Of a stretch of DNA of 64,000 bases, positions 1-64,000 are shown piece after piece. The stretch comes from Rhodocyclales bacterium (GTDB lineage: Bacteria > Pseudomonadota > Gammaproteobacteria > Burkholderiales > Rhodocyclaceae). The stretch lies in contig JACRIY010000004.1 of assembly GCA_016235805.1 (NCBI GenBank), forward strand, positions 1 through 64,000, written 5' to 3'. The notes beneath the pieces were generated by a model. It saw only the letters and a list, made by a program, of their open reading frames with translations. It made no database searches and was not told the origin of the DNA. The position numbers and the translations under genes are program-made. Position 1 is the stretch's first letter; each line of letters begins with the position of its first letter.

Positions 1-156
1 ACGCGGGGAATCTACACGCATCTGGATGTAGAGCATCTGCGGCCATACGCGCAGATCATCGATGCCAAGCTCGCCGCCCTTCCTGCACTACCGATTGCAC
101 AGTTTGCTACACAGTCGCAAAACACCGAAGTGGTTACTATCTCTGCAACTGCCTGA
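1..156 (+). CDS. C-terminal end of a probable tyrosine recombinase (integrase), 5' end outside window
   Basis: The open frame enters at base 1 and stops at TGA 154-156, giving 51 residues. It begins TRGIYTHLDVEHLRPYA, which resembles the end of the tyrosine recombinase catalytic domain, where the nucleophilic Tyr sits in a T-x-x-YTH context. The rest is a low-complexity tail. The stop lies three bases before the 3' end of a tRNA-Arg gene, the classic place for an integrase beside its attachment site. The upstream catalytic Arg/His residues are not visible, so the family call rests on one motif plus context. It could be an intact integrase of an element extending left of the window, or a remnant. 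Confidence 0.5.
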   Translation, partial: TRGIYTHLDVEHLRPYAQIIDAKLAALPALPIAQFATQSQNTEVVTISATA

Positions 157-159
157 TAT

Positions 160-236
160 TGGTCCGCCCGACAGGACTCGAACCTGTTACCCCCGGCTTA
201 GAAGGCCGGTGCTCTATCCAGATGAGCTACGGGCGG
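160..236 (-). tRNA. tRNA-Arg (anticodon TCT)
   Basis: Read on the minus strand, this 77-nt sequence folds as a cloverleaf. The acceptor stem CCGCCCG pairs with CGGGCGG. The anticodon stem CCGGC/GCCGG holds a loop with TCT. The T arm is ACAGG-TTCGAGT-CCTGT, and the 3' CCA is encoded. The TCT anticodon reads AGA and AGG arginine codons. The 3' end faces the integrase-like frame at 1-156, suggesting this tRNA is or was an integration target. Confidence 0.95.
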
Positions 237-307
237 TACTCGTTGATCGCAGTCGATGAGTTTAGCTCAGGACGGAACAAACAGTGCCGGCCGGGGCATA
301 ATTACGG

Positions 308-323
308 CTGTTACCCCCGGCTT
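308..323. repeat. 16-bp direct repeat of part of tRNA-Arg
   Basis: CTGTTACCCCCGGCTT occurs at 184-199 inside tRNA-Arg (anticodon stem 3' side, variable loop, start of T stem) and again identically at 308-323, 124 bp away. It may be a leftover attachment-site duplication from integration at the tRNA, or chance. Confidence 0.5.
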
Positions 324-336
324 CCGGTTTATTCCC

Positions 337-567
337 ATGGCTACCGAACAGACTTACTGCTATCACTGCCGCACGCACCATCCTCGCAACGAAATGCGTC
401 TGATCGTTACCAAGACCGGCAAGCGCTGGCGCTGCATTCGCAGTATCGAAGCAACCCAGCAGGGCCCGGAAGCACGCGAGGCCTATGGCCGCCAGGTGTC
501 CGAGATCAACAAGGCGGAATCCAAGAGCCGGGCGCAGCGCATGAATAACCTGCTTCAGGAAAAATAG
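337..567 (+). CDS. small Cys/His-containing hypothetical protein
   Basis: 76 residues, starting ATEQTYCYHCRTHHP after the Met. A CYHC pair with nearby histidines (HCRTHH) and a later RWRC suggest a small zinc-binding knuckle, followed by a charged helical tail (residues 40-76). I recognise it only as a type of short conserved hypothetical found in betaproteobacteria. It lies five bases upstream of a YajD-type HNH gene and is probably co-transcribed with it. A longer frame begins upstream at 256, but the ATG at 337 starts just before the conserved part. Function unknown; a nucleic-acid-binding role is inference from the knuckle and neighbour. Confidence 0.7.
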   Translation: MATEQTYCYHCRTHHPRNEMRLIVTKTGKRWRCIRSIEATQQGPEAREAYGRQVSEINKAESKSRAQRMNNLLQEK

Positions 568-572
568 CGTGC

Positions 573-938
573 ATGAAGCCGGGTAGTTCGTCGAAGCTAG
601 ACAACATCGTTGCCGACGCACGCCGCGCGGCCGAAGCGCGAGAGCGAAGCTATCGCGACCAGGCGCTGAAGATTTATCCCTGGATTTGCGGTCGCTGCGC
701 TCGTGAATTCACCCGCAGCAACTTGCGCGAACTGACGGTGCATCACCGCGACCACAATCACAACAACAATCCGGTCGATGGCAGCAACTGGGAACTCCTG
801 TGCCTGTACTGCCATGACAACGAGCATCAGCGGCATATGGAGGCAGCCGGCAACGGGTCATCGCCGCAATCCGGCGAACCGGGTGCAACCCACTCACCGT
901 TTGCGGAACTGAAGGCGATGCTGACCCGAAAGGGCTGA
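573..938 (+). CDS. yajD: YajD-family HNH nuclease-like protein
   Basis: 121 residues. A CGRC pair near residue 40 and a second CLYC pair near residue 86 frame the HNH core LTVHHRDHNHNNNP (about 58-71), followed by WELLCLYCHDNEH. This is the layout of YajD, a compact HNH endonuclease-like protein with a structural zinc. The C-terminal 35 residues are low-complexity. It follows the small Cys/His gene by five bases. Activity of YajD proteins on DNA or RNA is not well established, so nuclease describes the fold. Family call is firm from the HNH and Cys pattern. Confidence 0.85.
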   Translation: MKPGSSSKLDNIVADARRAAEARERSYRDQALKIYPWICGRCAREFTRSNLRELTVHHRDHNHNNNPVDGSNWELLCLYCHDNEHQRHMEAAGNGSSPQSGEPGATHSPFAELKAMLTRKG

Positions 939-1030
939 GCGGCGCGGCGAACGCTGGTGTGCCGCGAGCGGAAGAGCGCTGCAAGTCAGGAAACTGCTCC
1001 GCGCAACGATTGCGGAACGGAAAGATGGGA

Positions 1031-1107
1031 TGGTCGGGGTGGAGGGATTCGAACTCTCGACATCTTGCTCCCAAAGCAAGCGCGCTACCGGGCTGCGCCA
1101 CACCCCG
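1031..1107 (-). tRNA. tRNA-Pro (anticodon TGG)
   Basis: The minus-strand 77-nt cloverleaf has acceptor CGGGGTG paired with CACCCCG and anticodon stem CTTGC/GCAAG with loop TTTGGGA (TGG). The T loop is TTCGAAT and the 3' CCA is encoded. It reads CCN proline codons. A good promoter lies immediately upstream at 1118-1147. Confidence 0.96.
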
Positions 1108-1117
1108 AACGGGCACA

Positions 1118-1147
1118 ATTTTACAGACCACGCCCCACCTCGGTCAA
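1118..1147 (-). promoter_or_regulatory. promoter of tRNA-Pro
   Basis: On the minus strand, TTGACC (1142-1147) and TAAAAT (1118-1123) are separated by 18 bp, and the -10 ends about ten bases before the tRNA 5' end, the expected geometry for a sigma-70 stable-RNA promoter. Confidence 0.65.
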
Positions 1148-1242
1148 TCAAATGACGCAGCGTCGCGCCATGAATCGACACATATGGGATTCCGGACAAC
1201 AATCCCGCCCTGCCACGCGGAAGGTTGAAGAGAATTCGCCCC

Positions 1243-1271
1243 TTGCGGTCATCCTTCGTTTCGTTTATAAA
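1243..1271 (+). promoter_or_regulatory. sigma-70-like promoter of dksA
   Basis: TTGCGG at 1243-1248 and TATAAA at 1266-1271 with a 17-bp spacer, about 30 bases upstream of the dksA ATG. Four of six and five of six consensus positions match. Confidence 0.55.
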
Positions 1272-1302
1272 GCCGATTCTCCGAAATCACGGATGCTCCG
1301 CA

Positions 1303-1731
1303 ATGGCTGAAGACCTGCTGCACAAGAAGCAATTCCCGCCCTATACGCCGAAGAAGGGCGAGGACTACATGAGCGCGAAGCAACTGGCTCATTTTCGCGA
1401 CATACTCATGTCGCTCAAGGACGAGTTGAGCGAAGACATCGAGCGAACGGTCCATACCATGCAGGACGAGGCAACGGTGTTCGCCGACCCGAATGACCGC
1501 GCCAGCCAAGAGTCCGACATTGCGCTGGAACTTCGCAATCGCGACCGCGAACGCAAGCTGATCAAGAAAGTGGATGAGTCGATCGCCCGCATCGAATCCG
1601 GAGAATACGGTTACTGCGATTCCTGCGGTGTCGAAATTGGATTGAAGCGCCTGGAAGCGCGCCCGACGGCGACACTTTGCATCGATTGCAAGACGCTGGA
1701 AGAACACCGCGAGAAGCAGGTCGGAAAATAA
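1303..1731 (+). CDS. dksA: RNA polymerase-binding transcription factor DksA
   Basis: 142 residues. DksA inserts a coiled coil into the RNA polymerase secondary channel and, with ppGpp, adjusts initiation at rRNA and amino-acid promoters. The coiled coil runs roughly 30-105, with the acidic tip motif DPNDRASQE. The C-terminal four-cysteine zinc finger is CDSCG (about 105) and CIDC (about 126), followed by a short helix. ATG 1303 was chosen over an upstream in-frame start at 1225 because MAEDLLHKKQ fits the family and follows a recognisable promoter. A strong hairpin terminator follows the stop. Nothing unusual is seen. Confidence 0.97.
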   Translation: MAEDLLHKKQFPPYTPKKGEDYMSAKQLAHFRDILMSLKDELSEDIERTVHTMQDEATVFADPNDRASQESDIALELRNRDRERKLIKKVDESIARIESGEYGYCDSCGVEIGLKRLEARPTATLCIDCKTLEEHREKQVGK

Positions 1732-1748
1732 CGCGCTGACGAAAGACC

Positions 1749-1784
1749 CAGCAAAAAAGGACGCCGTGGCGTCCTTTTTTGCTG
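1749..1784. terminator. bidirectional intrinsic terminator between dksA and pnp
   Basis: CAGCAAAAAAGGACG - CCGTGG - CGTCCTTTTTTGCTG forms a perfect 15-bp stem with T runs on both strands, between two convergent genes. It should terminate dksA (plus) and pnp (minus) transcripts. Confidence 0.9.
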
Positions 1785-1799
1785 GCTGATGGAACAGTC

Positions 1800-3914
1800 C
1801 TACTGGGTGGTCGCCGGTGCAGCTGCTTCAGCGGCAATGGCCTTCATCGACAGGCGAACGCGACCCTTGTCATCGGTTTCAATGACCTTGACCTTCACTA
1901 CCTGGCCTTCCTTGAGGTAGTCGGCAACGGCATTTACACGCTCGCTGGCGATCTGCGAGATGTGCAGCAGGCCGTCCTTGCCGGGCAGCAGGCTTACGAT
2001 GGCGCCGAAGTCCAGCAGGCGCAGCACGGTGCCTTCGTAGATCCGGCCTACTTCGACTTCTGCCGTGATGTCCTCGATGCGCTTTTTCGCGACCTGCGCG
2101 GCGTCGGCGTTCACGGACGAAATGGTGATCGAACCGTCGTCCTCGATGTCGATGACGCAGCCGGTTTCCTCGGTCAGTGCGCGAATCACCGCACCGCCCT
2201 TGCCGATCACGTCGCGGATCTTTTCCGGATTGATCTTCATGTGGATCATGCGCGGAGCGAAGGTCGAAACCTCCTCGCGGTGACCCGACATGGAGCCCGT
2301 CATCTGCGCCAGAATATGCAAGCGCGCTTCCTTGGCCTGCGCCAGCGCGACCTGCATGATCTCCTTGGTAATACCCTGAATCTTGATGTCCATCTGCAGC
2401 GCGGTGATGCCGTCTTCGGTACCCGCGACCTTGAAGTCCATGTCGCCAAGGTGATCTTCGTCGCCGAGGATGTCTGTCAACACGGCGAAACGGCCGCCGT
2501 CCTTGATCAGGCCCATGGCAATGCCGGCCACCGGCGCCTTTAGCGGCACACCGGCATCCATCAGCGCCAGAGAACCGCCGCACACCGATGCCATCGATGA
2601 CGAGCCGTTGGACTCGGTGATTTCCGATACGACGCGCATCGAATAACCGAACTCCTCGGGCGACGGCAGCACTGCAAGCAGAGCACGCTTGGCAAGGCGA
2701 CCGTGGCCGATCTCGCGGCGCTTCGGCGTCCCGACACGACCGGTTTCGCCCGTCGCGTAGGGAGGCATGTTGTAGTGGAGCATGAAGCGGTCACGGTACT
2801 CGCCCTGCAGCGCATCGATGATCTGCTCGTCGCGGCCGGTGCCGAGGGTGGCAACCACCAGCGCCTGCGTCTCGCCACGGGTAAACAAGGCGGAACCGTG
2901 AGTACGCGGCAGGACGCCGTTGCGGATCACGATCGGACGCACGGTGCGGGTATCGCGGCCGTCGATGCGCGGCTCACCGTTGAGGATCTGGCTACGCACG
3001 ATCTTGGCTTCGAGATCAAACACGGTGTTGCCGATGAGGTTGGAATCCGGGGGATTCTCTACGCCTTCGGTCAGCGCAATGATGGTCTTCTTGGTGATTT
3101 CCCGTGTCCTCACCGTGCGGGCCTGCTTGCTGGTGATGCGATAGGCTTCACGCAGGTCGGCTTCGGCCAACTCGGCAACGCGGGCGATCAGCGGTTCGTT
3201 TTTGGCAGGAGCCTGCCAATCCCATTCCGGCTTGCCGGCAGCTTCCACCAATTCGTTGATCGCCTTGATCGCGGCCTGCATCTGGTCATGGCCAAAAACA
3301 ACGGCACCGAGCATGATTTCCTCGGAAAGACGCTTTGCCTCCGACTCGACCATCAGCACGGCACCCTCGGTTCCGGCGACTACCAGGTCGAGCTGGGTGC
3401 TTTCCAACTGGGTCTTGGTCGGGCACAGCACATACTTGCCGTCGATGTAACCGACGCGGGCAGCACCGATCGGGCCACTGAACGGAATGCCAGACAGGGA
3501 CATGGCGGCCGACGCGCCGAGCATGGCCGGAATGTCCGGATCAATCTCCGGATTGCAGGACATTACGGTGCAGACCACCTGAACTTCGTTGTAGAACGCG
3601 TCCGGAAACAGCGGGCGCAATGGGCGATCGATCAGGCGAGAGGTCAGGATTTCCTTTTCCGAGGGACGGCCTTCGCGCTTGAAGAATCCACCGGGAATGC
3701 GACCGGCGGCATAGGTGCGTTCCTGGTAATCCACGGTCAGCGGGAAAAAGTCCTGCCCCGGTTTCGCGTTCAGCGCGCCCACCACGGTCGCCAGCACCAC
3801 GGTGTCATCCATCGTGACCATTACTGCGCCGCCGGCCTGGCGGGCGATCTCGGCGGTTTCCAGAGTGACGGTATGGTCACCATAGGCAAAACTCTTCTTG
3901 ATCGGATTCAACAC
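1800..3914 (-). CDS. pnp: polyribonucleotide nucleotidyltransferase (PNPase)
   Basis: 704 residues. PNPase is a trimeric 3'-5' phosphorolytic exoribonuclease of the degradosome. Two RNase PH-like cores are visible: residues about 10-220, and about 300-540 with the [12 protein letters not shown] and GRREIGHG motifs. They are followed by a KH domain ([13 protein letters not shown], about 560) and an S1 domain (about 615-685). The open frame reaches a TTG at 3932, but a GTG at 3914 sits six bases after AAAGGA and gives MLNPIKKSF, the usual start. It follows rpsO, with a terminator-like hairpin between them, the standard rpsO-pnp arrangement with read-through. Confidence 0.96.
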
Positions 3915-3930
3915 AACGATTCCTTTCGGC

Positions 3931-3970
3931 AAAAAATAAAAGCCGGTACAGCCATCATGGCTGTACCGGC
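3931..3970 (-). terminator. rpsO-pnp intergenic hairpin terminator
   Basis: On the minus strand GCCGGTACAGCC-ATGAT-GGCTGTACCGGC, a perfect 12-bp stem, is followed by TTTTATTTTTT. In other bacteria an rpsO terminator with partial read-through and RNase III processing sits in this intergenic interval and feeds pnp autoregulation. The same role is inferred here. Confidence 0.85.
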
Positions 3971-4049
3971 CTGTTCAGCAAGCCTGCGCAGTATCTGGCG
4001 CAAAGCACATCGCGCGTCCGGGACAACCCGTACAGGCGTAAGGTAAAAA

Positions 4050-4319
4050 TTACTTGCGCAGACCGAGTCGCTCGATCAGCGAACGATAGCCATCGGCGTT
4101 CTTGCGCTTGAGGTAGTCCAGCATCTTGCGACGCTGGCTGACCATCTTCAGCAGACCGCGGCGTGAGTGGTGATCCTTGGTGTGGGCCTTGAAATGGCCG
4201 GTCAAATCGTTGATGCGCGCCGTAAGCAGCGCTACCTGTACTTCGGGAGAGCCGGTGTCACCCTGGGCACGCTGGTAGTCGGTGACGATTTTGGCTTTGT
4301 CGTTCGTGGAAATTGCCAT
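4050..4319 (-). CDS. rpsO: 30S ribosomal protein S15
   Basis: 89 residues, full length for bacterial S15. S15 binds the central domain of 16S rRNA and is a primary assembly protein. The recognisable family blocks [36 protein letters not shown] and RRKMLDYLK are present, and the protein ends [13 protein letters not shown] strong own promoter lies 50-80 bases upstream, so it can be transcribed separately from the truB operon above it. An AGGAAACC ribosome-binding site precedes the ATG. Confidence 0.98.
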
Positions 4320-4368
4320 TGTGGTTTCCTTGCTGATCCTGTGATGTTGGGCTCTTGGAGAACCGTGG

Positions 4369-4398
4369 ATTATAACGATTTGAATACAATCTAATCAA
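4369..4398 (-). promoter_or_regulatory. promoter of rpsO-pnp
   Basis: Minus strand TTGATT (4393-4398) and a perfect TATAAT (4369-4374) with an 18-bp spacer, located between the truB stop and the rpsO start. Confidence 0.75.
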
Positions 4399-4418
4399 GC
4401 ACTAGTGACTAATCTGCG

Positions 4419-5348
4419 TCAAACCCCTGCGACCAATCGCTGCGGCCGCAACCAACCGTCGCCAGACTGCCGGCAAAGGCCGATAAAGCGTTGTTCATGA
4501 TCATAGGCGCGCAATCGGGCGCCATCCTCCGCCGACCAGCGAACCGCCTGGCCTTGCCGCAGCCGAGCGGCGCCTTCCGGGTCCAGGCAGGCCGACGACA
4601 GGCCGGCAAGCAGCGCATCCGGGGGACTGAGCAGAACATCGCGCTCCGCCTCAGGCAGCGCCGCGAGAGCCTCCAGAGTATGAGCCTGGTCGACGTCAAG
4701 TTTTCCGATGGCGGTGCGCCGCAAGGCCGCGAGGTGCGCACCACATCCCAACCGGGCACCGATGTCGGCGGCGAGGGTGCGTACATAGGTCCCCTTGCTG
4801 CAAAGCACTTCGAACGTGAAGCGATCGCCGGCAGGATCGTCCATCCAATCCAGCAGACGCAATTCATGAATGCTGATGCGCCGCGCGACACGTTCCAATT
4901 CGATGCCGGCACGAGCGTATTCGTAGAGCGGCTTGCCGTCGCGCTTCAATGCGGAATGCATCGGCGGTACCTGGTCGATCTCGCCGACAAATTCCGCCAG
5001 GACCGCCTCCGCGTCATTGCGCGACACGTCCACAGGACGGCGCGCCAACACCGCACCCTCGGCGTCGGCGGTATCGGTGGTAACTCCGAGTTGCGCCGTC
5101 GCCAGATAGCGCTTGTCGGCGTCAAGCAATTCGCCCGAAAATTTTGTCGCCTCGCCGAAACACAGGGGCAGCAGGCCAGTCGCAAGCGGATCAAGGGTCC
5201 CTGTATGCCCGGCCTTTTCAGCGTTGAACAGGCGACGCGCTTCTTGCAGGGCGTGGTTGGACGAAATACCGAGCGCCTTGTCGAGCAGCAACACGCCATC
5301 GAGGCGCCGTCGCGCGGGGCGACGAAACTGGACTCGGGGCTCGCTCAC
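4419..5348 (-). CDS. truB: tRNA pseudouridine(55) synthase TruB
   Basis: 309 residues. TruB makes pseudouridine 55 in the T loop of all tRNAs. The catalytic motif GHTGTLDPLATGLL holds the nucleophile Asp53, and the KRYLATAQLG and SKGTYVRTLAADIG blocks (about 165-180) are typical. A C-terminal PUA-like segment covers about 245-305. The start is GTG at 5348, overlapping the rbfA stop as GTGA, so translation is probably coupled. It is the last gene of the rimP-nusA-infB-rbfA-truB operon. Confidence 0.96.
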   Translation of the reverse strand: MSEPRVQFRRPARRRLDGVLLLDKALGISSNHALQEARRLFNAEKAGHTGTLDPLATGLLPLCFGEATKFSGELLDADKRYLATAQLGVTTDTADAEGAVLARRPVDVSRNDAEAVLAEFVGEIDQVPPMHSALKRDGKPLYEYARAGIELERVARRISIHELRLLDWMDDPAGDRFTFEVLCSKGTYVRTLAADIGARLGCGAHLAALRRTAIGKLDVDQAHTLEALAALPEAERDVLLSPPDALLAGLSSACLDPEGAARLRQGQAVRWSAEDGARLRAYDHEQRFIGLCRQSGDGWLRPQRLVAGV

Positions 5349-5746
5349 TCGTCGCGCAGGTTCTTGTCCGACTCGACCGCCTCGTCGATCAGTTTCGACA
5401 GTCGCGCCCCCTCCTGAACGGAAGGATCAAATACAAAATGCAGTTCCGGAACATGGTGGATGCGTACCCGGCGCCCCAATTCACGGCGCAGGAAGGTGGC
5501 CGAATGCTGCAAGCCCTGGGCGATCAACTCATTCGATGCGGGATCCGCCATGGAGGTATAGAACACCTTGGCATGCGCATAGTCGGGCGTCAGTTCAACG
5601 GCGGTAAGCGTTACCAGCGTCAATTTGGGCGCAATGCGCAGATCCTTTAGATGGAAGCGAAGCAGATCGGCCAATTCACGCCGAATCTGCTGCGAGACGC
5701 GGTCGGACCGCTCGAATCCATGACCCGCTCCGCGCCTGGTTGCCAT
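5345..5746 (-). CDS. rbfA: 30S ribosome-binding factor RbfA
   Basis: 133 residues. RbfA binds immature 30S subunits and promotes maturation of the 16S rRNA 5' end, with a cold-shock role. The single KH-like domain shows RVSQQIRRELADLL (about 16-30), the LTLVTLTAVELTPDYAHAKVFY strands (about 42-64) and RVRIHHVPELHFVFD (about 95-110). The gene sits between infB (six-base gap) and truB (four-base overlap). Confidence 0.96.
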   Translation of the reverse strand: MATRRGAGHGFERSDRVSQQIRRELADLLRFHLKDLRIAPKLTLVTLTAVELTPDYAHAKVFYTSMADPASNELIAQGLQHSATFLRRELGRRVRIHHVPELHFVFDPSVQEGARLSKLIDEAVESDKNLRDE

Positions 5747-5752
5747 CGTCGA

Positions 5753-8452
5753 TCAGTTCAGGGTGCGAGCGATTTCCTGGACTTCGAAAACTTCAAGCTG
5801 ATCACCTTCGTTGATCTCGTTGAAGTTCTTCAGGCTCAAACCGCACTCGAAACCTTCCTTGACTTCGCGCACGTCATCCTTGAACCGCTTGAGCGAATCC
5901 AGTTCGCCGGTATGGATCACCGCATTGTTGCGCAGCAATCGCACCGAAGCGTTGCGCTTGACGATGCCTGACAGCACCATGCAACCAGCCACCGCACCGA
6001 TGCGCGAGATGCGGAACACCTGGCGTATCTCGACGATGCCGAGCACGACTTCCCTCTTCTCGGGTGCCAGCATTCCGGACAAGGCGGCCTTCACTTCGTC
6101 CACCGCGGCATAGATGATGTTGTAGTAGCGGATATCGACACCGAGGCTCTCGGCAGCCTTGCGTGCGCCCACGTCGGCGCGGGTATTGAAGCCGATGACG
6201 ACCGCCTTGGAGGCCGCCGCGAGGTTGATGTCGGATTCGCTGATGCCGCCAACGCCGGCATGAACCACCATTACCTTGACTTCGGCGGTGGACAGCTTAT
6301 TCAGGGACTGCACCAGGGCTTCCTGGGAACCTTGCACGTCGGCCTTGATGATCAGCGGCAGGGTGCGAATCTCGCCCTCGGCCATCTGCTCGAACATGTT
6401 CTCGAGCTTGGCGGCCTGCTGCTTTGCCAGCTTGACGTCGCGGAACTTGCCCTGGCGGAACAGGGCGATTTCACGCGCCTTGCGCTCATCCAGGATGACC
6501 ATGCCCTCGTCGCCTGCAGCCGGCACATCGGTAAGGCCCTGGATCTCGACCGGAATGGAGGGGCCTGCGGAATCGACGGACTTGCCGTTTTCATCGATCA
6601 TGGCGCGTACCCGACCGAACACGGCGCCCGCCAGGAGCACATCGCCACGGCGCAGCGTTCCCGAGAGCACGAGTATCGTCGCTACCGGACCCTTGCCCTT
6701 GTCGAGTCGCGCTTCGATCACCAGGCCCTTGGCCGGTGCATCGACCGGCGCCACCAGTTCCAGTACCTCGGCCTGCAGCAATACCTGCTCCAGCAGGTCG
6801 TCGATGCCCTGGCCGGTTTTCGCCGAAACGCCGACGAACGGCGAGTCGCCACCGTATTCCTCGGGAACCACGCCTTCCGCGACCAACTCCTGCTTGACCC
6901 GCTCCAGGTTCGCATCCGGCTTGTCGATTTTGGTGACCGCCACGATCAGCGGCACATTGGCCGCCTTCGCGTGGTGAATTGCCTCGCGGGTCTGCGGCAT
7001 GACGCCGTCGTCGGCTGCAACCACGAGAATCACCAGGTCGGTTGCCTTGGCACCGCGAGCACGCATCGCGGTAAAGGCTTCGTGGCCCGGCGTGTCGAGG
7101 AAAGTGATCATCCCGCGCGGGGTTTCGACGTGATAGGCGCCGATATGCTGCGTGATGCCGCCCGCTTCGCCATGGGCCACGCGACTCTTGCGAATGTAAT
7201 CGAGCAGCGAGGTCTTGCCGTGGTCGACGTGGCCCATCACCGTAACCACCGGCGCGCGCGGCAACTGCACCACATCCTTGTGCTCGCCCTCGTCGGCCAG
7301 GAAAGCATCCGGATCGTCGAGCTTCGCGGCGAACGCCTTGTGTCCCAGTTCCTCGACCACGATCATCGCCGTTTCCTGGTCAAGCACCTGGTTGATGGTG
7401 ACCATCGAACCCATTTTCATCAATGCCTTGATGACTTCGGTGGCCTTGACCGTCATCTTGTGTGCCAAGTCGGCAACGGAAATGGTTTCCGGCACATGCA
7501 CTTCGCGCACGATCGCCTCGACCGGCTGCTGCACCTGTGTTTCCTCGGCATGGCCATGGCGACCGCCATGACGGCCGCCGCCTTTGGAACCTCGCCAGCC
7601 AGATGTACCGGCATCGCCACGAGTCTTGATCGCACGCCGCTTGGCGGCATCGTCCTTCCAGGCATCCTTCTTGGCCGGCTTGGCCTTGCCGTCTTCCGGC
7701 TTGGTCGCCGGTTTGTGGATAGTCCCCGAAACGCCCGCAGCGGCAGCGGCCTGCTCCTTGGCCTTCTTGGCTTCGGCAGCCGCAAGTTGCGCCTGCTGTT
7801 CGGCCAGCCGCGCTTCAGCTTCGGCACGAGCGCGCGCCTCGCGTTCGTTCTTTTCCTTGAATTCCGCTGCCTGGATCGCCGACAGCTTGCCCTGGCGTCG
7901 GGACTCGGCCTCACGCAATGCCTGCTGTGCCGGATCGATATGCGAACGTGCCGGCGCAGCCTGGGCTGCCACCGGCGCCTCTGGCGCAATCTCGACGACC
8001 GGCGCCGGTTCGGGAACGGGAACCTCCTCGACCACGGGAGTCGGCGCTGGCGCCACGGCGACTGGCTCGGCTACGATGACCGGGGCCTCGGCCGGGACCT
8101 CGACCGGTGCTTCGGCAACGACTTCTCCAGCGGCTTCGGCCGCCAGTTCACTGGCATCGCGCTTGACGAATACGCGCTTCTTGCGCACCTCCACCTGAAT
8201 CGTGCGCGCCTTGCCGGTGGAATCCGAGGCCCGGATCTCGCTGGTCTGCTTGCGTGTCAGGGTGATCTTGGCCTTGGGCGCGGTTTCGCCATGCGACTTG
8301 CGCAGGTAGTCGAGCAGTCGCGACTTGTCCTGTTCGGACAAGGTATCGTTGGAGGCTTCCTTGCTGACGCCGGCCTTGGCCAACTGCTCCAACAGGGCCG
8401 GCGCCGGCATTTTCAGTTCGGTCGCAAATTGTGAAACTGTCATCAAAGCCAT
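5753..8452 (-). CDS. infB: translation initiation factor IF-2
   Basis: 899 residues. IF-2 delivers fMet-tRNA to the 30S subunit and promotes subunit joining. An N-terminal IF2N helix bundle (1-55) is followed by a second IF2N-like block, then a long Ala/Pro/Glu-rich linker (about 90-330). The G domain has [11 protein letters not shown] near 406, DTPGHEAF and a TKID motif, followed by the EF-Tu-like and C-terminal initiator-tRNA-binding domains. The linker contains one copy of the dispersed 22-bp motif (8039-8060), read as part of AVAPAPT. MTVSQF at 8443 is a possible alternative start. Confidence 0.97.
8039..8060 (+). repeat. dispersed motif copy 1 (AGTCGGCGCTGG-N4-ACGGCG)
   Basis: Exact 12-base core, four variable bases (CGCC), then ACGGCG, followed by A. 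It lies antisense inside infB, where it encodes part of AVAPAPT in the linker. Confidence 0.85.
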
Positions 8453-8462
8453 GCCGTACCTC

Positions 8463-9944
8463 TCATTCTTCTTCGGCGAACCAGTGAGCGCGCGCCAAAG
8501 TAATCAGCGCCGTCGCCCGCTCGGCATCGATGCCGGTCATTTCCATCAACTCGTCGGTCGCCAGGTCCGCCAGCGCATCGCGGTTGGTAACGCCGTTCTT
8601 GGCCAGCTTCGCGGCGAGCGGCTTGTCCATGCCCTCTAGCGAGAGCATGTCATCCGCCACCTTTTCCATCTGTTCTTCGTCGACGATCGCTTCGGTCAGC
8701 AGCACGTTGCGTGCGCGCTCGCGCAATTCCGTCACCGTGGCCTCGTCGAACGCCTCGATTTCGAGCATTTCGGCGAGCGGAACGTAGGCGATTTCCTCCA
8801 GCGTCGAGAAGCCTTCCTCGATCAGGATATTGGCCACTTCCTCGTCGACGTCGAGCTTCTCCATGAACAGCGCGCGAATCGTGCTGTGCTCGGTCTCGGA
8901 GCGCTTCTGCGATTCCTCGATGGTCATCAGGTTGATGGTCCAGCCGGTCAATTCGGAAGCGAGCCGCACGTTCTGACCACCACGGCCGATGGCGATCGCC
9001 AGGTTGTCCTCGTCGACCACCACATCCATCGCATGCTTCTCTTCATCGACCACGATGCTCTGCACTTCGGCCGGGGCCAGGGCACCGATGACAAACTGGG
9101 CTGGATCGGCGGACCAGAGAATGATGTCAACGCGTTCGCCGGAAAGCTCGTTGGTCACCGCGGTGACGCGCGAACCACGCATGCCGACGCAGGTACCGAT
9201 CGGGTCGACACGCGGATCGTTCGACTTGACGGCGATCTTGGCGCGCATTCCGGCATCGCGGGCGGCAGCCTTGATTTCGAGCAGGCCGTCCTCGATCTCG
9301 GGAACCTCGAGTTCGAACAGCTTCATGATGAATTCGGGCGCGGTGCGCGACAGGATCAGCTGCGGCCCCCTCGCCTGCCGGTCGATCTTCATCAACCAGG
9401 CGCGCACGCGGTCACCTGGACGCAGGTTTTCCTTGGGGATCATCTGGTCGCGCGGCAGCAGCGCCTCGATGCGACCTGCCTCGATGATGGCACTGCCGCG
9501 CTCCATGCGCTTGACGGTGCCGCTGACGAGAAATTCCTTGCGATCGAGGAAGTCGTTGAGCAACTGCTCGCGTTCGGCGTCACGAATCTTCTGCAGGATG
9601 ACCTGCTTGGCGGCCTGGGCACCGATGCGCCCGAAGTCGATGGGTTCCAGCGCTTCCTCGATGTAGTCCTCGAGGGCGATGTCGGAAATCTGCTGCTGCG
9701 CGGCGGTAATGCCGATCTGCTGCTCGGGATCCTCGACCATATCGTCGGCAACCACCAGCCAGCGACGGAAGGATTCGTATTCTCCGGTTTCGCGATCGAT
9801 GTCCACGCGCACGTCGGCTTCGTCATTGGTGCGCTTCTTCGTGGCAGACGCCAGCGCCATTTCGAGGGCACCAAAAACGATGTCCCGCGGAACATTCTTT
9901 TCGCGGGCCAGGGCATCGACCAACAGCAGCAATTCACGGCTCAT
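8463..9944 (-). CDS. nusA: transcription termination/antitermination protein NusA
   Basis: 493 residues. NusA binds RNA polymerase and modulates pausing, termination and rRNA antitermination. Domains in order: N-terminal RNAP-binding domain (1-125), S1 (about 135-200), two KH domains (about 230-345, with [14 protein letters not shown] and [12 protein letters not shown]), and two C-terminal acidic repeat domains (about 365-493). ATG 9944 ([13 protein letters not shown]) matches the family start. An in-frame extension to 10028 overlaps rimP and was rejected. It lies between rimP and infB. Confidence 0.97.
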
Positions 9945-9963
9945 GTGAGTTCTCCGGCATTTA

Positions 9964-10425
9964 TCAGAACTTCGGCACCAGGCGCGCCCGATCGATATTC
10001 TCGAACGCGAACCGATGCTGTGTTTCATTCACTTTCAGGCAGACCATTTCAACTCCGCCCTCTTCCTGCAATCCCTCAAGCACGCCGCTGAAATTTCGCT
10101 GGTTGCCCAGCGGCACGCGCAACTTCAACTGCACTTCCCTGCCGCTGAAGCGGCGGTAATCCGCCGGCTTCACCAGTGGCCGATCAAGTCCCGGCGAGGA
10201 CACCTCGAGCCGGTCGTAATCGACGTTCTCCACGGTGAATACCCGGCTGAGCTGGTTGCTCACCGCCGCGCAATCCTCGACGCTGATGCGACTCTTGTCC
10301 GCTTGTTCCGAATCGGGCCTGTCGATGAATACGCGCAACAACCGGGCGCGCGGACTGGTTTCGAATTCAACCAGTTCGTAGCCCAAGCCAGTAACAGTCG
10401 TCTCAATCAAATCAGACAGTTGCAT
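9964..10425 (-). CDS. rimP: ribosome maturation factor RimP
   Basis: 153 residues. RimP assists 30S maturation. The N-terminal alpha/beta domain shows GYELVEFE and [10 protein letters not shown], followed by [14 protein letters not shown] and the [14 protein letters not shown] signature (about 80-95). The C-terminal SH3-like domain has VCLKVNE and the [11 protein letters not shown] ending. It is the first gene of the nusA-infB operon. The promoter lies about 90 bases upstream, overlapping the end of rluB. Confidence 0.96.
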
Positions 10426-10517
10426 GAATACTCACAAACCCATCGCACAAATAGAAAATGGGCCAAAAAAGCCCATTCCTTCTCTCTCCCGAGAACGGTG
10501 CCAACCAAAGCCGAAAG

Positions 10518-10547
10518 ATTATATCAGAGGCCTCATTTCTCTGCCAA
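10518..10547 (-). promoter_or_regulatory. promoter of the rimP-nusA-infB operon, inside the rluB 3' end
   Basis: Minus strand TTGGCA (10542-10547) and TATAAT (10518-10523), spacer 18 bp. The -35 box lies within the last codons of rluB and the -10 just past its stop. The leader of about 85 nt contains a 7-bp hairpin (AATGGGC/GCCCATT, 10457-10477) that could be regulatory but lacks a terminator T run. Confidence 0.7.
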
Positions 10548-11654
10548 ATCAATTCGATCGCCGGCGGCGTCCGATGCCAGATCGTCAATGTCGCCCTCTT
10601 CGCCATGAGCCGCAAAACCGATCTCTTGTCCGATTTTTCGTTCGAGGGGCAGCAGTTTCAGCAACGCCTGGACTTCGCCGGGTTCAAGGTCGCGGCATTG
10701 TCCCCGTTTCAGACGCGGGGACAGATGCACCGGACCGTAACGAACGCGCATCAGGCGGCTGACCATCAACCCCACGGCTTCGAACATGCGCCGCACTTCT
10801 CGATTGCGACCCTCGGTCAGCACGACCCGGTACCAGTGGTTCGAACCTTCGCCGCCAGCTTCCGCAATCAGTTCGAACCGGGCCAGGCCGTCTTCGAGCT
10901 GCACGCCCTGACGCAGGCGCTCCAGCATTTCCGGAGTCGCCGCGCCGAGTACGCGCACTGCGTACTCGCGATCGATCTCGTAACGCGGATGCATCATGCG
11001 GTTGGCCAGGCCGCCATCGTTGGTGAATAGCAGCAGGCCGCAGGAATTGAAGTCGAGGCGACCGATCGAAATCCAGCGCCCGCTCTTGAGTCGCGGCAGT
11101 TTTCCGAACACGCTGGGGCGGCCGTCCGGATCGTCACGGGAGACAATCTCGCCCTCCGGCTTGTGGTAGACAAGAACGCGCGGCAGGCGCGACTGGAATT
11201 TGAGTTGCACCAGCTTGCCGTTGACGCGAATCCGGTCTTCCGGTCCGACGCGCTGACCCACATGCGCCGGTTCGCCGTTGACGCTGACGCGCCCGGCAAG
11301 AATCCACTCCTCAAGCTCGCGCCGCGAACCGAATCCGGCATCGGCAAGCGCCTTGTGCAGCTTCGGAGGATCAGCAAACACCGCATCGCCACGCCGACCC
11401 GGCCTGGCTGGTGCCGCGACCGCGTCGCCGCCGCGACGCGCGTCAGCCGTCGACTTCGCTGGCCCCTGGGGTGGGCGGAAGGGCGTCGCCTTGCGCGGCT
11501 GGCGGCTCGATTCTCCGCGCTTCGGAGTCGACGAGGTCGAGTTGCCCGTCGCCGGGCGGGGCTGCCCGCGACCCGGTGACGGCGTCGCCGGCGTCCGGTT
11601 GGTCGGTGACCGGCGACCCGGCCGGGGAGGCTTCGGCGATTGCGGTTTGTCCAA
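10533..11654 (-). CDS. rluB: 23S rRNA pseudouridine(2605) synthase RluB
   Basis: 373 residues. RsuA-family synthase acting on helix 93 of 23S rRNA. Residues 1-90 are a basic Pro/Arg/Ser-rich tail. The S4 RNA-binding domain runs about 95-150 ([20 protein letters not shown]). The catalytic domain shows [17 protein letters not shown] with the nucleophilic Asp, and [17 protein letters not shown]-terminal tail follows. The frame starts with TTG at 11654, behind an AAAGGG about ten bases upstream. Its first 70 codons overlap the 3' end of scpB in another frame, so a later start is possible, though none with a good ribosome site is obvious. Confidence 0.9.
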
Positions 11655-12192
11655 GATCGATCACCCTTTCAATTTCAGTAAGTGGCGGCAGTTCGGTGAG
11701 ACTGCGCAAGCCGAGGTCATCGAGAAACTTTCGCGTCGTGGCATACAGCGCAGGACGTCCCGGTGCGTCGCGATGCCCCACGGCATCGATCCAGCCGCGT
11801 CCTTCGAGCGTCTTCAGGATGTTCGGCGACACTGCGACACCGCGCACATCCTCGATGTCGCCGCGCGTCACCGGCTGGCGATAGGCGATGATCGCCAGCG
11901 TTTCCATCACGGCACGCGAGTATTTCGGCGGCTTGTCGTTCTTCAGCTTGTCGATGTAGGACTGGTATTCGGGACGCGTCTGGAAACGCCAGCCGGACGC
12001 AAGTTGCACCAGCTCCACGCCCCGATTCGCCCAGTCGCGACGCAAGTCATCGAGCAGCGTGCGCCAGGTATCGTCGTCGAACTCCTGGTCGAACAGCTTC
12101 TTCAGTTCGGACAGGGGCAGCGGTTCTGCCGCCACCAGGAGGACGGTTTCCAGCACGCGCTTGTAGTCATCGGGTTTATACAGCGGCAGCAT
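11443..12192 (-). CDS. scpB: segregation and condensation protein B
   Basis: 249 residues. ScpB is the winged-helix (kite) partner of ScpA in the SMC condensin complex. The core runs about 1-180 with [47 protein letters not shown] (about 93-119) and [15 protein letters not shown]. Residues about 185-249 are a disordered Pro/Asp/Gly-rich tail that lies entirely in the overlap with rluB. Its ATG overlaps the scpA stop region by 17 bases, so the pair is translated as a unit. Confidence 0.95.
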
Positions 12193-13042
12193 CGGGCAAC
12201 TTTACGTAAATGGGCGCCATGGCCTCGTTCTGGGTAATTTCAATGAGTGACTCGCGCGCCAGTTCCAGCATCGCCAGGAAGCTCACCACCAGGCCCTGGG
12301 CACCGAGGGTCAGATCGAACAACTGGTCGAACATCACATAGCCGCCGCCCTGCAGGCGGCGCAGGATGATGCTCATGTGCTCGCGCACCGAGAGCTCTTC
12401 GCGGTGAATTTTGTGGTGCTGATGCACGCGCGCCTGTTTCATCAGCGACAGCCACGCTATCTGAAGATCATTGAGGCTGACCTCAGGCTGGCGCTCCGCC
12501 ACCTTGTCGGCGATCCACACGGTGATCCACTCGTAGTCGCGCCCGGCGTGTGGCATTTCGTCCAGCTTCGCAGCCGAAGCCTTCATGCGCTCGTACTCGA
12601 TGAGGCGGCGTACCAGTTCCGCGCGCGGATCCTCCGGCTCGCCGTTCTCCGCCTTAGGCGGGCGTGGCAGCAGCATGCGCGACTTGATTTCGATCAGCAT
12701 CGCCGCCATCAGCAGGTATTCGGCAGCAAGTTCCAGGTTGCCCTTGCGCATTGCCTCGACGTAAACGAGGTATTGCGCAGTGAGCGGCGCCATCGGGATG
12801 TCCAGCACGCTGATGTTGGCGCGACGTATCAGGTACAGCAGAAGGTCGAGCGGGCCTTCGAAGGAATCGAGGATGATCTCCAGCGCATCCGGCGGGATGT
12901 ACAGGTCGCGCGGCATCTCGGCCATCACCTCGCCATAAACCTTGGGCAGGTGATGCTCCAGTGTCTCGCCCGGCGCAAGAGTCGGCGCTGGCGGAACGGC
13001 GAACGGGACGACGGTCGCCCCGATGTTCGCGTTTTCGATCAC
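12176..13042 (-). CDS. scpA: segregation and condensation protein A
   Basis: 288 residues from the GTG at 13042. ScpA is the kleisin that bridges SMC heads. After a Pro/Ala-rich N-terminus, the family signature [18 protein letters not shown] (about 58-75) and the helical middle [15 protein letters not shown] lead to [22 protein letters not shown]. The C-terminal winged helix includes [17 protein letters not shown]. The frame stays open to 13321 inside trpS. GTG 13042 forms a GTGA overlap with the trpS stop, and an ATG at 12925 (MAEMPRDL) is an alternative. The N-terminal stretch carries dispersed-motif copy 2. Confidence 0.9.
12980..13001 (+). repeat. dispersed motif copy 2
   Basis: AGTCGGCGCTGG-CGGA-ACGGCG followed by A. 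It lies antisense in the variable N-terminal part of scpA, read as AVPPAPT, the same frame as copies 1 and 10. Confidence 0.85.
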
Positions 13043-14241
13043 GAGTAATCGAGCCCGATCGCCTCGCGCACGTCGCGCATGGTTTCCTGCGCCAGCTTGC
13101 GCGCCTTCTCGCAACCGTCGGCGATGATGTTCTTCACCAGTTGCGGATCCTCTTCGTACATCTTCGCCCGTTCTCGCATCGGCTCCTGTTCCCGCAGGAC
13201 GCCCTCGATCACCGGCTGCTTGCATTCGATGCAGCCGATGCCGGCAGAGCGGCAGCCCGCCTGCACCCAACTCTTGACGTCGTCGCCGGAGTAGATCAGG
13301 TGGAATTGCCACACCGGACACTTGTCGGGATCGCCCGGATCGGTGCGCCGTGCGCGCGCAGGATCGGTCTGCATGGTGCGGATTTTCTTGCCGACCGTTT
13401 CGGCATCCTCGCGCATCGTGATCGTATTGCCATAGGACTTGGACATCTTCTGTCCGTCGAGGCCCGGCATGCGCGAGGCATGGGTCAGCAATGCGTCGGG
13501 CTCGACCAAGATCATCTTGCGGGTGCCTTCCAGCCAGCCGAACAGGCGCTCGCGGTCACCCAGCGCGAGGCTCTGGGCCTCGTTCAGCAATTCGTGGGCC
13601 TGCTCCAGCGCTTCGTCTTCGCCTTTTTCCTGGTAGCGGGTGCGCAACTGGTCGTAGAGTTTGGCGCGCTTGCTGCCGAGTTTCTTGACGGCCTCACGCG
13701 CCTTGTCCTCGAATCCCGGCTCGCGGCCGTACAGGTGGTTGAAGCGGCGCGCGATTTCCCGGGTGAACTCGACGTGGGGCACCTGGTCGTCGCCGACCGG
13801 CACGCGGTTGGCGCGATAGATCAGGATGTCGGCCGCCTGCAGCAGCGGATAGCCGAGAAAGCCGTAGGTGGAGAGATCCTTGTGCTCGAGCTTTTCCTGC
13901 TGGTCCTTGTAGGTCGGGACACGTTCCAGCCAGCCCAGCGGCGTCATCATCGACAGCAGCAGGTGCAATTCGGCGTGCTCCGGCACCTTGGACTGGATGA
14001 AGATCGTCGCCTGCGACGGATCGACGCCCGCCGCCAGCCAGTCGATGACCATGTCCGTGGCATTGTCGGTAATGGTGCCCGGTTCGTCGTAGGCCGTGGT
14101 CAGCGCATGCCAGTCGGCGACGAAGAAGAGGCAGGGATACTCGTGCTGGAGCTTGATCCAGTTGGCGAGCACGCCGTGATAGTGGCCGAGGTGGAGGCGC
14201 CCCGTTGGGCGCATCCCGGATAGGACTTTTTCTGCGTACAT
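13039..14241 (-). CDS. trpS: tryptophan--tRNA ligase
   Basis: 400 residues. Class I aminoacyl-tRNA synthetase that charges tRNA-Trp. The HIGH-type motif is HLGH at 17-20 within SGMRPTGRLHLGHYHG, and the KMSKS loop is intact near 267 (DGQKMSKSYGNT). It is longer than the compact type (about 335) and has the extra region around residues 140-260 seen in other betaproteobacterial forms. It is followed by scpA through a GTGA overlap and preceded one base away by an M50 protease gene, so it sits in a dense minus-strand operon. Confidence 0.95.
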   Translation of the reverse strand: MYAEKVLSGMRPTGRLHLGHYHGVLANWIKLQHEYPCLFFVADWHALTTAYDEPGTITDNATDMVIDWLAAGVDPSQATIFIQSKVPEHAELHLLLSMMTPLGWLERVPTYKDQQEKLEHKDLSTYGFLGYPLLQAADILIYRANRVPVGDDQVPHVEFTREIARRFNHLYGREPGFEDKAREAVKKLGSKRAKLYDQLRTRYQEKGEDEALEQAHELLNEAQSLALGDRERLFGWLEGTRKMILVEPDALLTHASRMPGLDGQKMSKSYGNTITMREDAETVGKKIRTMQTDPARARRTDPGDPDKCPVWQFHLIYSGDDVKSWVQAGCRSAGIGCIECKQPVIEGVLREQEPMRERAKMYEEDPQLVKNIIADGCEKARKLAQETMRDVREAIGLDYS

Positions 14242-14242
14242 G

Positions 14243-14887
14243 TCAAAAACCGAAAAGGGTGCGAATCAGGGTGTTGAACACCCGCAACAAGGGTCGCAGG
14301 ATGGTATCCAGCAACCCCAGAAACAGCAAAGCGAGCAGGATGGGGAAACCCCAGCGCTCGAGTTGGGCAAACTTCCAGGCCGCGCGCGCCGGCAGCAAAC
14401 TCACCGCTATCCGTCCTCCGTCCAGGGGCGGCAGCGGCAACAGGTTGAGCACCATCAAAACGCCATTGATGCTGATGCCAACCCGCGCCATTTCCTTCAA
14501 TGCTTCGGAATACGCCATATCGGGACTGCCTATCGTCAGCTTCAACACCAATGCCCAGAGCAGCGCCATGACCAGATTGGCCCCCGGACCGGCGGCAGCC
14601 ACCCAGAGCATGTCCTGCTTTGGACGTCGCAGGTTGCCGAAATTCACTGGCACCGGCTTGGCCCAGCCGAACAGCAATCCGCCCGCCGACACCAGCAGGA
14701 TCAATGCCGGGACCAGAAGTGTACCAATCAGATCGACATGTCGCAGCGGATTCAGGCTGATGCGCCCCATCTGCCAGGCGGTCGGATCACCGAAATGCCG
14801 TGCCGCGTAACCATGCGCTGCTTCATGCAGGGTAATGGCGAAGATGATCGGCAGGGCGGAGATCGCCAGCGTCTGGATGAAGTTCAT
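14243..14887 (-). CDS. site-2 protease family (M50) membrane metalloprotease
   Basis: 214 residues, strongly hydrophobic with five or six membrane segments. The zinc motif HEAAH is at residues 21-25 in the first segment, and the distal ligand motif NLLPLPPLDGGRI lies near 148-160, with Asp as third ligand. The family cleaves within membranes, but no substrate can be read from sequence. This small form, lacking a PDZ domain, is commonly found beside trpS and scpAB in proteobacteria. It ends one base before the trpS start. Confidence 0.9.
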   Translation of the reverse strand: MNFIQTLAISALPIIFAITLHEAAHGYAARHFGDPTAWQMGRISLNPLRHVDLIGTLLVPALILLVSAGGLLFGWAKPVPVNFGNLRRPKQDMLWVAAAGPGANLVMALLWALVLKLTIGSPDMAYSEALKEMARVGISINGVLMVLNLLPLPPLDGGRIAVSLLPARAAWKFAQLERWGFPILLALLFLGLLDTILRPLLRVFNTLIRTLFGF

Positions 14888-14914
14888 GGGAGCGAAGGAT
14901 TTTAACAGACAGGG

Positions 14915-15541
14915 TCATTCGAGCCCGAATGGCGCCAGCGGTCCCTGCCCGGCACGCACCAGTTCAGGTTGCGCACTGGTCAGATTGATCACGGTCGTCA
15001 TCGCCGTACCGCACTGCCCGGCATCGATCACCAGGTCGAGCAACTTTTCCAGATGCTGGCGAATTTCGTCGGCATCCGCCAGTGGCGCCTCGAAGCCCGG
15101 CAGGATCAGGGTCGAAGTCAGCAGCGGTTCGTTCAATTCTTCCAGCAGTGCCAGCGCCAGAGGATGGTTGGGGACGCGCAGGCCGATGGTCTTGCGCTTC
15201 GGATGCAACAGGCGGCGCGGCAGTTCGCGGGTGCCTTCGAGGATGAAGGTATAGCTTCCGGGTGTGGTGGCCTTCAGCAGGCGGTACTGGGTGTTGTCGA
15301 CTCGCGCATAGGTGGCGATTTCGGACAGGTCGCGGCACATCAGGGTGAAATGATGCCGTTCATCGACTCCCCGTATGCTGCGGATGCGGTCCAGCAGAGG
15401 TGCATAGCCCGCCACCCCCGCCAGCGAATAGGCAGCGTCGGTAGGCAGCGCGATCAGGCCTCCGCTTCGCGCGATCTCCGCGGCATGCTTGATCAGCCGC
15501 GGCTGCGGATGCTCGGGATGGATATGAAATAGTTGGGCCAT
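14915..15541 (-). CDS. yciO: YciO/Sua5/YrdC-family protein
   Basis: 208 residues. It matches the YciO branch of the threonylcarbamoyl-AMP synthase fold: SGGLIALPTDAAYSLAG (about 26-42), the HHFTLMCRDLSEIATYARVD block, PGSYTFILEGTRELPRRLL and KRKTIGLRVPNHP. The close parallel to E. coli YciO over its whole length makes the sub-family clear. Whether YciO makes TC-AMP for tRNA t6A as TsaC does is doubtful, so no definite reaction is assigned. It lies upstream of the M50/trpS operon with a 27-base gap and may be co-transcribed. Confidence 0.88.
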   Translation of the reverse strand: MAQLFHIHPEHPQPRLIKHAAEIARSGGLIALPTDAAYSLAGVAGYAPLLDRIRSIRGVDERHHFTLMCRDLSEIATYARVDNTQYRLLKATTPGSYTFILEGTRELPRRLLHPKRKTIGLRVPNHPLALALLEELNEPLLTSTLILPGFEAPLADADEIRQHLEKLLDLVIDAGQCGTAMTTVINLTSAQPELVRAGQGPLAPFGLE

Positions 15542-15625
15542 GCGGGCGATTGCGCGTAAAAGACAGAACCGGTGATTTTACCGGCGCTTTGCGCCCCACT
15601 CACTACCCTTGTCGGTCTTTCGTCG

Positions 15626-16465
15626 TCAGAGCTGGGACCAGACCGGAATCAGGTCCTCCGGCAGATTTGGCAGGCGGCCGAGGTCGATCCAGCTTTCGCC
15701 CGGTCCGTGGAAATCCGAAGCGCGCGAGGCAAGAAAGCCGAATTCACGAGCAATGCGCGCAAATTCGCTGACTTCGTCATCTTTTTGCGAACCGGACAGC
15801 ACCTCGATGCCGCGCCCGCCGAGATCCTTGAACGCGCCGAACAATTCCCGCCGCTCGGTGCGCGACAATCGGTACCGTCCCGGATGGGCGATCACGGCGA
15901 TGCCGCCGGCGCCGATGATCCAGCCCAGCGCATCGTCGAGCGTCGCCCAGGCGTGCGAAACATAGCCGGGCTTGCCCTTGGCGAGCCAATGGTCGAATAC
16001 CGACTTGGTGTCTTTCGCATGCCCCCGTTCGACGATATAGCGGGCGAAATGAGCACGGCTGACCAGCGCCGGATTGCCGGCATAACGCAGCGCGCCCTCA
16101 TAGGCGCCATGGATGCCTACCTTGTCGAGTTCCGCGGCCATGAGTCCGGCCCGCGCGTCGCGACCGCTGCGGATCTGCCGCAAGCCACCGCCCAGAGCCA
16201 CGTTGGCCGGATCGATGCCCAGGCCCACCACATGAACGGTCTGGTCGACGCCCCAGGAAATCGACACCTCGACCCCGTCGACAAAGCGCAGGCCGACCTC
16301 ATCAGCTGCGGCCCGCGCCTCGGCCAGGCCGCCAAGTTCGTCGTGATCGGTCAGGGCCAGCAGTTCGACGCCGTTGGCTTGGGCGCGCCGGATGAGGTCA
16401 GCAGGCGCCAACAATCCGTCGGACACGGTCGAATGGCAGTGCAAGTCGGCGTTGATGGGCTTCAT
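15626..16465 (-). CDS. rnm: PHP-domain 3',5'-nucleoside bisphosphate / oligoribonucleotide phosphatase
   Basis: 279 residues. PHP metal-site motifs are complete: DLHCHSTVSDG (7-17), ALTDHDELGG, DGVEVS, AHPGRY and ASDFHGPG near the C-terminus. This is the YciV/TrpH (Rnm) type, which dephosphorylates pAp-like nucleotides and degrades short RNA 5' ends. The role is by family. It overlaps the alpha/beta hydrolase stop-start by four bases (16462-16465). Confidence 0.88.
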   Translation of the reverse strand: MKPINADLHCHSTVSDGLLAPADLIRRAQANGVELLALTDHDELGGLAEARAAADEVGLRFVDGVEVSISWGVDQTVHVVGLGIDPANVALGGGLRQIRSGRDARAGLMAAELDKVGIHGAYEGALRYAGNPALVSRAHFARYIVERGHAKDTKSVFDHWLAKGKPGYVSHAWATLDDALGWIIGAGGIAVIAHPGRYRLSRTERRELFGAFKDLGGRGIEVLSGSQKDDEVSEFARIAREFGFLASRASDFHGPGESWIDLGRLPNLPEDLIPVWSQL

Positions 16466-17331
16466 GTGGAAAAGTGTTCCTCGACCAGACGCGCTACCTG
16501 CTCTGGCTGATCATGGTGCAGGTTGTGCCCGCAGTCGTCGATGGAGACCTCGCGTATGTCGCGGAAACAGGCAATTCGCTCGCGGTAATCGGCGGAATCG
16601 TGGGCGAACAGCTGCTTGAAGATGAAGGAATCCGGTGCCGTCACCCAAAGCACCGGCGCCGTGATGCGGCGCCACAGCGCCATGGCTTCCTCGACCCGGT
16701 AGATGATCGGGTTGACCCAGCGGTGATACGGGTCGGCGGCAAGGCGCACGCCGCCCGCTCCATCGTCTTCGCCCATGAATTGGGCCAGCAGCGCGGCCTT
16801 TTCGTCCGTCAGCCGAGGGTTTTCCTTCTGCAAACGGGCGGCGAAGGCCCGCCGGTCCGGATAGGAACGAAAACTCGGCGTATCGCGCAACTGGTCGAGC
16901 CAATTGGCATAGCGCTCGGGCGCCTCCTCGGATTGGTAGCGGCGCAGCCCCAGCCCTTCGAGATTTACCAGCCGCGAGACGCGCTCAGGACGGATGCCGG
17001 CATAGATGCACGTCGCGTTGCCGCCGAGGCTGTGGCCGACCAGGCGCACGGGATCATGCGGCGAATAATGCATCAGCAGCGCATCGAGGTCGGCGATGTA
17101 GTCCGGGAACCAGTAGACATCGTTGTTCCATTCGGACAAGCCGAACCCGCGCCAATCGGGAGCCACCACGCGCCATTCGCTTTGCAGGGCATCGACCATG
17201 AACTGCCAGGATGCGGAGACGTCGCACCATCCATGCAGCAGCACCATCAACGGCGCCGAGTCGCTGCCCCAGATGCGCACGTGGAGGCGTCGGCCGCGAA
17301 TCTGCAGGAACTCGGAACGACTGTTTTTCAT
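16462..17331 (-). CDS. alpha/beta hydrolase
   Basis: 289 residues. The fold is shown by LLHGWCDVSASW (oxyanion region, about 31-42), the nucleophile elbow GHSLGG with Ser101, and a C-terminal DCGHNLHHDQPE that supplies the catalytic His. The acidic residue is probably the Asp of VTAPDSF. Substrate cannot be inferred. It is translationally coupled to the PHP phosphatase downstream. It lies about 100 bases from the end of the catabolic operon above it, on the same strand, so read-through from that operon is possible but not shown. Confidence 0.85.
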   Translation of the reverse strand: MKNSRSEFLQIRGRRLHVRIWGSDSAPLMVLLHGWCDVSASWQFMVDALQSEWRVVAPDWRGFGLSEWNNDVYWFPDYIADLDALLMHYSPHDPVRLVGHSLGGNATCIYAGIRPERVSRLVNLEGLGLRRYQSEEAPERYANWLDQLRDTPSFRSYPDRRAFAARLQKENPRLTDEKAALLAQFMGEDDGAGGVRLAADPYHRWVNPIIYRVEEAMALWRRITAPVLWVTAPDSFIFKQLFAHDSADYRERIACFRDIREVSIDDCGHNLHHDQPEQVARLVEEHFST

Positions 17332-17433
17332 GCTTGCATTTTATCAGTGACGCAAAGGGCCATTGCCGACGTCGCCGCAACGAATCCCTGCCGTACGACG
17401 GCGGATCTTCAACGGCGGAGCGGACCGCCAGGC

Positions 17434-17889
17434 CTAGTCGGGAATGACGGCGGTGGCCTCGATCTCGACCCGCGCCGCATCCTCGATCAGACCCGCGACC
17501 TGCACCGCGGTCATCGCCGGAAAGTTGCGTCCGATGATTTCGCGATAGGCGCGTCCCAGTTCCGGGTAAGACGCCAGGTACTCGCGCTTGTCGACCACGT
17601 ACCAGGTCATGCGAATGATGTGTTCCGGCCGCCCGCCGGCCTCGGCCAGCACTGCCACGATGTTCTGCAGCGCCTGCTTGGCCTGCCCGGCGAAATCGCT
17701 GGTATGGAATCGGCACTGGGCGTCCCAGCCGATCTGGCCGCCGATCACCACGGTGCGGCCACGCGCGGCGATCCCGTTCGAATAGCCTTTGGGGGCCGCC
17801 CAGCCGGCAGGTTGCAATATCTGGATGGCGGGCTCGGCGGCCAGTTCCTTTCGGTCGATCTTCAAGGATGTCTCCTTCGTATGGCTCAT
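17434..17889 (-). CDS. RidA/YjgF-family protein, catalytic Arg apparently missing
   Basis: 151 residues. The Rid fold is recognisable from [35 protein letters not shown] and [10 protein letters not shown]. Archetypal RidA hydrolyses reactive enamines/imines using an Arg in a PARS-type motif. Here the aligned stretch is [12 protein letters not shown], with Met where Arg is expected, so deaminase activity is uncertain. It is the last gene of the catabolic operon and overlaps the acyl-CoA dehydrogenase by four bases. A Rid protein fits a pathway whose ring-reduction product is an enamine, which is the 2-aminobenzoyl-CoA interpretation of this cluster. Confidence 0.88.
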
Positions 17890-19073
17890 GACCGGGCGCC
17901 GGTCGCGGCGTCCTTCAGCAATTCGCGGGCGATGATCAGCTTCTGCACTTCGGTCGCGCCCTCGTAGATGCGCAAGGCCCGAATATCGCGGTACAGGCGC
18001 TCGACCGGGGCCTCGCTGACGACGCCAAGGCCGCCGAACATCTGCACCGCGGCATCGATCACCTGCTGTGCAGACTCGGTAGCGACCATCTTGGCCATCG
18101 CCGCCTCGCGCGTCACATTCGCCCCCTGATCGCGCAACCATGCCGCGCGATACACCAGCAGGGCCGCGGCATCGACCGCCGCCGCCATCTCGGCCAGTTT
18201 GGCCTGCGTCAATTGGAAATCCGCCAGCGTCTGGCCGAACATGCGGCGGGTAGTGGCGCGCTGCAAGGCTTCGTCCAGCGCACGACGCGCGAAGCCCAGC
18301 GCGGCGGCAGCTACCGAAGTACGAAAGATGTCGAGCGTGCGCATCGCCAGCTTGAATCCCTGCCCGGCCGCACCGAGGCGTTGCGTGGCGGGAATCCGGC
18401 ACTGGCTGAAGCGCAAGCGCGCCAGCGGATGCGGCGCGATGACCTCGATCCGCTCCGCGATTTCCAGCCCCGGAGTGTCGGCATCGACGATGAAGGCGGA
18501 AATGCCTCGCGTCCCCGGCGCTTCCCCGGTACGCGCAAACACCACGTAGAAGTCCGCGATGCCGCCGTTCGAAATCCAGGTCTTTTCGCCGTCGAGGACG
18601 TAGCTGTTGCCGTCCTCGCGCGCGGCGCAGCACATCGCGCCGACATCGGAGCCGGCCTCCGGCTCGGACAGGGCGAAAGCGGCCAGGGCCTCGCCGGCAG
18701 CGACGCGAGGCAGGTAGGCGCGCTTTTGTTCATCCGTACCCGCCTGCGAAATCGCTCCGCTGCCCAGCCCCTGCATGGCGAAGGCGAAGTCGGCCAGTCC
18801 GCAATGGCGCGCCAGCGTTTCGCGGATCAGGCAGATGGCGCACGTATCGATGGCATCGGCGCTGCCGCCCCAGGCCGTGCCGCCCACGGCATGGCGCACC
18901 CAGCCGGCAGCGCCGAGGCGACGCACCAGGTCGATGCAGGCTGCATCGGTCTCGGCACCGCGCGCATGCGGGGCATCGTCGATGTTGTCCTGCGCCCAGG
19001 CGTCGAGCGCGAGCGCCAGTTCCTTGTGTCGCGCTTCGAGAAATGGCCAGTCCAGGTAAGCGCGGTCGGCCAT
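17886..19073 (-). CDS. acyl-CoA dehydrogenase (catabolic operon)
   Basis: 395 residues, typical for a soluble FAD-dependent acyl-CoA dehydrogenase passing electrons to ETF. FAD/substrate motifs include [15 protein letters not shown] (about 130-145) and [17 protein letters not shown]. The C-terminal [17 protein letters not shown] contains the likely catalytic Glu. ATG 19073 follows a GGAG site by seven bases. The frame extends two codons further to a TTG overlapping the upstream stop. Its place in the operon suggests oxidation of a ring-derived acyl-CoA intermediate. EtfBA and ETF-QO for electron disposal lie elsewhere in this window. Confidence 0.92.
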
Positions 19074-19075
19074 GG

Positions 19076-19930
19076 TCAATCTCCCTCGAACACCGGCTTC
19101 TGCTTGGCGACAAAGGCATGGTAGGCGCGATGGAAGTCATTGGTCGCCATGCAGATCGCCTGGGCCTGTGCTTCGGCCTCGATGGCCTCGTCCACACCCA
19201 TGTTCCATTCCTGCTGCAACATCTTCTTGGTCATGGCATGAGCAAAAGTCGGGCCGTTCGCCAGGTCCTGCGCCAGCTTCAGGGCCTCGCCCTGCAGGGA
19301 ATCCGGCTCGCACAGGCGGTTGAAGAAGCCCCAGCGCTCCGCCTCCTCGCCTCCCATGGCGCGACCGGTGGCCAGCAGTTCGGTGGCGCGGCCCTGGCCG
19401 ATCATGCGCGGCAGCATGGCGCAGGCGCCCATGTCGCAGCCGGCAAGGCCGACGCGCGAGAACAGGAAGGCCGTCTTCGAGCGAGCCGTGCCCAGGCGCA
19501 TGTCGGACCCCAGTGCCAGCAGGGCGCCTGCGCCGGCGCAGATGCCGTCGATGGCGGCGACCACCATTTGCGGGCAGGCGCGCATGGCCTTGATCACGTC
19601 GCCCGTCATGCGGGTGAATGTGAGCAGGCCGGGCATGTCGAGCTGCGTCAGGGGACCGATGATGTCGTGCACATCGCCGCCCGAGCAGAAATTGCCGCCT
19701 TCGCCGCCGAGCACCACGGCCTTGATGTCATCGGCGTAGGCCAGGTTGCGGAACAGGTCGCGCAGCTCGGCATAGGACTCGAAGGTCAGCGGGTTCTTCC
19801 GCTCGGGCCGATTGAGGCTGACGATGGCCACGCTGCCTTCCGCGCGATAGCTGAAATGGCGCGCCTGATAGGCCTGGAAACTCTGCCGGTTGCCCGGCAG
19901 TTCATGCGGTTTGCCTGGAAGATGCTTCAT
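19076..19930 (-). CDS. enoyl-CoA hydratase/isomerase family protein
   Basis: 284 residues. Crotonase-fold motifs are [15 protein letters not shown] (about 38-52), the oxyanion-hole block [16 protein letters not shown], and [19 protein letters not shown] followed by [13 protein letters not shown]. An Asp in GCDMG occupies the region where hydratases often carry a catalytic Glu, so the exact reaction (hydration, ring hydrolysis or isomerisation) is open. ATG 19930 gives [11 protein letters not shown]; an in-frame extension into the SDR gene was rejected. It lies between an SDR dehydrogenase and an acyl-CoA dehydrogenase in the operon. Confidence 0.9.
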
Positions 19931-19944
19931 TGCACCCAAACTCC

Positions 19945-20730
19945 TTACATGACTTCGCCACCGGCGATGGCGATGGATTGTCCGTTGATGCTTGCCGCGC
20001 CCTCGCCGCACAGCCAGAGCACGCTGTCGGCGACTTCGTCGGGCGTGACCAGCCGCTTCATGGGATTGCCCTTCGCCAGTTCGGCGCGCGCCTGCGTTTC
20101 GTCGCGGCCGGTCTGCGCGGCTATGTTCGCTGCGGCGCGGGCGACGATGTCGGTATCGGTGTAGCCGGGGCAGACGGCGTTGAAGGTGATGTTCTTCGCG
20201 GCGAACTCGAGCGCCAGGGATCGCGTCAGGCCGATCACGCCATGCTTGGCCGCGCAGTAGGCGGATACGTAGGCATAGCCGACCAACCCCGCCGTGCTGG
20301 CGACGTTGACCACCCGACCCCAGCCGGCGGCGAGCATGTCGGGCAGCGCGGCCTGCGTGCAGTGGAACACGCCGGCGAGGTTTACCGCCAGCATGCGTTC
20401 GAAAAGCTCGGCGCCGGTCTTGCGAAAGGGGGCGCTCTCGGCCTGGCCGGCGTTATTGACCAGCACCGTAATCGGGCCGAAGCCTTCCCTCGCCGCCGCC
20501 ATCGCGCGTTCCACAGCAGCACGATCGGCAACCTCCATGGTCACGGCGCGACAGCGCTGCGCGCCGCCCAGTCGTGACGCAACGTCGGCAAGCGCCGTCG
20601 CATCGCGGCCGGTGATGGTGACGCGATAGCCCGCGCCGACCAGGGCCGCAGCGATTGCGGCGCCTATGCCGCGACTGCCGCCGGTCACCAGCGCATGCCG
20701 TCCCTGCGTGCTCACGCCGGCCTCAGGCAT
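19945..20730 (-). CDS. SDR-family oxidoreductase (probable 3-hydroxyacyl-CoA dehydrogenase role)
   Basis: 261 residues. Classical short-chain dehydrogenase: cofactor motif TGGSRGIG (16-23), NNAG (92-95), catalytic Ser145, Tyr158 and Lys162 in YCAAK, and a C-terminal [12 protein letters not shown]. In the aerobic 2-aminobenzoyl-CoA clusters of Azoarcus an SDR and an enoyl-CoA hydratase follow the monooxygenase/reductase, and the order here is the same. That the substrate is a 3-hydroxyacyl-CoA is inference from context. It overlaps the upstream flavoenzyme gene by eight bases. Confidence 0.9.
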
Positions 20731-23026
20731 TCAGCGCGAGTTGGGCCGCGCGCTCGAGGTTGCGTTCGAGCTGGATCTTCCCGCCCTGATACTGTTTGGG
20801 CCAGGCCACGTCCCTGACACCCTGCTCCGCTGCCGCATGCAGGGTCCAGGCCGGATCCGCCAGATGCGGGCGGGCCAGCGCGCAAAGGTCGGCGCGACCG
20901 GCAGCGATGATGGTATTGACGTGATCGGCCTCGAAGATGTTGCCCACCGCGATGGTCGGCACATCGAGTTCGTTGCGGATCTGGTCGGAGAACGGCACCT
21001 GGAACATGCGGCCATAGACCGGCGCCTCGTCCTTGCTGACCTGGCCCGACGAGACGTGGATGATGTCGGCGCCCGCCGCCTGGAACAGCTTCGCCACTTC
21101 GACCGAATCGTCGGGCGTGATGCCGCCAGGTACCCAGTCGTGGGCCGAGATGCGCACTGACATCGGCTTCTCTGTCGGCCAGACGGCGCGCATGGCCTTG
21201 AACACTTCCAGCGGGTAGCGGCAGCGGTTTTCCAGACTGCCGCCGTACTCATCCGAACGCCGGTTGGTCAGAGGCGAAATGAAGGACGACATCAGGTAGC
21301 CGTGAGCGGCATGGAACTCGACCATGTCAAAGTCGGCGCTGGCGGCACGGCGCGTCGCGGCGACGAAGTCCGCCTTGACGCGATCCATATCGGCACGCGT
21401 CATTTCGCGCGGAACTTGCGAGGTGCCGGCGACATAGGGCAGCGACGAGGGCGCGATCAGAGACCAGTTGCCGGAATCCAGCGGCTGGTCGATGCCGTCC
21501 CAGGCCAGTTTGGTCGATCCCTTGCGCCCGGCGTGGCCGATCTGCAGCGCCATCTTCGCCGCACTGTTGGCGTGAACGAAATCGACGATGCGCTTCCAGG
21601 CGGCAGCCTGCTCGTCGGTCCATATTCCGGCGCATCCCGGGCTGATGCGGGCATCGGGCGCGGTGCAGGTCATCTCGGTCATCACCAGCGCGGCGCCACC
21701 CAGGCCACGCGCCGTGTAGTGCTGGAAGTGGAAATCACCGGGCATGCCGTCGGCGGCCGAATAGGTGCACATCGGCGAAACGACGACGCGATTGGCGAGG
21801 CGCATGCCGCGCAGGCTGAACGGGGTGAACATCGGCGGCACGGCCTTCTGGCCGGGTGGCGTGGCGACCCCGCAGCGCGCGGCGAACCAGCGGTCGAAAT
21901 CGTCCGTATAGGCCGGGTCGCGCAATTTCTGGTTGGCATGGCCGACGCGCTGGCTCCCCGTGAGTACGGCGAAGGCGAACTGCTCTGGTTCCATATCGAC
22001 ATAGCGATCGACCTGCTCGAACCAGGTCATGCGGTTGCGCGCCGCGCTCTGCAGCTTGAGCGCCTCGATCTCGCGCTCGGATTGATAGCGGGCGAGACGG
22101 CTGGGCACGTCGCCCTCGCTGCTGTTAATGACATTGACCAGCGCCCGCGCATCTTCCATGGCCAGCTTGGTGCCGGAACCGATGGTGAAGTGTGCCGTAT
22201 GCGCGGCGTCGCCCAGCAGCACGATGTTGTCCTTGAACCAGCGCTCGCAGAGCACGCGGTTAAACTTGATCCAGACCGCCGAACCGCGCAGATGGCGGGC
22301 GTTCGAGATCAGCCTGGCGCCGTTCAGCATGTCGGCGAACAAGTCCTCGCAAAAGGCGATCGACTGGTCCGGATCCATCTTGTCGATGCCGGCCCTGAGC
22401 CAGGTTTCTTCTGGCGTCTCAACGATGAAGGTGGCCCATTCTTCGTTGAATTGATAGGCGTGCAGGTTGAACCAGCCCCACCGGGTTTCCTTGAAGCCGA
22501 AGGTGAAGGCATCGAGTTTCATCTTGGTGCCGAGCCAGATGAAGCGACACTTGCGCACATCAATGCGCGGATTGAAGTGGTCGGCATACTTGGCCCGCGT
22601 GGTCGAATTGACCCCATCCGAACCGATTACCAGGTCGTACTCGCGCGAATAGTCGTCCGGATCCTTGAACTCGGTCTCGAACTGCAGGCGCACACCCAGT
22701 TCCTTCGCCCTAGCCTGGAAGATCTGCAACAGCTTGAGGCGGCCAATGCCGCAGAAGCCATGCCCGCCGGAAACCAGGCGCCGTCCCTTGAAGAACACGT
22801 CGACGTCATCCCAGTGATGGAAGTTGCGCTCGATTTCTTCCACCACCCGTGGGTCGTCCTGGCGAAAGCCGTCCATGGTCTTGTCCGAGAAGACGATTCC
22901 CCAGCCGAAAGTGCTGTCAGGCTGGTTGCGCTCGATCACGGTGATGTCGGCGGCCGGGTTGGCCTTCTTCATCAAAATCGAGAAATACAGGCCGGCGGGG
23001 CCGCCGCCCAGGCAAACGATGCGCAT
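20723..23026 (-). CDS. bifunctional flavin monooxygenase/OYE-type reductase (2-aminobenzoyl-CoA monooxygenase/reductase or salicylyl-CoA 5-hydroxylase type)
   Basis: 767 residues, a natural fusion. Residues 1-370 are a group A FAD monooxygenase: [20 protein letters not shown] at the N-terminus, a DGVNSTTR block, and [21 protein letters not shown] (about 270-290). Residues about 390-767 are an old-yellow-enzyme FMN domain starting [17 protein letters not shown], with [11 protein letters not shown] and [10 protein letters not shown]. This layout and length match the Azoarcus 2-aminobenzoyl-CoA monooxygenase/reductase, which hydroxylates and then reduces the ring. The same fusion is also annotated as salicylyl-CoA 5-hydroxylase. 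The OYE part carries dispersed-motif copy 3. It is the first gene of the operon, behind a strong promoter. Confidence 0.9.
21331..21352 (+). repeat. dispersed motif copy 3
   Basis: AGTCGGCGCTGG-CGGC-ACGGCG. It lies antisense in the OYE domain of the bifunctional flavoenzyme, read as RRAASADF, a different frame from copies 1 and 2. Confidence 0.85.
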
Positions 23027-23066
23027 TGAGGTCTCCTCGACTGGCTAAACTACACAGGTTTGCGAT

Positions 23067-23094
23067 ATTTTATATCTAAAGCTTTTATTGTCAA
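23067..23094 (-). promoter_or_regulatory. promoter of the catabolic operon with flanking GCGATATTTT repeats
   Basis: Minus strand consensus TTGACA (23089-23094), 16-bp spacer, TAAAAT (23067-23072), about 40 bases upstream of the first gene. The 10-mer GCGATATTTT occurs at 23062-23071, over the -10 box, and again at 23113-23122, 51 bp away (about five helical turns), suggesting operator sites for an unidentified regulator. Confidence 0.65.
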
Positions 23095-23192
23095 CGGCCG
23101 GCACTGCCCGTCGCGATATTTTGTTCGAATACAATAGCGCTCCGGCTAAGCCCCGATCCGTGCATCGCTCCCTACATTTTCACTGAACCGAC

Positions 23193-24260
23193 ATGAAAAC
23201 CATCCTTGTTACCGGCGGCGCCGGGTTCATCGGCTCGGCATTGATCCGCCAACTGATCGCCGCCACCGACTGGCGAGTGGTCAATGTAGACAAGCTGACG
23301 TATGCCGGAAATCTCGAATCCCTAGCCGACCTCGCCGGCAATCCGCGCCATGTCTTCAGCCGCACCGACATCTGCGATCGCGCAGCGCTCGATGCCCTGT
23401 TCGCGACCCACCAGCCCTGCGGCGTGATCCACCTCGCCGCCGAATCGCATGTCGACCGATCGATCCATGGCCCTGGCGACTTCATCGAAACCAATATCAT
23501 CGGCACCTACACCCTGCTCGAAACCGCGCGCGCCTTTTGGTCGACGCTTGATACCGAGGGCAAGGCGACCTTCCGCTTCCATCACGTGTCGACCGACGAA
23601 GTGTTCGGTTCGCTGGGTGACACGGGCCTGTTCCTCGAATCCAACCCCTACCAGCCGAATTCGCCCTATTCCGCTTCGAAGGCCGCCTCCGACCACCTGG
23701 TACGCGCCTGGCACCACACCTACGGGCTGCCGACGGTCATGACCAACTGCTCGAACAACTACGGTCCCTGCCAGGTCCCGGAAAAACTGATCCCGCTGAT
23801 GATCCACAACGCCGTGTCGGACAAGCCGCTGCCGATCTACGGCAAGGGCGACAACGTGCGCGACTGGCTCTACGTGGATGACCACGCCCGTGCCCTGCAG
23901 CTCGTCTTCGAAAAGGGAACGCCCGGGGAAACCTACAACATCGGAGGCCACAACGAAAAGACCAACCTCGAAGTGGTCGATACCCTCTGCGCGCTGCTCG
24001 ATGAAATGCATCCGCGCGCCGACGGCAAGCCTTACCGCCAGCAAAAGATTTCCGTCACCGACCGACCCGGCCACGACAAGCGCTATGCCATCGATGCCGG
24101 CAAGATCCAGCGCGAGCTGGGCTGGACGCCGCAGGAAAGCTTCGAGTCGGGCATGAAGAAAACAGTACGCTGGTACCTCGACAACGCCGCCTGGGTAGCC
24201 CACGTGGTTTCGGGCGAATACCGGCAGTGGATGGATCGCAACTACGGAGACCGAACATGA
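23193..24260 (+). CDS. rfbB: dTDP-glucose 4,6-dehydratase
   Basis: 355 residues. Second step of dTDP-L-rhamnose synthesis, NAD-dependent. The Rossmann motif GGAGFIGS is at 8-15. The active-site block [12 protein letters not shown] (about 130-141) is followed by [10 protein letters not shown] with catalytic Tyr and Lys near 157-161. [15 protein letters not shown] and DHARAL are also typical. It is the first gene of rfbBACD, all with four-base overlaps, and is divergent from the catabolic operon with a 166-bp shared upstream region. Confidence 0.96.
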
Positions 24261-25144
24261 CCAGCACACGCGGCATCATCCTCGCCGGCGGTTCCGGCAC
24301 CCGGCTGCACCCGGTCACGCTGGCGGTTTCCAAACAGCTGCTGCCGATCTACGACAAACCGATGATCTACTACCCGCTGACCACGCTGATGCTGGCCGGG
24401 ATACGCGAAATCCTGCTGATCTCGACGCCGCTCGACACGCCGCGCTTCGAGCAACTGCTGGGCGACGGTTCGCAATGGGGCATCCAGATTCAGTACGCGG
24501 TGCAGCCCAGTCCCGACGGTCTGGCCCAAGCTTTCATCATCGGCCGCGAGTTCGTCGGAGAGAATCCGTCCGCCCTGGTGCTGGGCGACAACCTGTTCTA
24601 TGGCCACGATTTCGCCACCCAGTTGCAGCACGCCACGAAAGTCGGCGCTGGCGCCACGGTGTTTGCCTATGCCGTCAGCGATCCGGAACGCTACGGCGTG
24701 GTCGCCTTCGACGAAACGGGTCGCGCCGTCAGCATCGAGGAAAAGCCCAAGGCCCCAAAGTCGCGCTATGCGGTGACCGGGCTCTACTTCTACGACAACC
24801 AGGTCTGCGACATCGCGGCGAAGCTCAAGCCCTCGCCGCGCGGCGAACTGGAGATCACCGACCTGAACCGCGTCTACCTCGAAAAGGGCCAGCTCAAGGT
24901 CGAGATCATGGGGCGCGGCATGGCCTGGCTCGATACCGGCACCCACGAGTCGCTGCTCGAAGCCGGCCAGTTCATCGAGGTCATCGAAAAGCGGCAGGGC
25001 CTGAAGGTCGCCTGCCCCGAGGAGGTGGCCTGGCGCCAGAAATGGATCGACGACGCACAACTGGCGAAGCTGGCCCTGCCGTTGGCCAAGAGCCAGTATG
25101 GCCAGTACCTGCAGAAACTGCTGGAGCACGAGGTGCAGGGATGA
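24257..25144 (+). CDS. rfbA: glucose-1-phosphate thymidylyltransferase
   Basis: 295 residues. First committed step of dTDP-L-rhamnose synthesis (glucose-1-phosphate plus dTTP). The nucleotidyltransferase motif [16 protein letters not shown] starts at residue 6, with [25 protein letters not shown] and [17 protein letters not shown] further on. ATG 24257 overlaps the rfbB stop as ATGA; an in-frame start at 24227 lies within rfbB. Dispersed-motif copy 4 encodes VGAGATV around residue 130. Confidence 0.96.
24640..24661 (+). repeat. dispersed motif copy 4
   Basis: AGTCGGCGCTGG-CGCC-ACGGTG, sense orientation in rfbA, read as KVGAGATV. Confidence 0.8.
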
Positions 25145-25683
25145 AGGTCATTCCCACCGCCATTCCGGATGTCCTGTTGCTCGAGCCAAAGGTTTTCGGC
25201 GACGATCGCGGATTCTTCTTCGAGAGCTGGAACCGGCGCAGCCTGGCCGAGGCCGGCATCGATGCCGACTTCGTGCAGGACAACCATTCCCGCTCGCAGA
25301 AGAACGTGCTGCGCGGCCTGCACTACCAGATCGAGCATGCCCAGGGCAAGCTGGTGCGCGTCACGGTCGGCGCCGTGTATGACGTCGCCGTCGACCTGCG
25401 CCGTTCCTCGCCCACGTTCGGCCAGTGGGTCGGCTTCGAGCTTTCCGCTGCCGACCGCCGCATGGCGTGGATACCGCCAGGCTTCGCGCACGGCTTCTGC
25501 GTCACCTCGGACACGGCTGAATTCCTCTACAAGACCACCGACTACTGGAGCCCCGCGCACGAGCGCACCCTGCTCTGGAACGACCCGCAACTGGCAATTC
25601 CCTGGCCGCTGTCCGGCGAGCCGCTGCTGGCCGCCAAGGACAAGGCCGGTGCACCGTTGGCAAGCGCGGAGACCTTCGCGTGA
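25141..25683 (+). CDS. rfbC: dTDP-4-dehydrorhamnose 3,5-epimerase
   Basis: 180 residues, full length. Cupin-fold epimerase, third step of dTDP-L-rhamnose synthesis. The motifs [11 protein letters not shown] (21-31), FVQDNHSRS and LRGLHYQ with the catalytic base His61 are present, as are PPGFAHGF and the Tyr-containing YKTTDYWSP. It is linked to rfbA by an ATGA-type overlap and to rfbD by GTGA, so the four genes are probably translated in sequence. Confidence 0.96.
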
Positions 25684-26546
25684 AGATCCTGGTCACTGGC
25701 TGCGCCGGACAACTCGGGCGTGAATTGAAGCGCTCGCTGGCCTGTCTGGGCGAGGTGGTGGCTTGCGACCGCCGCCAGCTCGACCTCGCCGATCCCGACG
25801 CATTGCGCGCCGCGGTGCGTGCCATCGCACCCACCGCCATCGTCAACGCCGCCGCCTACACCGCCGTCGACAAGGCGGAAACCGAGACGAATCTGGCACA
25901 GGCCATCAACGCCACGGCGCCCGGCATCCTCGCCGAGGAGGCGAAGCGGCTCGACGCACGGCTGATCCACTACTCGACCGACTACGTCTTTGACGGCAGG
26001 AAATCCGGCGCCTACACCGAGGACGACAACCCGGCACCGCTGTCCGCCTACGGTCGCAGCAAGCTCGACGGCGAGCGGGCGATCGCCGCCGCCGGAGTGC
26101 GACACCAGGTGTTCCGCACCTGCTGGGTATACGGCCTGCACGGCGCGAACTTCATGAAAACCATGCTGCGGCTCGGCCGCGAGCGCGACGAACTGCGTGT
26201 CGTCGGCGACCAGTTCGGTGCGCCGACCTGGACCCGCCACCTGGCCGATGCGACCGCCCTGGTCCTCGCCCGCAAGCACGCACCCGACGGTTTGTACCAC
26301 CTGGCCGCCGCCGGCGAGACGAACTGGCACGAGTATGCCGAAGCCATCTTCGCCACGGCGCTGCAAAGCGGCCTGCTGGAAAAAGTGCCGACGGTTCACC
26401 GTATCACCAGCGCCGACTATCCGCTGCCGGCGCCGCGCCCGACCAACTCGCGGCTCGACTGCGGCCGCTTCCGGCGCGACTTCGGACTTGGCCTGCCCGA
26501 CTGGCGCAGCGGCCTCGCCGACTGCCTGGCCGATGCGCGTTTCTGA
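25680..26546 (+). CDS. rfbD: dTDP-4-dehydrorhamnose reductase
   Basis: 288 residues. Last step of dTDP-L-rhamnose synthesis, NAD(P)H-dependent reduction at C4. Begins [15 protein letters not shown], with NAAAYTAVDKAE, STDYVFDG and the catalytic Tyr/Lys in YGRSKLDGE. The C-terminal DYPLPAPRPTNSRLDC is the usual family ending block and contains dispersed-motif copy 5 on the opposite strand. The start is GTG at 25680, overlapping the rfbC stop. Confidence 0.95.
   Translation: MKILVTGCAGQLGRELKRSLACLGEVVACDRRQLDLADPDALRAAVRAIAPTAIVNAAAYTAVDKAETETNLAQAINATAPGILAEEAKRLDARLIHYSTDYVFDGRKSGAYTEDDNPAPLSAYGRSKLDGERAIAAAGVRHQVFRTCWVYGLHGANFMKTMLRLGRERDELRVVGDQFGAPTWTRHLADATALVLARKHAPDGLYHLAAAGETNWHEYAEAIFATALQSGLLEKVPTVHRITSADYPLPAPRPTNSRLDCGRFRRDFGLGLPDWRSGLADCLADARF
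26397..26418 (-). repeat. dispersed motif copy 5
   Basis: Minus strand AGTCGGCGCTGG-TGAT-ACGGTG followed by A, inside rfbD. The protein segment (VHRITSADY) is near a conserved family motif, so part of the match could be protein-driven. Confidence 0.65.
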
Positions 26547-26648
26547 CTCACCGAGGAAACCGGAACCACATCGCGGTTTCCATTCATCCCCAGCCCCCGC
26601 GGTCCACTCCACCGAGTTGACCGCACACCACCATCCCCGGTTTTGAAA

Positions 26649-28625
<1,977 letters not shown>

Positions 28626-28696
28626 TGTCGCGACGACAGCGAAACCTCCGAAAATACGCCCATCCGAACGGCTGCCCTTCCCGGAATAGTTGACCC

Positions 28697-29953
28697 ATGT
28701 GGACCCGCCCCGAACACTCGGAAATGATCCAGCCCGCTCAACTGGTGGTCGGCCTGTTTGTCGACATCGATCTCCCCTGGGGCGCGCACCCATTTCTTTA
28801 CAGCAAGTTTTGCATCACCAGTGTTGAGCAGATCGCCGAGATCCGCGCCCTGGGTCTGGCACATGTCAAGTACTATCCGAACAAGAGCACCGCCACTCCC
28901 GGCCCGCTGCCCGACCATCCGCCATTTCAGACGGAACTTCCGGCAAAAGGCGACACCCGGAGCAACTTCGAGGAACAGAAGCGCGCCAGGTTGCAGGCGC
29001 AGAAGGACGACGCCAGGCGCGCCGAACGGGGTTGGGAGACTGCGGCAAAGCAGACCCGTGAAGCGCTTGCCGGCCTGAAACAGAGCCCGAAACAAGCGGG
29101 ACAACTGCTCGCCAGCCTTTCCCGCGAAACCGCCGACAAGGTGTCGGCCGGCGGTGAAATACTGCTTCACCTGCTGGGCGACAAGAAGGACGAAGGCCCC
29201 CAGTTTCACGCCCTGAACACCATGACCCTGGCGATGGTCCTGGGCAAAGCCCTCAAGCTGGGCGCCGGTGAACTTGCCGACCTGGCACTGGGCGCGCTGG
29301 CACATGACATTGGCAACATCAAGATTCCACCCCACCTGCTCAAGGCAAAGGTCCGAGCCAAGCACGAAGAGGACTTCTACCGCGCCCATGTTCACTACGG
29401 CGTCGACATCGCGCGCGAAACCGGAGTTTTTTCACCCCGAGCGCTGGCGATCATCGAAGAACATCACGAATTTCTCGACGGCTCCGGCTTTCCGCGCGGC
29501 ACGAAGAAACTCGCCCCCCTGGCGCAAATTGTTTCCCTGGTGAATCGCTATGACCGCCTGTGCGGCCCGGAGTCGCCGGAAAAGACGGCGCTGATGCCTG
29601 CCGAGGCTTTGTCCGTTCTATTTGCCCGCGAAAGCGGCAAGTTCGACCAGAAACTCCTCGGCCTCCTGATAAAGTCCCTCGGTGTCTATCCGCCAGGAAC
29701 CATAGTCATGCTCAACGACGGTTCGCTTGGCTTGGTCGTTTCCCCGGGCCGGCAAAGTCTGCGTCCGGAGATCCTGATCTACGATCCGGACATCGACAAG
29801 AAGGATGCGGTGATCATAGACATGAGCGAGGTTCCGGAACTCAAGATCGAGGAAGCCGTCCGACCCGAGTCACTGCCAATGGATGTACTGCTCTGGCTCA
29901 ACCCTCGCCGCAGGCTCTCCTACTTTTTCTCCACGGAAGTGGCTGCCGACTGA
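28697..29953 (+). CDS. DUF3391/HD-GYP domain protein with degenerate active-site positions
   Basis: 418 residues. An N-terminal DUF3391-like domain (about 10-75, QLVVGLFVDIDLPW) is followed by a charged coiled-coil-like linker (about 95-150) and an HD-GYP-like domain (about 175-300). HD-GYP proteins hydrolyse cyclic di-GMP. Here the motifs read AHDIGN rather than HDIGK, HHEFLDGSGFPRG with GFP for GYP, and LVNRYD where the family usually has an Asp metal ligand before the YD. Activity may therefore be reduced, or the protein may act as a receptor. It sits between parE and parC (10-bp nominal gap to the parC-frame TTG, 48 bp to its ATG). Confidence 0.87.
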   Translation: MWTRPEHSEMIQPAQLVVGLFVDIDLPWGAHPFLYSKFCITSVEQIAEIRALGLAHVKYYPNKSTATPGPLPDHPPFQTELPAKGDTRSNFEEQKRARLQAQKDDARRAERGWETAAKQTREALAGLKQSPKQAGQLLASLSRETADKVSAGGEILLHLLGDKKDEGPQFHALNTMTLAMVLGKALKLGAGELADLALGALAHDIGNIKIPPHLLKAKVRAKHEEDFYRAHVHYGVDIARETGVFSPRALAIIEEHHEFLDGSGFPRGTKKLAPLAQIVSLVNRYDRLCGPESPEKTALMPAEALSVLFARESGKFDQKLLGLLIKSLGVYPPGTIVMLNDGSLGLVVSPGRQSLRPEILIYDPDIDKKDAVIIDMSEVPELKIEEAVRPESLPMDVLLWLNPRRRLSYFFSTEVAAD

Positions 29954-30001
29954 AACGCCGCTTTGTCCGGACCGCCGATACCGACTCAACCGACCGAAAC
30001 A

Positions 30002-32341
30002 ATGAATACCGACTATCCCGACCTGTTCGATGCGCCACCGCCGGCACCGCCCGCCGCTCCGCCCGCCGCCGAAGACGACGGTTCCACGTTGCCGCTCGAT
30101 ACTTACGCCGAACGCGCCTACCTCGCCTATGCCATGAGCGTGGTGCGGGCGCGCGCCCTGCCACAGGTGGAAGACGGCCTGAAGCCAGTGCAGCGCCGCA
30201 TCTTGCACGCGATGAACGAAATGCGCCTGGCCGCGAGCGCCAAGCACGTCAAGAGCGCGCGCGTGGTCGGCGACGTGATCGGCAAATACCATCCGCACGG
30301 CGATACCAGCGTCTATGACGCGATGGTGCGCGTGGCGCAGGATTTCACGCTGCGCTACCCGTTGGTCGATGGCCAGGGTAACTTCGGCTCGCGTGACGGC
30401 GACGGCGCCGCGGCGATGCGCTACACGGAATGCCGCCTGACGCCCTTCGCCGATTTGCTGCTGGGGGAGATCGATCGCGGCACGGTGGATTTCATCGCCA
30501 ACTACGACGGCTCGATGACCGAACCGCAACTGATGCCGGCGCGCCTGCCGGTGGTGCTGTTGAACGGCGCTTCGGGCATCGCCGTCGGCATGGCCACCGA
30601 GATCCCGCCGCACAACCTGCGCGAAGTCGCCGAGGCGGCGCGCCTGCTGATCAGGAAGCCGGAGGCACTGCAGGAAGATGTGCTGGCGGTCAGGCCGGGA
30701 CCGGATGTCCCCGGCGGCGGCCAACTCATCACGACTCCCGCCGACATCCGCGACGCCTATGCCAACGGCCGCGGGTCCCTGCGCATGCGCGCGCGCTGGC
30801 GCATCGAGGAACTGGCGCGCGGCCAGTGGCGCGTAATCGTGTACGAACTGCCGCACGGCGTTTCGGTGGCCCAGGTGCTGTCCGAGATTGAAGGTCTGAC
30901 CAATCCGCAGCCGCGCGCCGGCAAGAAGGACGTCAGCCAGGAACAGAAGAACCTCAAGGCCCTGGTGCTCGGCGTACTCGACAGCGTGCGCGATGAATCG
31001 AGCGACCAGCAAGCGGTGCGCATCATGCTCGAACCCAAGAGTTCGCGCATTCCGCAGGACGAATTCATGGCCGTGTTGCTGGCCCACACCAGCCTCGAAT
31101 CCAGCGTCTCGGTGAACCTGACCATGGTCGGCCGCGACGGGCGGCCGCAACAGAAAAATCTGCTGACCATCCTGCGCGAATGGATCGACTTCCGCTTTGC
31201 CACCGTGGAGCGCCGCACCCGCCATCGCCTGGCCGAAGTGCTGCGCCGCGTGCACATCCTCGAAGGCCGCATGACGGTCTTCCTCAGGATCGAGGAAGTG
31301 ATCAAATGCATCCGCGAATCCGACGAACCCAAGCCGGACCTGATGGCGCGCTTCGGCCTCACCGAAATCCAGGCCGAGGACATCCTGGAAATCCGCCTGC
31401 GCCAGTTGGCGCGCCTGGAAGGCATCCGCATCGAGAAGGAACTCGGCGAGTTGCGCGTCGAACACGGCCAACTCACCAAGCTGCTCGACTCGCGCAGCGA
31501 GATGACCAAGCTGATCCAGAAGGAGATCGCCGAAGATGCGAAGCGCTTCGGCGACGACCGGCGCACCCTGCTGGAAGCCGTGACGCCGATCTCCCAGGGC
31601 GAGATCGCCGTGCCCGACGAACCGGTCACCGTGATCATCTCCAAGAACGGCTGGGTGCGCTCACGCCAGGGCCACGGCATCGACCCGGCCGGCATCACCT
31701 ACAAGACCGGCGACTTCCCATGGCTGGTGGCGGAGACGCGCACCGTCTGGCCGCTGATCGTAATCGACAGCAACGGCCGCAGCTACAGCGTGAAAGTCTC
31801 CGACCTGCCGGGCGGGCGCGGTGACGGTGCGCCGCTCAACACCATGATCGACTTGCAGGAAGGCGGAAAGATTGCGCAGGCACTGACCGCGCCGCCGGAA
31901 AGCAAGTACCTGGTGGCCGGCACCCTGGGCTATGGATTCGTCGCCAGCGTGGCCGACATGGTCTCCCGCAACAAGGCCGGCAAGGCCTTCCTTTCCCTAG
32001 AGAAAGGCGAGGCGCCGCTGGCACCGGCTCCGGCCATCGGCGACAGCGTGGCGGTACTCACTCGCGCCGGCCGCCTCCTGGTCTTCCCGCTGGCGGAACT
32101 CAAGGAAATGGGCAAGGGCAAGGGCCTCATGCTTATCGACCTGGTGAAGAACGACGAGGTCGTCGGCGTCGTCGCCAGCGGTGGCCAAGCGCTGCTGATC
32201 GCGGGTAGCGGGCGCGGCGGGAAAGCCACGCAGCAGACACTCGATGCGCGAGCCCAGACCGGCTACAAGGCGGCGCGCGCACGGCGCGGACAGGAAGTTC
32301 CGCTCAAATTTAAACCCCTGAGCCTCCAGCTCGACAGTTAG
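30002..32341 (+). CDS. parC: DNA topoisomerase IV subunit A
   Basis: 779 residues. DNA breakage-reunion subunit of topoisomerase IV. A short Pro/Ala-rich leader precedes [20 protein letters not shown], and [16 protein letters not shown] follows. The quinolone-resistance region reads [16 protein letters not shown], with Thr at the first hot-spot position. The catalytic Tyr is in RYTECRLTP (about residue 141). A coiled coil (about 420-480) and a C-terminal beta-propeller-like region follow. ATG 30002 is preferred over an in-frame TTG at 29963. Confidence 0.96.
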
Positions 32342-32428
32342 TCATTGATGCTAGAATCCTCAAAGAATCAGCCTAACGGTCACGATACGCGGTCACCCGC
32401 GACGCTCGCCGCCCACGGAGAATAAAAA

Positions 32429-32566
32429 ATGCTTTTCATCCTCTATTACGTCATCGCCATCGTCGTGCTGGTCATGCACTTCACCGGAGTACTGGCCCGC
32501 TACAACATGGAATGGCTGATCCTGGTGCTCGCCGTCACGGTATTCCCGGCGGTCATCTACCTCTAG
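32429..32566 (+). CDS. 45-residue hydrophobic membrane peptide, unknown function
   Basis: A short frame with a GGAG ribosome site eight bases before ATG 32429. Residues 2-20 (LFILYYVIAIVVLVMHF) and about 28-45 (WLILVLAVTVFPAVIYL) are two membrane segments joined by TGVLARYNME. An extended -10-like TGCTAGAAT lies at about 32349-32357, after the parC stop. A GC-rich inverted repeat (CCGGCGCCG/CGGCGCCGG, about 32586-32614) follows. I do not recognise the peptide. Ribosome site, membrane design and intergenic position support it as real, but there is no homology evidence here. Confidence 0.55.
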   Translation: MLFILYYVIAIVVLVMHFTGVLARYNMEWLILVLAVTVFPAVIYL

Positions 32567-32620
32567 CGCAAAAACGCCGTATCCCCGGCGCCGACTTTCT
32601 CGGACGGCGCCGGACACTCC

Positions 32621-34048
32621 TCAGCAATTGCGGGTGATGATGGCTTTCACCTGATCCACCGAAGCGTCGACCACCTCGACGCGCTGAGGCAGGTTCTCGA
32701 TGCCCTCCAGTTCCTTCGGCCGCACCGGATCGCGCCCCAGCGCCTCGCGCAAGGTCTCCGAAAACTTCACCGCCTGGGCGGTCTCCAGCACGATCATCGG
32801 CACGCCCGCCTCGCGATGCTCACGTCCCACCTTGACGCCGTCGGCGGTATGGGTGTCGATCATGATCTGGTGGCGATTCCAGACATCGCGGATGGTCGCC
32901 AGCCGGTCGGCATGGGAGCTGCTCCCGGACACGAAGCGATAGCCCGGCAGCGCCGCAAAGTATTCGGTGCCGCGCAGGTCGAAAGCGCCGCCGGCATCGA
33001 CCTGCGCCCAGAGCTCACGCAGCTTCGCCGTATCCCGCCCGACCAGGTCGAAAACGAAACGCTCGAAGTTCGACGCCTTGGAAATGTCCATCGATGGACT
33101 TGAGGTGACGTGGGTTTCCGCTGCCGCCCGCGGCCGATAGATGCCGCTCTTGAAGAACTCGTCGAGCACGTCGTTCTCGTTGGTGGCCAGCACCAGGCGC
33201 GCGATCGGCAAACCCATCATGCGCGCAATGTGACCGGCGCAGATGTTGCCGAAATTGCCGGAGGGCACGCAGAACCCCACCTCCTGATCATTCGATGAAG
33301 TGGCGGCGAAATAGCCCTTGAAGTAATACACCACCTGGGCCATGACTCGCGCCCAGTTGATCGAGTTCACCGCGCCGATGCGGTACTTCGCCTTGAAATC
33401 GGCGTCGTTGGAGACAGCCTTGACGATGTCCTGGGCGTCGTCGAACATGCCGCGCACGGCGATGTTGAAAATGTTCGGGTCCTGCAACGAATACATTTGC
33501 GCGCGCTGGAAGGCGCTCATCTTGCCTTCCGGCGAGAGCATGAACACCTTCACGTTGTGCTTGCCGCGCATCGCGTACTCGGCCGCCGAACCGGTATCGC
33601 CCGAGGTCGCGCCGAGGATGTTGATGGTCTCGCCGCGCTTGTCGAGCACGTATTCGAACATATTGCCGAGCAACTGCATGGCCATGTCCTTGAAGGCCAG
33701 CGTCGGCCCGTTGGACAGTTCCAGCAAATGGAAGTCTGGCTCCAGCGTGGTCAGCGGCGTGATCTCGCCGGCATCGCCGCCGGGTCGGCAGAAGCGATAG
33801 ACATTGGAGGAGTAGGTACGATCGGCAATCGCCTTGAGGTCGCAGGCCGGAATGTCATCAATGAACTTCAGCAGGATCTTCAGCGCCAGCGCGTGATAGG
33901 GCAACTCGCGCCACTCGGCCAGTTCGGCGGCGCCGATCTGAGGATAGGACTCCGGCAGGTAGAGCCCGCCATCGGGCGCCAGGCCGCCGAGCAGGATGTC
34001 GCAGAAAGATGCAGCAGGCGACTGGCCGCGGGTGGAAATGTATTTCAT
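32621..34048 (-). CDS. thrC: threonine synthase
   Basis: 475 residues. PLP enzyme converting O-phosphohomoserine to threonine. Motifs: the start KYISTRGQSP, the PLP lysine in GPTLAFKDMAMQLLG (about 117), and GATSGDTGSAAEYAM for phosphate binding. Length and SNVYRFCRPGGD fit the long proteobacterial type. It follows hom by one base and ends the alaA-GNAT-hom-thrC unit. Confidence 0.96.
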   Translation of the reverse strand: MKYISTRGQSPAASFCDILLGGLAPDGGLYLPESYPQIGAAELAEWRELPYHALALKILLKFIDDIPACDLKAIADRTYSSNVYRFCRPGGDAGEITPLTTLEPDFHLLELSNGPTLAFKDMAMQLLGNMFEYVLDKRGETINILGATSGDTGSAAEYAMRGKHNVKVFMLSPEGKMSAFQRAQMYSLQDPNIFNIAVRGMFDDAQDIVKAVSNDADFKAKYRIGAVNSINWARVMAQVVYYFKGYFAATSSNDQEVGFCVPSGNFGNICAGHIARMMGLPIARLVLATNENDVLDEFFKSGIYRPRAAAETHVTSSPSMDISKASNFERFVFDLVGRDTAKLRELWAQVDAGGAFDLRGTEYFAALPGYRFVSGSSSHADRLATIRDVWNRHQIMIDTHTADGVKVGREHREAGVPMIVLETAQAVKFSETLREALGRDPVRPKELEGIENLPQRVEVVDASVDQVKAIITRNC

Positions 34049-34049
34049 G

Positions 34050-35360
34050 TCAGCCCAGCTCTTCCATGCGCAGGCGGATCACCTTCTTCTTCACCACCGG
34101 GAGCGCCTCGATCCTGGCGATTGCGGCATCGACGTTCTTTTCGCGCGTGATGTGGGTCAGCATGATGATGTCGGTTTGCGATTCGCCCTCGCCCGGCTCG
34201 CGCTGGATCATGGCATCGATCGAGATCTGCTGGTCGGCGAGGATGCGCGTGATGTCGGCCAGCACGCCCGGCTTGTCCTCCACGCGCAGGCGCAGGTAGT
34301 AGCTGGCTTCCACCTCGGACAGCGGCAGGATGGGCGTGTCCTCCATGGCGTCCGGCTGGAAGGCTAGGTGCGGCACGCGGTGTTCCGGATCGGCTGTGTG
34401 CATGCGCGTGACATCGACCAGGTCGGCGATCACCGCCGATGCGGTCGGCTCGGCGCCGGCACCCTTGCCGTAATAGAGCGTCGCGCCGACGGCGTCGCCC
34501 TGCACCAGCACCGCGTTCATCGCGCCCTCGACGTTGGCGATCAGGCGCTTGGCCGGGATCAGGGTCGGATGCACGCGCAGTTCCACGCCTTCCGGACGGC
34601 GGCGCGTGATGCCGAGGAGCTTGATGCGGTAGCCCAGCTGCTCGGCGTACTTGATGTCGTCGGCATCGAGCTTGCTGATGCCCTCGATGTGCGCCTTGTC
34701 GAACTGCATCGGGATGCCGAAGGCAAGCGCCGAGAGGATGGTGATCTTGTGCGCGGCATCGACGCCCTCGATGTCGAAGGTCGGATCGGCCTCGGCATAG
34801 CCAAGGCGCTGCGCCTCCTTGAGCACCACGTCGAAGGGCAAACCCTTGTCGCGCATCTCGGAGAGGATGAAGTTGGTGGTGCCGTTGATGATGCCGGCGA
34901 TCCACTGGATGCGGTTGGCGGTCAAGCCTTCGCGCAGCGCCTTGATGATCGGGATGCCGCCCGCCACCGCCGCCTCGAAGGCGACCATGACACCCTGCTT
35001 GCTCGCCGCGGCGAAGATTTCATTGCCGTGCACCGCGAGCAGCGCCTTGTTCGCCGTCACCACGTGCTTGCCGTTGGCGATGGCCTTCAGCACCAGTTCC
35101 TTGGCAATGCCGTAGCCGCCAATCAGTTCGATGACGATGTCGATCTCGGGGTCGGTCACTACCGAGAAGGCGTCGTCGGTCACCTGCGCCCGGCCGGCGG
35201 TTACCTGCCGCGCCAGTTCGAGGTTCTTGTCGGCCACCTTGGTGATACGGATCGGACGCCCCGCGCGCCGCGTGATTTCGGCCTCGTTGCGCGCCAGTAC
35301 GTTGAACGTGCCGCCACCGACGGTGCCGATGCCGAGCAAACCTACATTGATGGGTTTCAT
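34050..35360 (-). CDS. hom: homoserine dehydrogenase
   Basis: 436 residues. NAD(P)-dependent reduction of aspartate semialdehyde to homoserine for Thr and Met. N-terminal Rossmann motif VGLLGIGTVGGG (6-17), TANKALLA near 105, and the catalytic-domain signature INGTTNFILSEM with YAEADPTFDIEGVDAAHK. A C-terminal ACT domain (about 350-436) suggests feedback by threonine. ATG 35360 gives MKPINVGL; the upstream extension overlaps the GNAT gene. It is coupled to the GNAT gene by four bases and to thrC by one. Confidence 0.96.
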   Translation of the reverse strand: MKPINVGLLGIGTVGGGTFNVLARNEAEITRRAGRPIRITKVADKNLELARQVTAGRAQVTDDAFSVVTDPEIDIVIELIGGYGIAKELVLKAIANGKHVVTANKALLAVHGNEIFAAASKQGVMVAFEAAVAGGIPIIKALREGLTANRIQWIAGIINGTTNFILSEMRDKGLPFDVVLKEAQRLGYAEADPTFDIEGVDAAHKITILSALAFGIPMQFDKAHIEGISKLDADDIKYAEQLGYRIKLLGITRRRPEGVELRVHPTLIPAKRLIANVEGAMNAVLVQGDAVGATLYYGKGAGAEPTASAVIADLVDVTRMHTADPEHRVPHLAFQPDAMEDTPILPLSEVEASYYLRLRVEDKPGVLADITRILADQQISIDAMIQREPGEGESQTDIIMLTHITREKNVDAAIARIEALPVVKKKVIRLRMEELG

Positions 35361-35809
35361 GAGAGGGATTTCCTGAAGCAGAAACTGGGAATGACGAAGC
35401 CTTCGCGGAAGTAGAAGCGATGGGCGGATGTGCGCTGGGTGCCGGAATCGAGCGCAACGACGTCGCAGCCAAGCGCGCGCGCCCTGGCTTCGATACCGGA
35501 CAGCAAGAAGCGACCGACGCCGCATGAGCGGTGGGCCGCGTCGGTGACGAGGTCGTCAACATAGAAACGACGCCCCTCGTAAGTGTTCTCGACGATACGC
35601 CAGACGGCAACGCCACGCACGGCATCGCCATCGGTGGCGATGCTCATCCGGGCGCCTCCGGCAAATATGGCTGCCATGCGCCGGGCGTAATCCGCTGGCA
35701 GGCGGTCACGCAACTGGCGATGAACCGGTTCGGCCCGCGCCAGCCAATCAGACTCCGCAATTTTTCCAGCGGCATCCAAGACCTCGACCAGCGCCAGCTC
35801 AGCCGCCAT
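35357..35809 (-). CDS. GNAT-family N-acetyltransferase
   Basis: 150 residues. Acetyl-CoA-binding motif A is visible as FYVDDLVTDAAHRSCGVGRFLL (about 80-102), with GVG in the pyrophosphate loop. Motif B is HRFYFREGF near residue 132. Substrate unknown. It is wedged between alaA (11-base overlap) and hom (four-base overlap), so it is certainly expressed with the aspartate/alanine amino-acid genes; whether it acts on a small metabolite or a protein N-terminus cannot be told. Confidence 0.88.
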   Translation of the reverse strand: MAAELALVEVLDAAGKIAESDWLARAEPVHRQLRDRLPADYARRMAAIFAGGARMSIATDGDAVRGVAVWRIVENTYEGRRFYVDDLVTDAAHRSCGVGRFLLSGIEARARALGCDVVALDSGTQRTSAHRFYFREGFVIPSFCFRKSLS

Positions 35810-37025
35810 GGCGTTTGCGATACGAGTCGAGGAAGCGTGCGATGCGGCCGATGGCCTCGCGCAGGTCGTCTTCGTGCGGCAGGAAAACCAGGCGGAAATG
35901 GTCGGGATGCGGCCAGTTGAAGCCGGTGCCCTGCACCAGCAGCACCTTCTCCGCGGTCAGCAGTTCGCCGATGAACACCTGGTCGTCGCTGATCGGATAC
36001 ATCTTCGGATCCAGGCGCGGGAACATGTACAGCGTCGCCTTCGGCTTGACGCAGGTGACTCCGGGGATGGCCGTAATCAGTTCATGGGCGACGTCGCGCT
36101 GGCGGCACATGCGTCCGCCCGGCGCGACCAGGTCGTCGATGCTCTGATAGCCGCCCAGCGCGGTCTGGATGCCCCACTGTCCCGGGACGTTGGCACATAG
36201 GCGCATCGAGGCCAGCATGTCCAGGCCGTCGATGTAGTCGCGCGCATGCTTCTTTTCGCCGGAGACGATCATCCAGCCGGAACGATAACCGCAGGAGCGG
36301 TAGTTCTTCGACAGGCCGTTGAAGGTGATGGTCAGCACGTCCTCCGACAGGGCGCCGATCGAGGTGTGGCTGGCGCCGTCGTAGAGCACCTTGTCATAGA
36401 CTTCGTCGGCGTAGATGATCAGGTCGTTCTGCCGCGCGATCTCGATGATGTCCTTTAGGACCTCGTCGGGATAGAGGGCGCCAGTCGGGTTGTTCGGGTT
36501 GATGATCACGATCGCGCGCGTGCGCGGCGTGATCTTGGCGCGGATGTCGGCGAGGTCGGGCAGCCAGCCGGCGCCTTCGTCGCACAGGTAATGGCGCGGC
36601 GTGCCGCCGGACAGGCTGACGGCGGCGGTCCACAGCGGATAGTCGGGAGCCGGGACAAGGACTTCGTCGCCACTGTCGAGCAGCGCGTTCATCGCCATCA
36701 CGATCAGTTCCGACACGCCGTTGCCGATGTAGATATCCTCGATGCCGACGCCCTTGATGTGCTTCTGCTGGCTGTAGTGCATCACCGCCTTGCGCGCGGA
36801 AAAGATGCCCTTGGAATCGACATAGCCCGCCGCGCCAGGCAGGTTGCGGATCATGTCCTGCTGGATTTCCTCGGGGGAGTCGAAGCCGAAGGCGGCGAGG
36901 TTGCCGATGTTCAGCTTGATGATCTTGTGGCCTTCCTCTTCCATCTGCCGCGCGCGGGCCAGCACGGGACCGCGTATGTCGTAGCAGACGTTGTTGAGCT
37001 TGGCGGATTTGTTTACTGGCTGCAT
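35799..37025 (-). CDS. alaA: alanine transaminase AlaA-type aminotransferase
   Basis: 408 residues. Class I PLP aminotransferase that makes alanine from pyruvate with glutamate. Close wording to E. coli AlaA through the length: NVCYDIRGPVLARAR, GNGVSELIVMAMNALL, PAPDYPLWTAAVSLSGG, INPNNPTGA, and the PLP lysine in FNGLSKNYRSCGYRSGW (about 240). ATG 37025 (MQPVNKSAKLNN) matches the family; the open frame runs on to 37250 without support. It is the first gene of the alaA-GNAT-hom-thrC unit. Confidence 0.93.
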   Translation of the reverse strand: MQPVNKSAKLNNVCYDIRGPVLARARQMEEEGHKIIKLNIGNLAAFGFDSPEEIQQDMIRNLPGAAGYVDSKGIFSARKAVMHYSQQKHIKGVGIEDIYIGNGVSELIVMAMNALLDSGDEVLVPAPDYPLWTAAVSLSGGTPRHYLCDEGAGWLPDLADIRAKITPRTRAIVIINPNNPTGALYPDEVLKDIIEIARQNDLIIYADEVYDKVLYDGASHTSIGALSEDVLTITFNGLSKNYRSCGYRSGWMIVSGEKKHARDYIDGLDMLASMRLCANVPGQWGIQTALGGYQSIDDLVAPGGRMCRQRDVAHELITAIPGVTCVKPKATLYMFPRLDPKMYPISDDQVFIGELLTAEKVLLVQGTGFNWPHPDHFRLVFLPHEDDLREAIGRIARFLDSYRKRHGG

Positions 37026-37178
37026 CGGCAACCGTCCTTTCGATTGGAGCACCGGGCGCGGGGTACACCTTTTGGCGCAGAGACAAAACATCACCGTGCA
37101 AGCGTGGCGCGGAAACCGGGAACCCCGGTCATGGCGCGGCACGCTCGCGGCGGCGAACGTTAAGCGGGAACTAAAAGG

Positions 37179-37184
37179 TATAAT
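37179..37184 (+). promoter_or_regulatory. -10 box (TATAAT) upstream of the arn operon
   Basis: A perfect TATAAT lies about 95 bases before the Mth938-like gene in the 254-bp region divergent from alaA. No convincing -35 is seen, so activator dependence is possible, as known for arn operons elsewhere. Confidence 0.35.
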
Positions 37185-37279
37185 GTTACCGAAGCCCTTG
37201 CTGCACCGCAAATCCTGATTTGATGCGGCTTCCAGCCGGTCTTGCCCCACCCCGCCCCAGGTCGATATCGCCGCCCCGC

Positions 37280-37660
37280 ATGAAGCTGCATTCCACTGTC
37301 ACCCCCGGTCTGCTTGCGATCACCGCCTATGACGCAAGCCACATCGCCGTGAATGGCCGGCCCCTGACGCGCAGCTTCCTCCTCACCCCGCGGCGCCTGA
37401 TCGAAGACTGGCAGCCGGAGTCCTTCGAAACCATGACCGCCGCCGACATGGACGCGATCGCCGCACTGGAATGCCCCATCGTGCTGCTCGGCACCGGCCT
37501 GCGCCAGCGTTTCCCCTCCCCCGCGCTGCTGCGGACATTGATCGAACGACGGATCGGTGTCGAGGTGATGGACAGTCACGCCGCCTGCCGCACCTACAAC
37601 ATCCTGATGGCCGAGGGCCGCGACGTCGCCGCCGCACTGATCGTCGAATGCGCGCGCTAG
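37280..37660 (+). CDS. Mth938-like (DUF498) domain protein
   Basis: 126 residues. Small alpha/beta protein of the Mth938/NDUFAF3-like family: NGRPLTRSFLLTPRRLIEDW (about 26-45), PIVLLGTGLRQRFP (about 69-82) and GVEVMDSHAACRTYNILMAEGRDVAAALI. The bacterial function is unknown. ATG 37280 is chosen because the conserved region begins shortly after. It leads the arn operon and overlaps arnT by 13 bases, so it is co-translated with lipid A genes, though the link may be positional only. Confidence 0.85.
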   Translation: MKLHSTVTPGLLAITAYDASHIAVNGRPLTRSFLLTPRRLIEDWQPESFETMTAADMDAIAALECPIVLLGTGLRQRFPSPALLRTLIERRIGVEVMDSHAACRTYNILMAEGRDVAAALIVECAR

Positions 37661-39309
37661 TTCAAGCGCGCGACCTGCGCGGCGGCACCCTGCTGGCGCT
37701 GCTGTTGGCCTTCTGCCTGTTCTGGTTCGGCACCCTGGAACAGCGACGCCTGATCAACCCCGACGAGGGCCGCTACGCCGAGATTCCGCGCGAGATGGTG
37801 GCTAGCGGCGACTGGCTGACGCCGCGCCTGAATGGCTTCAAGTACTTCGAGAAGCCCGTGCTGCAGTACTGGGCCACGGCCGCCGCCTTCAGCGCCTTCG
37901 GCGAACATCACTGGACCGCCCGCCTCTGGCCGGCCCTGACCGGCTTCCTCGGCGTGCTATTCACCGCCTACGCAAGCACCCGCCTGTTCAACCGGCGTGC
38001 CGGCCTGATCGCCGGCGCCGTGCTCGGCGGCAGCCTGCTCTGGAACCTGATCGGTCATGTCAATACCCTGGACATGGGCGTCAGCTTCTTCCTCGCCGCC
38101 GCAGTCTTCGCGATTTGCCTGGCGCAGCGCGACGATGCCGATCCGGGTGAAAGTCGGCGCTGGCAGGACGGCGCCTGGGTGCTGCTGGCGCTCGCCGTGC
38201 TGTCCAAGGGACTGATCGGACTGGCGCTGCCGGCATTCGTCGTCGTCGCCTATGCAGTTTGGCAGCGCGACCCCGGCTTCATCCTGCGCATCCGCCCCGG
38301 GCGCGGCCTGGCGATCCTGCTCGCCATCACCGCGCCCTGGTTCGTTGCGGTATCGCTGACCAATCCCGAATTCGCCCATTTCTTCTTCATCCACGAACAT
38401 TTCGAGCGCTTCCTGACCAAGACCCATGGCCGCTACCAGCCCCCCTGGTACTTCATCCCGATACTGCTGGCCGGCATGCTGCCCTGGCTCGGCGCGCTGG
38501 CCCAGGGCCTGTTCGCCGGTGCGCGGCGAGAGCCGGGCCTGCGCTTCCAGCCGCGTCGCTTCCTTTTCGCGTGGGCAGTTCTGGTATTCGCCTTTTTCTC
38601 GGTTTCCGGGTCCAAGCTGCCTTCCTACATCCTGCCGATCTTTCCTGCCCTCGCCGCGCTGATCGGCCTCTACCTGACCGAAGGAACAACCTCCCGCCGC
38701 ATCGCCTGGCTCGCGCTTCCCGCCGCACTGATCGGCGCGGCGTCCCTGCTGCTGGTTCCCTTCGTCACGCGCTTCGCCAGCGAAAAAGTACCCGTAGCTC
38801 TGTTCGAGGCCTACCAGCCCTGGCTCTACGCAGGCGCCGCAGCCCTGTGCCTGGCCAGCCTGGCGGCGTTCCGCCTGGGACGGCAGGGACGCAACGTGGC
38901 CGCGGTGTTCGCCCTCGCCTTCGGCGGCTTTGCCTTCGGCCAGGGCATCCTGCTCGGCCACGACAAACTTGCCGTGGCCAACTCGGCACACGACGTCGCC
39001 GCGACCATTCGTCCCCAACTCGCGCCGGACACTCCGTTCTTCAGCGTCGATACCTACGACCAGAGCCTGCAGTTCTACCTGAAGCGCACCACGACCATGG
39101 TCGCCTATCGCGATGAACTCGCGTTCGGCATCTCCCGCGAACCCGAGAAGTTCATCGCCGACCTTGCCGGATTCGAGCGCACCTGGCTGGCCACTCCGGC
39201 TGCCTGGGCGCTGATGTCGCCCGCCACCTGGCAGGAAATGCAGAGCAAGGGATTGCCGATGACCGAAGTCCTGCGCGACACGCGCCGCGTCATAGTGAGA
39301 AAACCATGA
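37648..39309 (+). CDS. arnT: ArnT-like membrane glycosyltransferase (lipid A aminoarabinose transferase)
   Basis: 553 residues with about twelve membrane helices. GT-C enzyme moving 4-amino-4-deoxy-L-arabinose from undecaprenyl phosphate to lipid A, giving resistance to cationic peptides. The first periplasmic loop carries the acidic catalytic motif NPDEGRYAEIPREM (about 31-44), followed by KYFEKPVLQYW. The C-terminal soluble region is short. The rest of the operon supports the ArnT call. Dispersed-motif copy 6 lies near residue 170, in a loop. Confidence 0.9.
   Translation: MRALVQARDLRGGTLLALLLAFCLFWFGTLEQRRLINPDEGRYAEIPREMVASGDWLTPRLNGFKYFEKPVLQYWATAAAFSAFGEHHWTARLWPALTGFLGVLFTAYASTRLFNRRAGLIAGAVLGGSLLWNLIGHVNTLDMGVSFFLAAAVFAICLAQRDDADPGESRRWQDGAWVLLALAVLSKGLIGLALPAFVVVAYAVWQRDPGFILRIRPGRGLAILLAITAPWFVAVSLTNPEFAHFFFIHEHFERFLTKTHGRYQPPWYFIPILLAGMLPWLGALAQGLFAGARREPGLRFQPRRFLFAWAVLVFAFFSVSGSKLPSYILPIFPALAALIGLYLTEGTTSRRIAWLALPAALIGAASLLLVPFVTRFASEKVPVALFEAYQPWLYAGAAALCLASLAAFRLGRQGRNVAAVFALAFGGFAFGQGILLGHDKLAVANSAHDVAATIRPQLAPDTPFFSVDTYDQSLQFYLKRTTTMVAYRDELAFGISREPEKFIADLAGFERTWLATPAAWALMSPATWQEMQSKGLPMTEVLRDTRRVIVRKP
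38152..38173 (+). repeat. dispersed motif copy 6
   Basis: AGTCGGCGCTGG-CAGG-ACGGCG, sense in arnT, read as SRRWQDG, a third reading frame relative to the other copies. Confidence 0.85.
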
Positions 39310-39677
39310 ACGCCATCAGTTTCTCCCTGATCCTCGCCGGGGTGCTGCTCAACGCCGCCGCGCAACTGCTGCTCAAGGCCGGCACCAATGCGGTCGGCCA
39401 TTTCGAGTTCCATGCCGACAACATCCTGCCGGTCGGCCTCAAGCTGGCCTTCCAGCCCTACATCATGAGCGGCATGGCCTGCTACGCAGTGAGCCTGGTG
39501 GTCTGGATCATGGCGCTGTCGCGGGTGCCGGTGTCGATTGCCTACCCGATGCTGTCGATCGGCTACGTGATCAATGCCTTCATCGCCTGGCAGTGGTTCG
39601 GCGAGGCGCTCGCCGCGCAGAAGCTGCTGGGCATCGGCTTCATCGTGGTCGGCGTGGTTCTGGTGGCGCGGTCATGA
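39306..39677 (+). CDS. small EamA/SMR-type membrane protein, probable undecaprenyl-P-Ara4N flippase
   Basis: 123 residues, four membrane helices. Resembles ArnE/ArnF: LLNAAAQLLLKAGTNAVG near the start, and MALSRVPVSIAYPMLSIGYVI and LLGIGFIVVGVVLVAR at the end. E. coli uses an ArnE-ArnF heterodimer. Only one such gene is present here, so a homodimer is likely. It overlaps arnT by four bases and its stop overlaps a 36-codon frame leading to arnB. Confidence 0.85.
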   Translation: MNAISFSLILAGVLLNAAAQLLLKAGTNAVGHFEFHADNILPVGLKLAFQPYIMSGMACYAVSLVVWIMALSRVPVSIAYPMLSIGYVINAFIAWQWFGEALAAQKLLGIGFIVVGVVLVARS

Positions 39678-39784
39678 GCGCCATCCGCAGGGCCGTCCCA
39701 AGGATGGAGCAGCCAACAACACGGAGCCGCGCAGCGGCGAACACCAGTCACCCCCTTTCCCGGAAAGGGGGGCGGGGGGAATGA
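39674..39784 (+). CDS. 36-codon bridging frame between the flippase gene and arnB
   Basis: ATG 39674 overlaps the flippase stop as ATGA, and the TGA at 39782-39784 overlaps the arnB ATG (39781) as ATGA. The product (MSAIRRAVPRMEQ to KGGRGE) is low-complexity and probably not functional. The frame may keep ribosomes moving across a 104-base insertion, described at 39751-39771. Confidence 0.3.
   Translation: MSAIRRAVPRMEQPTTRSRAAANTSHPLSRKGGRGE
39751..39771. repeat. G/C-run hairpin in the arnB leader
   Basis: CCCCCTTTCC-C-GGAAAGGGGG, 10-bp perfect arms. It is part of an apparently inserted 104-base segment in an otherwise overlap-linked operon. The purine-rich 3' arm also supplies the arnB ribosome site. 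A similar C/G hairpin (CCTCCCC-GTGA-GGGGAGG) lies near 54164-54181. Confidence 0.5.
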
Positions 39785-40911
39785 CCTCAACCTTTCTCCC
39801 ATTTACCCGCCCGTCGATCGACGAGGAAACCATCGCCGACGTCGCTGCTGTGCTGCGTTCGGGCTGGATCACCAGTGGGCCGAAGGTGCAGGCCTTCGAG
39901 GCGGCGCTGTCTGCCCACTGCGGCGGCCGCCCGGTACGCGCCTTCAGCTCCGGCACGGCAACCCTGGAAGTGGCCTTGCGCCTGGCAAAAGTCGGCGCCG
40001 GCGATACGGTGATCACCACGCCCCTGACCTGGGTCGCCACCGCCAACGTGATCCTCGAAGTCGGTGCGCGGCCCATCCTGGTGGACATCGACCCGGTCAC
40101 GCGCAACATCGACCTCGACCGCATCGAAGCCGCGATCGCGCCCGACACCCGGGCCATCATCCCGGTCGACCTGGCCGGCCTGCCGGTGGATCGCGACCGG
40201 CTGTACGCCATCGCCGAACGACGCCAACTGCGCGTGATCGAGGATGCGGCGCAATCCTTCGGCGCTGCCTGGAACGGGCGGCCGATCGGCAACTCCTTCT
40301 GCGCGGAACGCGACTTCGTCTCCTTCAGCTTCCACGCCAACAAGAACCTGACCACCGGCGAAGGCGGCGCCCTGGTGCTGCCGGCCGATGTCGATCCCGG
40401 CCTGTGCGAACGGCTGCGCCTGCAGGGCGTACGGCGCTTTCCCGACGGCGGCATGGAGGTCGATGTACTCGGCGGCAAGTCCAACATGACCGACATCGCT
40501 GCCGCGATCGGCCTTGGCCAGCTGAAGCACCTGGCCGACTTCACCGCCCGACGCCGCGACCTGGCCCGGCGCTACTTCGAATGCATCGACCGCGATCTTG
40601 GCCTGGAACTGCCCGTGGCCGACTTCACCCAGTCGAACTGGCACATGTTCCAGGTGCTGCTCCCCGCCGGCACGGATCGCGGCCGCTTCATCGCCCGCAT
40701 GAAGGATCTGGGCATCGGCGTCGGCGTGCACTACCCTCCGCTGCACCTTTTCTCGCTCTATCGGGCGCTGGGCTTCAACCCGGGCGACTTCCCCCATGCG
40801 GAAAGGATCGGTGCCGCCATCGTTTCCCTGCCGCTGTTTCCCTCGATGCTGGACAGCGACGTCGAGCGCGTATGCAGCGCGCTGGCCTCCTGCCTGCCGG
40901 AGTTCGCATGA
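39781..40911 (+). CDS. arnB: UDP-4-amino-4-deoxy-L-arabinose aminotransferase (DegT/DnrJ/EryC1 family)
   Basis: 376 residues. PLP-dependent sugar aminotransferase making UDP-Ara4N. Motifs: RPSIDEETIADVAAVLRSGWITSGP (start), FSSGTATLEVALRLAKVGAGD, VIEDAAQSFGA, and the PLP lysine near 188 in HANKNLTTGEGGAL. The C-terminus shows the usual GVHYPPLHLFSLYR. ATG 39781 follows a very G-rich leader. A near copy of the dispersed motif (39990-40011) encodes KVGAGDTVI, a natural family motif. It is followed by arnC with a four-base overlap. Confidence 0.92.
   Translation: MTSTFLPFTRPSIDEETIADVAAVLRSGWITSGPKVQAFEAALSAHCGGRPVRAFSSGTATLEVALRLAKVGAGDTVITTPLTWVATANVILEVGARPILVDIDPVTRNIDLDRIEAAIAPDTRAIIPVDLAGLPVDRDRLYAIAERRQLRVIEDAAQSFGAAWNGRPIGNSFCAERDFVSFSFHANKNLTTGEGGALVLPADVDPGLCERLRLQGVRRFPDGGMEVDVLGGKSNMTDIAAAIGLGQLKHLADFTARRRDLARRYFECIDRDLGLELPVADFTQSNWHMFQVLLPAGTDRGRFIARMKDLGIGVGVHYPPLHLFSLYRALGFNPGDFPHAERIGAAIVSLPLFPSMLDSDVERVCSALASCLPEFA
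39990..40011 (+). repeat. dispersed motif, near copy (one core mismatch)
   Basis: AGTCGGCGCCGG-CGAT-ACGGTG: C replaces T in the core. It lies in arnB over the GAGDTVI motif, so protein conservation could explain it. Confidence 0.45.
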
Positions 40912-41858
40912 ACGTACCGAACCTGTCGATCGTCATTCCCATCTACAACGAGGAATCCGGCCTCGAAACGCTGTTCGCCCGCCTCTACCCGGCACTCGAC
41001 GCGCTGGGCGAGCCCTACGAGATCGTCTTCGTCAATGACGGCAGCCGCGACCGCTCGGCGGCCATCCTGCGCCAGCAGTTCGAAGCCCGGCCGGACGTCA
41101 CGCGCGTCATCCTGTTCGCCGCCAATGCCGGCCAGCACATGGCCATCATGGCCGGCTTCGAGCACTGCAGCGGCGAGATCGTCGTCACGCTGGATGCCGA
41201 CCTGCAGAATCCTCCAGAAGAAATCGGCAAGCTGGTGGCCAAGATGCGCGAAGGCCACGACTACGTCGGCAGTATCCGCCGCGAGCGCCAGGACAGCCTG
41301 TTCCGCACCTGTGCCTCGCTGGCCATGAACCGGCTGCGCGAGAAAATCACCCGCATCAAGATCACCGACCAGGGCAACATGCTGCGCGCCTATTCGCGCA
41401 ACGTGGTGAATGCGATCAACAGCTGCAAGGAAGTCTCCACCTTCATCCCGGCACTCGCCTATACCTTTGCCCGCAATCCGGCCGAAATCGTGGTCGAGCA
41501 CGAGGAACGCGCCGCCGGCGAGTCGAAGTACTCGCTCTACAGCCTGATCCGGCTCAATTTCGACCTGATGACGGGATTCTCGCTGGTGCCGCTGCAGTGG
41601 TTTTCGATGCTCGGCATCCTGGTCTCGCTCGGCTCGGCGGCCCTTTTCGTGCTGCTGATCGTGCGCCGCCTGATCATCGGCCCGGAGGCCGAAGGCCTGT
41701 TCACCCTGTTCGCCCTGATGTTCTTCCTGATCGGCTTGGCCCTTTTCGGCATCGGCTTGCTCGGCGAGTACGTCGGCCGCGTCTACCAGCAGGTGCGCCA
41801 TCGCCCGCGTTACCTGATCGAAGCCATCCTCGAACAGAGCGGCCACCGGCGACAATGA
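40908..41858 (+). CDS. arnC: undecaprenyl-phosphate 4-deoxy-4-formamido-L-arabinose transferase
   Basis: 316 residues. GT2 enzyme attaching formylated Ara4N to undecaprenyl phosphate at the inner membrane. GT-A motifs: LSIVIPIYNEESGLE, VFVNDGSRDRS, and TLDADLQNPPEEI for metal/nucleotide binding. FRTCASLAMNRL and DQGNMLRAY match ArnC. Two C-terminal membrane helices lie at about 230-255 and 265-290. Overlaps arnB and the formyltransferase by four bases each. Confidence 0.94.
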   Translation: MNVPNLSIVIPIYNEESGLETLFARLYPALDALGEPYEIVFVNDGSRDRSAAILRQQFEARPDVTRVILFAANAGQHMAIMAGFEHCSGEIVVTLDADLQNPPEEIGKLVAKMREGHDYVGSIRRERQDSLFRTCASLAMNRLREKITRIKITDQGNMLRAYSRNVVNAINSCKEVSTFIPALAYTFARNPAEIVVEHEERAAGESKYSLYSLIRLNFDLMTGFSLVPLQWFSMLGILVSLGSAALFVLLIVRRLIIGPEAEGLFTLFALMFFLIGLALFGIGLLGEYVGRVYQQVRHRPRYLIEAILEQSGHRRQ

Positions 41859-42805
41859 CCCGCGCCGTCATCTTCGCCTACCACAACGTCGGCGTGCGCT
41901 GCCTGTCGGTGCTGCTGGCGCATGGCGTCGACGTGGCCTGCGTGGTGACCCACACCGACAGCCCGACCGAGACCATCTGGTTCGACAGCGTCGCCGAACT
42001 CGCCGCACGAAACGGCATTCCGGTGATCACGCCCGAAGATCCGAACGCGCCTGACGTGGTCGCCCGGCTTTCCGCGCTGCGCCCCGATTTCCTGTTTTCC
42101 TTCTATTACCGGCAGATGCTGAAAGCGCCCCTGCTGGCGCTGCCGCCACGCGGCGCATGGAACATGCACGGCTCCTTGCTGCCCCGTTACCGGGGCCGCG
42201 TCCCGGTCAACTGGGCGATCATCCACGGCGAGCGGGAAACCGGTGCCACCCTGCACCGCATGCTGGAAAAGCCCGACGCCGGCGAAATCGTGGCGCAGCA
42301 GGCGGTGCCCATCCTGCCCGACGACACCGCGTTCGAGGTCTTCAACAAGGTGACGCTGGCCGCCGAACTGGCCCTCGACCGGATACTCCCCGACCTGCTG
42401 GCCGGTCGTGCCGTGGCGCAGCCGCAGAATCTCGCCGCGGGCAGCTATTTCGGTGGACGCCGTGCCGAGGACGGCCGCATCGACTGGTCGCGGCCGGCCG
42501 TTACCGTCCATGACCTGATCCGTGCCGTGGCTCCGCCCTACCCGGGGGCCTTCGCGGATACCGCCCGGGGCCGCCTCCGGGTATTGCGCAGCCTGCATCC
42601 GACTGGAAATGCCGGCCCGTTCGGCGGCCGCCCGACCCTCTTTGCGGATGACGGCAAGCTGTATGCCGAATGCGGTGACGGGCAGGTTTTGCGTCTGCTC
42701 GCGGTAGAATTGCAAGGTTTGCCGCTGCTGTCGTCGCAGGCTACTCTCACCGCAGGCGACCAGCTCAACGCAATTTTCGGAACCCCGGCACTCCCCCTGA
42801 CATGA
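41855..42805 (+). CDS. UDP-Ara4N formyltransferase (stand-alone ArnA N-terminal domain)
   Basis: 316 residues. Formyl-tetrahydrofolate-dependent formyltransferase. Catalytic residues are in [20 protein letters not shown] (Asn and His near 102-104) and KPDAGEIV (Asp near 141). A C-terminal oligosaccharide-binding-like domain follows (about 205-310). In E. coli this activity is the first half of the bifunctional ArnA. Here it is a separate protein ending in its own stop, four bases into the next gene, which encodes the other half. Confidence 0.93.
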
Positions 42806-43857
42806 AGAAAATCCTCATCCTCGGCGTCAACGGCTTCATCGGCCATCATCTCTCCCAGCGCATCATGGAAACGACCGACTGGGAGGTCCATGGCATGGAC
42901 ATGAACTCCGAGCGGGTCGCCGACCTGATGGACGCCCCTGCCACGCGCGGCCGCTTTCATTTCTTCGAAGGCGACCTGATGATCAACAAGGAGTGGATCG
43001 AGTACCACGTCAAGAAATGCGACGTGATCCTGCCGCTGGTCGCCATCGCCACGCCGGCCACCTACGTCAAGGAACCGCTGCGCGTCTTCGAGCTGGATTT
43101 CGAGGCCAACCTGCCGATCATCCGCCAGGCCGTGAAGTACGGCAAACGCGTGGTCTTCCCGTCCACCTCGGAGGTCTATGGCATGAGCCAGGACGCCGAG
43201 TTCGATCCGGAGAACTCCAACCTGGTGCTGGGGCCGATCAACAAGCCGCGCTGGATCTATTCCTGCGCCAAGCAGATGATGGACCGCGTGATCCACGCCT
43301 ACGGCCAGCAGGAAGGCCTGCAATACACCCTGTTCCGCCCCTTCAACTGGATCGGACCCGGCCTCGACTCGATCCATACGCCGAAGGAAGGCAGTTCGCG
43401 CGTGATCACCCAGTTCCTCGGCCACATCGTGCGCGGCGAACCGATCAAACTGGTCGACGGCGGCGCGCAAAAGCGTTCCTTCACCTATGTCACCGACGGC
43501 ATCGATGCGCTGATGAAGATCATCGAAAACCCCGGCGGCATCGCCAACGGCAAGATCTACAACATCGGCAATCCGCGCAACAATTATTCGATCCGCGAAC
43601 TGGCGACACTGATGCTCGACCTGGCGCGCCAGTATCCCGAATACGCCGAAAGCGTCGCCCGGGTGAAGGTCCTCGAGACTACCTCCGGCGAGTATTACGG
43701 CCAAGGCTACCAGGACACGCAACACCGGGTGCCGAAGATCGCCAACACCATGGCCGACCTCGACTGGGCGCCCAAGGTCGACTTCGAAGCGGCCCTGCGC
43801 GGGATTTTCGAAGCCTATCGCGACCATGTCGCCGAAGCGCGCGGCCTGATGGATTGA
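42802..43857 (+). CDS. UDP-glucuronic acid decarboxylase/dehydrogenase (stand-alone ArnA C-terminal domain)
   Basis: 351 residues. SDR-fold enzyme that oxidatively decarboxylates UDP-glucuronate to the UDP-4-keto-pentose. NAD motif [14 protein letters not shown] starts near residue 6. STSEVYGMS and the Tyr/Lys pair in [12 protein letters not shown] are present, and [22 protein letters not shown] matches the ArnA dehydrogenase domain. It is translationally coupled to the formyltransferase, so both halves are likely made in similar amounts. Confidence 0.93.
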
Positions 43858-43946
43858 GCGAAAATGTGGCCCCCCACGCTCGCACTACGCTCGCTGCCCC
43901 CCCACGGTGGACGGCTGCCCCCTAGGGGCGGCCCGTCGAGGGCAGC
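43858..43946. repeat. intergenic C/G-rich repeat-like element before arnD
   Basis: The spacer contains CCCCCCACGCTCGC, a second ACGCTCGC copy, runs of C, and the inverted repeat GGCTGCCCC-CTA-GGGGCGGCC. It resembles short intergenic repeats I associate with betaproteobacterial genomes; family membership is from memory. It interrupts an operon whose other junctions are mostly four-base overlaps. Confidence 0.5.
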
Positions 43947-44870
43947 ATGAAACTCGCGCTCAAAATCGACGTCGACACCTGGCGCGGCACCCTGCAGGGC
44001 GTGCCGCGACTGGTCGACATCCTGCGCCGGCACCGCGCCGACGCGAGCTTCCTGTTCTCGCTAGGTCCCGATCACACCGGGCGCGCCATCACGCGTGCCT
44101 TCCGTCCGGGTTTCCTGAAAAAGGTGAAGCGCACCTCGGTAGTCGCGCACTACGGCGTCAAGACCCTGATGTACGGCACCCTGTTGCCCGGCCCGGACAT
44201 CGGCCGGCGCGGCGCCGACATCCTGCGCGCCACCCGCGATGCCGGCTTCGAAACGGCGATCCACTGCTGGGACCACGTCAAGTGGCAGGACGGCGTCGAA
44301 GCCGCCGATGCATCCTGGACCGACGACCAGATGCGGCGGGCGCAGCAGCGCTATGTCGAGGTATTCGGCAGCGAAGCGCCGGGACATGGGGCGGCCGGCT
44401 GGCAGATGAACGTCCATGCACTGCGTCTGACCCAGCGACTGGGCTACCGCTGGGCGTCCGACTGCCGCGGCACCCATCCCTTCGTGCCGGTTTGGAATGG
44501 CGAGATCGTCACCTGCCCGCAATTGCCTACCACACTGCCGACGCTGGACGAACTGGTCGGCACCGACGACCTGACGCCGGACAACGTGCATCTGCACCTG
44601 TTGCGACTCACGATGCCGGCGACGCAGGACCATGTATTTACGCTGCACGCCGAACTGGAAGGACTCAAGTTCGGCGACACCCTCGAACGCCTGCTGACCG
44701 GCTGGCGCGAGCAGGGCTACGAAATGGTATCGCTGGGCCGCATGCGCGACGCGCTCGACCCGGTGCTGCTGCCTCGCCACGAAGTCGTCCGGGGTGAAAT
44801 CCCCGGCCGCAGCGGTCAGCTGATGCTTCAGGGCGAGGAGTTTCTGTCAACCTGGAAGGAAGCTGCATGA
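43947..44870 (+). CDS. arnD: 4-deoxy-4-formamido-L-arabinose-phosphoundecaprenol deformylase
   Basis: 307 residues. Polysaccharide-deacetylase-fold enzyme removing the formyl group from undecaprenyl-P-Ara4FN. LALKIDVDTWRGTLQGVPRLVDIL opens the protein with the metal/base Asp motif, ASFLFSLGPDHTGRA follows, and AIHCWDHVKWQDGV carries the paired His/Asp region. GAAGWQMN and ASDCRGTHPFVP match ArnD. It completes the Ara4N set except for a UDP-glucose dehydrogenase, not seen in this window. It overlaps the peroxiredoxin gene by four bases. Confidence 0.93.
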   Translation: MKLALKIDVDTWRGTLQGVPRLVDILRRHRADASFLFSLGPDHTGRAITRAFRPGFLKKVKRTSVVAHYGVKTLMYGTLLPGPDIGRRGADILRATRDAGFETAIHCWDHVKWQDGVEAADASWTDDQMRRAQQRYVEVFGSEAPGHGAAGWQMNVHALRLTQRLGYRWASDCRGTHPFVPVWNGEIVTCPQLPTTLPTLDELVGTDDLTPDNVHLHLLRLTMPATQDHVFTLHAELEGLKFGDTLERLLTGWREQGYEMVSLGRMRDALDPVLLPRHEVVRGEIPGRSGQLMLQGEEFLSTWKEAA

Positions 44871-45358
44871 CCGAGATATTCACCGCCAATCCCGCCCCCC
44901 CCTCCGCCATCGGGCTGCGTGTTCCCGATTTCAGCGTTCCCGCCACCGGCGGCGAATTCACGCTGTCCGCCTTTCAGGGCAAGCCGCTGGTGCTGTATTT
45001 CTATCCCAAGGACAACACGCCGGGCTGCACCACGCAGGCTCAGCAGTTTCGCGACCTGCACGCCGAGTTCGCCAAGGCCGGCTGCGTGGTGTTCGGCGTC
45101 TCGCGCGACTCCCTGAAATCCCATGAAAGCTTCAAGGCAAAGCTCGGGCTGCCCTTCGAACTGATTTCCGACATCGAGGGCGTGCTTTGCCGCATGTTCG
45201 ACGTGGTGAAGAACAAGATGCTCTACGGCAAGAAGGTTCTCGGCATCGAGCGCAGCACCTTCCTGATCGACGCCGACGGCATCCTGCGCCGGGAATGGCG
45301 CGCTACGAAGGCGGATGGCAACGCCGCCGCGGTGCTCGACGCCGTACGCAGCCTGTAA
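44867..45358 (+). CDS. bcp: Bcp/PrxQ-type peroxiredoxin lacking the usual resolving Cys
   Basis: 163 residues. Thiol peroxidase reducing hydrogen and organic peroxides. The fold motifs LRVPDFSVPATGGEFTL and LVLYFYPKDNTPGCTTQ are clear, with the peroxidatic Cys54. In many Bcp proteins the resolving Cys is five residues later; here that position is Gln59. Two other cysteines (GCVVFG, GVLCRMF) could substitute, or it may act as a 1-Cys enzyme. It is coupled to arnD by ATGA overlap. Confidence 0.93.
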   Translation: MTEIFTANPAPPSAIGLRVPDFSVPATGGEFTLSAFQGKPLVLYFYPKDNTPGCTTQAQQFRDLHAEFAKAGCVVFGVSRDSLKSHESFKAKLGLPFELISDIEGVLCRMFDVVKNKMLYGKKVLGIERSTFLIDADGILRREWRATKADGNAAAVLDAVRSL

Positions 45359-45364
45359 CGCAAA

Positions 45365-45386
45365 CAGGGCCGGTATTCCGGCCCTG
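45365..45386 (+). terminator. hairpin after bcp
   Basis: CAGGGCCGG-TATT-CCGGCCCTG, perfect 9-bp stem just after the stop at the end of the arn-bcp operon. There is no T run, so intrinsic termination would be weak. Confidence 0.4.
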
Positions 45387-45453
45387 CCCTGCCCCTTACG
45401 CATCACGGCGGCTGGTTATCTTGAGCCAGCCCCTCCCCAGCCCCGAGGCTTCC

Positions 45454-46896
45454 ATGAACGCCAAGCGCACCAAGCCCGCAGCAAATACGGTCACCAAGCT
45501 CTTCGTGCTCGACACCAACGTCCTGATGCACGACCCGCTGAGCCTGTTCCGTTTCGAAGAGCACGACATCTACGTGCCGATGATGACGCTGGAAGAGCTC
45601 GACGCCAACAAAAAGGGCATGTCGGAAGTTGCGCGCAACGCACGCCAGAGCAGCCGCCTGCTCGACGAGATCGTCAGCGGCGCCGAGCACGACATGGCCA
45701 GCGGCATCGAACTCACCGCAGCCTCGCACGAACTGGCGACCGGCCGCCTGTTCTTCCAGACCGAAGCCATCAACGGCATTCTTCCCAGTTCGCTGCCAAC
45801 CGCCAAGGCGGACAACCAGATCATCGGCGTCGTGATGCACCTGGGGCAGAAGTTTCCCGGGCGCCCGGTCATCCTGGTTTCCAAGGACATCAACATGCGC
45901 ATCAAGGCCCGCGCGCTGGGCCTCGAAGCGCAGGACTACTTCAACGACAAGGTGCTCGAAGACACCGACCTGCTCTACACCGGCACCCGCGAATTGCCGG
46001 CCGACTTCTGGGATACCCACGGCAAGGGCCTCGAATCCTGGAAGAAGGAAAGCCGCACCTACTACCGCATCAAGGGCCCGCTCTGCCCCGAATTGCTGGT
46101 CAATGAATTCGTCTGGCAGGAAGGCCCGCAACCGCTGCAGGCCTGGGTAAAAGTCGGCGCTGGCAAGACGGCGGAACTGGAAACCCTGATCGATTACAGC
46201 CATGCCAAGAACGCGGTGTGGGGCATCACCGCGCGCAATCGCGAGCAGAACTTCGCGCTGAACCTGCTGATGAATCCGGATATCGACTTCGTCACGCTGC
46301 TGGGCCAGGCCGGCACCGGCAAGACCCTGCTGACGCTGGCCGCCGCACTGACGCAGACCATGGAGACCAAGCTCTTCGCGGAGATCATCATTACACGCGT
46401 CACGGTTCCCGTCGGCGAGGACATCGGCTTCCTGCCCGGCACCGAAGAAGAAAAGATGACGCCGTGGATGGGTGCACTGGAAGACAACCTCGACGTGCTC
46501 AACAAGCCGGCGGAATCGCCCGCCGGTGGTGCCGCCGCCAACTATGTCGGCGACTGGGGCCGCGCCGCGACCATGGACCTGATCCGCAGCAGGATCAAGA
46601 TCAAGTCGCTCAACTTCATGCGCGGCCGCACCTTCATGAACAAGTTCCTCATCATCGACGAAGCGCAGAACCTGACGCCGAAGCAGATGAAGACGTTGAT
46701 CACCCGCGCCGGACCGGGCACCAAAGTGGTCTGCCTGGGCAACATCGCCCAGATCGACACGCCCTACCTCACCGAGGGCAGTTCGGGCCTGACCTACGTG
46801 GTGGACCGCTTCAAGGGCTGGGCACATTCCGGCCACGTGACGCTGCAGCGCGGCGAGCGCTCGCGCCTGGCCGAACACGCGGCGGAAGTGCTGTAA
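45454..46896 (+). CDS. PIN-PhoH ATPase
   Basis: 480 residues. An N-terminal PIN nuclease domain (about 14-150; LFVLDTNVLMHDP, and later Asp residues in SKDINMRIKA) is fused to a PhoH P-loop ATPase (about 235-480; Walker A GQAGTGKT near 286, Walker B FLIIDEAQN near 398, GRTFMNKF). PIN-PhoH proteins are described as RNA helicase/ribonucleases in some bacteria; the role here is unproven. The linker (about 215-240) includes dispersed-motif copy 7. ATG 45454 follows a Pro-rich leader in the same frame. Confidence 0.92.
   Translation: MNAKRTKPAANTVTKLFVLDTNVLMHDPLSLFRFEEHDIYVPMMTLEELDANKKGMSEVARNARQSSRLLDEIVSGAEHDMASGIELTAASHELATGRLFFQTEAINGILPSSLPTAKADNQIIGVVMHLGQKFPGRPVILVSKDINMRIKARALGLEAQDYFNDKVLEDTDLLYTGTRELPADFWDTHGKGLESWKKESRTYYRIKGPLCPELLVNEFVWQEGPQPLQAWVKVGAGKTAELETLIDYSHAKNAVWGITARNREQNFALNLLMNPDIDFVTLLGQAGTGKTLLTLAAALTQTMETKLFAEIIITRVTVPVGEDIGFLPGTEEEKMTPWMGALEDNLDVLNKPAESPAGGAAANYVGDWGRAATMDLIRSRIKIKSLNFMRGRTFMNKFLIIDEAQNLTPKQMKTLITRAGPGTKVVCLGNIAQIDTPYLTEGSSGLTYVVDRFKGWAHSGHVTLQRGERSRLAEHAAEVL
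46152..46173 (+). repeat. dispersed motif copy 7
   Basis: AGTCGGCGCTGG-CAAG-ACGGCG, sense in the PIN-PhoH gene, read as KVGAGKTAE between the two domains. The GAGKT is not the Walker A motif, which lies further on. Confidence 0.85.
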
Positions 46897-46902
46897 GGCT
46901 TT

Positions 46903-46924
46903 GCTCCGGCGGTGCCGCCGGAGC
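46903..46924. terminator. hairpin after the PhoH gene
   Basis: GCTCCGGCGG-TG-CCGCCGGAGC, 10-bp arms, seven bases after the phoH-type gene stop and on the 3' side of convergent dnaB. No long T run follows on either strand. Confidence 0.45.
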
Positions 46925-46959
46925 ATGCCACCCCGTTTCCTTAGCCGCGGTAGGAAGCG

Positions 46960-47077
46960 GAACCTGAAGCAAAGTTTTAGCTACGGCCGCTCCCGGCGGT
47001 CGCTTAACATCGCTGCGCGATATTAGCCTGCACTGAAATTTCGCTTCAGGTTCTATACGAACCTGAAGCGAAATTTT
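46960..47077 (-). repeat. 99-bp insertion/duplication at the dnaB 3' end
   Basis: The 19-mer GAACCTGAAGC-RAA-R-TTTT occurs at 46960-46978 and 47059-47077 (offset 99 bp, two mismatches). An inverted copy at 47036-47053 forms a perfect 18-bp stem with 47059-47076 around the loop TATAC. The outer copy, read on the minus strand, encodes NFASGSASYRG then stop, echoing the actual dnaB ending NFASGSYRT. This suggests the original gene end has been displaced downstream by inserted sequence. The 18-bp hairpin may now act as a 3' stabiliser or terminator. Confidence 0.7.
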
Positions 47078-48446
47078 CAAACTTCGTGTATTCGCCGAGG
47101 AAGGTCAGGCGCACGGTGCCCACCGGACCATTACGGTGCTTGCCGATGATGGCTTCGGCCGTGCCCTTGTCCTGGGTGTCGGGCTTGTAGTACTCCTCGC
47201 GGTACATCATCATGATGATGTCGGCATCCTGCTCGATGGCGCCGGATTCACGCAGGTCGCTCATCAATGGTCGCTTGTCGGTACGTTCCTCGACCTTGCG
47301 CGAGAGCTGCGACAGGGCGATGATCGGCACCTGCAACTCCTTGGCCAGCGCCTTGATCGAGCGCGATATCTCGGAGATTTCCGTGGCGCGGTTCTCGCCC
47401 ACGCGATTGGAACTCATCAGTTGCAGGTAGTCGATGATGATCAGGCCGAGCTTGCCGAACTGCCGGTGCAGGCGTCGCGCGCGTGCGCGCAGGTCGGTCG
47501 AGTTGATGGCGCCGGTCTCGTCGATATGGATCGGCGCCTCGTGCAACTTGCCCAGCGCCACGGTCATGCGATCCCACTCGTCGTCGGTGAGGCGGCCGGT
47601 GCGCAGCTTGCTCTGGTCGATGCGGCCGACCGAGGAAAGGAAGCGTGTGGCGAGTTGCGGCCCGGACATTTCCAGGCTGAAGATCGCTACCGGCAGGCGC
47701 AGTTCCACCCCGACGTGCTCCGCGATGTTGAGTGCGAACGCGGTCTTGCCCATCGACGGCCGGCCGGCAACGACGATCATGTCGCCCGCCTGCAAACCGG
47801 AAGTCATGCGATCGAGGTCGGCGAAGCCGGTGGCCACGCCGGTGATGTCGGACTGGCTTTCGCGCGCCAGCAGCAGTTCCATGCGTTCGACGACTTCGCC
47901 GAGCAGGGGTTGTATCGCGACGAAGCCATTGGTACCGCGATTGCCGGCTTCGGCGATCTGGAAGATGCGCTGTTCGGCATCGTCGAGCAGCTGCTTGACG
48001 TCGCGCCCGGCCGGATTCAGGGCATTGCCGGCAATCTCGTCGCCGACCGTGACAAGCTGGCGCAGGATGGCGCGTTCGCGCACGATCTCGGCATAGCGGC
48101 GCACATTGGCGGCGGACGGCGTGGCATTGGCGATTTCGCCGAGGTAACCGAGGCCGCCGGTCTGGTCTACTTCGTTCGAGGCTTCGATCGATTCATAGAC
48201 CGTGACCACGTCGGCCGGCCGGCCCATCTGGATCAGCTTGCCGATGTGGCGAAATATCCTGCGGTGGTCGTCGCGATAGAAGTCGGTCTCGCGCACCACG
48301 TCGCCGATGCGGTCCCATGCCGCGTTGTCGATCAGCAGTCCGCCGATCAGCGACTGTTCGGCTTCAATGGAATGGGGCGGGAGCTTGAGCGCGGCGACCT
48401 GGGAATCGACCGGCTGGGGGGGGTTGAAGGCGCGTACCTGGGCCAT
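47046..48446 (-). CDS. dnaB: replicative DNA helicase DnaB
   Basis: 466 residues. Hexameric 5'-3' helicase at the fork. The N-terminal domain (about 20-125) has HSIEAEQSLIGGLLIDN, followed by a linker and a RecA-like domain with Walker A GRPSMGKT (about 227) and LGLIIIDYLQLM. SQLSRKVEERTDKRP and the arginine-finger region MMYREEYY follow. The last residues FENFASGSYRT appear altered by a 99-bp duplication. It lies about 210 bases downstream of rplI, separated by a terminator, so it has its own promoter; three TGTG-rich degenerate DnaA-box-like sequences lie upstream. Confidence 0.96.
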   Translation of the reverse strand: MAQVRAFNPPQPVDSQVAALKLPPHSIEAEQSLIGGLLIDNAAWDRIGDVVRETDFYRDDHRRIFRHIGKLIQMGRPADVVTVYESIEASNEVDQTGGLGYLGEIANATPSAANVRRYAEIVRERAILRQLVTVGDEIAGNALNPAGRDVKQLLDDAEQRIFQIAEAGNRGTNGFVAIQPLLGEVVERMELLLARESQSDITGVATGFADLDRMTSGLQAGDMIVVAGRPSMGKTAFALNIAEHVGVELRLPVAIFSLEMSGPQLATRFLSSVGRIDQSKLRTGRLTDDEWDRMTVALGKLHEAPIHIDETGAINSTDLRARARRLHRQFGKLGLIIIDYLQLMSSNRVGENRATEISEISRSIKALAKELQVPIIALSQLSRKVEERTDKRPLMSDLRESGAIEQDADIIMMMYREEYYKPDTQDKGTAEAIIGKHRNGPVGTVRLTFLGEYTKFENFASGSYRT

Positions 48447-48605
48447 TGCCGTCTCCGAAGTGAAGCGAAGAGTCTACCCTTCGGGGCGCAGGATGATAAG
48501 TGCACAAGCTGTGGAAATCCTGTGGGCAAGCTGTGTAAATGCGGTGCATGGATTCCCGCAGCGCAATCGCCGGGATACCGTCGCCGGGTAAAGCCGGCGA
48601 CATGA

Positions 48606-48642
48606 CAAAAAGGGCCGCCGAGTTTTGGTCGGCGGCCCTTTT
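48606..48642 (-). terminator. intrinsic terminator after rplI
   Basis: GGGCCGCCGA-(7)-TCGGCGGCCC with TTTTT on the minus-strand side (and TTTT on the plus). It ends the rpsF-priB-rpsR-rplI transcript. Confidence 0.88.
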
Positions 48643-48659
48643 ATCGGAAGCGTGCCAGC

Positions 48660-49109
48660 TTACTGCTCGCCGAGCACCGATACCGTTACCGTGGTCACCA
48701 CATCCGTGTGCAGGGCAATCTGCACCGGCGTGTCGCCGATGGCCTTGAGCGGGCCTTCCGGCAGGCGGATCGCCGACTTCTCGACCTTGAAGCCCTGTGC
48801 GGCCAGCGCCTCGGCGATGTCATGGGTCGACACGGAACCGAACAGGCGGCCATCGACGCCGGTCTTGCGCGTGATCTGCAGCATCAGGCCTTCCAGCTTG
48901 GCGGCATCGGCCTGGGCGGCGGCAACCGCCTCGGCATGGGCGCGCTCGAGTTCTGCGCGCTTTTCCTCGAAGATCTTGCGGTTGGCTTCCGTCGCGCGCT
49001 TGGCCTTGCCTTGCGGGATCAGGAAGTTGCGGGCGTAGCCATCCTTGACCTTGACCACGTCGCCGAGGCCGCCGAGGTTCACCACTTTTTCCATCAGAAT
49101 GATTTGCAT
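48660..49109 (-). CDS. rplI: 50S ribosomal protein L9
   Basis: 149 residues, full length. L9 binds domain V of 23S rRNA and extends from the 50S subunit. [32 protein letters not shown] is the standard N-terminal domain, then a long Ala/Glu-rich helix (about 45-75), then the C-terminal domain with [15 protein letters not shown] and LHTDV. It is the last gene of the rpsF operon, 14 bases after rpsR, and is followed by an intrinsic terminator. Confidence 0.98.
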
Positions 49110-49123
49110 GGTTTCGTCCTCGC

Positions 49124-49402
49124 TTACTGGTGCAGATCGGTGTAGGGCAGCAGCGCCAGGAAACGCGCACGCTTGATGGCGGTCGACAACTGGCGCTGGT
49201 AGCCGGTCTTGGTGCCGGTGATGCGCGCCGGCATGATCTTGGCGTTTTCAGCGATGAAATCCTTGAGGATCTCGACGTCCTTGTAATCGATCTCTTCGAT
49301 CTTTTCCGCGGTGAAGCGGCAGAACTTGCGGCGCTTGAACAGGCTGCGGCCCTTGTCGTCCTTGCGCTTAACTCCGGTCTTGCTCTTCGGCTTGAATGCC
49401 AT
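49124..49402 (-). CDS. rpsR: 30S ribosomal protein S18
   Basis: 92 residues. S18 pairs with S6 on the 30S platform. The family block [17 protein letters not shown] (about 30-46) and [33 protein letters not shown] make this certain. ATG 49402 is chosen over an in-frame start five codons upstream. It overlaps the 3' end of priB by 35 bases, so the two are translationally coupled. Confidence 0.97.
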
Positions 49403-49754
49403 TTTCAGTTCCTTCAACGAATTCGACTGTATTCACATGCAGCATCGGGCTGCGTCGCTTGAGGCTCCTGGCGGCCAAAAAGCCTTCCAGTTTCACCCTG
49501 TCGCCCGGTTTGGCTGCCAGCAGCACTTGCGCTGGTCGGCCCATGGCCACACAGGCCATCTCGCATTCCACCTTTCGTTCCACGTCCGCTTCGACCTGGG
49601 TCGAGACGTGCGCGAGGAGAAACTCGAGAACCGGTATGCCGGCCGGGGTGCGACGCAATGCGTCGCGCTCAAGCAAACGACCCGACAACTGCGTCAGGTT
49701 GCTCGGCTTGTCCTCAGGCGGCAACGGCAGCAGCCGGAGCCTCCACCTTGGCAT
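49368..49754 (-). CDS. priB: primosomal replication protein N (PriB), start uncertain
   Basis: 128 residues from ATG 49754. PriB is a small OB-fold single-strand DNA-binding protein for replication restart with PriA. The family core is [30 protein letters not shown] (starting about residue 20), [13 protein letters not shown] and [14 protein letters not shown]. The ATG lies 41 bases inside rpsF and the first 18 residues look non-native. A GAGGA site overlaps the rpsF stop, pointing to a start near the SNLTQ segment, but no ATG or GTG is there. A TTG or rarer start is possible. Confidence 0.85.
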
Positions 49755-50097
49755 CGCCCTGGGTCAGCGAACGCGACTTCTCTTCCTTCATCATCGGGGA
49801 AGGAGTCACCACCGCCTTGCGCGTTTTCACCGTCAGGTGGCGCAGGACCGCGTCGTTGAACTTGAAGGCATGCTCCAGTTCGGCCAGGGTTTCGCCGTCG
49901 CACTCGATGTTCATAAGCACGTAATGGGCCTTGTGCACCTTCTGGATCGGGTAGGCCATCTGGCGGCGACCCCAGTCTTCGAGGCGATGAATGGTGCCGG
50001 AACGGCCGGTGACCAGCGTCTTGTAACGCTCAATCATCGCCGGAACCTGCTCCGACTGGTCCGGGTGGACAATAAATACGACTTCGTAATGGCGCAT
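49714..50097 (-). CDS. rpsF: 30S ribosomal protein S6
   Basis: 127 residues. S6 forms the S6-S18 pair on the 30S platform. [52 protein letters not shown] and [14 protein letters not shown] define it, followed by an Ala/Pro/Glu-rich tail (about 100-127). ATG 50097 matches the family. It is the first gene of rpsF-priB-rpsR-rplI, behind a clear promoter. Confidence 0.98.
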
Positions 50098-50163
50098 GCA
50101 ATCTCCTTGTGGGTTGGTTACAGCCCCCCCGCATGCGTAACGGGTGGAGCAAGGGAACGCGAG

Positions 50164-50192
50164 ATTATACGAGGCCAGCCGTGCTTCGGCAA
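50164..50192 (-). promoter_or_regulatory. promoter of the rpsF-priB-rpsR-rplI operon
   Basis: Minus strand TTGCCG (50187-50192), 17-bp spacer, TATAAT (50164-50169), about 65 bases before the rpsF ATG. Confidence 0.75.
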
Positions 50193-50229
50193 GGCATTTC
50201 TCGACAATAATCAAGGCCGTAAGGCCCCG

Positions 50230-50406
50230 TCAGCCGCAGTAGCGCAGGTTGCTGATATTGAGCAGCAAGTCCGCCCCGCCATAGGCGGCGAAGGCTAGGC
50301 CGAGGGCGGCGACCATCACCACCAGGCCGGCAGCCCACAACCAGCGCCATGCCCGCGATGCGAGGGGCGACCGGCGTGCCTGCGGCAACTGGCTCGGAGT
50401 ATCCAT
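50230..50406 (-). CDS. 58-residue single-pass membrane protein, unknown function
   Basis: A basic Pro/Arg-rich N-terminus (1-20) leads to one strong membrane segment (about 23-43, LWAAGLVVMVAALGLAFAAYG), then a short LLLNISNLRYCG tail with a single Cys near the C-terminus. The frame lies 41 bases downstream of the RluF-like gene on the same strand and is probably in its transcript. I do not recognise the family, and there is no good ribosome site, so this is a modest call. Confidence 0.45.
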   Translation of the reverse strand: MDTPSQLPQARRSPLASRAWRWLWAAGLVVMVAALGLAFAAYGGADLLLNISNLRYCG

Positions 50407-50447
50407 GGCGACATCCTGCGCAGGCCGACGTCCCGAGTCAAGCACCG

Positions 50448-51182
50448 TCAAAAGACCTCGCCTTCGCGCAGGAAACGCCACTGGCCGAGCGGCAGGTCGC
50501 CCAGGCGCACGCGCCCGATGCGCACGCGCTTGAGCCCGGTGACGCGCAAGCCGACCAGTTCGCACATGCGGCGGATCTGGCGCTTGCGACCTTCGGTCAG
50601 CACGAAACTCAGCTGGTCGGGATTGGCCCAGGCCACCTTGGCCGGCCGCAACTTCTTGCCGTCGAGTTCGAGGCCGTGGTTGAGCAGCGCCAGGCCGCGC
50701 ACGTCGAGCGCGCCTTCGACCCGCACCAGGTACTCCTTCTCCACCTTCGAGTCGTCGCCGATCAATTGGCGCGCCACGCGACCGTCCTGGGTCAGGACCA
50801 GCAGTCCGGTGGAATCGATGTCCAGCCGTCCGGCCGGTGCCAGGCCCTTCAGGTGCGAAGGCTGGAAACGCTGCCGGTCGCCCGCGACCTGGGTTTTTGC
50901 GGAAACCAGGCTGGCCGCCGGCTGGTGGCCGTCCTCGGCCTGGCCGGAGACATAGCCCATCGGCTTGTGAATCAGGATCGTCGCCTGCCGCGCCTGCGTC
51001 GCGCGCGCTTCGGGAGCCAGCGTTATCACCGCATCGGGTGCCGCACGCGTGCCCAGTTGCGTCACGCGCTGGCCATCGACGAAAACCAGCCCGCGTTCGA
51101 TGTAGCCATCTGCCTCGCGACGCGAGCACAAGCCGCGCTCCGCCAGCAGTTTGGAAACCCGGGTACCCTGCGTATCATCCAT
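50448..51182 (-). CDS. rluF: RluF-like rRNA/tRNA pseudouridine synthase (RsuA family)
   Basis: 244 residues. An S4 RNA-binding domain (about 8-60, [25 protein letters not shown]) precedes a RsuA-type catalytic domain with the nucleophile in [17 protein letters not shown] (about 123-139) and the motif [23 protein letters not shown]. RluF acts on 23S U2604 (and tRNA-Tyr). The MCELVG wording is RluF-like, but assignment within the family is not certain. ATG 51182 lies 25 bases from the divergent rlmJ start. Confidence 0.85.
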
Positions 51183-51206
51183 AGACCCGAATTCTATCCC
51201 GCCCCC

Positions 51207-52064
51207 ATGCTCAGCTATCGCCACGCCTTCCATGCCGGCAACCATGCCGACATCCTCAAGCACCTGGTGCTGACGCTTTGCCTGCGGCACATGAACAGCA
51301 AGGACAAGCCCTGGTTGCTGCTCGACACCCACGCCGGGGCCGGCCTGTATGCGATCGACTCCGAAGAGGCGAAGAAGACCGGCGAATACATCGACGGCAT
51401 CGCCCGCCTGTGGAACCGCGTCGACCTGCCGGCACCGATCAAGCCCTACATGGATGCGCTGCAGGCCTGCAACGGCGGCCTGAAGCTGCGCCGCTATCCC
51501 GGTTCGCCCTGGCTCGCCGGCCATTTCGCGCGCGAAATCGACACGCTGCGCTTCTGCGAACTGCATTCCACGGACTTCGCCTTGCTGCGCCGACAGTTCA
51601 AGGATGCCGGGCGTCGCGTCAAGGTCGAACAGTGCGATGGTTTCGAAATCATGAAGGCCGCGCTGCCGCCGCCCTCGCGGCGCGGACTGGTGCTGATCGA
51701 TCCCTCCTACGAGATCAAGAGCGACTACCCGCGCGTGGTCGCCGCAGTCAAGGACGGCCTCAAGCGCTTCGCCACCGGCAGCTATCTCGTCTGGCTGCCC
51801 TTCCTGCCCAGCATCGAGGCCCGCGCCCTGCCCGACAAGCTTAAAAAGCTGCCGGCCGACTGGCTATGCGCCAGCCTCACGGTGCGCGGACCGGCCACCG
51901 AAGGCCGTGGCATGACCGGCAGCGCGATGTTCGTGGTCAACCCGCCCTGGACCCTGAAAGCGGACCTGGAGGCATCGTTGCCGTGGCTGACGAACGTGCT
52001 GGCGCTGGATGGAAAGGCGGGATGGGCTTTGGATCAATCCGCCTCGACAGCGAGCGCGCCCTGA
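51207..52064 (+). CDS. rlmJ: 23S rRNA (adenine(2030)-N6)-methyltransferase RlmJ
   Basis: 285 residues. RlmJ methylates A2030 of 23S rRNA. The opening [22 protein letters not shown] is diagnostic. [11 protein letters not shown] (about 47-57) is the SAM-binding motif, and the adenine-methyltransferase catalytic motif is DPSY ([14 protein letters not shown], about 167-180). A helical insertion (about 65-110) is typical of the family. Divergent from the RluF-like gene, so two rRNA modification enzymes share an intergenic region of 24 bases. Confidence 0.95.
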
Positions 52065-52072
52065 CCGAAAAT

Positions 52073-52094
52073 CGCCGTAGCGCCAGCGCCGACT
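52073..52094 (-). repeat. dispersed motif copy 8, outside any gene
   Basis: Minus strand AGTCGGCGCTGG-CGCT-ACGGCG followed by A. It occupies almost all of the 31-base gap between the convergent rlmJ and acetoacetate-CoA ligase genes, so protein coding does not explain it. Confidence 0.85.
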
Positions 52095-52095
52095 C

Positions 52096-54081
<1,986 letters not shown>

Positions 54082-54254
54082 GGCGTCGGTTCCGGTAGGG
54101 TTAGCGTGAAACAAGTGGTTCGGAGCGGCGGGTGATAGTCGAGCAACGCGAGCTGACCAGAAGCCTCCCCGTGAGGGGAGGATGGGAGGGGCGGGCGTTC
54201 AATTCGCCTTTCGCGTGTTTCATCATCGGCGGGTGTCTCGCGCTGACATAAGGG

Positions 54255-54662
54255 TTACAGGCAACTTGCCCGCATGGCATCGGGCAACGGGATGGACTTG
54301 CCGGTGGAGGGATTGATCCACACCAGCTTGGCAGCCCCTTCGGCGTAGATCTTCTCCTCCCCGACCAGGCGCATTTCGTAATACGTGGGCACGCTGCTGC
54401 GACCGGGATGCCCGCAGGACATGCGGCATTCGATGATGCCGGGATAGGTGATCGGAATCAGGAAGGTGCAACTGGCATTGACGATGACCGGGCCTTCGGT
54501 CTGCATCCGCGACGTATCGAAACCGAAACTCTCCAGCCACTCGATGCGAGTCTGTTCCATGTAGCGGAAATAGACCGTGTTATTGACGTGTCCCATGGCG
54601 TCCTGGTCGCCCCAGCGAATCGGCATCCGGTTGCTGTAGACAAGCTTGCGGTGGTGTTCCAT
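54255..54662 (-). CDS. hotdog-fold acyl-CoA thioesterase (YbgC/4HBT type)
   Basis: 135 residues. Motif IRWGDQDAMGHVNNTVYFRYMEQTRIEWL (about 15-43) carries the catalytic Asp and HVNN of the 4-hydroxybenzoyl-CoA thioesterase/YbgC type. The family hydrolyses acyl-CoA thioesters; substrate unknown. ATG 54662 is preferred to a TTG three codons upstream. It is divergent from ETF-QO and shares a promoter region containing a 16-bp palindrome. Confidence 0.9.
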   Translation of the reverse strand: MEHHRKLVYSNRMPIRWGDQDAMGHVNNTVYFRYMEQTRIEWLESFGFDTSRMQTEGPVIVNASCTFLIPITYPGIIECRMSCGHPGRSSVPTYYEMRLVGEEKIYAEGAAKLVWINPSTGKSIPLPDAMRASCL

Positions 54663-54694
54663 GGACGGCAAGTCCTGAGTGTTATAGAAGACTT

Positions 54695-54710
54695 CGCGAT
54701 TATAATCGCG
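54695..54710. promoter_or_regulatory. 16-bp perfect palindrome with a two-way -10 box
   Basis: CGCGATTATAATCGCG is self-complementary. Its centre reads as TATAAT on both strands, between the divergent thioesterase and ETF-QO genes. It could be a shared -10 element and an operator. No clear -35 is seen on either side. Confidence 0.5.
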
Positions 54711-54737
54711 CGATCAAATCAGTCGATCGAGGTCAGC

Positions 54738-56369
54738 ATGCAGCGCGAATCCATGGAGTTCGATGTCGTCGTCGTCGGTGGTGGTCCAGCCGGACTTTCC
54801 GCCGCGATTCGCCTCAAGCAGCTCGATCCCGGAATCAACGTCTGCCTGATCGAAAAGGGTTCCGAAATCGGCGCCCACATCCTGTCGGGCGCGGTCATGG
54901 ATCCGCGCGCGATCACCGAACTGATTCCGGACTGGCAGGCGCAGGGTGCGCCGTTGGAAACGGCGGTGACCCGCGACCGTTTTGCCTTCCTCACCCGCTA
55001 CGGCTTCGTCGACCTGCCCGTAATGCTTTTGCCGGGCTGCTTCCAGAACCACGGCAACTACATCATCAGCCTGGGGCAAGTCTGCCGCTGGCTCGGCGCG
55101 CAGGCCGAGGCGCTCGGCGTCGAGATCTATCCCGGCTTCGCCGGCGCCGAGGTGCTCTACGACGACACGGGCGCGGTGCGCGGCGTCGCCACCGGCGACA
55201 TGGGCTTAACGAAGGACGGTCAGCCCGGTCCCAACCATCAGCCCGGCATGGAACTGCTGGCGAAATACACCTTGTTCGCCGAAGGCTGCCGCGGCCATTT
55301 GGGCAAGCAGATCGAGGCGAAGTTCGACCTGCGTGCCGCATCCGATCCGCAGACCTATGCGATCGGTATCAAGGAGCTGTGGGAGGTCGATCCCGAGCAT
55401 TTCGAGAAAGGCCTGGTGATGCACACCTTCGGCTGGCCGATGAAATCCGACACTTATGGCGGCGGCTTCATTTACCACTTCGGCGAAAACCTCGTCTCGA
55501 TCGGCCAGGTCGTCGGACTCGGTTACAGCAACCCACACCTTGCGCCCTTCGAGGAAATGCAGCGCCTGAAGACGCACCCGCAGATCGCCCCCCTGTTCAA
55601 GGGCGGCAAGCGCCTCGCCTACGGTGCGCGCGCCCTGGCGGCGGGCGGCCTGCAATCGCTGCCGAAACTGGACTTCCCCGGCGGCGCCCTGATCGGCGAC
55701 GATGCCGGCATGCTGGTCGCCTCGCGCATCAAGGGCAGCCACGCGGCGATCAAGAGCGGCATGCTGGCCGCCGAAGCGGCCGCTGCCGCGCTGGCCGCCG
55801 GCCGCGCCAATGACGCGCTGAGCGCCTATCCGGAAGCCTTCCGCGAATCCTGGCTGTACGAGGAACTGCACACGGCGCGCAACTTCAAGCCATGGATGGC
55901 GAAGGGACTGTGGACCGGCTCCATCGGTTTCGGCATCGACCAGGTACTGCTGCGCGGCAAGGCGCCATGGACCATGCACAACTCGGCTGACCACCTGAAG
56001 CTGAAGCCGGCCGCCGAATGCAAGCCCATCGAGTACGAGAAGCCCGACGGCGTGCTAACCTTCGACCGCCTGTCATCCGTCTTTCTCTCCAACACCAACC
56101 ACGAGGAAGATCAGCCCTGCCATTTGCGACTGAAGGACGCCGGCGTGCCGATCGCCACCAATCTCGCGCTCTACGACGCCCCGGAACAGCGTTATTGCCC
56201 GGCCGGCGTGTATGAGATCGTGCGCAACGACGATGGCAGCAATCCACGCCTGCAGATCAACGCCCAGAACTGCGTGCACTGCAAGACCTGCGATATCAAG
56301 GACCCGACCCAGAACATCACCTGGGTAGTGCCGCAGGGCGGCGAGGGGCCGATCTATACGCAGATGTAA
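54738..56369 (+). CDS. electron transfer flavoprotein-ubiquinone oxidoreductase
   Basis: 543 residues. Passes electrons from ETF to ubiquinone at the membrane. FAD motif [19 protein letters not shown] starts near residue 10, followed by [20 protein letters not shown]. The C-terminal ferredoxin-like region has the four [4Fe-4S] cysteines (RYCPAGVYE near 486, and [12 protein letters not shown] near 512-518), then [13 protein letters not shown]. It partners with etfBA at the right end of the window and the acyl-CoA dehydrogenases here. MEFDVVVV (54753) is an alternative start. Confidence 0.96.
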
Positions 56370-56455
56370 AGCGTCCGCTCGCACGGTATGACCTTGCTAT
56401 AAAACTGGGTTATGCTCGGTTTTCTGCCAATCCAACGGATTGCGCGGAAACCGCA

Positions 56456-59400
56456 ATGACCGACGCAACCCGCATCCCGATGCCTCAGGATTCCGACACC
56501 GACCTTGTCAGCCGCAAGGTCAGGCGCGAGCGCGCCCGGGTATTCAACGAGCGCATGCAGGCGTCCGCGCTGACATCGCCGCTGGGCACCGTCCTGGTCG
56601 CCTGGATACTCTGGGAAGTCGCCGGCCTGGCCCGCGCCGCAATCTGGCTGGGGCTCATCAATCTGTTCGAACTGCTGATCATCGGCATCGCCTATCGATG
56701 CCGCCGTGCACTGGCGAGCGATGAGGACGAGCGACCCTGGACGCGACGGATGATGCTTGTGCTGGCCCTCGCCGGCCTGATCTGGGGAGCTTCAATCTGG
56801 AACTTTGCCGATGAAAGGAACTTCGTCCTTTACCTGTTCAACCTGACGATCCTGGCCTGCGTCGCGATCATTGGCATTGTCCTCATGTCGCCGTTCCGCA
56901 TCAATCTGGTACTTTTCTCCAGCGGCACCCTGCTGATGCCGATGCTGCACCTTGCTTTTGTTCCCAATCCCATGGCGACACCGATCGCGATCGGATTGTC
57001 GATCGTGCTGGTCCTTACGATCCAGTACGGCAGCGTAGCCGAGAAGCAACTCGTCGAAGGCATCCAAAGCGCAGTGCGCAACGAGCAACTGGTGGCGGAA
57101 CTGGCACGGCGTTCGGCCGAACTCGAAGCCAGCAGGATGGAACTGAACCGGGCGCAGTCGGTAGGCAAGGTAGGCAGCTGGATATACGACATTGCCGGGG
57201 ACAACCTGCGATTCTCCGCCGAAGCCTGCCGGACATACGGCGTGCCCGAGGGAACCCGTTGCGACCACGCGAACATGCTGTCGCGCGTGCTTGAAGACGA
57301 CAGAAGAGCAGTGGAAGCCGCTTGGCAACTCTCGCTCGGGACGGGTGAATTTGACCATGAACATCGCATCGTCTGCGGCGAGCAGGTTCGCTGGGTTCGC
57401 GAGAAGGCCGAATTCGAGTTCGGCCCCGACGGGGCCCCGCTCGTCGCGCTGGGCACCACCCAGGACGTCACGGAGCGCAAGCAGGTCGAAAACGAAGTCC
57501 TCGCCACCCGCAACCAGCTCCAGGCAACCCTGGATGCCATCCCCGACCTGATGTTCGAGGTCGACCTGGAAGGGCGCTACCACGATTTTCATTCGCGTCG
57601 AACCGACCTGCTTGCGGCGCCAGCCGAGCAACTGCTTGGACGAACCGTGAGCGACATGCTTCCGCGACAGGCGGCTGAGACCTGCCTGCAGGCATTGCAC
57701 GAGGCCAACGAAACCGGCCAGTCGCGCGGCCGCCAGTTCGAACTGCCCCTTCCGCAAGGCAAGCGCTGGTTCGAACTTTCCGTTGCGCGAAAGTCGATTG
57801 TCGCCGGCCAGGACGTGCACTTCGTCGTGCTATCGCGCGACATCACCGAACGCAAGCTGGCTGACCTGGCGCGCCTGGAAAGCGAATCGAGATTTCGCAC
57901 GATCATCGACGCAACTCCGGTACCGATCGCGCTCAACGATGTGCAGGGAAACATCACCTACCTCAACCAGGCCTTCCAGCGAACGCTCGGCTACGGCATG
58001 AGGGACATTCCGTCCCTTGCCGACTGGTGGCCGCGTGCCTATCCGGACAAGGATTACCGGGAGTCGGTCGTCGCGCTATGGACGCAGCATGCAGAGGCGG
58101 CAATTCGCGGCAATGCGGCCTTTGTTCCCATTGAAGCAAAGGTGTGCTGCAAGGACGGCGAATGGCGCAACTTCATGATCTCTTCGACCGACTTGCACGA
58201 TGGAACTCATCTCGTGGTGCTCTACGACATCACCGAGCGCAAGCAGGTCGAGCGACAACTCCAGGACCAGCAGGTGCATCTGGAAGAACAGGTTCGCCTG
58301 CGTACCCGTGAACTGGAAATTGCCAAGCAATCGGCGGATTCGGCGAACCAGGCGAAGTCGGCTTTCCTCGCCAACATGAGCCACGAAATCCGCACGCCGA
58401 TGAACGGCATCCTCGGCATGGCGAACATCCTGCGCCGCGAGGGCATCACCGCTAAACAGGCTGAGCGCCTCGACACCATCGACACGTCGGCTCACTACCT
58501 GCTGGGTGTCATCAACGACATCCTCGACATTTCCAAGATCGAAGCCGGAAAGTTCGAACTCGATGAAGCGCCTGTGGCGGTGGGTGCGTTGCTGGAGAAT
58601 GTCGCGTCGCTCCTTGCGGAACGGGCTCGCGCGAGGAACATTCACCTGCACATGGAATGCGAGGCCCTGCCGCCCGACCTGATCGGGGACGCGACTCGCT
58701 TGCAGCAAGCCATACTCAATTATGCAACCAATGCCGTCAAGTTCACCGAAAACGGCACGGTTACACTGCGCGCAAGAATGCTGGAGGAGACCCCCCTCTC
58801 GGTCACCTTGCACTTCGAGGTGGAAGACACCGGGATAGGCATTCCAGCCGAAACCCTGCCTCGTCTTTTTCGCGCCTTCGAACAGGCCGACAACTCGACC
58901 ACCCGCAAATACGGCGGCACCGGACTCGGCCTCGCCATTACGCGCCGCCTGGCGGAACTGATGGGTGGCGAGGCCGGTGTCTCCAGCCAACCGGGACTTG
59001 GCAGCCGGTTCTGGTTCACCGTGGTCCTGAGCAAGGCTCCAGCCACGTCGGCAATTCCTGCTGCCACGCCGGTAATCGATGCCGAAGCGGTAATTCGCCG
59101 GGATTTCGGCGGCTGCCGCATTCTTGTCGTCGATGACGAACCGATCAACCGCGAGGTTGCCGAGATGCTGCTCCAGGATGCAGGCCTGGTGACCGACACC
59201 GCCGACGACGGCACGCAGGCGGTTGCCATGGCGCGCGGCACCGATTATGCCGTTATCTTGATGGACATGCAGATGCCGCGATTGAACGGCCTCGATGCAA
59301 CCCGCCAGATACGCACCATTGCCGGACGCGGGAACACGCCGATCGTAGCCATGACGGCCAATGCATTTGCCGAGGACAAGACACGCTGCACCGAGGCCGG

Positions 59401-59536
59401 CATGAACGATTTCCTGATCAAGCCCTATGCGCCGGGTGTGCTGTTCGCCACCTTGCTGCGCGCGCTGAACCGGCCCCGCGAAAGCCAGGAATCCGCCGTG
59501 GCCGTAGCGCCCGGCGGTACGATGCATCCGGGCTGA
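56456..59536 (+). CDS. membrane-anchored PAS hybrid sensor histidine kinase
   Basis: 1026 residues. The N-terminal region (about 45-190) holds five or six membrane helices. Three PAS-like segments follow (about 220-340, 345-465 and 475-600), the first with [12 protein letters not shown] and the last with [12 protein letters not shown]. The kinase core has the phospho-His in [13 protein letters not shown] (about 642), an N-box ([13 protein letters not shown]), DTGIGIPAE and [11 protein letters not shown]-terminal receiver domain (about 885-1005) has DDEP and the phospho-Asp in LMDMQMP (about 935). No response regulator or output gene is adjacent, so the signal and target are unknown. It follows ETF-QO by about 90 bases. 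Confidence 0.93.
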
Positions 59537-59585
59537 TCGCCTTCCGGCAGGCGGCGGGGCTTCCCCCGCTCGCCGATCTATTTCC

Positions 59586-61376
59586 TCAGAACATCGCCTC
59601 GTCCAGCGCCAGCGCGCTGCTACCGCCCTGCACGACTTCGGCGGCGAGCCCGGACGCCGCTGCCATCACGTGGTCCGCGTAGAAATGGGCCGTGGCGATC
59701 TTCGCCGGAAAGAACGGATCGGCGTCGCCACCGGCGATCTTCGACTGCGCCACGAGCGCGGCGCGAGCCATCATCCAGCCACCGGAAACAACGCCCATCA
59801 GGCGCAGAAACGGCACCGCCCCGGCCGCCACGGCACGCACGTCCTTGCCGTAGTCGGCGACGATGTAGTCGGCCGCCTGCGAAAGCGCCGCGATGCCGCG
59901 TTCCAGCGCCGCGCCGATCGCTACGAATTGCGGACCCGGTTGCTGTGCCAACTGGCTGCGCGTCTGCTGCATCATGCCGATCACCGCCTTGACCGTGGCG
60001 CCGCCTTCGCGCGCGATCTTGCGTCCCATCAGGTCATTGGCCTGGATGCCGGTGGTGCCTTCGTAGATCGTGGTGATACGCGCGTCGCGCATGAATTGGG
60101 CGGCGCCGGTCTCCTCGACGAATCCCATGCCGCCGTGCACCTGTACGCCAAGGTAGGAAAGTTCGTTGCCGTTCTCGGTGCTCCAGCCCTTGACCACCGG
60201 AATCATCAGATCGACATAGGCCTGGTTGTGCGCGCGCTCCGCCGCATCGGGATGGCGCGCCGCGGCGTCGTGGGCGGCGGCGACCGTGTAGGCCAATGCG
60301 CGCATGGCTTCCACGTTCGAGCGCATCAGCATTAGCATGCGACGGATGTCCGGATGTTTGATGATGGCTACGCCGCTCGCCGACCCCTCGATGGCACGGC
60401 CCTGCACCCGATCGCGGGCATAAACCACCGCATGCTGGTAGGCGCGCTCGGTGATCGCGAGGCCTTCCAGGCCGACCGCGAAGCGGGCCGCGTTCATCAT
60501 GACGAACATGTACTTGAGGCCTTCGTTCTCCTTGCCGACCATCGTACCGATGGACCCGCCATTGTCGCCATGGGCCATGACGCAAGTCGGGCTGGCATGG
60601 ATGCCGAGCTTGTGTTCGATCGACACGCAATACACGTCGTTGCGCGGGCCGAGGGAACCGTCGGCATTCACCAGGAACTTGGGGACGACGAACAGCGAGA
60701 TCCCCTTGACACCCTCCGGCGCACCGGGAGTGCGGGCCAGCACCAGGTGGATGGTGTTCTCGGCCATGTCATGGTCGCCGTAGGTGATGAAGATCTTGTT
60801 GCCGAAGATGCGGTAGGTGCCGTCGCCCTGCGGCACCGCGCGCGAACGGATCGCGGCAAGGTCCGAACCGGCCTGCGGCTCGGTGATGTTCATGGTGCCG
60901 GTCCATTTGCCGGAGACCATGTTGGGCAGGTACATCTCTTTCTGGGCGTCGGTGCCGGCCAGTTCCAGCGCCTCGATGGCACCCAGCGTCAGCAGCGGGC
61001 AGAGCGAGAAGGACATGTTGGCTGACTTCCACATCTCCTGAACGGCCGCCGAAACCACCTTGGGCAGCCCCTGCCCGCCATGTTCGGGATTGCCCGAGAG
61101 CGCGTTCCAGCCGTTGTCCACGAACTGCGCGTAGGCCTCCTTGAAACCTGCAGGCATGGTCACCGACTTGTCGGCCCATTTCGCGCCTTCCTGGTCGCCG
61201 CTCCAGTTCAGCGGTGCCAGCACGCCGCCGGTGAACTTGGCCGATTCGTCGAGGATGGCCTCGACCACGTCGGTAGTGGCTTCCTCATAACCGGGCAAGG
61301 CGGCGACCTTGTCCAGGCCGGCCAGTTCGGTCAGCACGAACATCATGTCCTTCAGCGGGGCGACGTAGGAACTCAT
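59586..61376 (-). CDS. large acyl-CoA dehydrogenase (about 600 residues, DmdC-like class)
   Basis: 596 residues, the long ACAD class with an extra C-terminal domain. It opens SSYVAPLKDMMFVLTEL, has MNITEPQAGSDLAAIRSRAV (about 163-182), FGNKIFITYGDHDMAENTIHLVLART, and TTIYEGTTGIQANDLMGRK with the catalytic Glu (about 440). Members include 3-methylmercaptopropionyl-CoA dehydrogenase and long-chain enzymes, so the substrate is undetermined. It is downstream of etfBA and a CbiM-like gene on the same strand. Confidence 0.93.
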   Translation of the reverse strand: MSSYVAPLKDMMFVLTELAGLDKVAALPGYEEATTDVVEAILDESAKFTGGVLAPLNWSGDQEGAKWADKSVTMPAGFKEAYAQFVDNGWNALSGNPEHGGQGLPKVVSAAVQEMWKSANMSFSLCPLLTLGAIEALELAGTDAQKEMYLPNMVSGKWTGTMNITEPQAGSDLAAIRSRAVPQGDGTYRIFGNKIFITYGDHDMAENTIHLVLARTPGAPEGVKGISLFVVPKFLVNADGSLGPRNDVYCVSIEHKLGIHASPTCVMAHGDNGGSIGTMVGKENEGLKYMFVMMNAARFAVGLEGLAITERAYQHAVVYARDRVQGRAIEGSASGVAIIKHPDIRRMLMLMRSNVEAMRALAYTVAAAHDAAARHPDAAERAHNQAYVDLMIPVVKGWSTENGNELSYLGVQVHGGMGFVEETGAAQFMRDARITTIYEGTTGIQANDLMGRKIAREGGATVKAVIGMMQQTRSQLAQQPGPQFVAIGAALERGIAALSQAADYIVADYGKDVRAVAAGAVPFLRLMGVVSGGWMMARAALVAQSKIAGGDADPFFPAKIATAHFYADHVMAAASGLAAEVVQGGSSALALDEAMF

Positions 61377-61391
61377 TGGCTTACTCCGTGA

Positions 61392-62069
61392 TCATTTGTG
61401 CAAGAGGTAATGACGGTCGTCGAAGCTGCCGACCCAGTGCGGGGCATAGACCACCATCAGGGTGATCAGTGCGCCGTTGAGCCAGGCCTCGGCGAAACCG
61501 AGCAGTAGATAATAAGGCAGGTAGTCGTCGAGCAAAGTCGGCGCTGGATACACGGCGGCGAGCCACAGCAGCGCGCTGGCGAGCAATCCCGTGGCGATCA
61601 CCGCCGCCGCCGCGCCGAAAAAGGCCGTGACGAAGACATAGACGAAAAAATTGCCGGGCAGCCAGCGCATGACGCCGCGCCGGATCGCCTCGGCGAGCAG
61701 TACCGGAAACACGGCCAGCACCAGTGCATTGAGACCGTAGGCCAGCCAGCCTTCGCGACCGAGCAGTTCGCCGTTCAGCGTGACGCCGGCCAGCACCAGC
61801 GAGAGGCCGATGATGGCCAACTGGCGACCGAACATCAGCGTGAACATCGTCGCGCCCAACAGATGCAGGTTCAGGCCCGGCTTGACGCCGGCCTTCATGC
61901 TCCATGCCAGCACGAGCAGCACAATGGTGCCGAGCCAGACATTGAGCTGTCCGGAATCGGCCAAGCGCCGCCAAGGCGCAGTTCGCAGGCACCAGAGCCA
62001 CGAGATGACCAGCGGAAACCAGGCCCCGAGCGCCCAGGCTTGCGGAAACAGGGCGTCGGGGAAGTTCAT
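61392..62069 (-). CDS. CbiM-like multi-pass membrane protein (energy-coupling factor permease family)
   Basis: 225 residues, six or seven membrane helices. GLNLHLLGATMFTLMFGRQLAI (about 65-86) and LLGFAEAWLNGALITLMVVYAPHWV are typical of the CbiM/CbiL-type S-component family for cobalt or nickel uptake. No ATPase or other ECF subunit is nearby, so a transporter role is uncertain. Dispersed-motif copy 10 encodes AVYPAPT in a loop near residue 175. It lies between etfA and the large acyl-CoA dehydrogenase. Confidence 0.8.
   Translation of the reverse strand: MNFPDALFPQAWALGAWFPLVISWLWCLRTAPWRRLADSGQLNVWLGTIVLLVLAWSMKAGVKPGLNLHLLGATMFTLMFGRQLAIIGLSLVLAGVTLNGELLGREGWLAYGLNALVLAVFPVLLAEAIRRGVMRWLPGNFFVYVFVTAFFGAAAAVIATGLLASALLWLAAVYPAPTLLDDYLPYYLLLGFAEAWLNGALITLMVVYAPHWVGSFDDRHYLLHK
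61536..61557 (+). repeat. dispersed motif copy 10
   Basis: AGTCGGCGCTGG-ATAC-ACGGCG, antisense in the CbiM-like gene, read as AVYPAPT. Confidence 0.85.
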
Positions 62070-62081
62070 CCGGCTATCGCC

Positions 62082-63014
62082 TCAGAGCGCAGCGACCAGT
62101 TCCGGCACCGCGGCGAACAGGTCGGCGACCAGGCCGTAGTCCGCCACCTGGAAGATCGGCGCATCCGGATCCTTGTTGATCGCCACGATCACCTTCGAAT
62201 CCTTCATGCCGGCCAGGTGCTGGATCGCACCGGAAATGCCAATCGCTATGTAGAGCTGCGGCGCGACGATCTTGCCTGTCTGACCGACCTGGTAATCGTT
62301 GGGCACGAAGCCGGCATCCACCGCGGCGCGCGAGGCACCCATGGCGGCGCCCAGCTTGTCGGCCAGCGGTTCCAGCACCTTGTGGTAGTTCTCGCCGCTG
62401 CCCATGCCCCGGCCACCGGAAACGATGATCTTCGCCGCGCCGAGTTCCGGCCGCGCCGACTTGGTCAGTTCGCGGCCCAGCAACTTCGATTGGCCAAGGT
62501 CCGGACCGGCCGCCAGAGCCTCGACGGTGCCGTTGCCGCCCGAGTTCGCCGCGGCATCGAAGCCCGTGGTGCGCACCGTGATGACCTTGGTCGCGTCAGC
62601 CGACTTCACCGTCGCCAGCGCGTTGCCGGCATAGATCGGACGCACGAAGGTGTCGGCATCGACCACAGAAATGATTTCCGAGATCTGCGCCACGTCGAGC
62701 AGCGCCGCCACGCGCGGCAGCGTGTTCTTGCCGTTGCTGGTGGCAGGCGCCAAGATGTGGCTGTAGCCGGCCGCATTGGCGACGATCAGGGCGGCGAGGT
62801 TCTCCGCGGTCTGGTCGGCATAGTGGGCGGCATCGGCGACGCGCACCTTGGCGACGCCGGCAATCTTGGCGGCCTGCTCGGCCACGGCGCTGCAACCGCT
62901 GCCGGCGACCAGGACGTGGATCTCGCCACCGATCTTCGCGGCGGCGGTCACGGCATTGAGGGTGGCGCCCTTGAGGCTGGCGTTGTCGTGTTCTGCGATG
63001 ACGAGGAGGCTCAT
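62082..63014 (-). CDS. etfA: electron transfer flavoprotein subunit alpha
   Basis: 310 residues. FAD-bearing subunit of ETF, which accepts electrons from acyl-CoA dehydrogenases. N-terminal region [21 protein letters not shown], then the FAD-binding C-terminal domain with [15 protein letters not shown] (about 198), [39 protein letters not shown] and [22 protein letters not shown]. It overlaps etfB by four bases. Confidence 0.97.
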
Positions 63015-63763
63015 GCGATCACCTTGGCTTCGTTCTTGAGTTTATCGACCAGTTGCGCGATATCCGCAACCTTGATGCCGGCGCTGCGCTTGGGCGGCTC
63101 CGTGACGGTCACGGTGGCGAGGCGCGGCGCGACGTCCACGCCCAAATCGGCCGGCTTGACGACTTCCAGTGGCTTCTTCTTGGCCTTCATGATGTTGGGC
63201 AGCGTCGCGTAGCGCGGTTCGTTGAGGCGCAGGTCGGTGGTGACGATGGCTGGCAGGCTGATTTCGATCGTCTCCAGGCCGCCATCGACTTCGCGCGTCA
63301 CGGTGGCCTTGCCTTCGCCGATCACGACTTTGGAGGCAAACGTGGCCTGCGACCAGCCAAGCAATGCCGCCAGCATCTGGCCGGTCTGGTTGGCATCGTC
63401 GTCGATCGCCTGCTTGCCGAGGATGATCAGTTGCGGTGCTTCCTTCTTGGCCACGGCGGCGAGCAGCTTGGCCACGGCCAGCGGTTGCAGCTCGACGTCG
63501 GTCTCGACCAGGATGGAGCGGTCGGCGCCGATGGCCATCGCGGTACGCAGGGTTTCCTGGCAGGCGGTAACGCCGCAGGAGACGGCGATGACCTCGGTCG
63601 CCTTGCCGGCTTCCTTGAGCCTCATCGCCTCTTCGACGGCGATTTCGTCGAAGGGATTCATCGACATTTTTACATTCGCCAGATCGACACCAGTGCCGTC
63701 TGCCTTGACGCGAACCTTGACGTTGTAGTCAATCACGCGCTTGACCGGGACGAGGATTTTCAA
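63011..63763 (-). CDS. etfB: electron transfer flavoprotein subunit beta
   Basis: 250 residues. AMP-bearing subunit of ETF. It opens [20 protein letters not shown], with [21 protein letters not shown], and [23 protein letters not shown] (about 125-150). The start codon is TTG at 63763, six bases after a strong AAGGAG site. The -10-like TACAAT (63799-63804, minus strand) lies just downstream of a 22-bp inverted repeat that probably binds the divergent TetR product. Confidence 0.97.
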
Positions 63764-63825
63764 GCGAGTCTCCTTATGTTTGTCGGATCAAAAAATGCAT
63801 TGTAGCGACTATTCCGCGGCCGCTT

Positions 63826-63847
63826 TTCCATACGCTAGAGTATGGAA
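63826..63847. promoter_or_regulatory. inverted-repeat operator O1, etfBA upstream region
   Basis: TTCCATAC-GCTAGA-GTATGGAA: perfect 8-bp arms, 6-bp spacer. It sits around the expected -35 of the etfB promoter, a position suited to repression. Confidence 0.75.
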
Positions 63848-63877
63848 TGTGAGATACTACCGCAGAGCAAAACGAAA

Positions 63878-63899
63878 TTCAATACCCTACCGTATGGAA
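63878..63899. promoter_or_regulatory. inverted-repeat operator O2, overlapping the tetR start
   Basis: TTCAATAC-CCTACC-GTATGGAA: same arms and spacing as O1 with one mismatch, 52 bp to the right, covering the first codons of the TetR gene. This points to autoregulation. Confidence 0.7.
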
Positions 63900-64000
63900 A
63901 ACAAGCCGGCCAAGACCCCGCGTACCGCGCTGGACCGCGAAGCCTGGATCAAGGGCGCCGTCGCCATCCTCGCCGACCACGGCGCCGAAAGGCTGCGCGT
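63894..64000 (+). CDS. TetR-family transcriptional regulator, N-terminal part (runs off window)
   Basis: 35 codons visible. After MENKPAKTPRTALDRE, the stretch AWIKGAVAILADHGAERLRV matches helix 1 and the start of helix 2 of the TetR DNA-binding domain. It is divergent from etfBA, and two matching inverted repeats lie between them, one overlapping this start codon. It probably represses etfBA and itself in response to a fatty acyl-CoA or related ligand; the ligand is inference from the target genes. Confidence 0.8.
   Translation, partial: MENKPAKTPRTALDREAWIKGAVAILADHGAERLR

Follow-up and report, generated by a model that had tools for sequence, protein, structure and literature searches.

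The window analyzed here, a stretch of 64,000 nucleotides from a Sulfuritalea-like genome of the Rhodocyclaceae, carries dispersed copies of a bipartite word of around 25 bp. On the evidence of genome comparisons, this word is probably an uptake sequence, of the kind of the neisserial DUS and the Pasteurellaceae USS, that is maintained through biased uptake and recombination. Judged by its consensus, it is unrelated in sequence to both of these known families. The original prediction had offered three meanings, i.e., an uptake sequence, a recombination or chromosome-organising site, and the trace left by a tiny mobile element, and the first seems to fit most of the features described below.

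The ten exact matches to AGTCGGCGCTGG on which that prediction was built are present in the window, with the positions and strands first given (shuffling yielded 0.02), and N4-ACGG directly follows on the 3' side in 10 of 10 (Table 1). The next bases had been said to favour CGA; the CG is borne out and the A is merely weak. The near copy at 39990 (+) was found again, with one mismatch, and we identified a second one-mismatch copy that had been overlooked, at 32577-32596 (-). The statement that one copy lies outside genes holds for the exact copy at 52073-52097 and has to be amended for the near copy, which is also extragenic; both are located between convergent genes. The length of 22 bp proposed earlier was too short. 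The full motif is rARAGTCGGCGCTGGCGRNACGGCG, with additional conservation in a purine-A-purine upstream and at C13, G14, R15, C21, and G22, and nothing is conserved in the flanks outside these 25 bp. Its N4 spacing is fixed, it is not palindromic, and its copies vary in mismatches and variable bases rather than repeating one single sequence.

Table 1. Copies of the motif in the window, with near copies having one mismatch in the 16 fixed bases.
Feature	Positions	Strand	Context
Motif copy	8036..8060	+	infB (IF-2, 5753-8410 -), variable linker, frame AV.PAPT; 4 mismatches to the 25-bp consensus
Motif copy	12977..13001	+	scpA (12176-13042 -), indel-rich linker
Motif copy	21328..21352	+	bifunctional salicylyl-CoA 5-hydroxylase gene (20723-23026 -)
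Motif copy	24637..24661	+	rmlA (24257-25144 +)
Motif copy	26397..26421	-	rmlD (25680-26546 +)
Near copy	32575..32599	-	extragenic, before gene 32621-34048 -; after parC-like gene (30002-32341 +) and small doubtful ORF (32429-32566 +)
Motif copy	38149..38173	+	ArnT-like glycosyltransferase gene (37648-39309 +), frame SRRWQDG
Near copy	39987..40011	+	DegT/DnrJ aminotransferase gene (39781-40911 +)
Motif copy	46149..46173	+	PIN-PhoH gene (45454-46896 +), encoding KVGAGKTA between the PIN and PhoH domains
Motif copy	52073..52097	-	extragenic, between convergent RlmJ-like gene (50349-52064 +) and acetoacetate-CoA ligase gene (52096-54081 -)
Motif copy	53958..53982	+	acetoacetate-CoA ligase gene (52096-54081 -)
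Motif copy	61533..61557	+	CbiM-like gene (61392-62069 -)

The count over the full genome and its relatives, which had been suggested as a check, revealed a strong excess. The genome of the window has 357 occurrences of the 12-mer, against 4 of the reversed control, and the word is present in all 31 Sulfuritalea genomes, in 7 to 468 copies each (control: 0). Low-copy species are G026, G025, G002, G021, G006, G016, and G269. Among the genomes sampled, it is abundant in six genera only, all of one family. In 400 kb of the congener G001, it is the top 12-mer (40 vs 0.6). The density is around 90 exact copies per Mb, or 133-217 near-consensus copies per Mb, which is well below that of Neisseria or Haemophilus; such genome-wide over-representation of a short word is what characterizes an uptake sequence. 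That the word arose by chance, from a bias in codons, or from a protein motif common to its host genes has negligible probability, since we found no support for this and the controls give 9 hits in total across 1,048 partly overlapping genome scans by group. A codon-preserving null, which had been named as the refuting test, was computed on 464 kb (the window and 400 kb of a congener, with 403 kb of coding DNA) and left the excess intact: there are 32 coding copies, against a mean of 0.07 and a maximum of 2 in 200 shuffles. Five of the six reading frames are used, so the encoded peptides differ by strand and frame, as initially noticed. The KVGAGKTA encoded at 46149 resembles a P-loop but is not that of PhoH, as the P-loop-like GQAGTGKT lies around 50 residues downstream in the translation. 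Together with the conservation of the sites, the counts and the codon null show that selection or spread acts at the level of DNA, as had been proposed.

Sites are conserved between species more than their flanks. Among 66 alignable comparisons with motif-rich relatives, we counted the 62 for which 5 or more matched controls were available. The site was conserved in 46 of these, against 23.9 expected; the relatives share ancestry, hence the comparisons are not independent. G026, treated apart, has 7 copies only and is nested among motif-rich species within the genus, and there the protection is gone (2 of 9 sites conserved). Like an uptake sequence, the word thus persists at corresponding sites of related species and erodes once its upkeep ends, the loss being measured in G026 alone and at 9 sites. 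Individual sites illustrate the range. The rmlD copy keeps 16 of 16 fixed bases in six aligned motif-rich relatives and has 1 of 16 changed in G026. The word at the scpA site is also found in L032 (G007), G014, G004, and Rugosibacter L037, has one core base altered in G009, G008, and L031 (G025), is interrupted in G001, and is missing in G026, L035 (G021), and Sterolibacterium L036. The infB copy is retained in G009, and the other 5 alignable relatives have no motif there. For the site in the CbiM-like gene, just two of the seven relatives were alignable, and neither has a full copy.

It had also been suggested to establish whether the motif was inserted or arose by point mutation. In-frame substitutions, with no indel, separate the motif at L037:1343 from its orthologs, whereas several other sites lie in stretches where the alignments of relatives are rich in gaps. 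These gaps, and the phage genes that carry the word in linkers (see below), are what one might expect of a very small self-inserting mobile element. However, the substitutions at L037:1343 and the lack of conservation outside 25 bp disfavour this option: no longer flank is shared and the mismatches and variable bases are spread among copies. We therefore regard it as extremely unlikely.

Within predicted genes there are 48 of 77 copies (62%), though 86.9% of the sequence is coding. The intergenic copies are enriched between convergent genes: gaps of the convergent kind contain 11 in 3.9 kb, tandem ones 12 in 30.9 kb, and divergent ones 4 in 8.3 kb. Two perfect inverted pairs lie between convergent genes, with folding energies of -64.8 and -59.9 kcal/mol, in a scan of 170 copies at 60 partly overlapping loci outside the window. 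In the window, the near copy at 32575 is accompanied by a partial inverted copy (-23.6 kcal/mol, z -2.6). A family of transcription terminators or other RNA-level elements would explain the inverted pairs and the excess in convergent gaps, but the pairs are just two in the whole scan, and most copies are single, within genes, and in both orientations, which makes this very unlikely. Presence in genes in several frames, an excess between genes, and inverted pairs at gene ends (two pairs only) are together the pattern of an uptake sequence. Neisserial DUS often form inverted-pair terminators, according to PMC2397512.

The copies are found on both strands, without general orientation to replication, as expected of uptake sequences (30 vs 35 in G001; strand split of 189/168 in G000). 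In G001, the first 47% of the chromosome has 100 of the 187 listed plus-strand copies, a slightly higher density (P 0.046, one-sided) that we treated as noise beside the 30 vs 35. The missing polarity disfavours a recombination or chromosome-organising site of the Chi or KOPS kind. Close neighbours are scarce: over every listed contig that has at least two copies, 15 in total and C3 with its 279-base gap among them, 2 of 83 gaps are under 1 kb, against 9.6 expected (P 0.0004). The overall variation of the gaps was no different from random, both in the 15 contigs (P 0.33) and with contigs of few copies omitted (P 0.43). One might think of a cytoplasmic protein, either chromosome-organising or regulatory, with binding sites scattered along the chromosome like those of MatP (matS), SlmA, or Noc. 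Such a site could be long and bipartite with a fixed N4 spacing, its close neighbours could be few, and loss of the protein would permit decay as in G026. Yet the copies number in the hundreds with no clear link to the replication strand, 62% of them are in genes and in five frames, and the motif is not a palindrome. Moreover, a copy number of 7 to 468 within one genus is difficult to reconcile with a housekeeping function. We consider such a binding site unlikely.

Contigs of phages, marked by genes such as those for portal, tail fibre J, RecE, and primase, also carry the motif, with at least 120 stretches of viral_contigs having it, against 24 for the reversed pattern. There are usually 1-3 copies per fetched stretch. 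In other genera, stray copies frequently occur in clusters. Both observations would be in line with a packaging or mobilisation signal, whereby a phage, gene-transfer agent, or conjugative element packages from the word and spreads it by transduction. We find this quite improbable: the phage copies are spread over genes with no relation to one another, where they often encode KVGAG.TA linkers, and do not mark a single packaging locus. The simplest account of an uptake sequence as a self tag does not predict copies in phages. We searched other genomes for words playing the same role and found no comparable over-represented 10- or 12-mer in samples of G026 (152 kb), G269 (142 kb), and G044 (40 kb), nor in 60 kb each of G034, G055, G071, G073, G089, and G096, samples small enough for a sparse word to escape. 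Four of the strongest alternative words, in G044, G026, G071, and G096, were located; they lay mostly in local arrays or hairpins and were discarded.

On the uptake reading, DNA carrying the word would be preferred by a receptor at the cell surface, in all likelihood a minor pilin of the type IV pilus. Free DNA with the word would be taken up and recombined more often, and mutations creating or improving the word would be over-represented in incoming DNA. Copies would thereby spread and be preserved where genes tolerate them, such as in protein linkers and at gene ends, and inverted pairs between convergent genes might be reused as terminator-like hairpins. Lineages losing the reader, e.g., G026, would let their copies decay. 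We infer that the reader is an uptake receptor, and likewise its type and the competence of the cells.

ComEC is above the cut-off in 59 of 61 genomes and DprA in 55 of 58, where it was not found in G004 (which has the most copies of any species), G000, and G006. Both are also present in G026 and in motif-free genera, hence neither tracks the motif. ComEA passes the TIGR00426 cut-off only in Rugosibacter, where 4 of 6 genomes have it, and in 2 motif-free genomes, and searches with TIGR00426 and HHH_3 detected no short ComEA in motif-rich Sulfuritalea. The HHH_3 matches in Sulfuritalea are frames of 546-940 aa, save three of 181-314 aa in the motif-poor G026; from their length, we presume that those of roughly 800 aa are Tex rather than ComEA. 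The competence profile (ComEC, TIGR00426, HHH_3, and DprA) thus showed no tracking of the motif. Pilins of the ComP_DUS family (PF16732) exceed the cut-off in 57 of 60 genomes, whether these are rich in the motif or free of it, and among chains of solved structure the closest to them in sequence are other pilins. Among the prepilin-like proteins in the loci read, no minor pilin was conspicuous by charge, as judged by eye. Nothing in the ComP_DUS family, the 20 pilin loci, or the prepilin charges separated motif-rich from motif-poor or motif-free genomes.

Neisseriaceae and Pasteurellaceae were still called in 2025 the sole families known to sort self from foreign DNA by a word (PMC12616744). 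We give roughly even chances to a third and independently evolved uptake system of free-living Betaproteobacteria, in which a new receptor reads a 25-bp bipartite word. It would have been lost repeatedly within one genus, and phages of these hosts would carry the word as a borrowed self tag. In the open-licence PMC literature, preprints excluded, we found no paper on the word or on uptake sequences of Rhodocyclaceae, nor any experiment in which uptake or competence of these bacteria was assayed. Such a system, in environmental bacteria having close relatives without it, would make the receptor findable by comparison of gene contents, and would help to test selfish drive against benefit as the cause of the spread of words.

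Several known systems share traits with the motif. REP- and MITE-type repeats are likewise dispersed and some form hairpins, but the motif is mostly in genes and has no apparent inserted unit, with no conservation past around 25 bp and a substitution origin at one site. Chi and KOPS are also dispersed over the whole chromosome; the motif differs in having no clear replication polarity, and is about three times as long. The word had been said to differ from both neisserial DUS and Pasteurellaceae USS, and this stands. The 25-bp consensus contains neither of the USS cores, AAGTGCGGT or ACAAGCGGT, as given in the literature, and the hosts are others. The second blocks of USS are A/T-rich and that of the motif is GC-rich. 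The USS resembles it in having a strong core and a separate second block, and in its genic share, 62% here against 65% in genes, for about 86% coding, quoted for H. influenzae in a reviewer exchange in PMC2346458 (a later count differed). PMC12616744 gives ComN/PpdA as the predicted receptor of the USS, and names DUS dialects with a CTG core. Compared by eye with the DUS word, the consensus is neither a DUS nor one of its dialects, and its 25 bp are around double the 10-12 bp of the DUS. The density in Sulfuritalea is also lower than that of DUS. On the complementary strand, the 3' half of the motif (ACGGCG) becomes CGCCGT, reminiscent of the DUS GCCGTCTGAA, but this is weak evidence given the few shared bases. 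The likeness to the DUS of Neisseriaceae, whose receptor is ComP, lies elsewhere: the copies number in the hundreds, are dispersed over both strands, and occur within genes as well as at their ends; inverted pairs make terminator-like hairpins; and one word is common to several related genera, with other relatives devoid of it.

The ten exact copies of the 12-mer that the original prediction had placed in the window were all recovered at their positions, for 0.02 expected from shuffled sequences, and in all ten ACGG follows after exactly four bases. The near copy it had listed is present, and a second one had gone unlisted, each with one mismatch in the 16 fixed bases (Table). To describe the word, we aligned 37 copies from the complete genome of a congener (G001) with 38 from the window's own genome (G000; window plus 30 loci). 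The spacing and the ACGG of the proposed 22-bp motif stand, its length does not: the alignment spans around 25 bp, with a conserved purine-A-purine upstream of the 12-mer and C, G, purine, any base, ACGG, C, G downstream, and contains little information outside these limits. The four variable bases often start with TG in Rugosibacter (G277) and mostly with CG in Sulfuritalea, which may reflect a mild dialect.

The window corresponds to contig C18 of a 3.83-Mb assembly (80% complete), and two of the named loci nearest to it by IF-2 bear the name Sulfuritalea, at 90 and 92% identity. Named loci were assigned to surveyed genomes whose copy counts were identical. This assembly has 189 and 168 12-mers on the two strands, against 2 and 2 for the reversed control, and N4-ACGG follows in 334 of the 357. 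This full pattern was found in 31 of 31 genomes of the genus, the control being zero in every one, with 119-468 copies in 25 of them and fewer in G026 (7), G016 (35), G006 (40), G025 (41), G002 (47), and G021 (79). Across the family, at least 50 copies are present in 28 of 249 genomes, all within six genera (g1, g8, g19, g38, g46, and g64, the latter including Rugosibacter); one genome of g19 (G269) had zero copies. The control matched twice in the family search as a whole. In the remaining 62 genera, 48 of 219 genomes have 1-12 copies, often clustered on a single contig, which we read as DNA from motif-bearing donors or mobile elements. The clusters of G111, G085, and G084 are possible islands from such donors. 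Outside the family, 16 of 386 genomes of the order have 1-4 copies (control: 6 in the 399 genomes searched), and 8 of 368 genomes of the class other than G000 have 1-2 (control: 1). Hence, among the genomes sampled, high copy numbers are confined to one family. Near-consensus copies (at most 4 mismatches) reach 133-217 per Mb in motif-rich samples of at least 40 kb, where the counts fall to a low at 4-6 mismatches and then climb with the background; their density is 6-17 per Mb in G026, a motif-poor Sulfuritalea, and the small loci (8-17 kb) of G002, G021, and G030 have no copy at this level.

The original prediction placed the selection or spread of the word at the DNA level, and a codon-preserving null bears this out. 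We joined the window to 20 evenly spaced 20-kb pieces of G001 (464 kb) and predicted 403 genes with a simple purpose-made gene caller (86.9% coding). Allowing up to 4 mismatches across the 25 bp, we count 77 copies, of which 48 lie in genes, using five of the six reading frames and encoding chiefly KVGAGxTA (20), AVxPAPT (13), and RRxASAD (10); the other 29 are not wholly in genes. In 200 runs with synonymous codons shuffled within genes, full patterns averaged 0.07 and never exceeded 2, for 32 observed, so codon bias does not account for the word.

Strand relative to replication, also raised by the original prediction, showed 30 copies along and 35 against it in G001. Intergenic copies are concentrated in convergent gaps, with 11 in 3.9 kb of these, 12 in 30.9 kb of tandem ones, and 4 in 8.3 kb of divergent ones. 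In two convergent gaps of G001, copies face each other head to head at a distance of 30-31 bp; they fold into perfect stems of 25 bp (-64.8 kcal/mol) and 23 bp (-59.9 kcal/mol), with z close to -10. An off-consensus base of the second pair is present on both of its arms, which preserves the hairpin. The two convergent-gap copies of the window form no perfect head-to-head pair: the fold of one is of moderate strength (z -2.6), that of the other does not surpass shuffled sequence (z 0.85). Between successive 12-mers on the contigs listed for G000, only 2 of 83 gaps are under 1 kb, for 9.6 expected at random (P 0.0004), and the overall gap spread is random-like (P 0.33). The window also contains an interspersed repeat with many copies in eight Sulfuritalea genomes among the matches listed, 8 in 400 kb of G001, and 2 matches in G026 samples; it has no Rfam match and its folding is not exceptional.

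Locations of motif copies and of neighbouring or related elements
Feature	Location	Strand	Observation
Near copy of the 12-mer	window, 39990	+	one mismatch
Near copy of the 12-mer	window, 32577	-	one mismatch
Copies in convergent gaps	window, 32575..32599 and 52073..52097		
Interspersed intergenic repeat	window, 39673-39780		about 105 bp
Word in Rugosibacter	L037:1343		orthologs have ordinary codons; no indel
Cluster, nearly motif-free genus	G111:C1:1461267-1502264		five copies within 41 kb
Clusters, nearly motif-free genera	G085:C66 and C104; G084:C50		
Short arrays, motif-poor species	L306, L314 (G026)		GCAGAGGCGCAGAG type
Same-direction copies, viral stretch	L182:885-2237		five, spaced 316, 316, 316, 385 bp
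Phage DNA methyltransferases	L132, L146, L214 and other viral contigs		motif encoded in C-terminal tail

Searching eight congener genomes with a 20-kb piece of the window, we aligned collinear stretches of seven. Across the 12 sites of the window, 46 of 62 comparisons have 22 or more of the 25 letters identical, for 23.9 expected from flank-matched control sites; the motif is thus better kept than its controls, clearly in G009, G004, and G008, slightly in G014. The scpA word is conserved across Sulfuritalea species and in Rugosibacter despite an indel-filled linker, and is interrupted or missing in other species. On whether the word comes by insertion or by point mutation, as the original prediction asked, the Rugosibacter site L037:1343 shows it in place of the ordinary codons of the orthologs, with no indel. 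In G026 the protection is absent: identity is 0.769 in the word and 0.766 in the flanks, and 2 of 9 sites have at least 22 identical letters. Remnants are still recognisable, e.g., the rmlD site with one of 16 fixed bases off. On a tree of 15.7 kb, G026 falls within the motif-rich clade, grouping first with G004, G021, G002, and G028 (support 81) and next with G001 (support 96), so it has probably lost whatever keeps the word. The low-copy G025, G002, and G021 are placed elsewhere in this clade, which suggests more than one loss in the genus, though two nodes are weak (54).

Viral contigs also carry the pattern, in at least 120 stretches against 24 for its reverse, and many have the wider 25-bp context. 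Among the largest open frames of nine viral stretches, eight matched a PHROG family, including portal or head-tail adaptor, tail fibre J, RecE, primase, and ParB-like proteins, so there are real phages among them. Their copies are found in genes unrelated to one another and often encode a KVGAGxTA linker. One example closes a DNA methyltransferase, whose tail reads ...FEDAKVGAG.TAV in several viral contigs of different G+C content. The stretch with five same-direction copies (L182) also carries a tail fibre J gene.

ComEC passed the cut-off in 59 of 61 genomes; G002 has a piece at a contig end, below the cut-off, and G007 (79% complete) gave no convincing match. DprA was found in 55 of 58 genomes, the exceptions being G000, G004, and G006. 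A ComP_DUS-family pilin occurs in 57 of 60, motif-rich and motif-free alike. In the 20 loci read its gene lies next to further prepilin-like genes, and no minor pilin sets the two groups apart by charge. ComEA exceeded the TIGR00426 cut-off in 6 of 61 genomes (4 of 6 Rugosibacter, G034, and G042). Apart from three shorter frames of G026 (181-314 aa), HHH_3 matched long frames in Sulfuritalea, and no short ComEA-like protein was detected in motif-rich Sulfuritalea. Hence, the machinery neither proves nor excludes competence.

Taken together, the abundance, the lack of clear polarity, the in-gene frames with intergenic excess, the inverted pairs in convergent gaps, the conservation of sites, and the loss of protection in one lineage fit uptake sequences more closely than any other class of dispersed word known to us. 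We consider it fairly probable that the word works like the neisserial DUS or the Pasteurellaceae USS; the step from a maintained word to uptake is one that we infer. Our search of open-licence PMC literature returned nothing on this word or on uptake sequences in Rhodocyclaceae, and PMC12616744 names only Neisseriaceae and Pasteurellaceae as known to discriminate DNA by such words. For USS, PMC2346458 gives the intragenic share and reports no general orientation bias. For DUS, PMC2397512 describes inverted repeats as terminators and argues for an origin largely by recombination. PMC1939737 argues that point mutation together with biased uptake gave rise to such words gradually. In abundance, position, and conservation the Sulfuritalea word resembles DUS and USS, but its sequence differs from both, and it is therefore a member of neither family.
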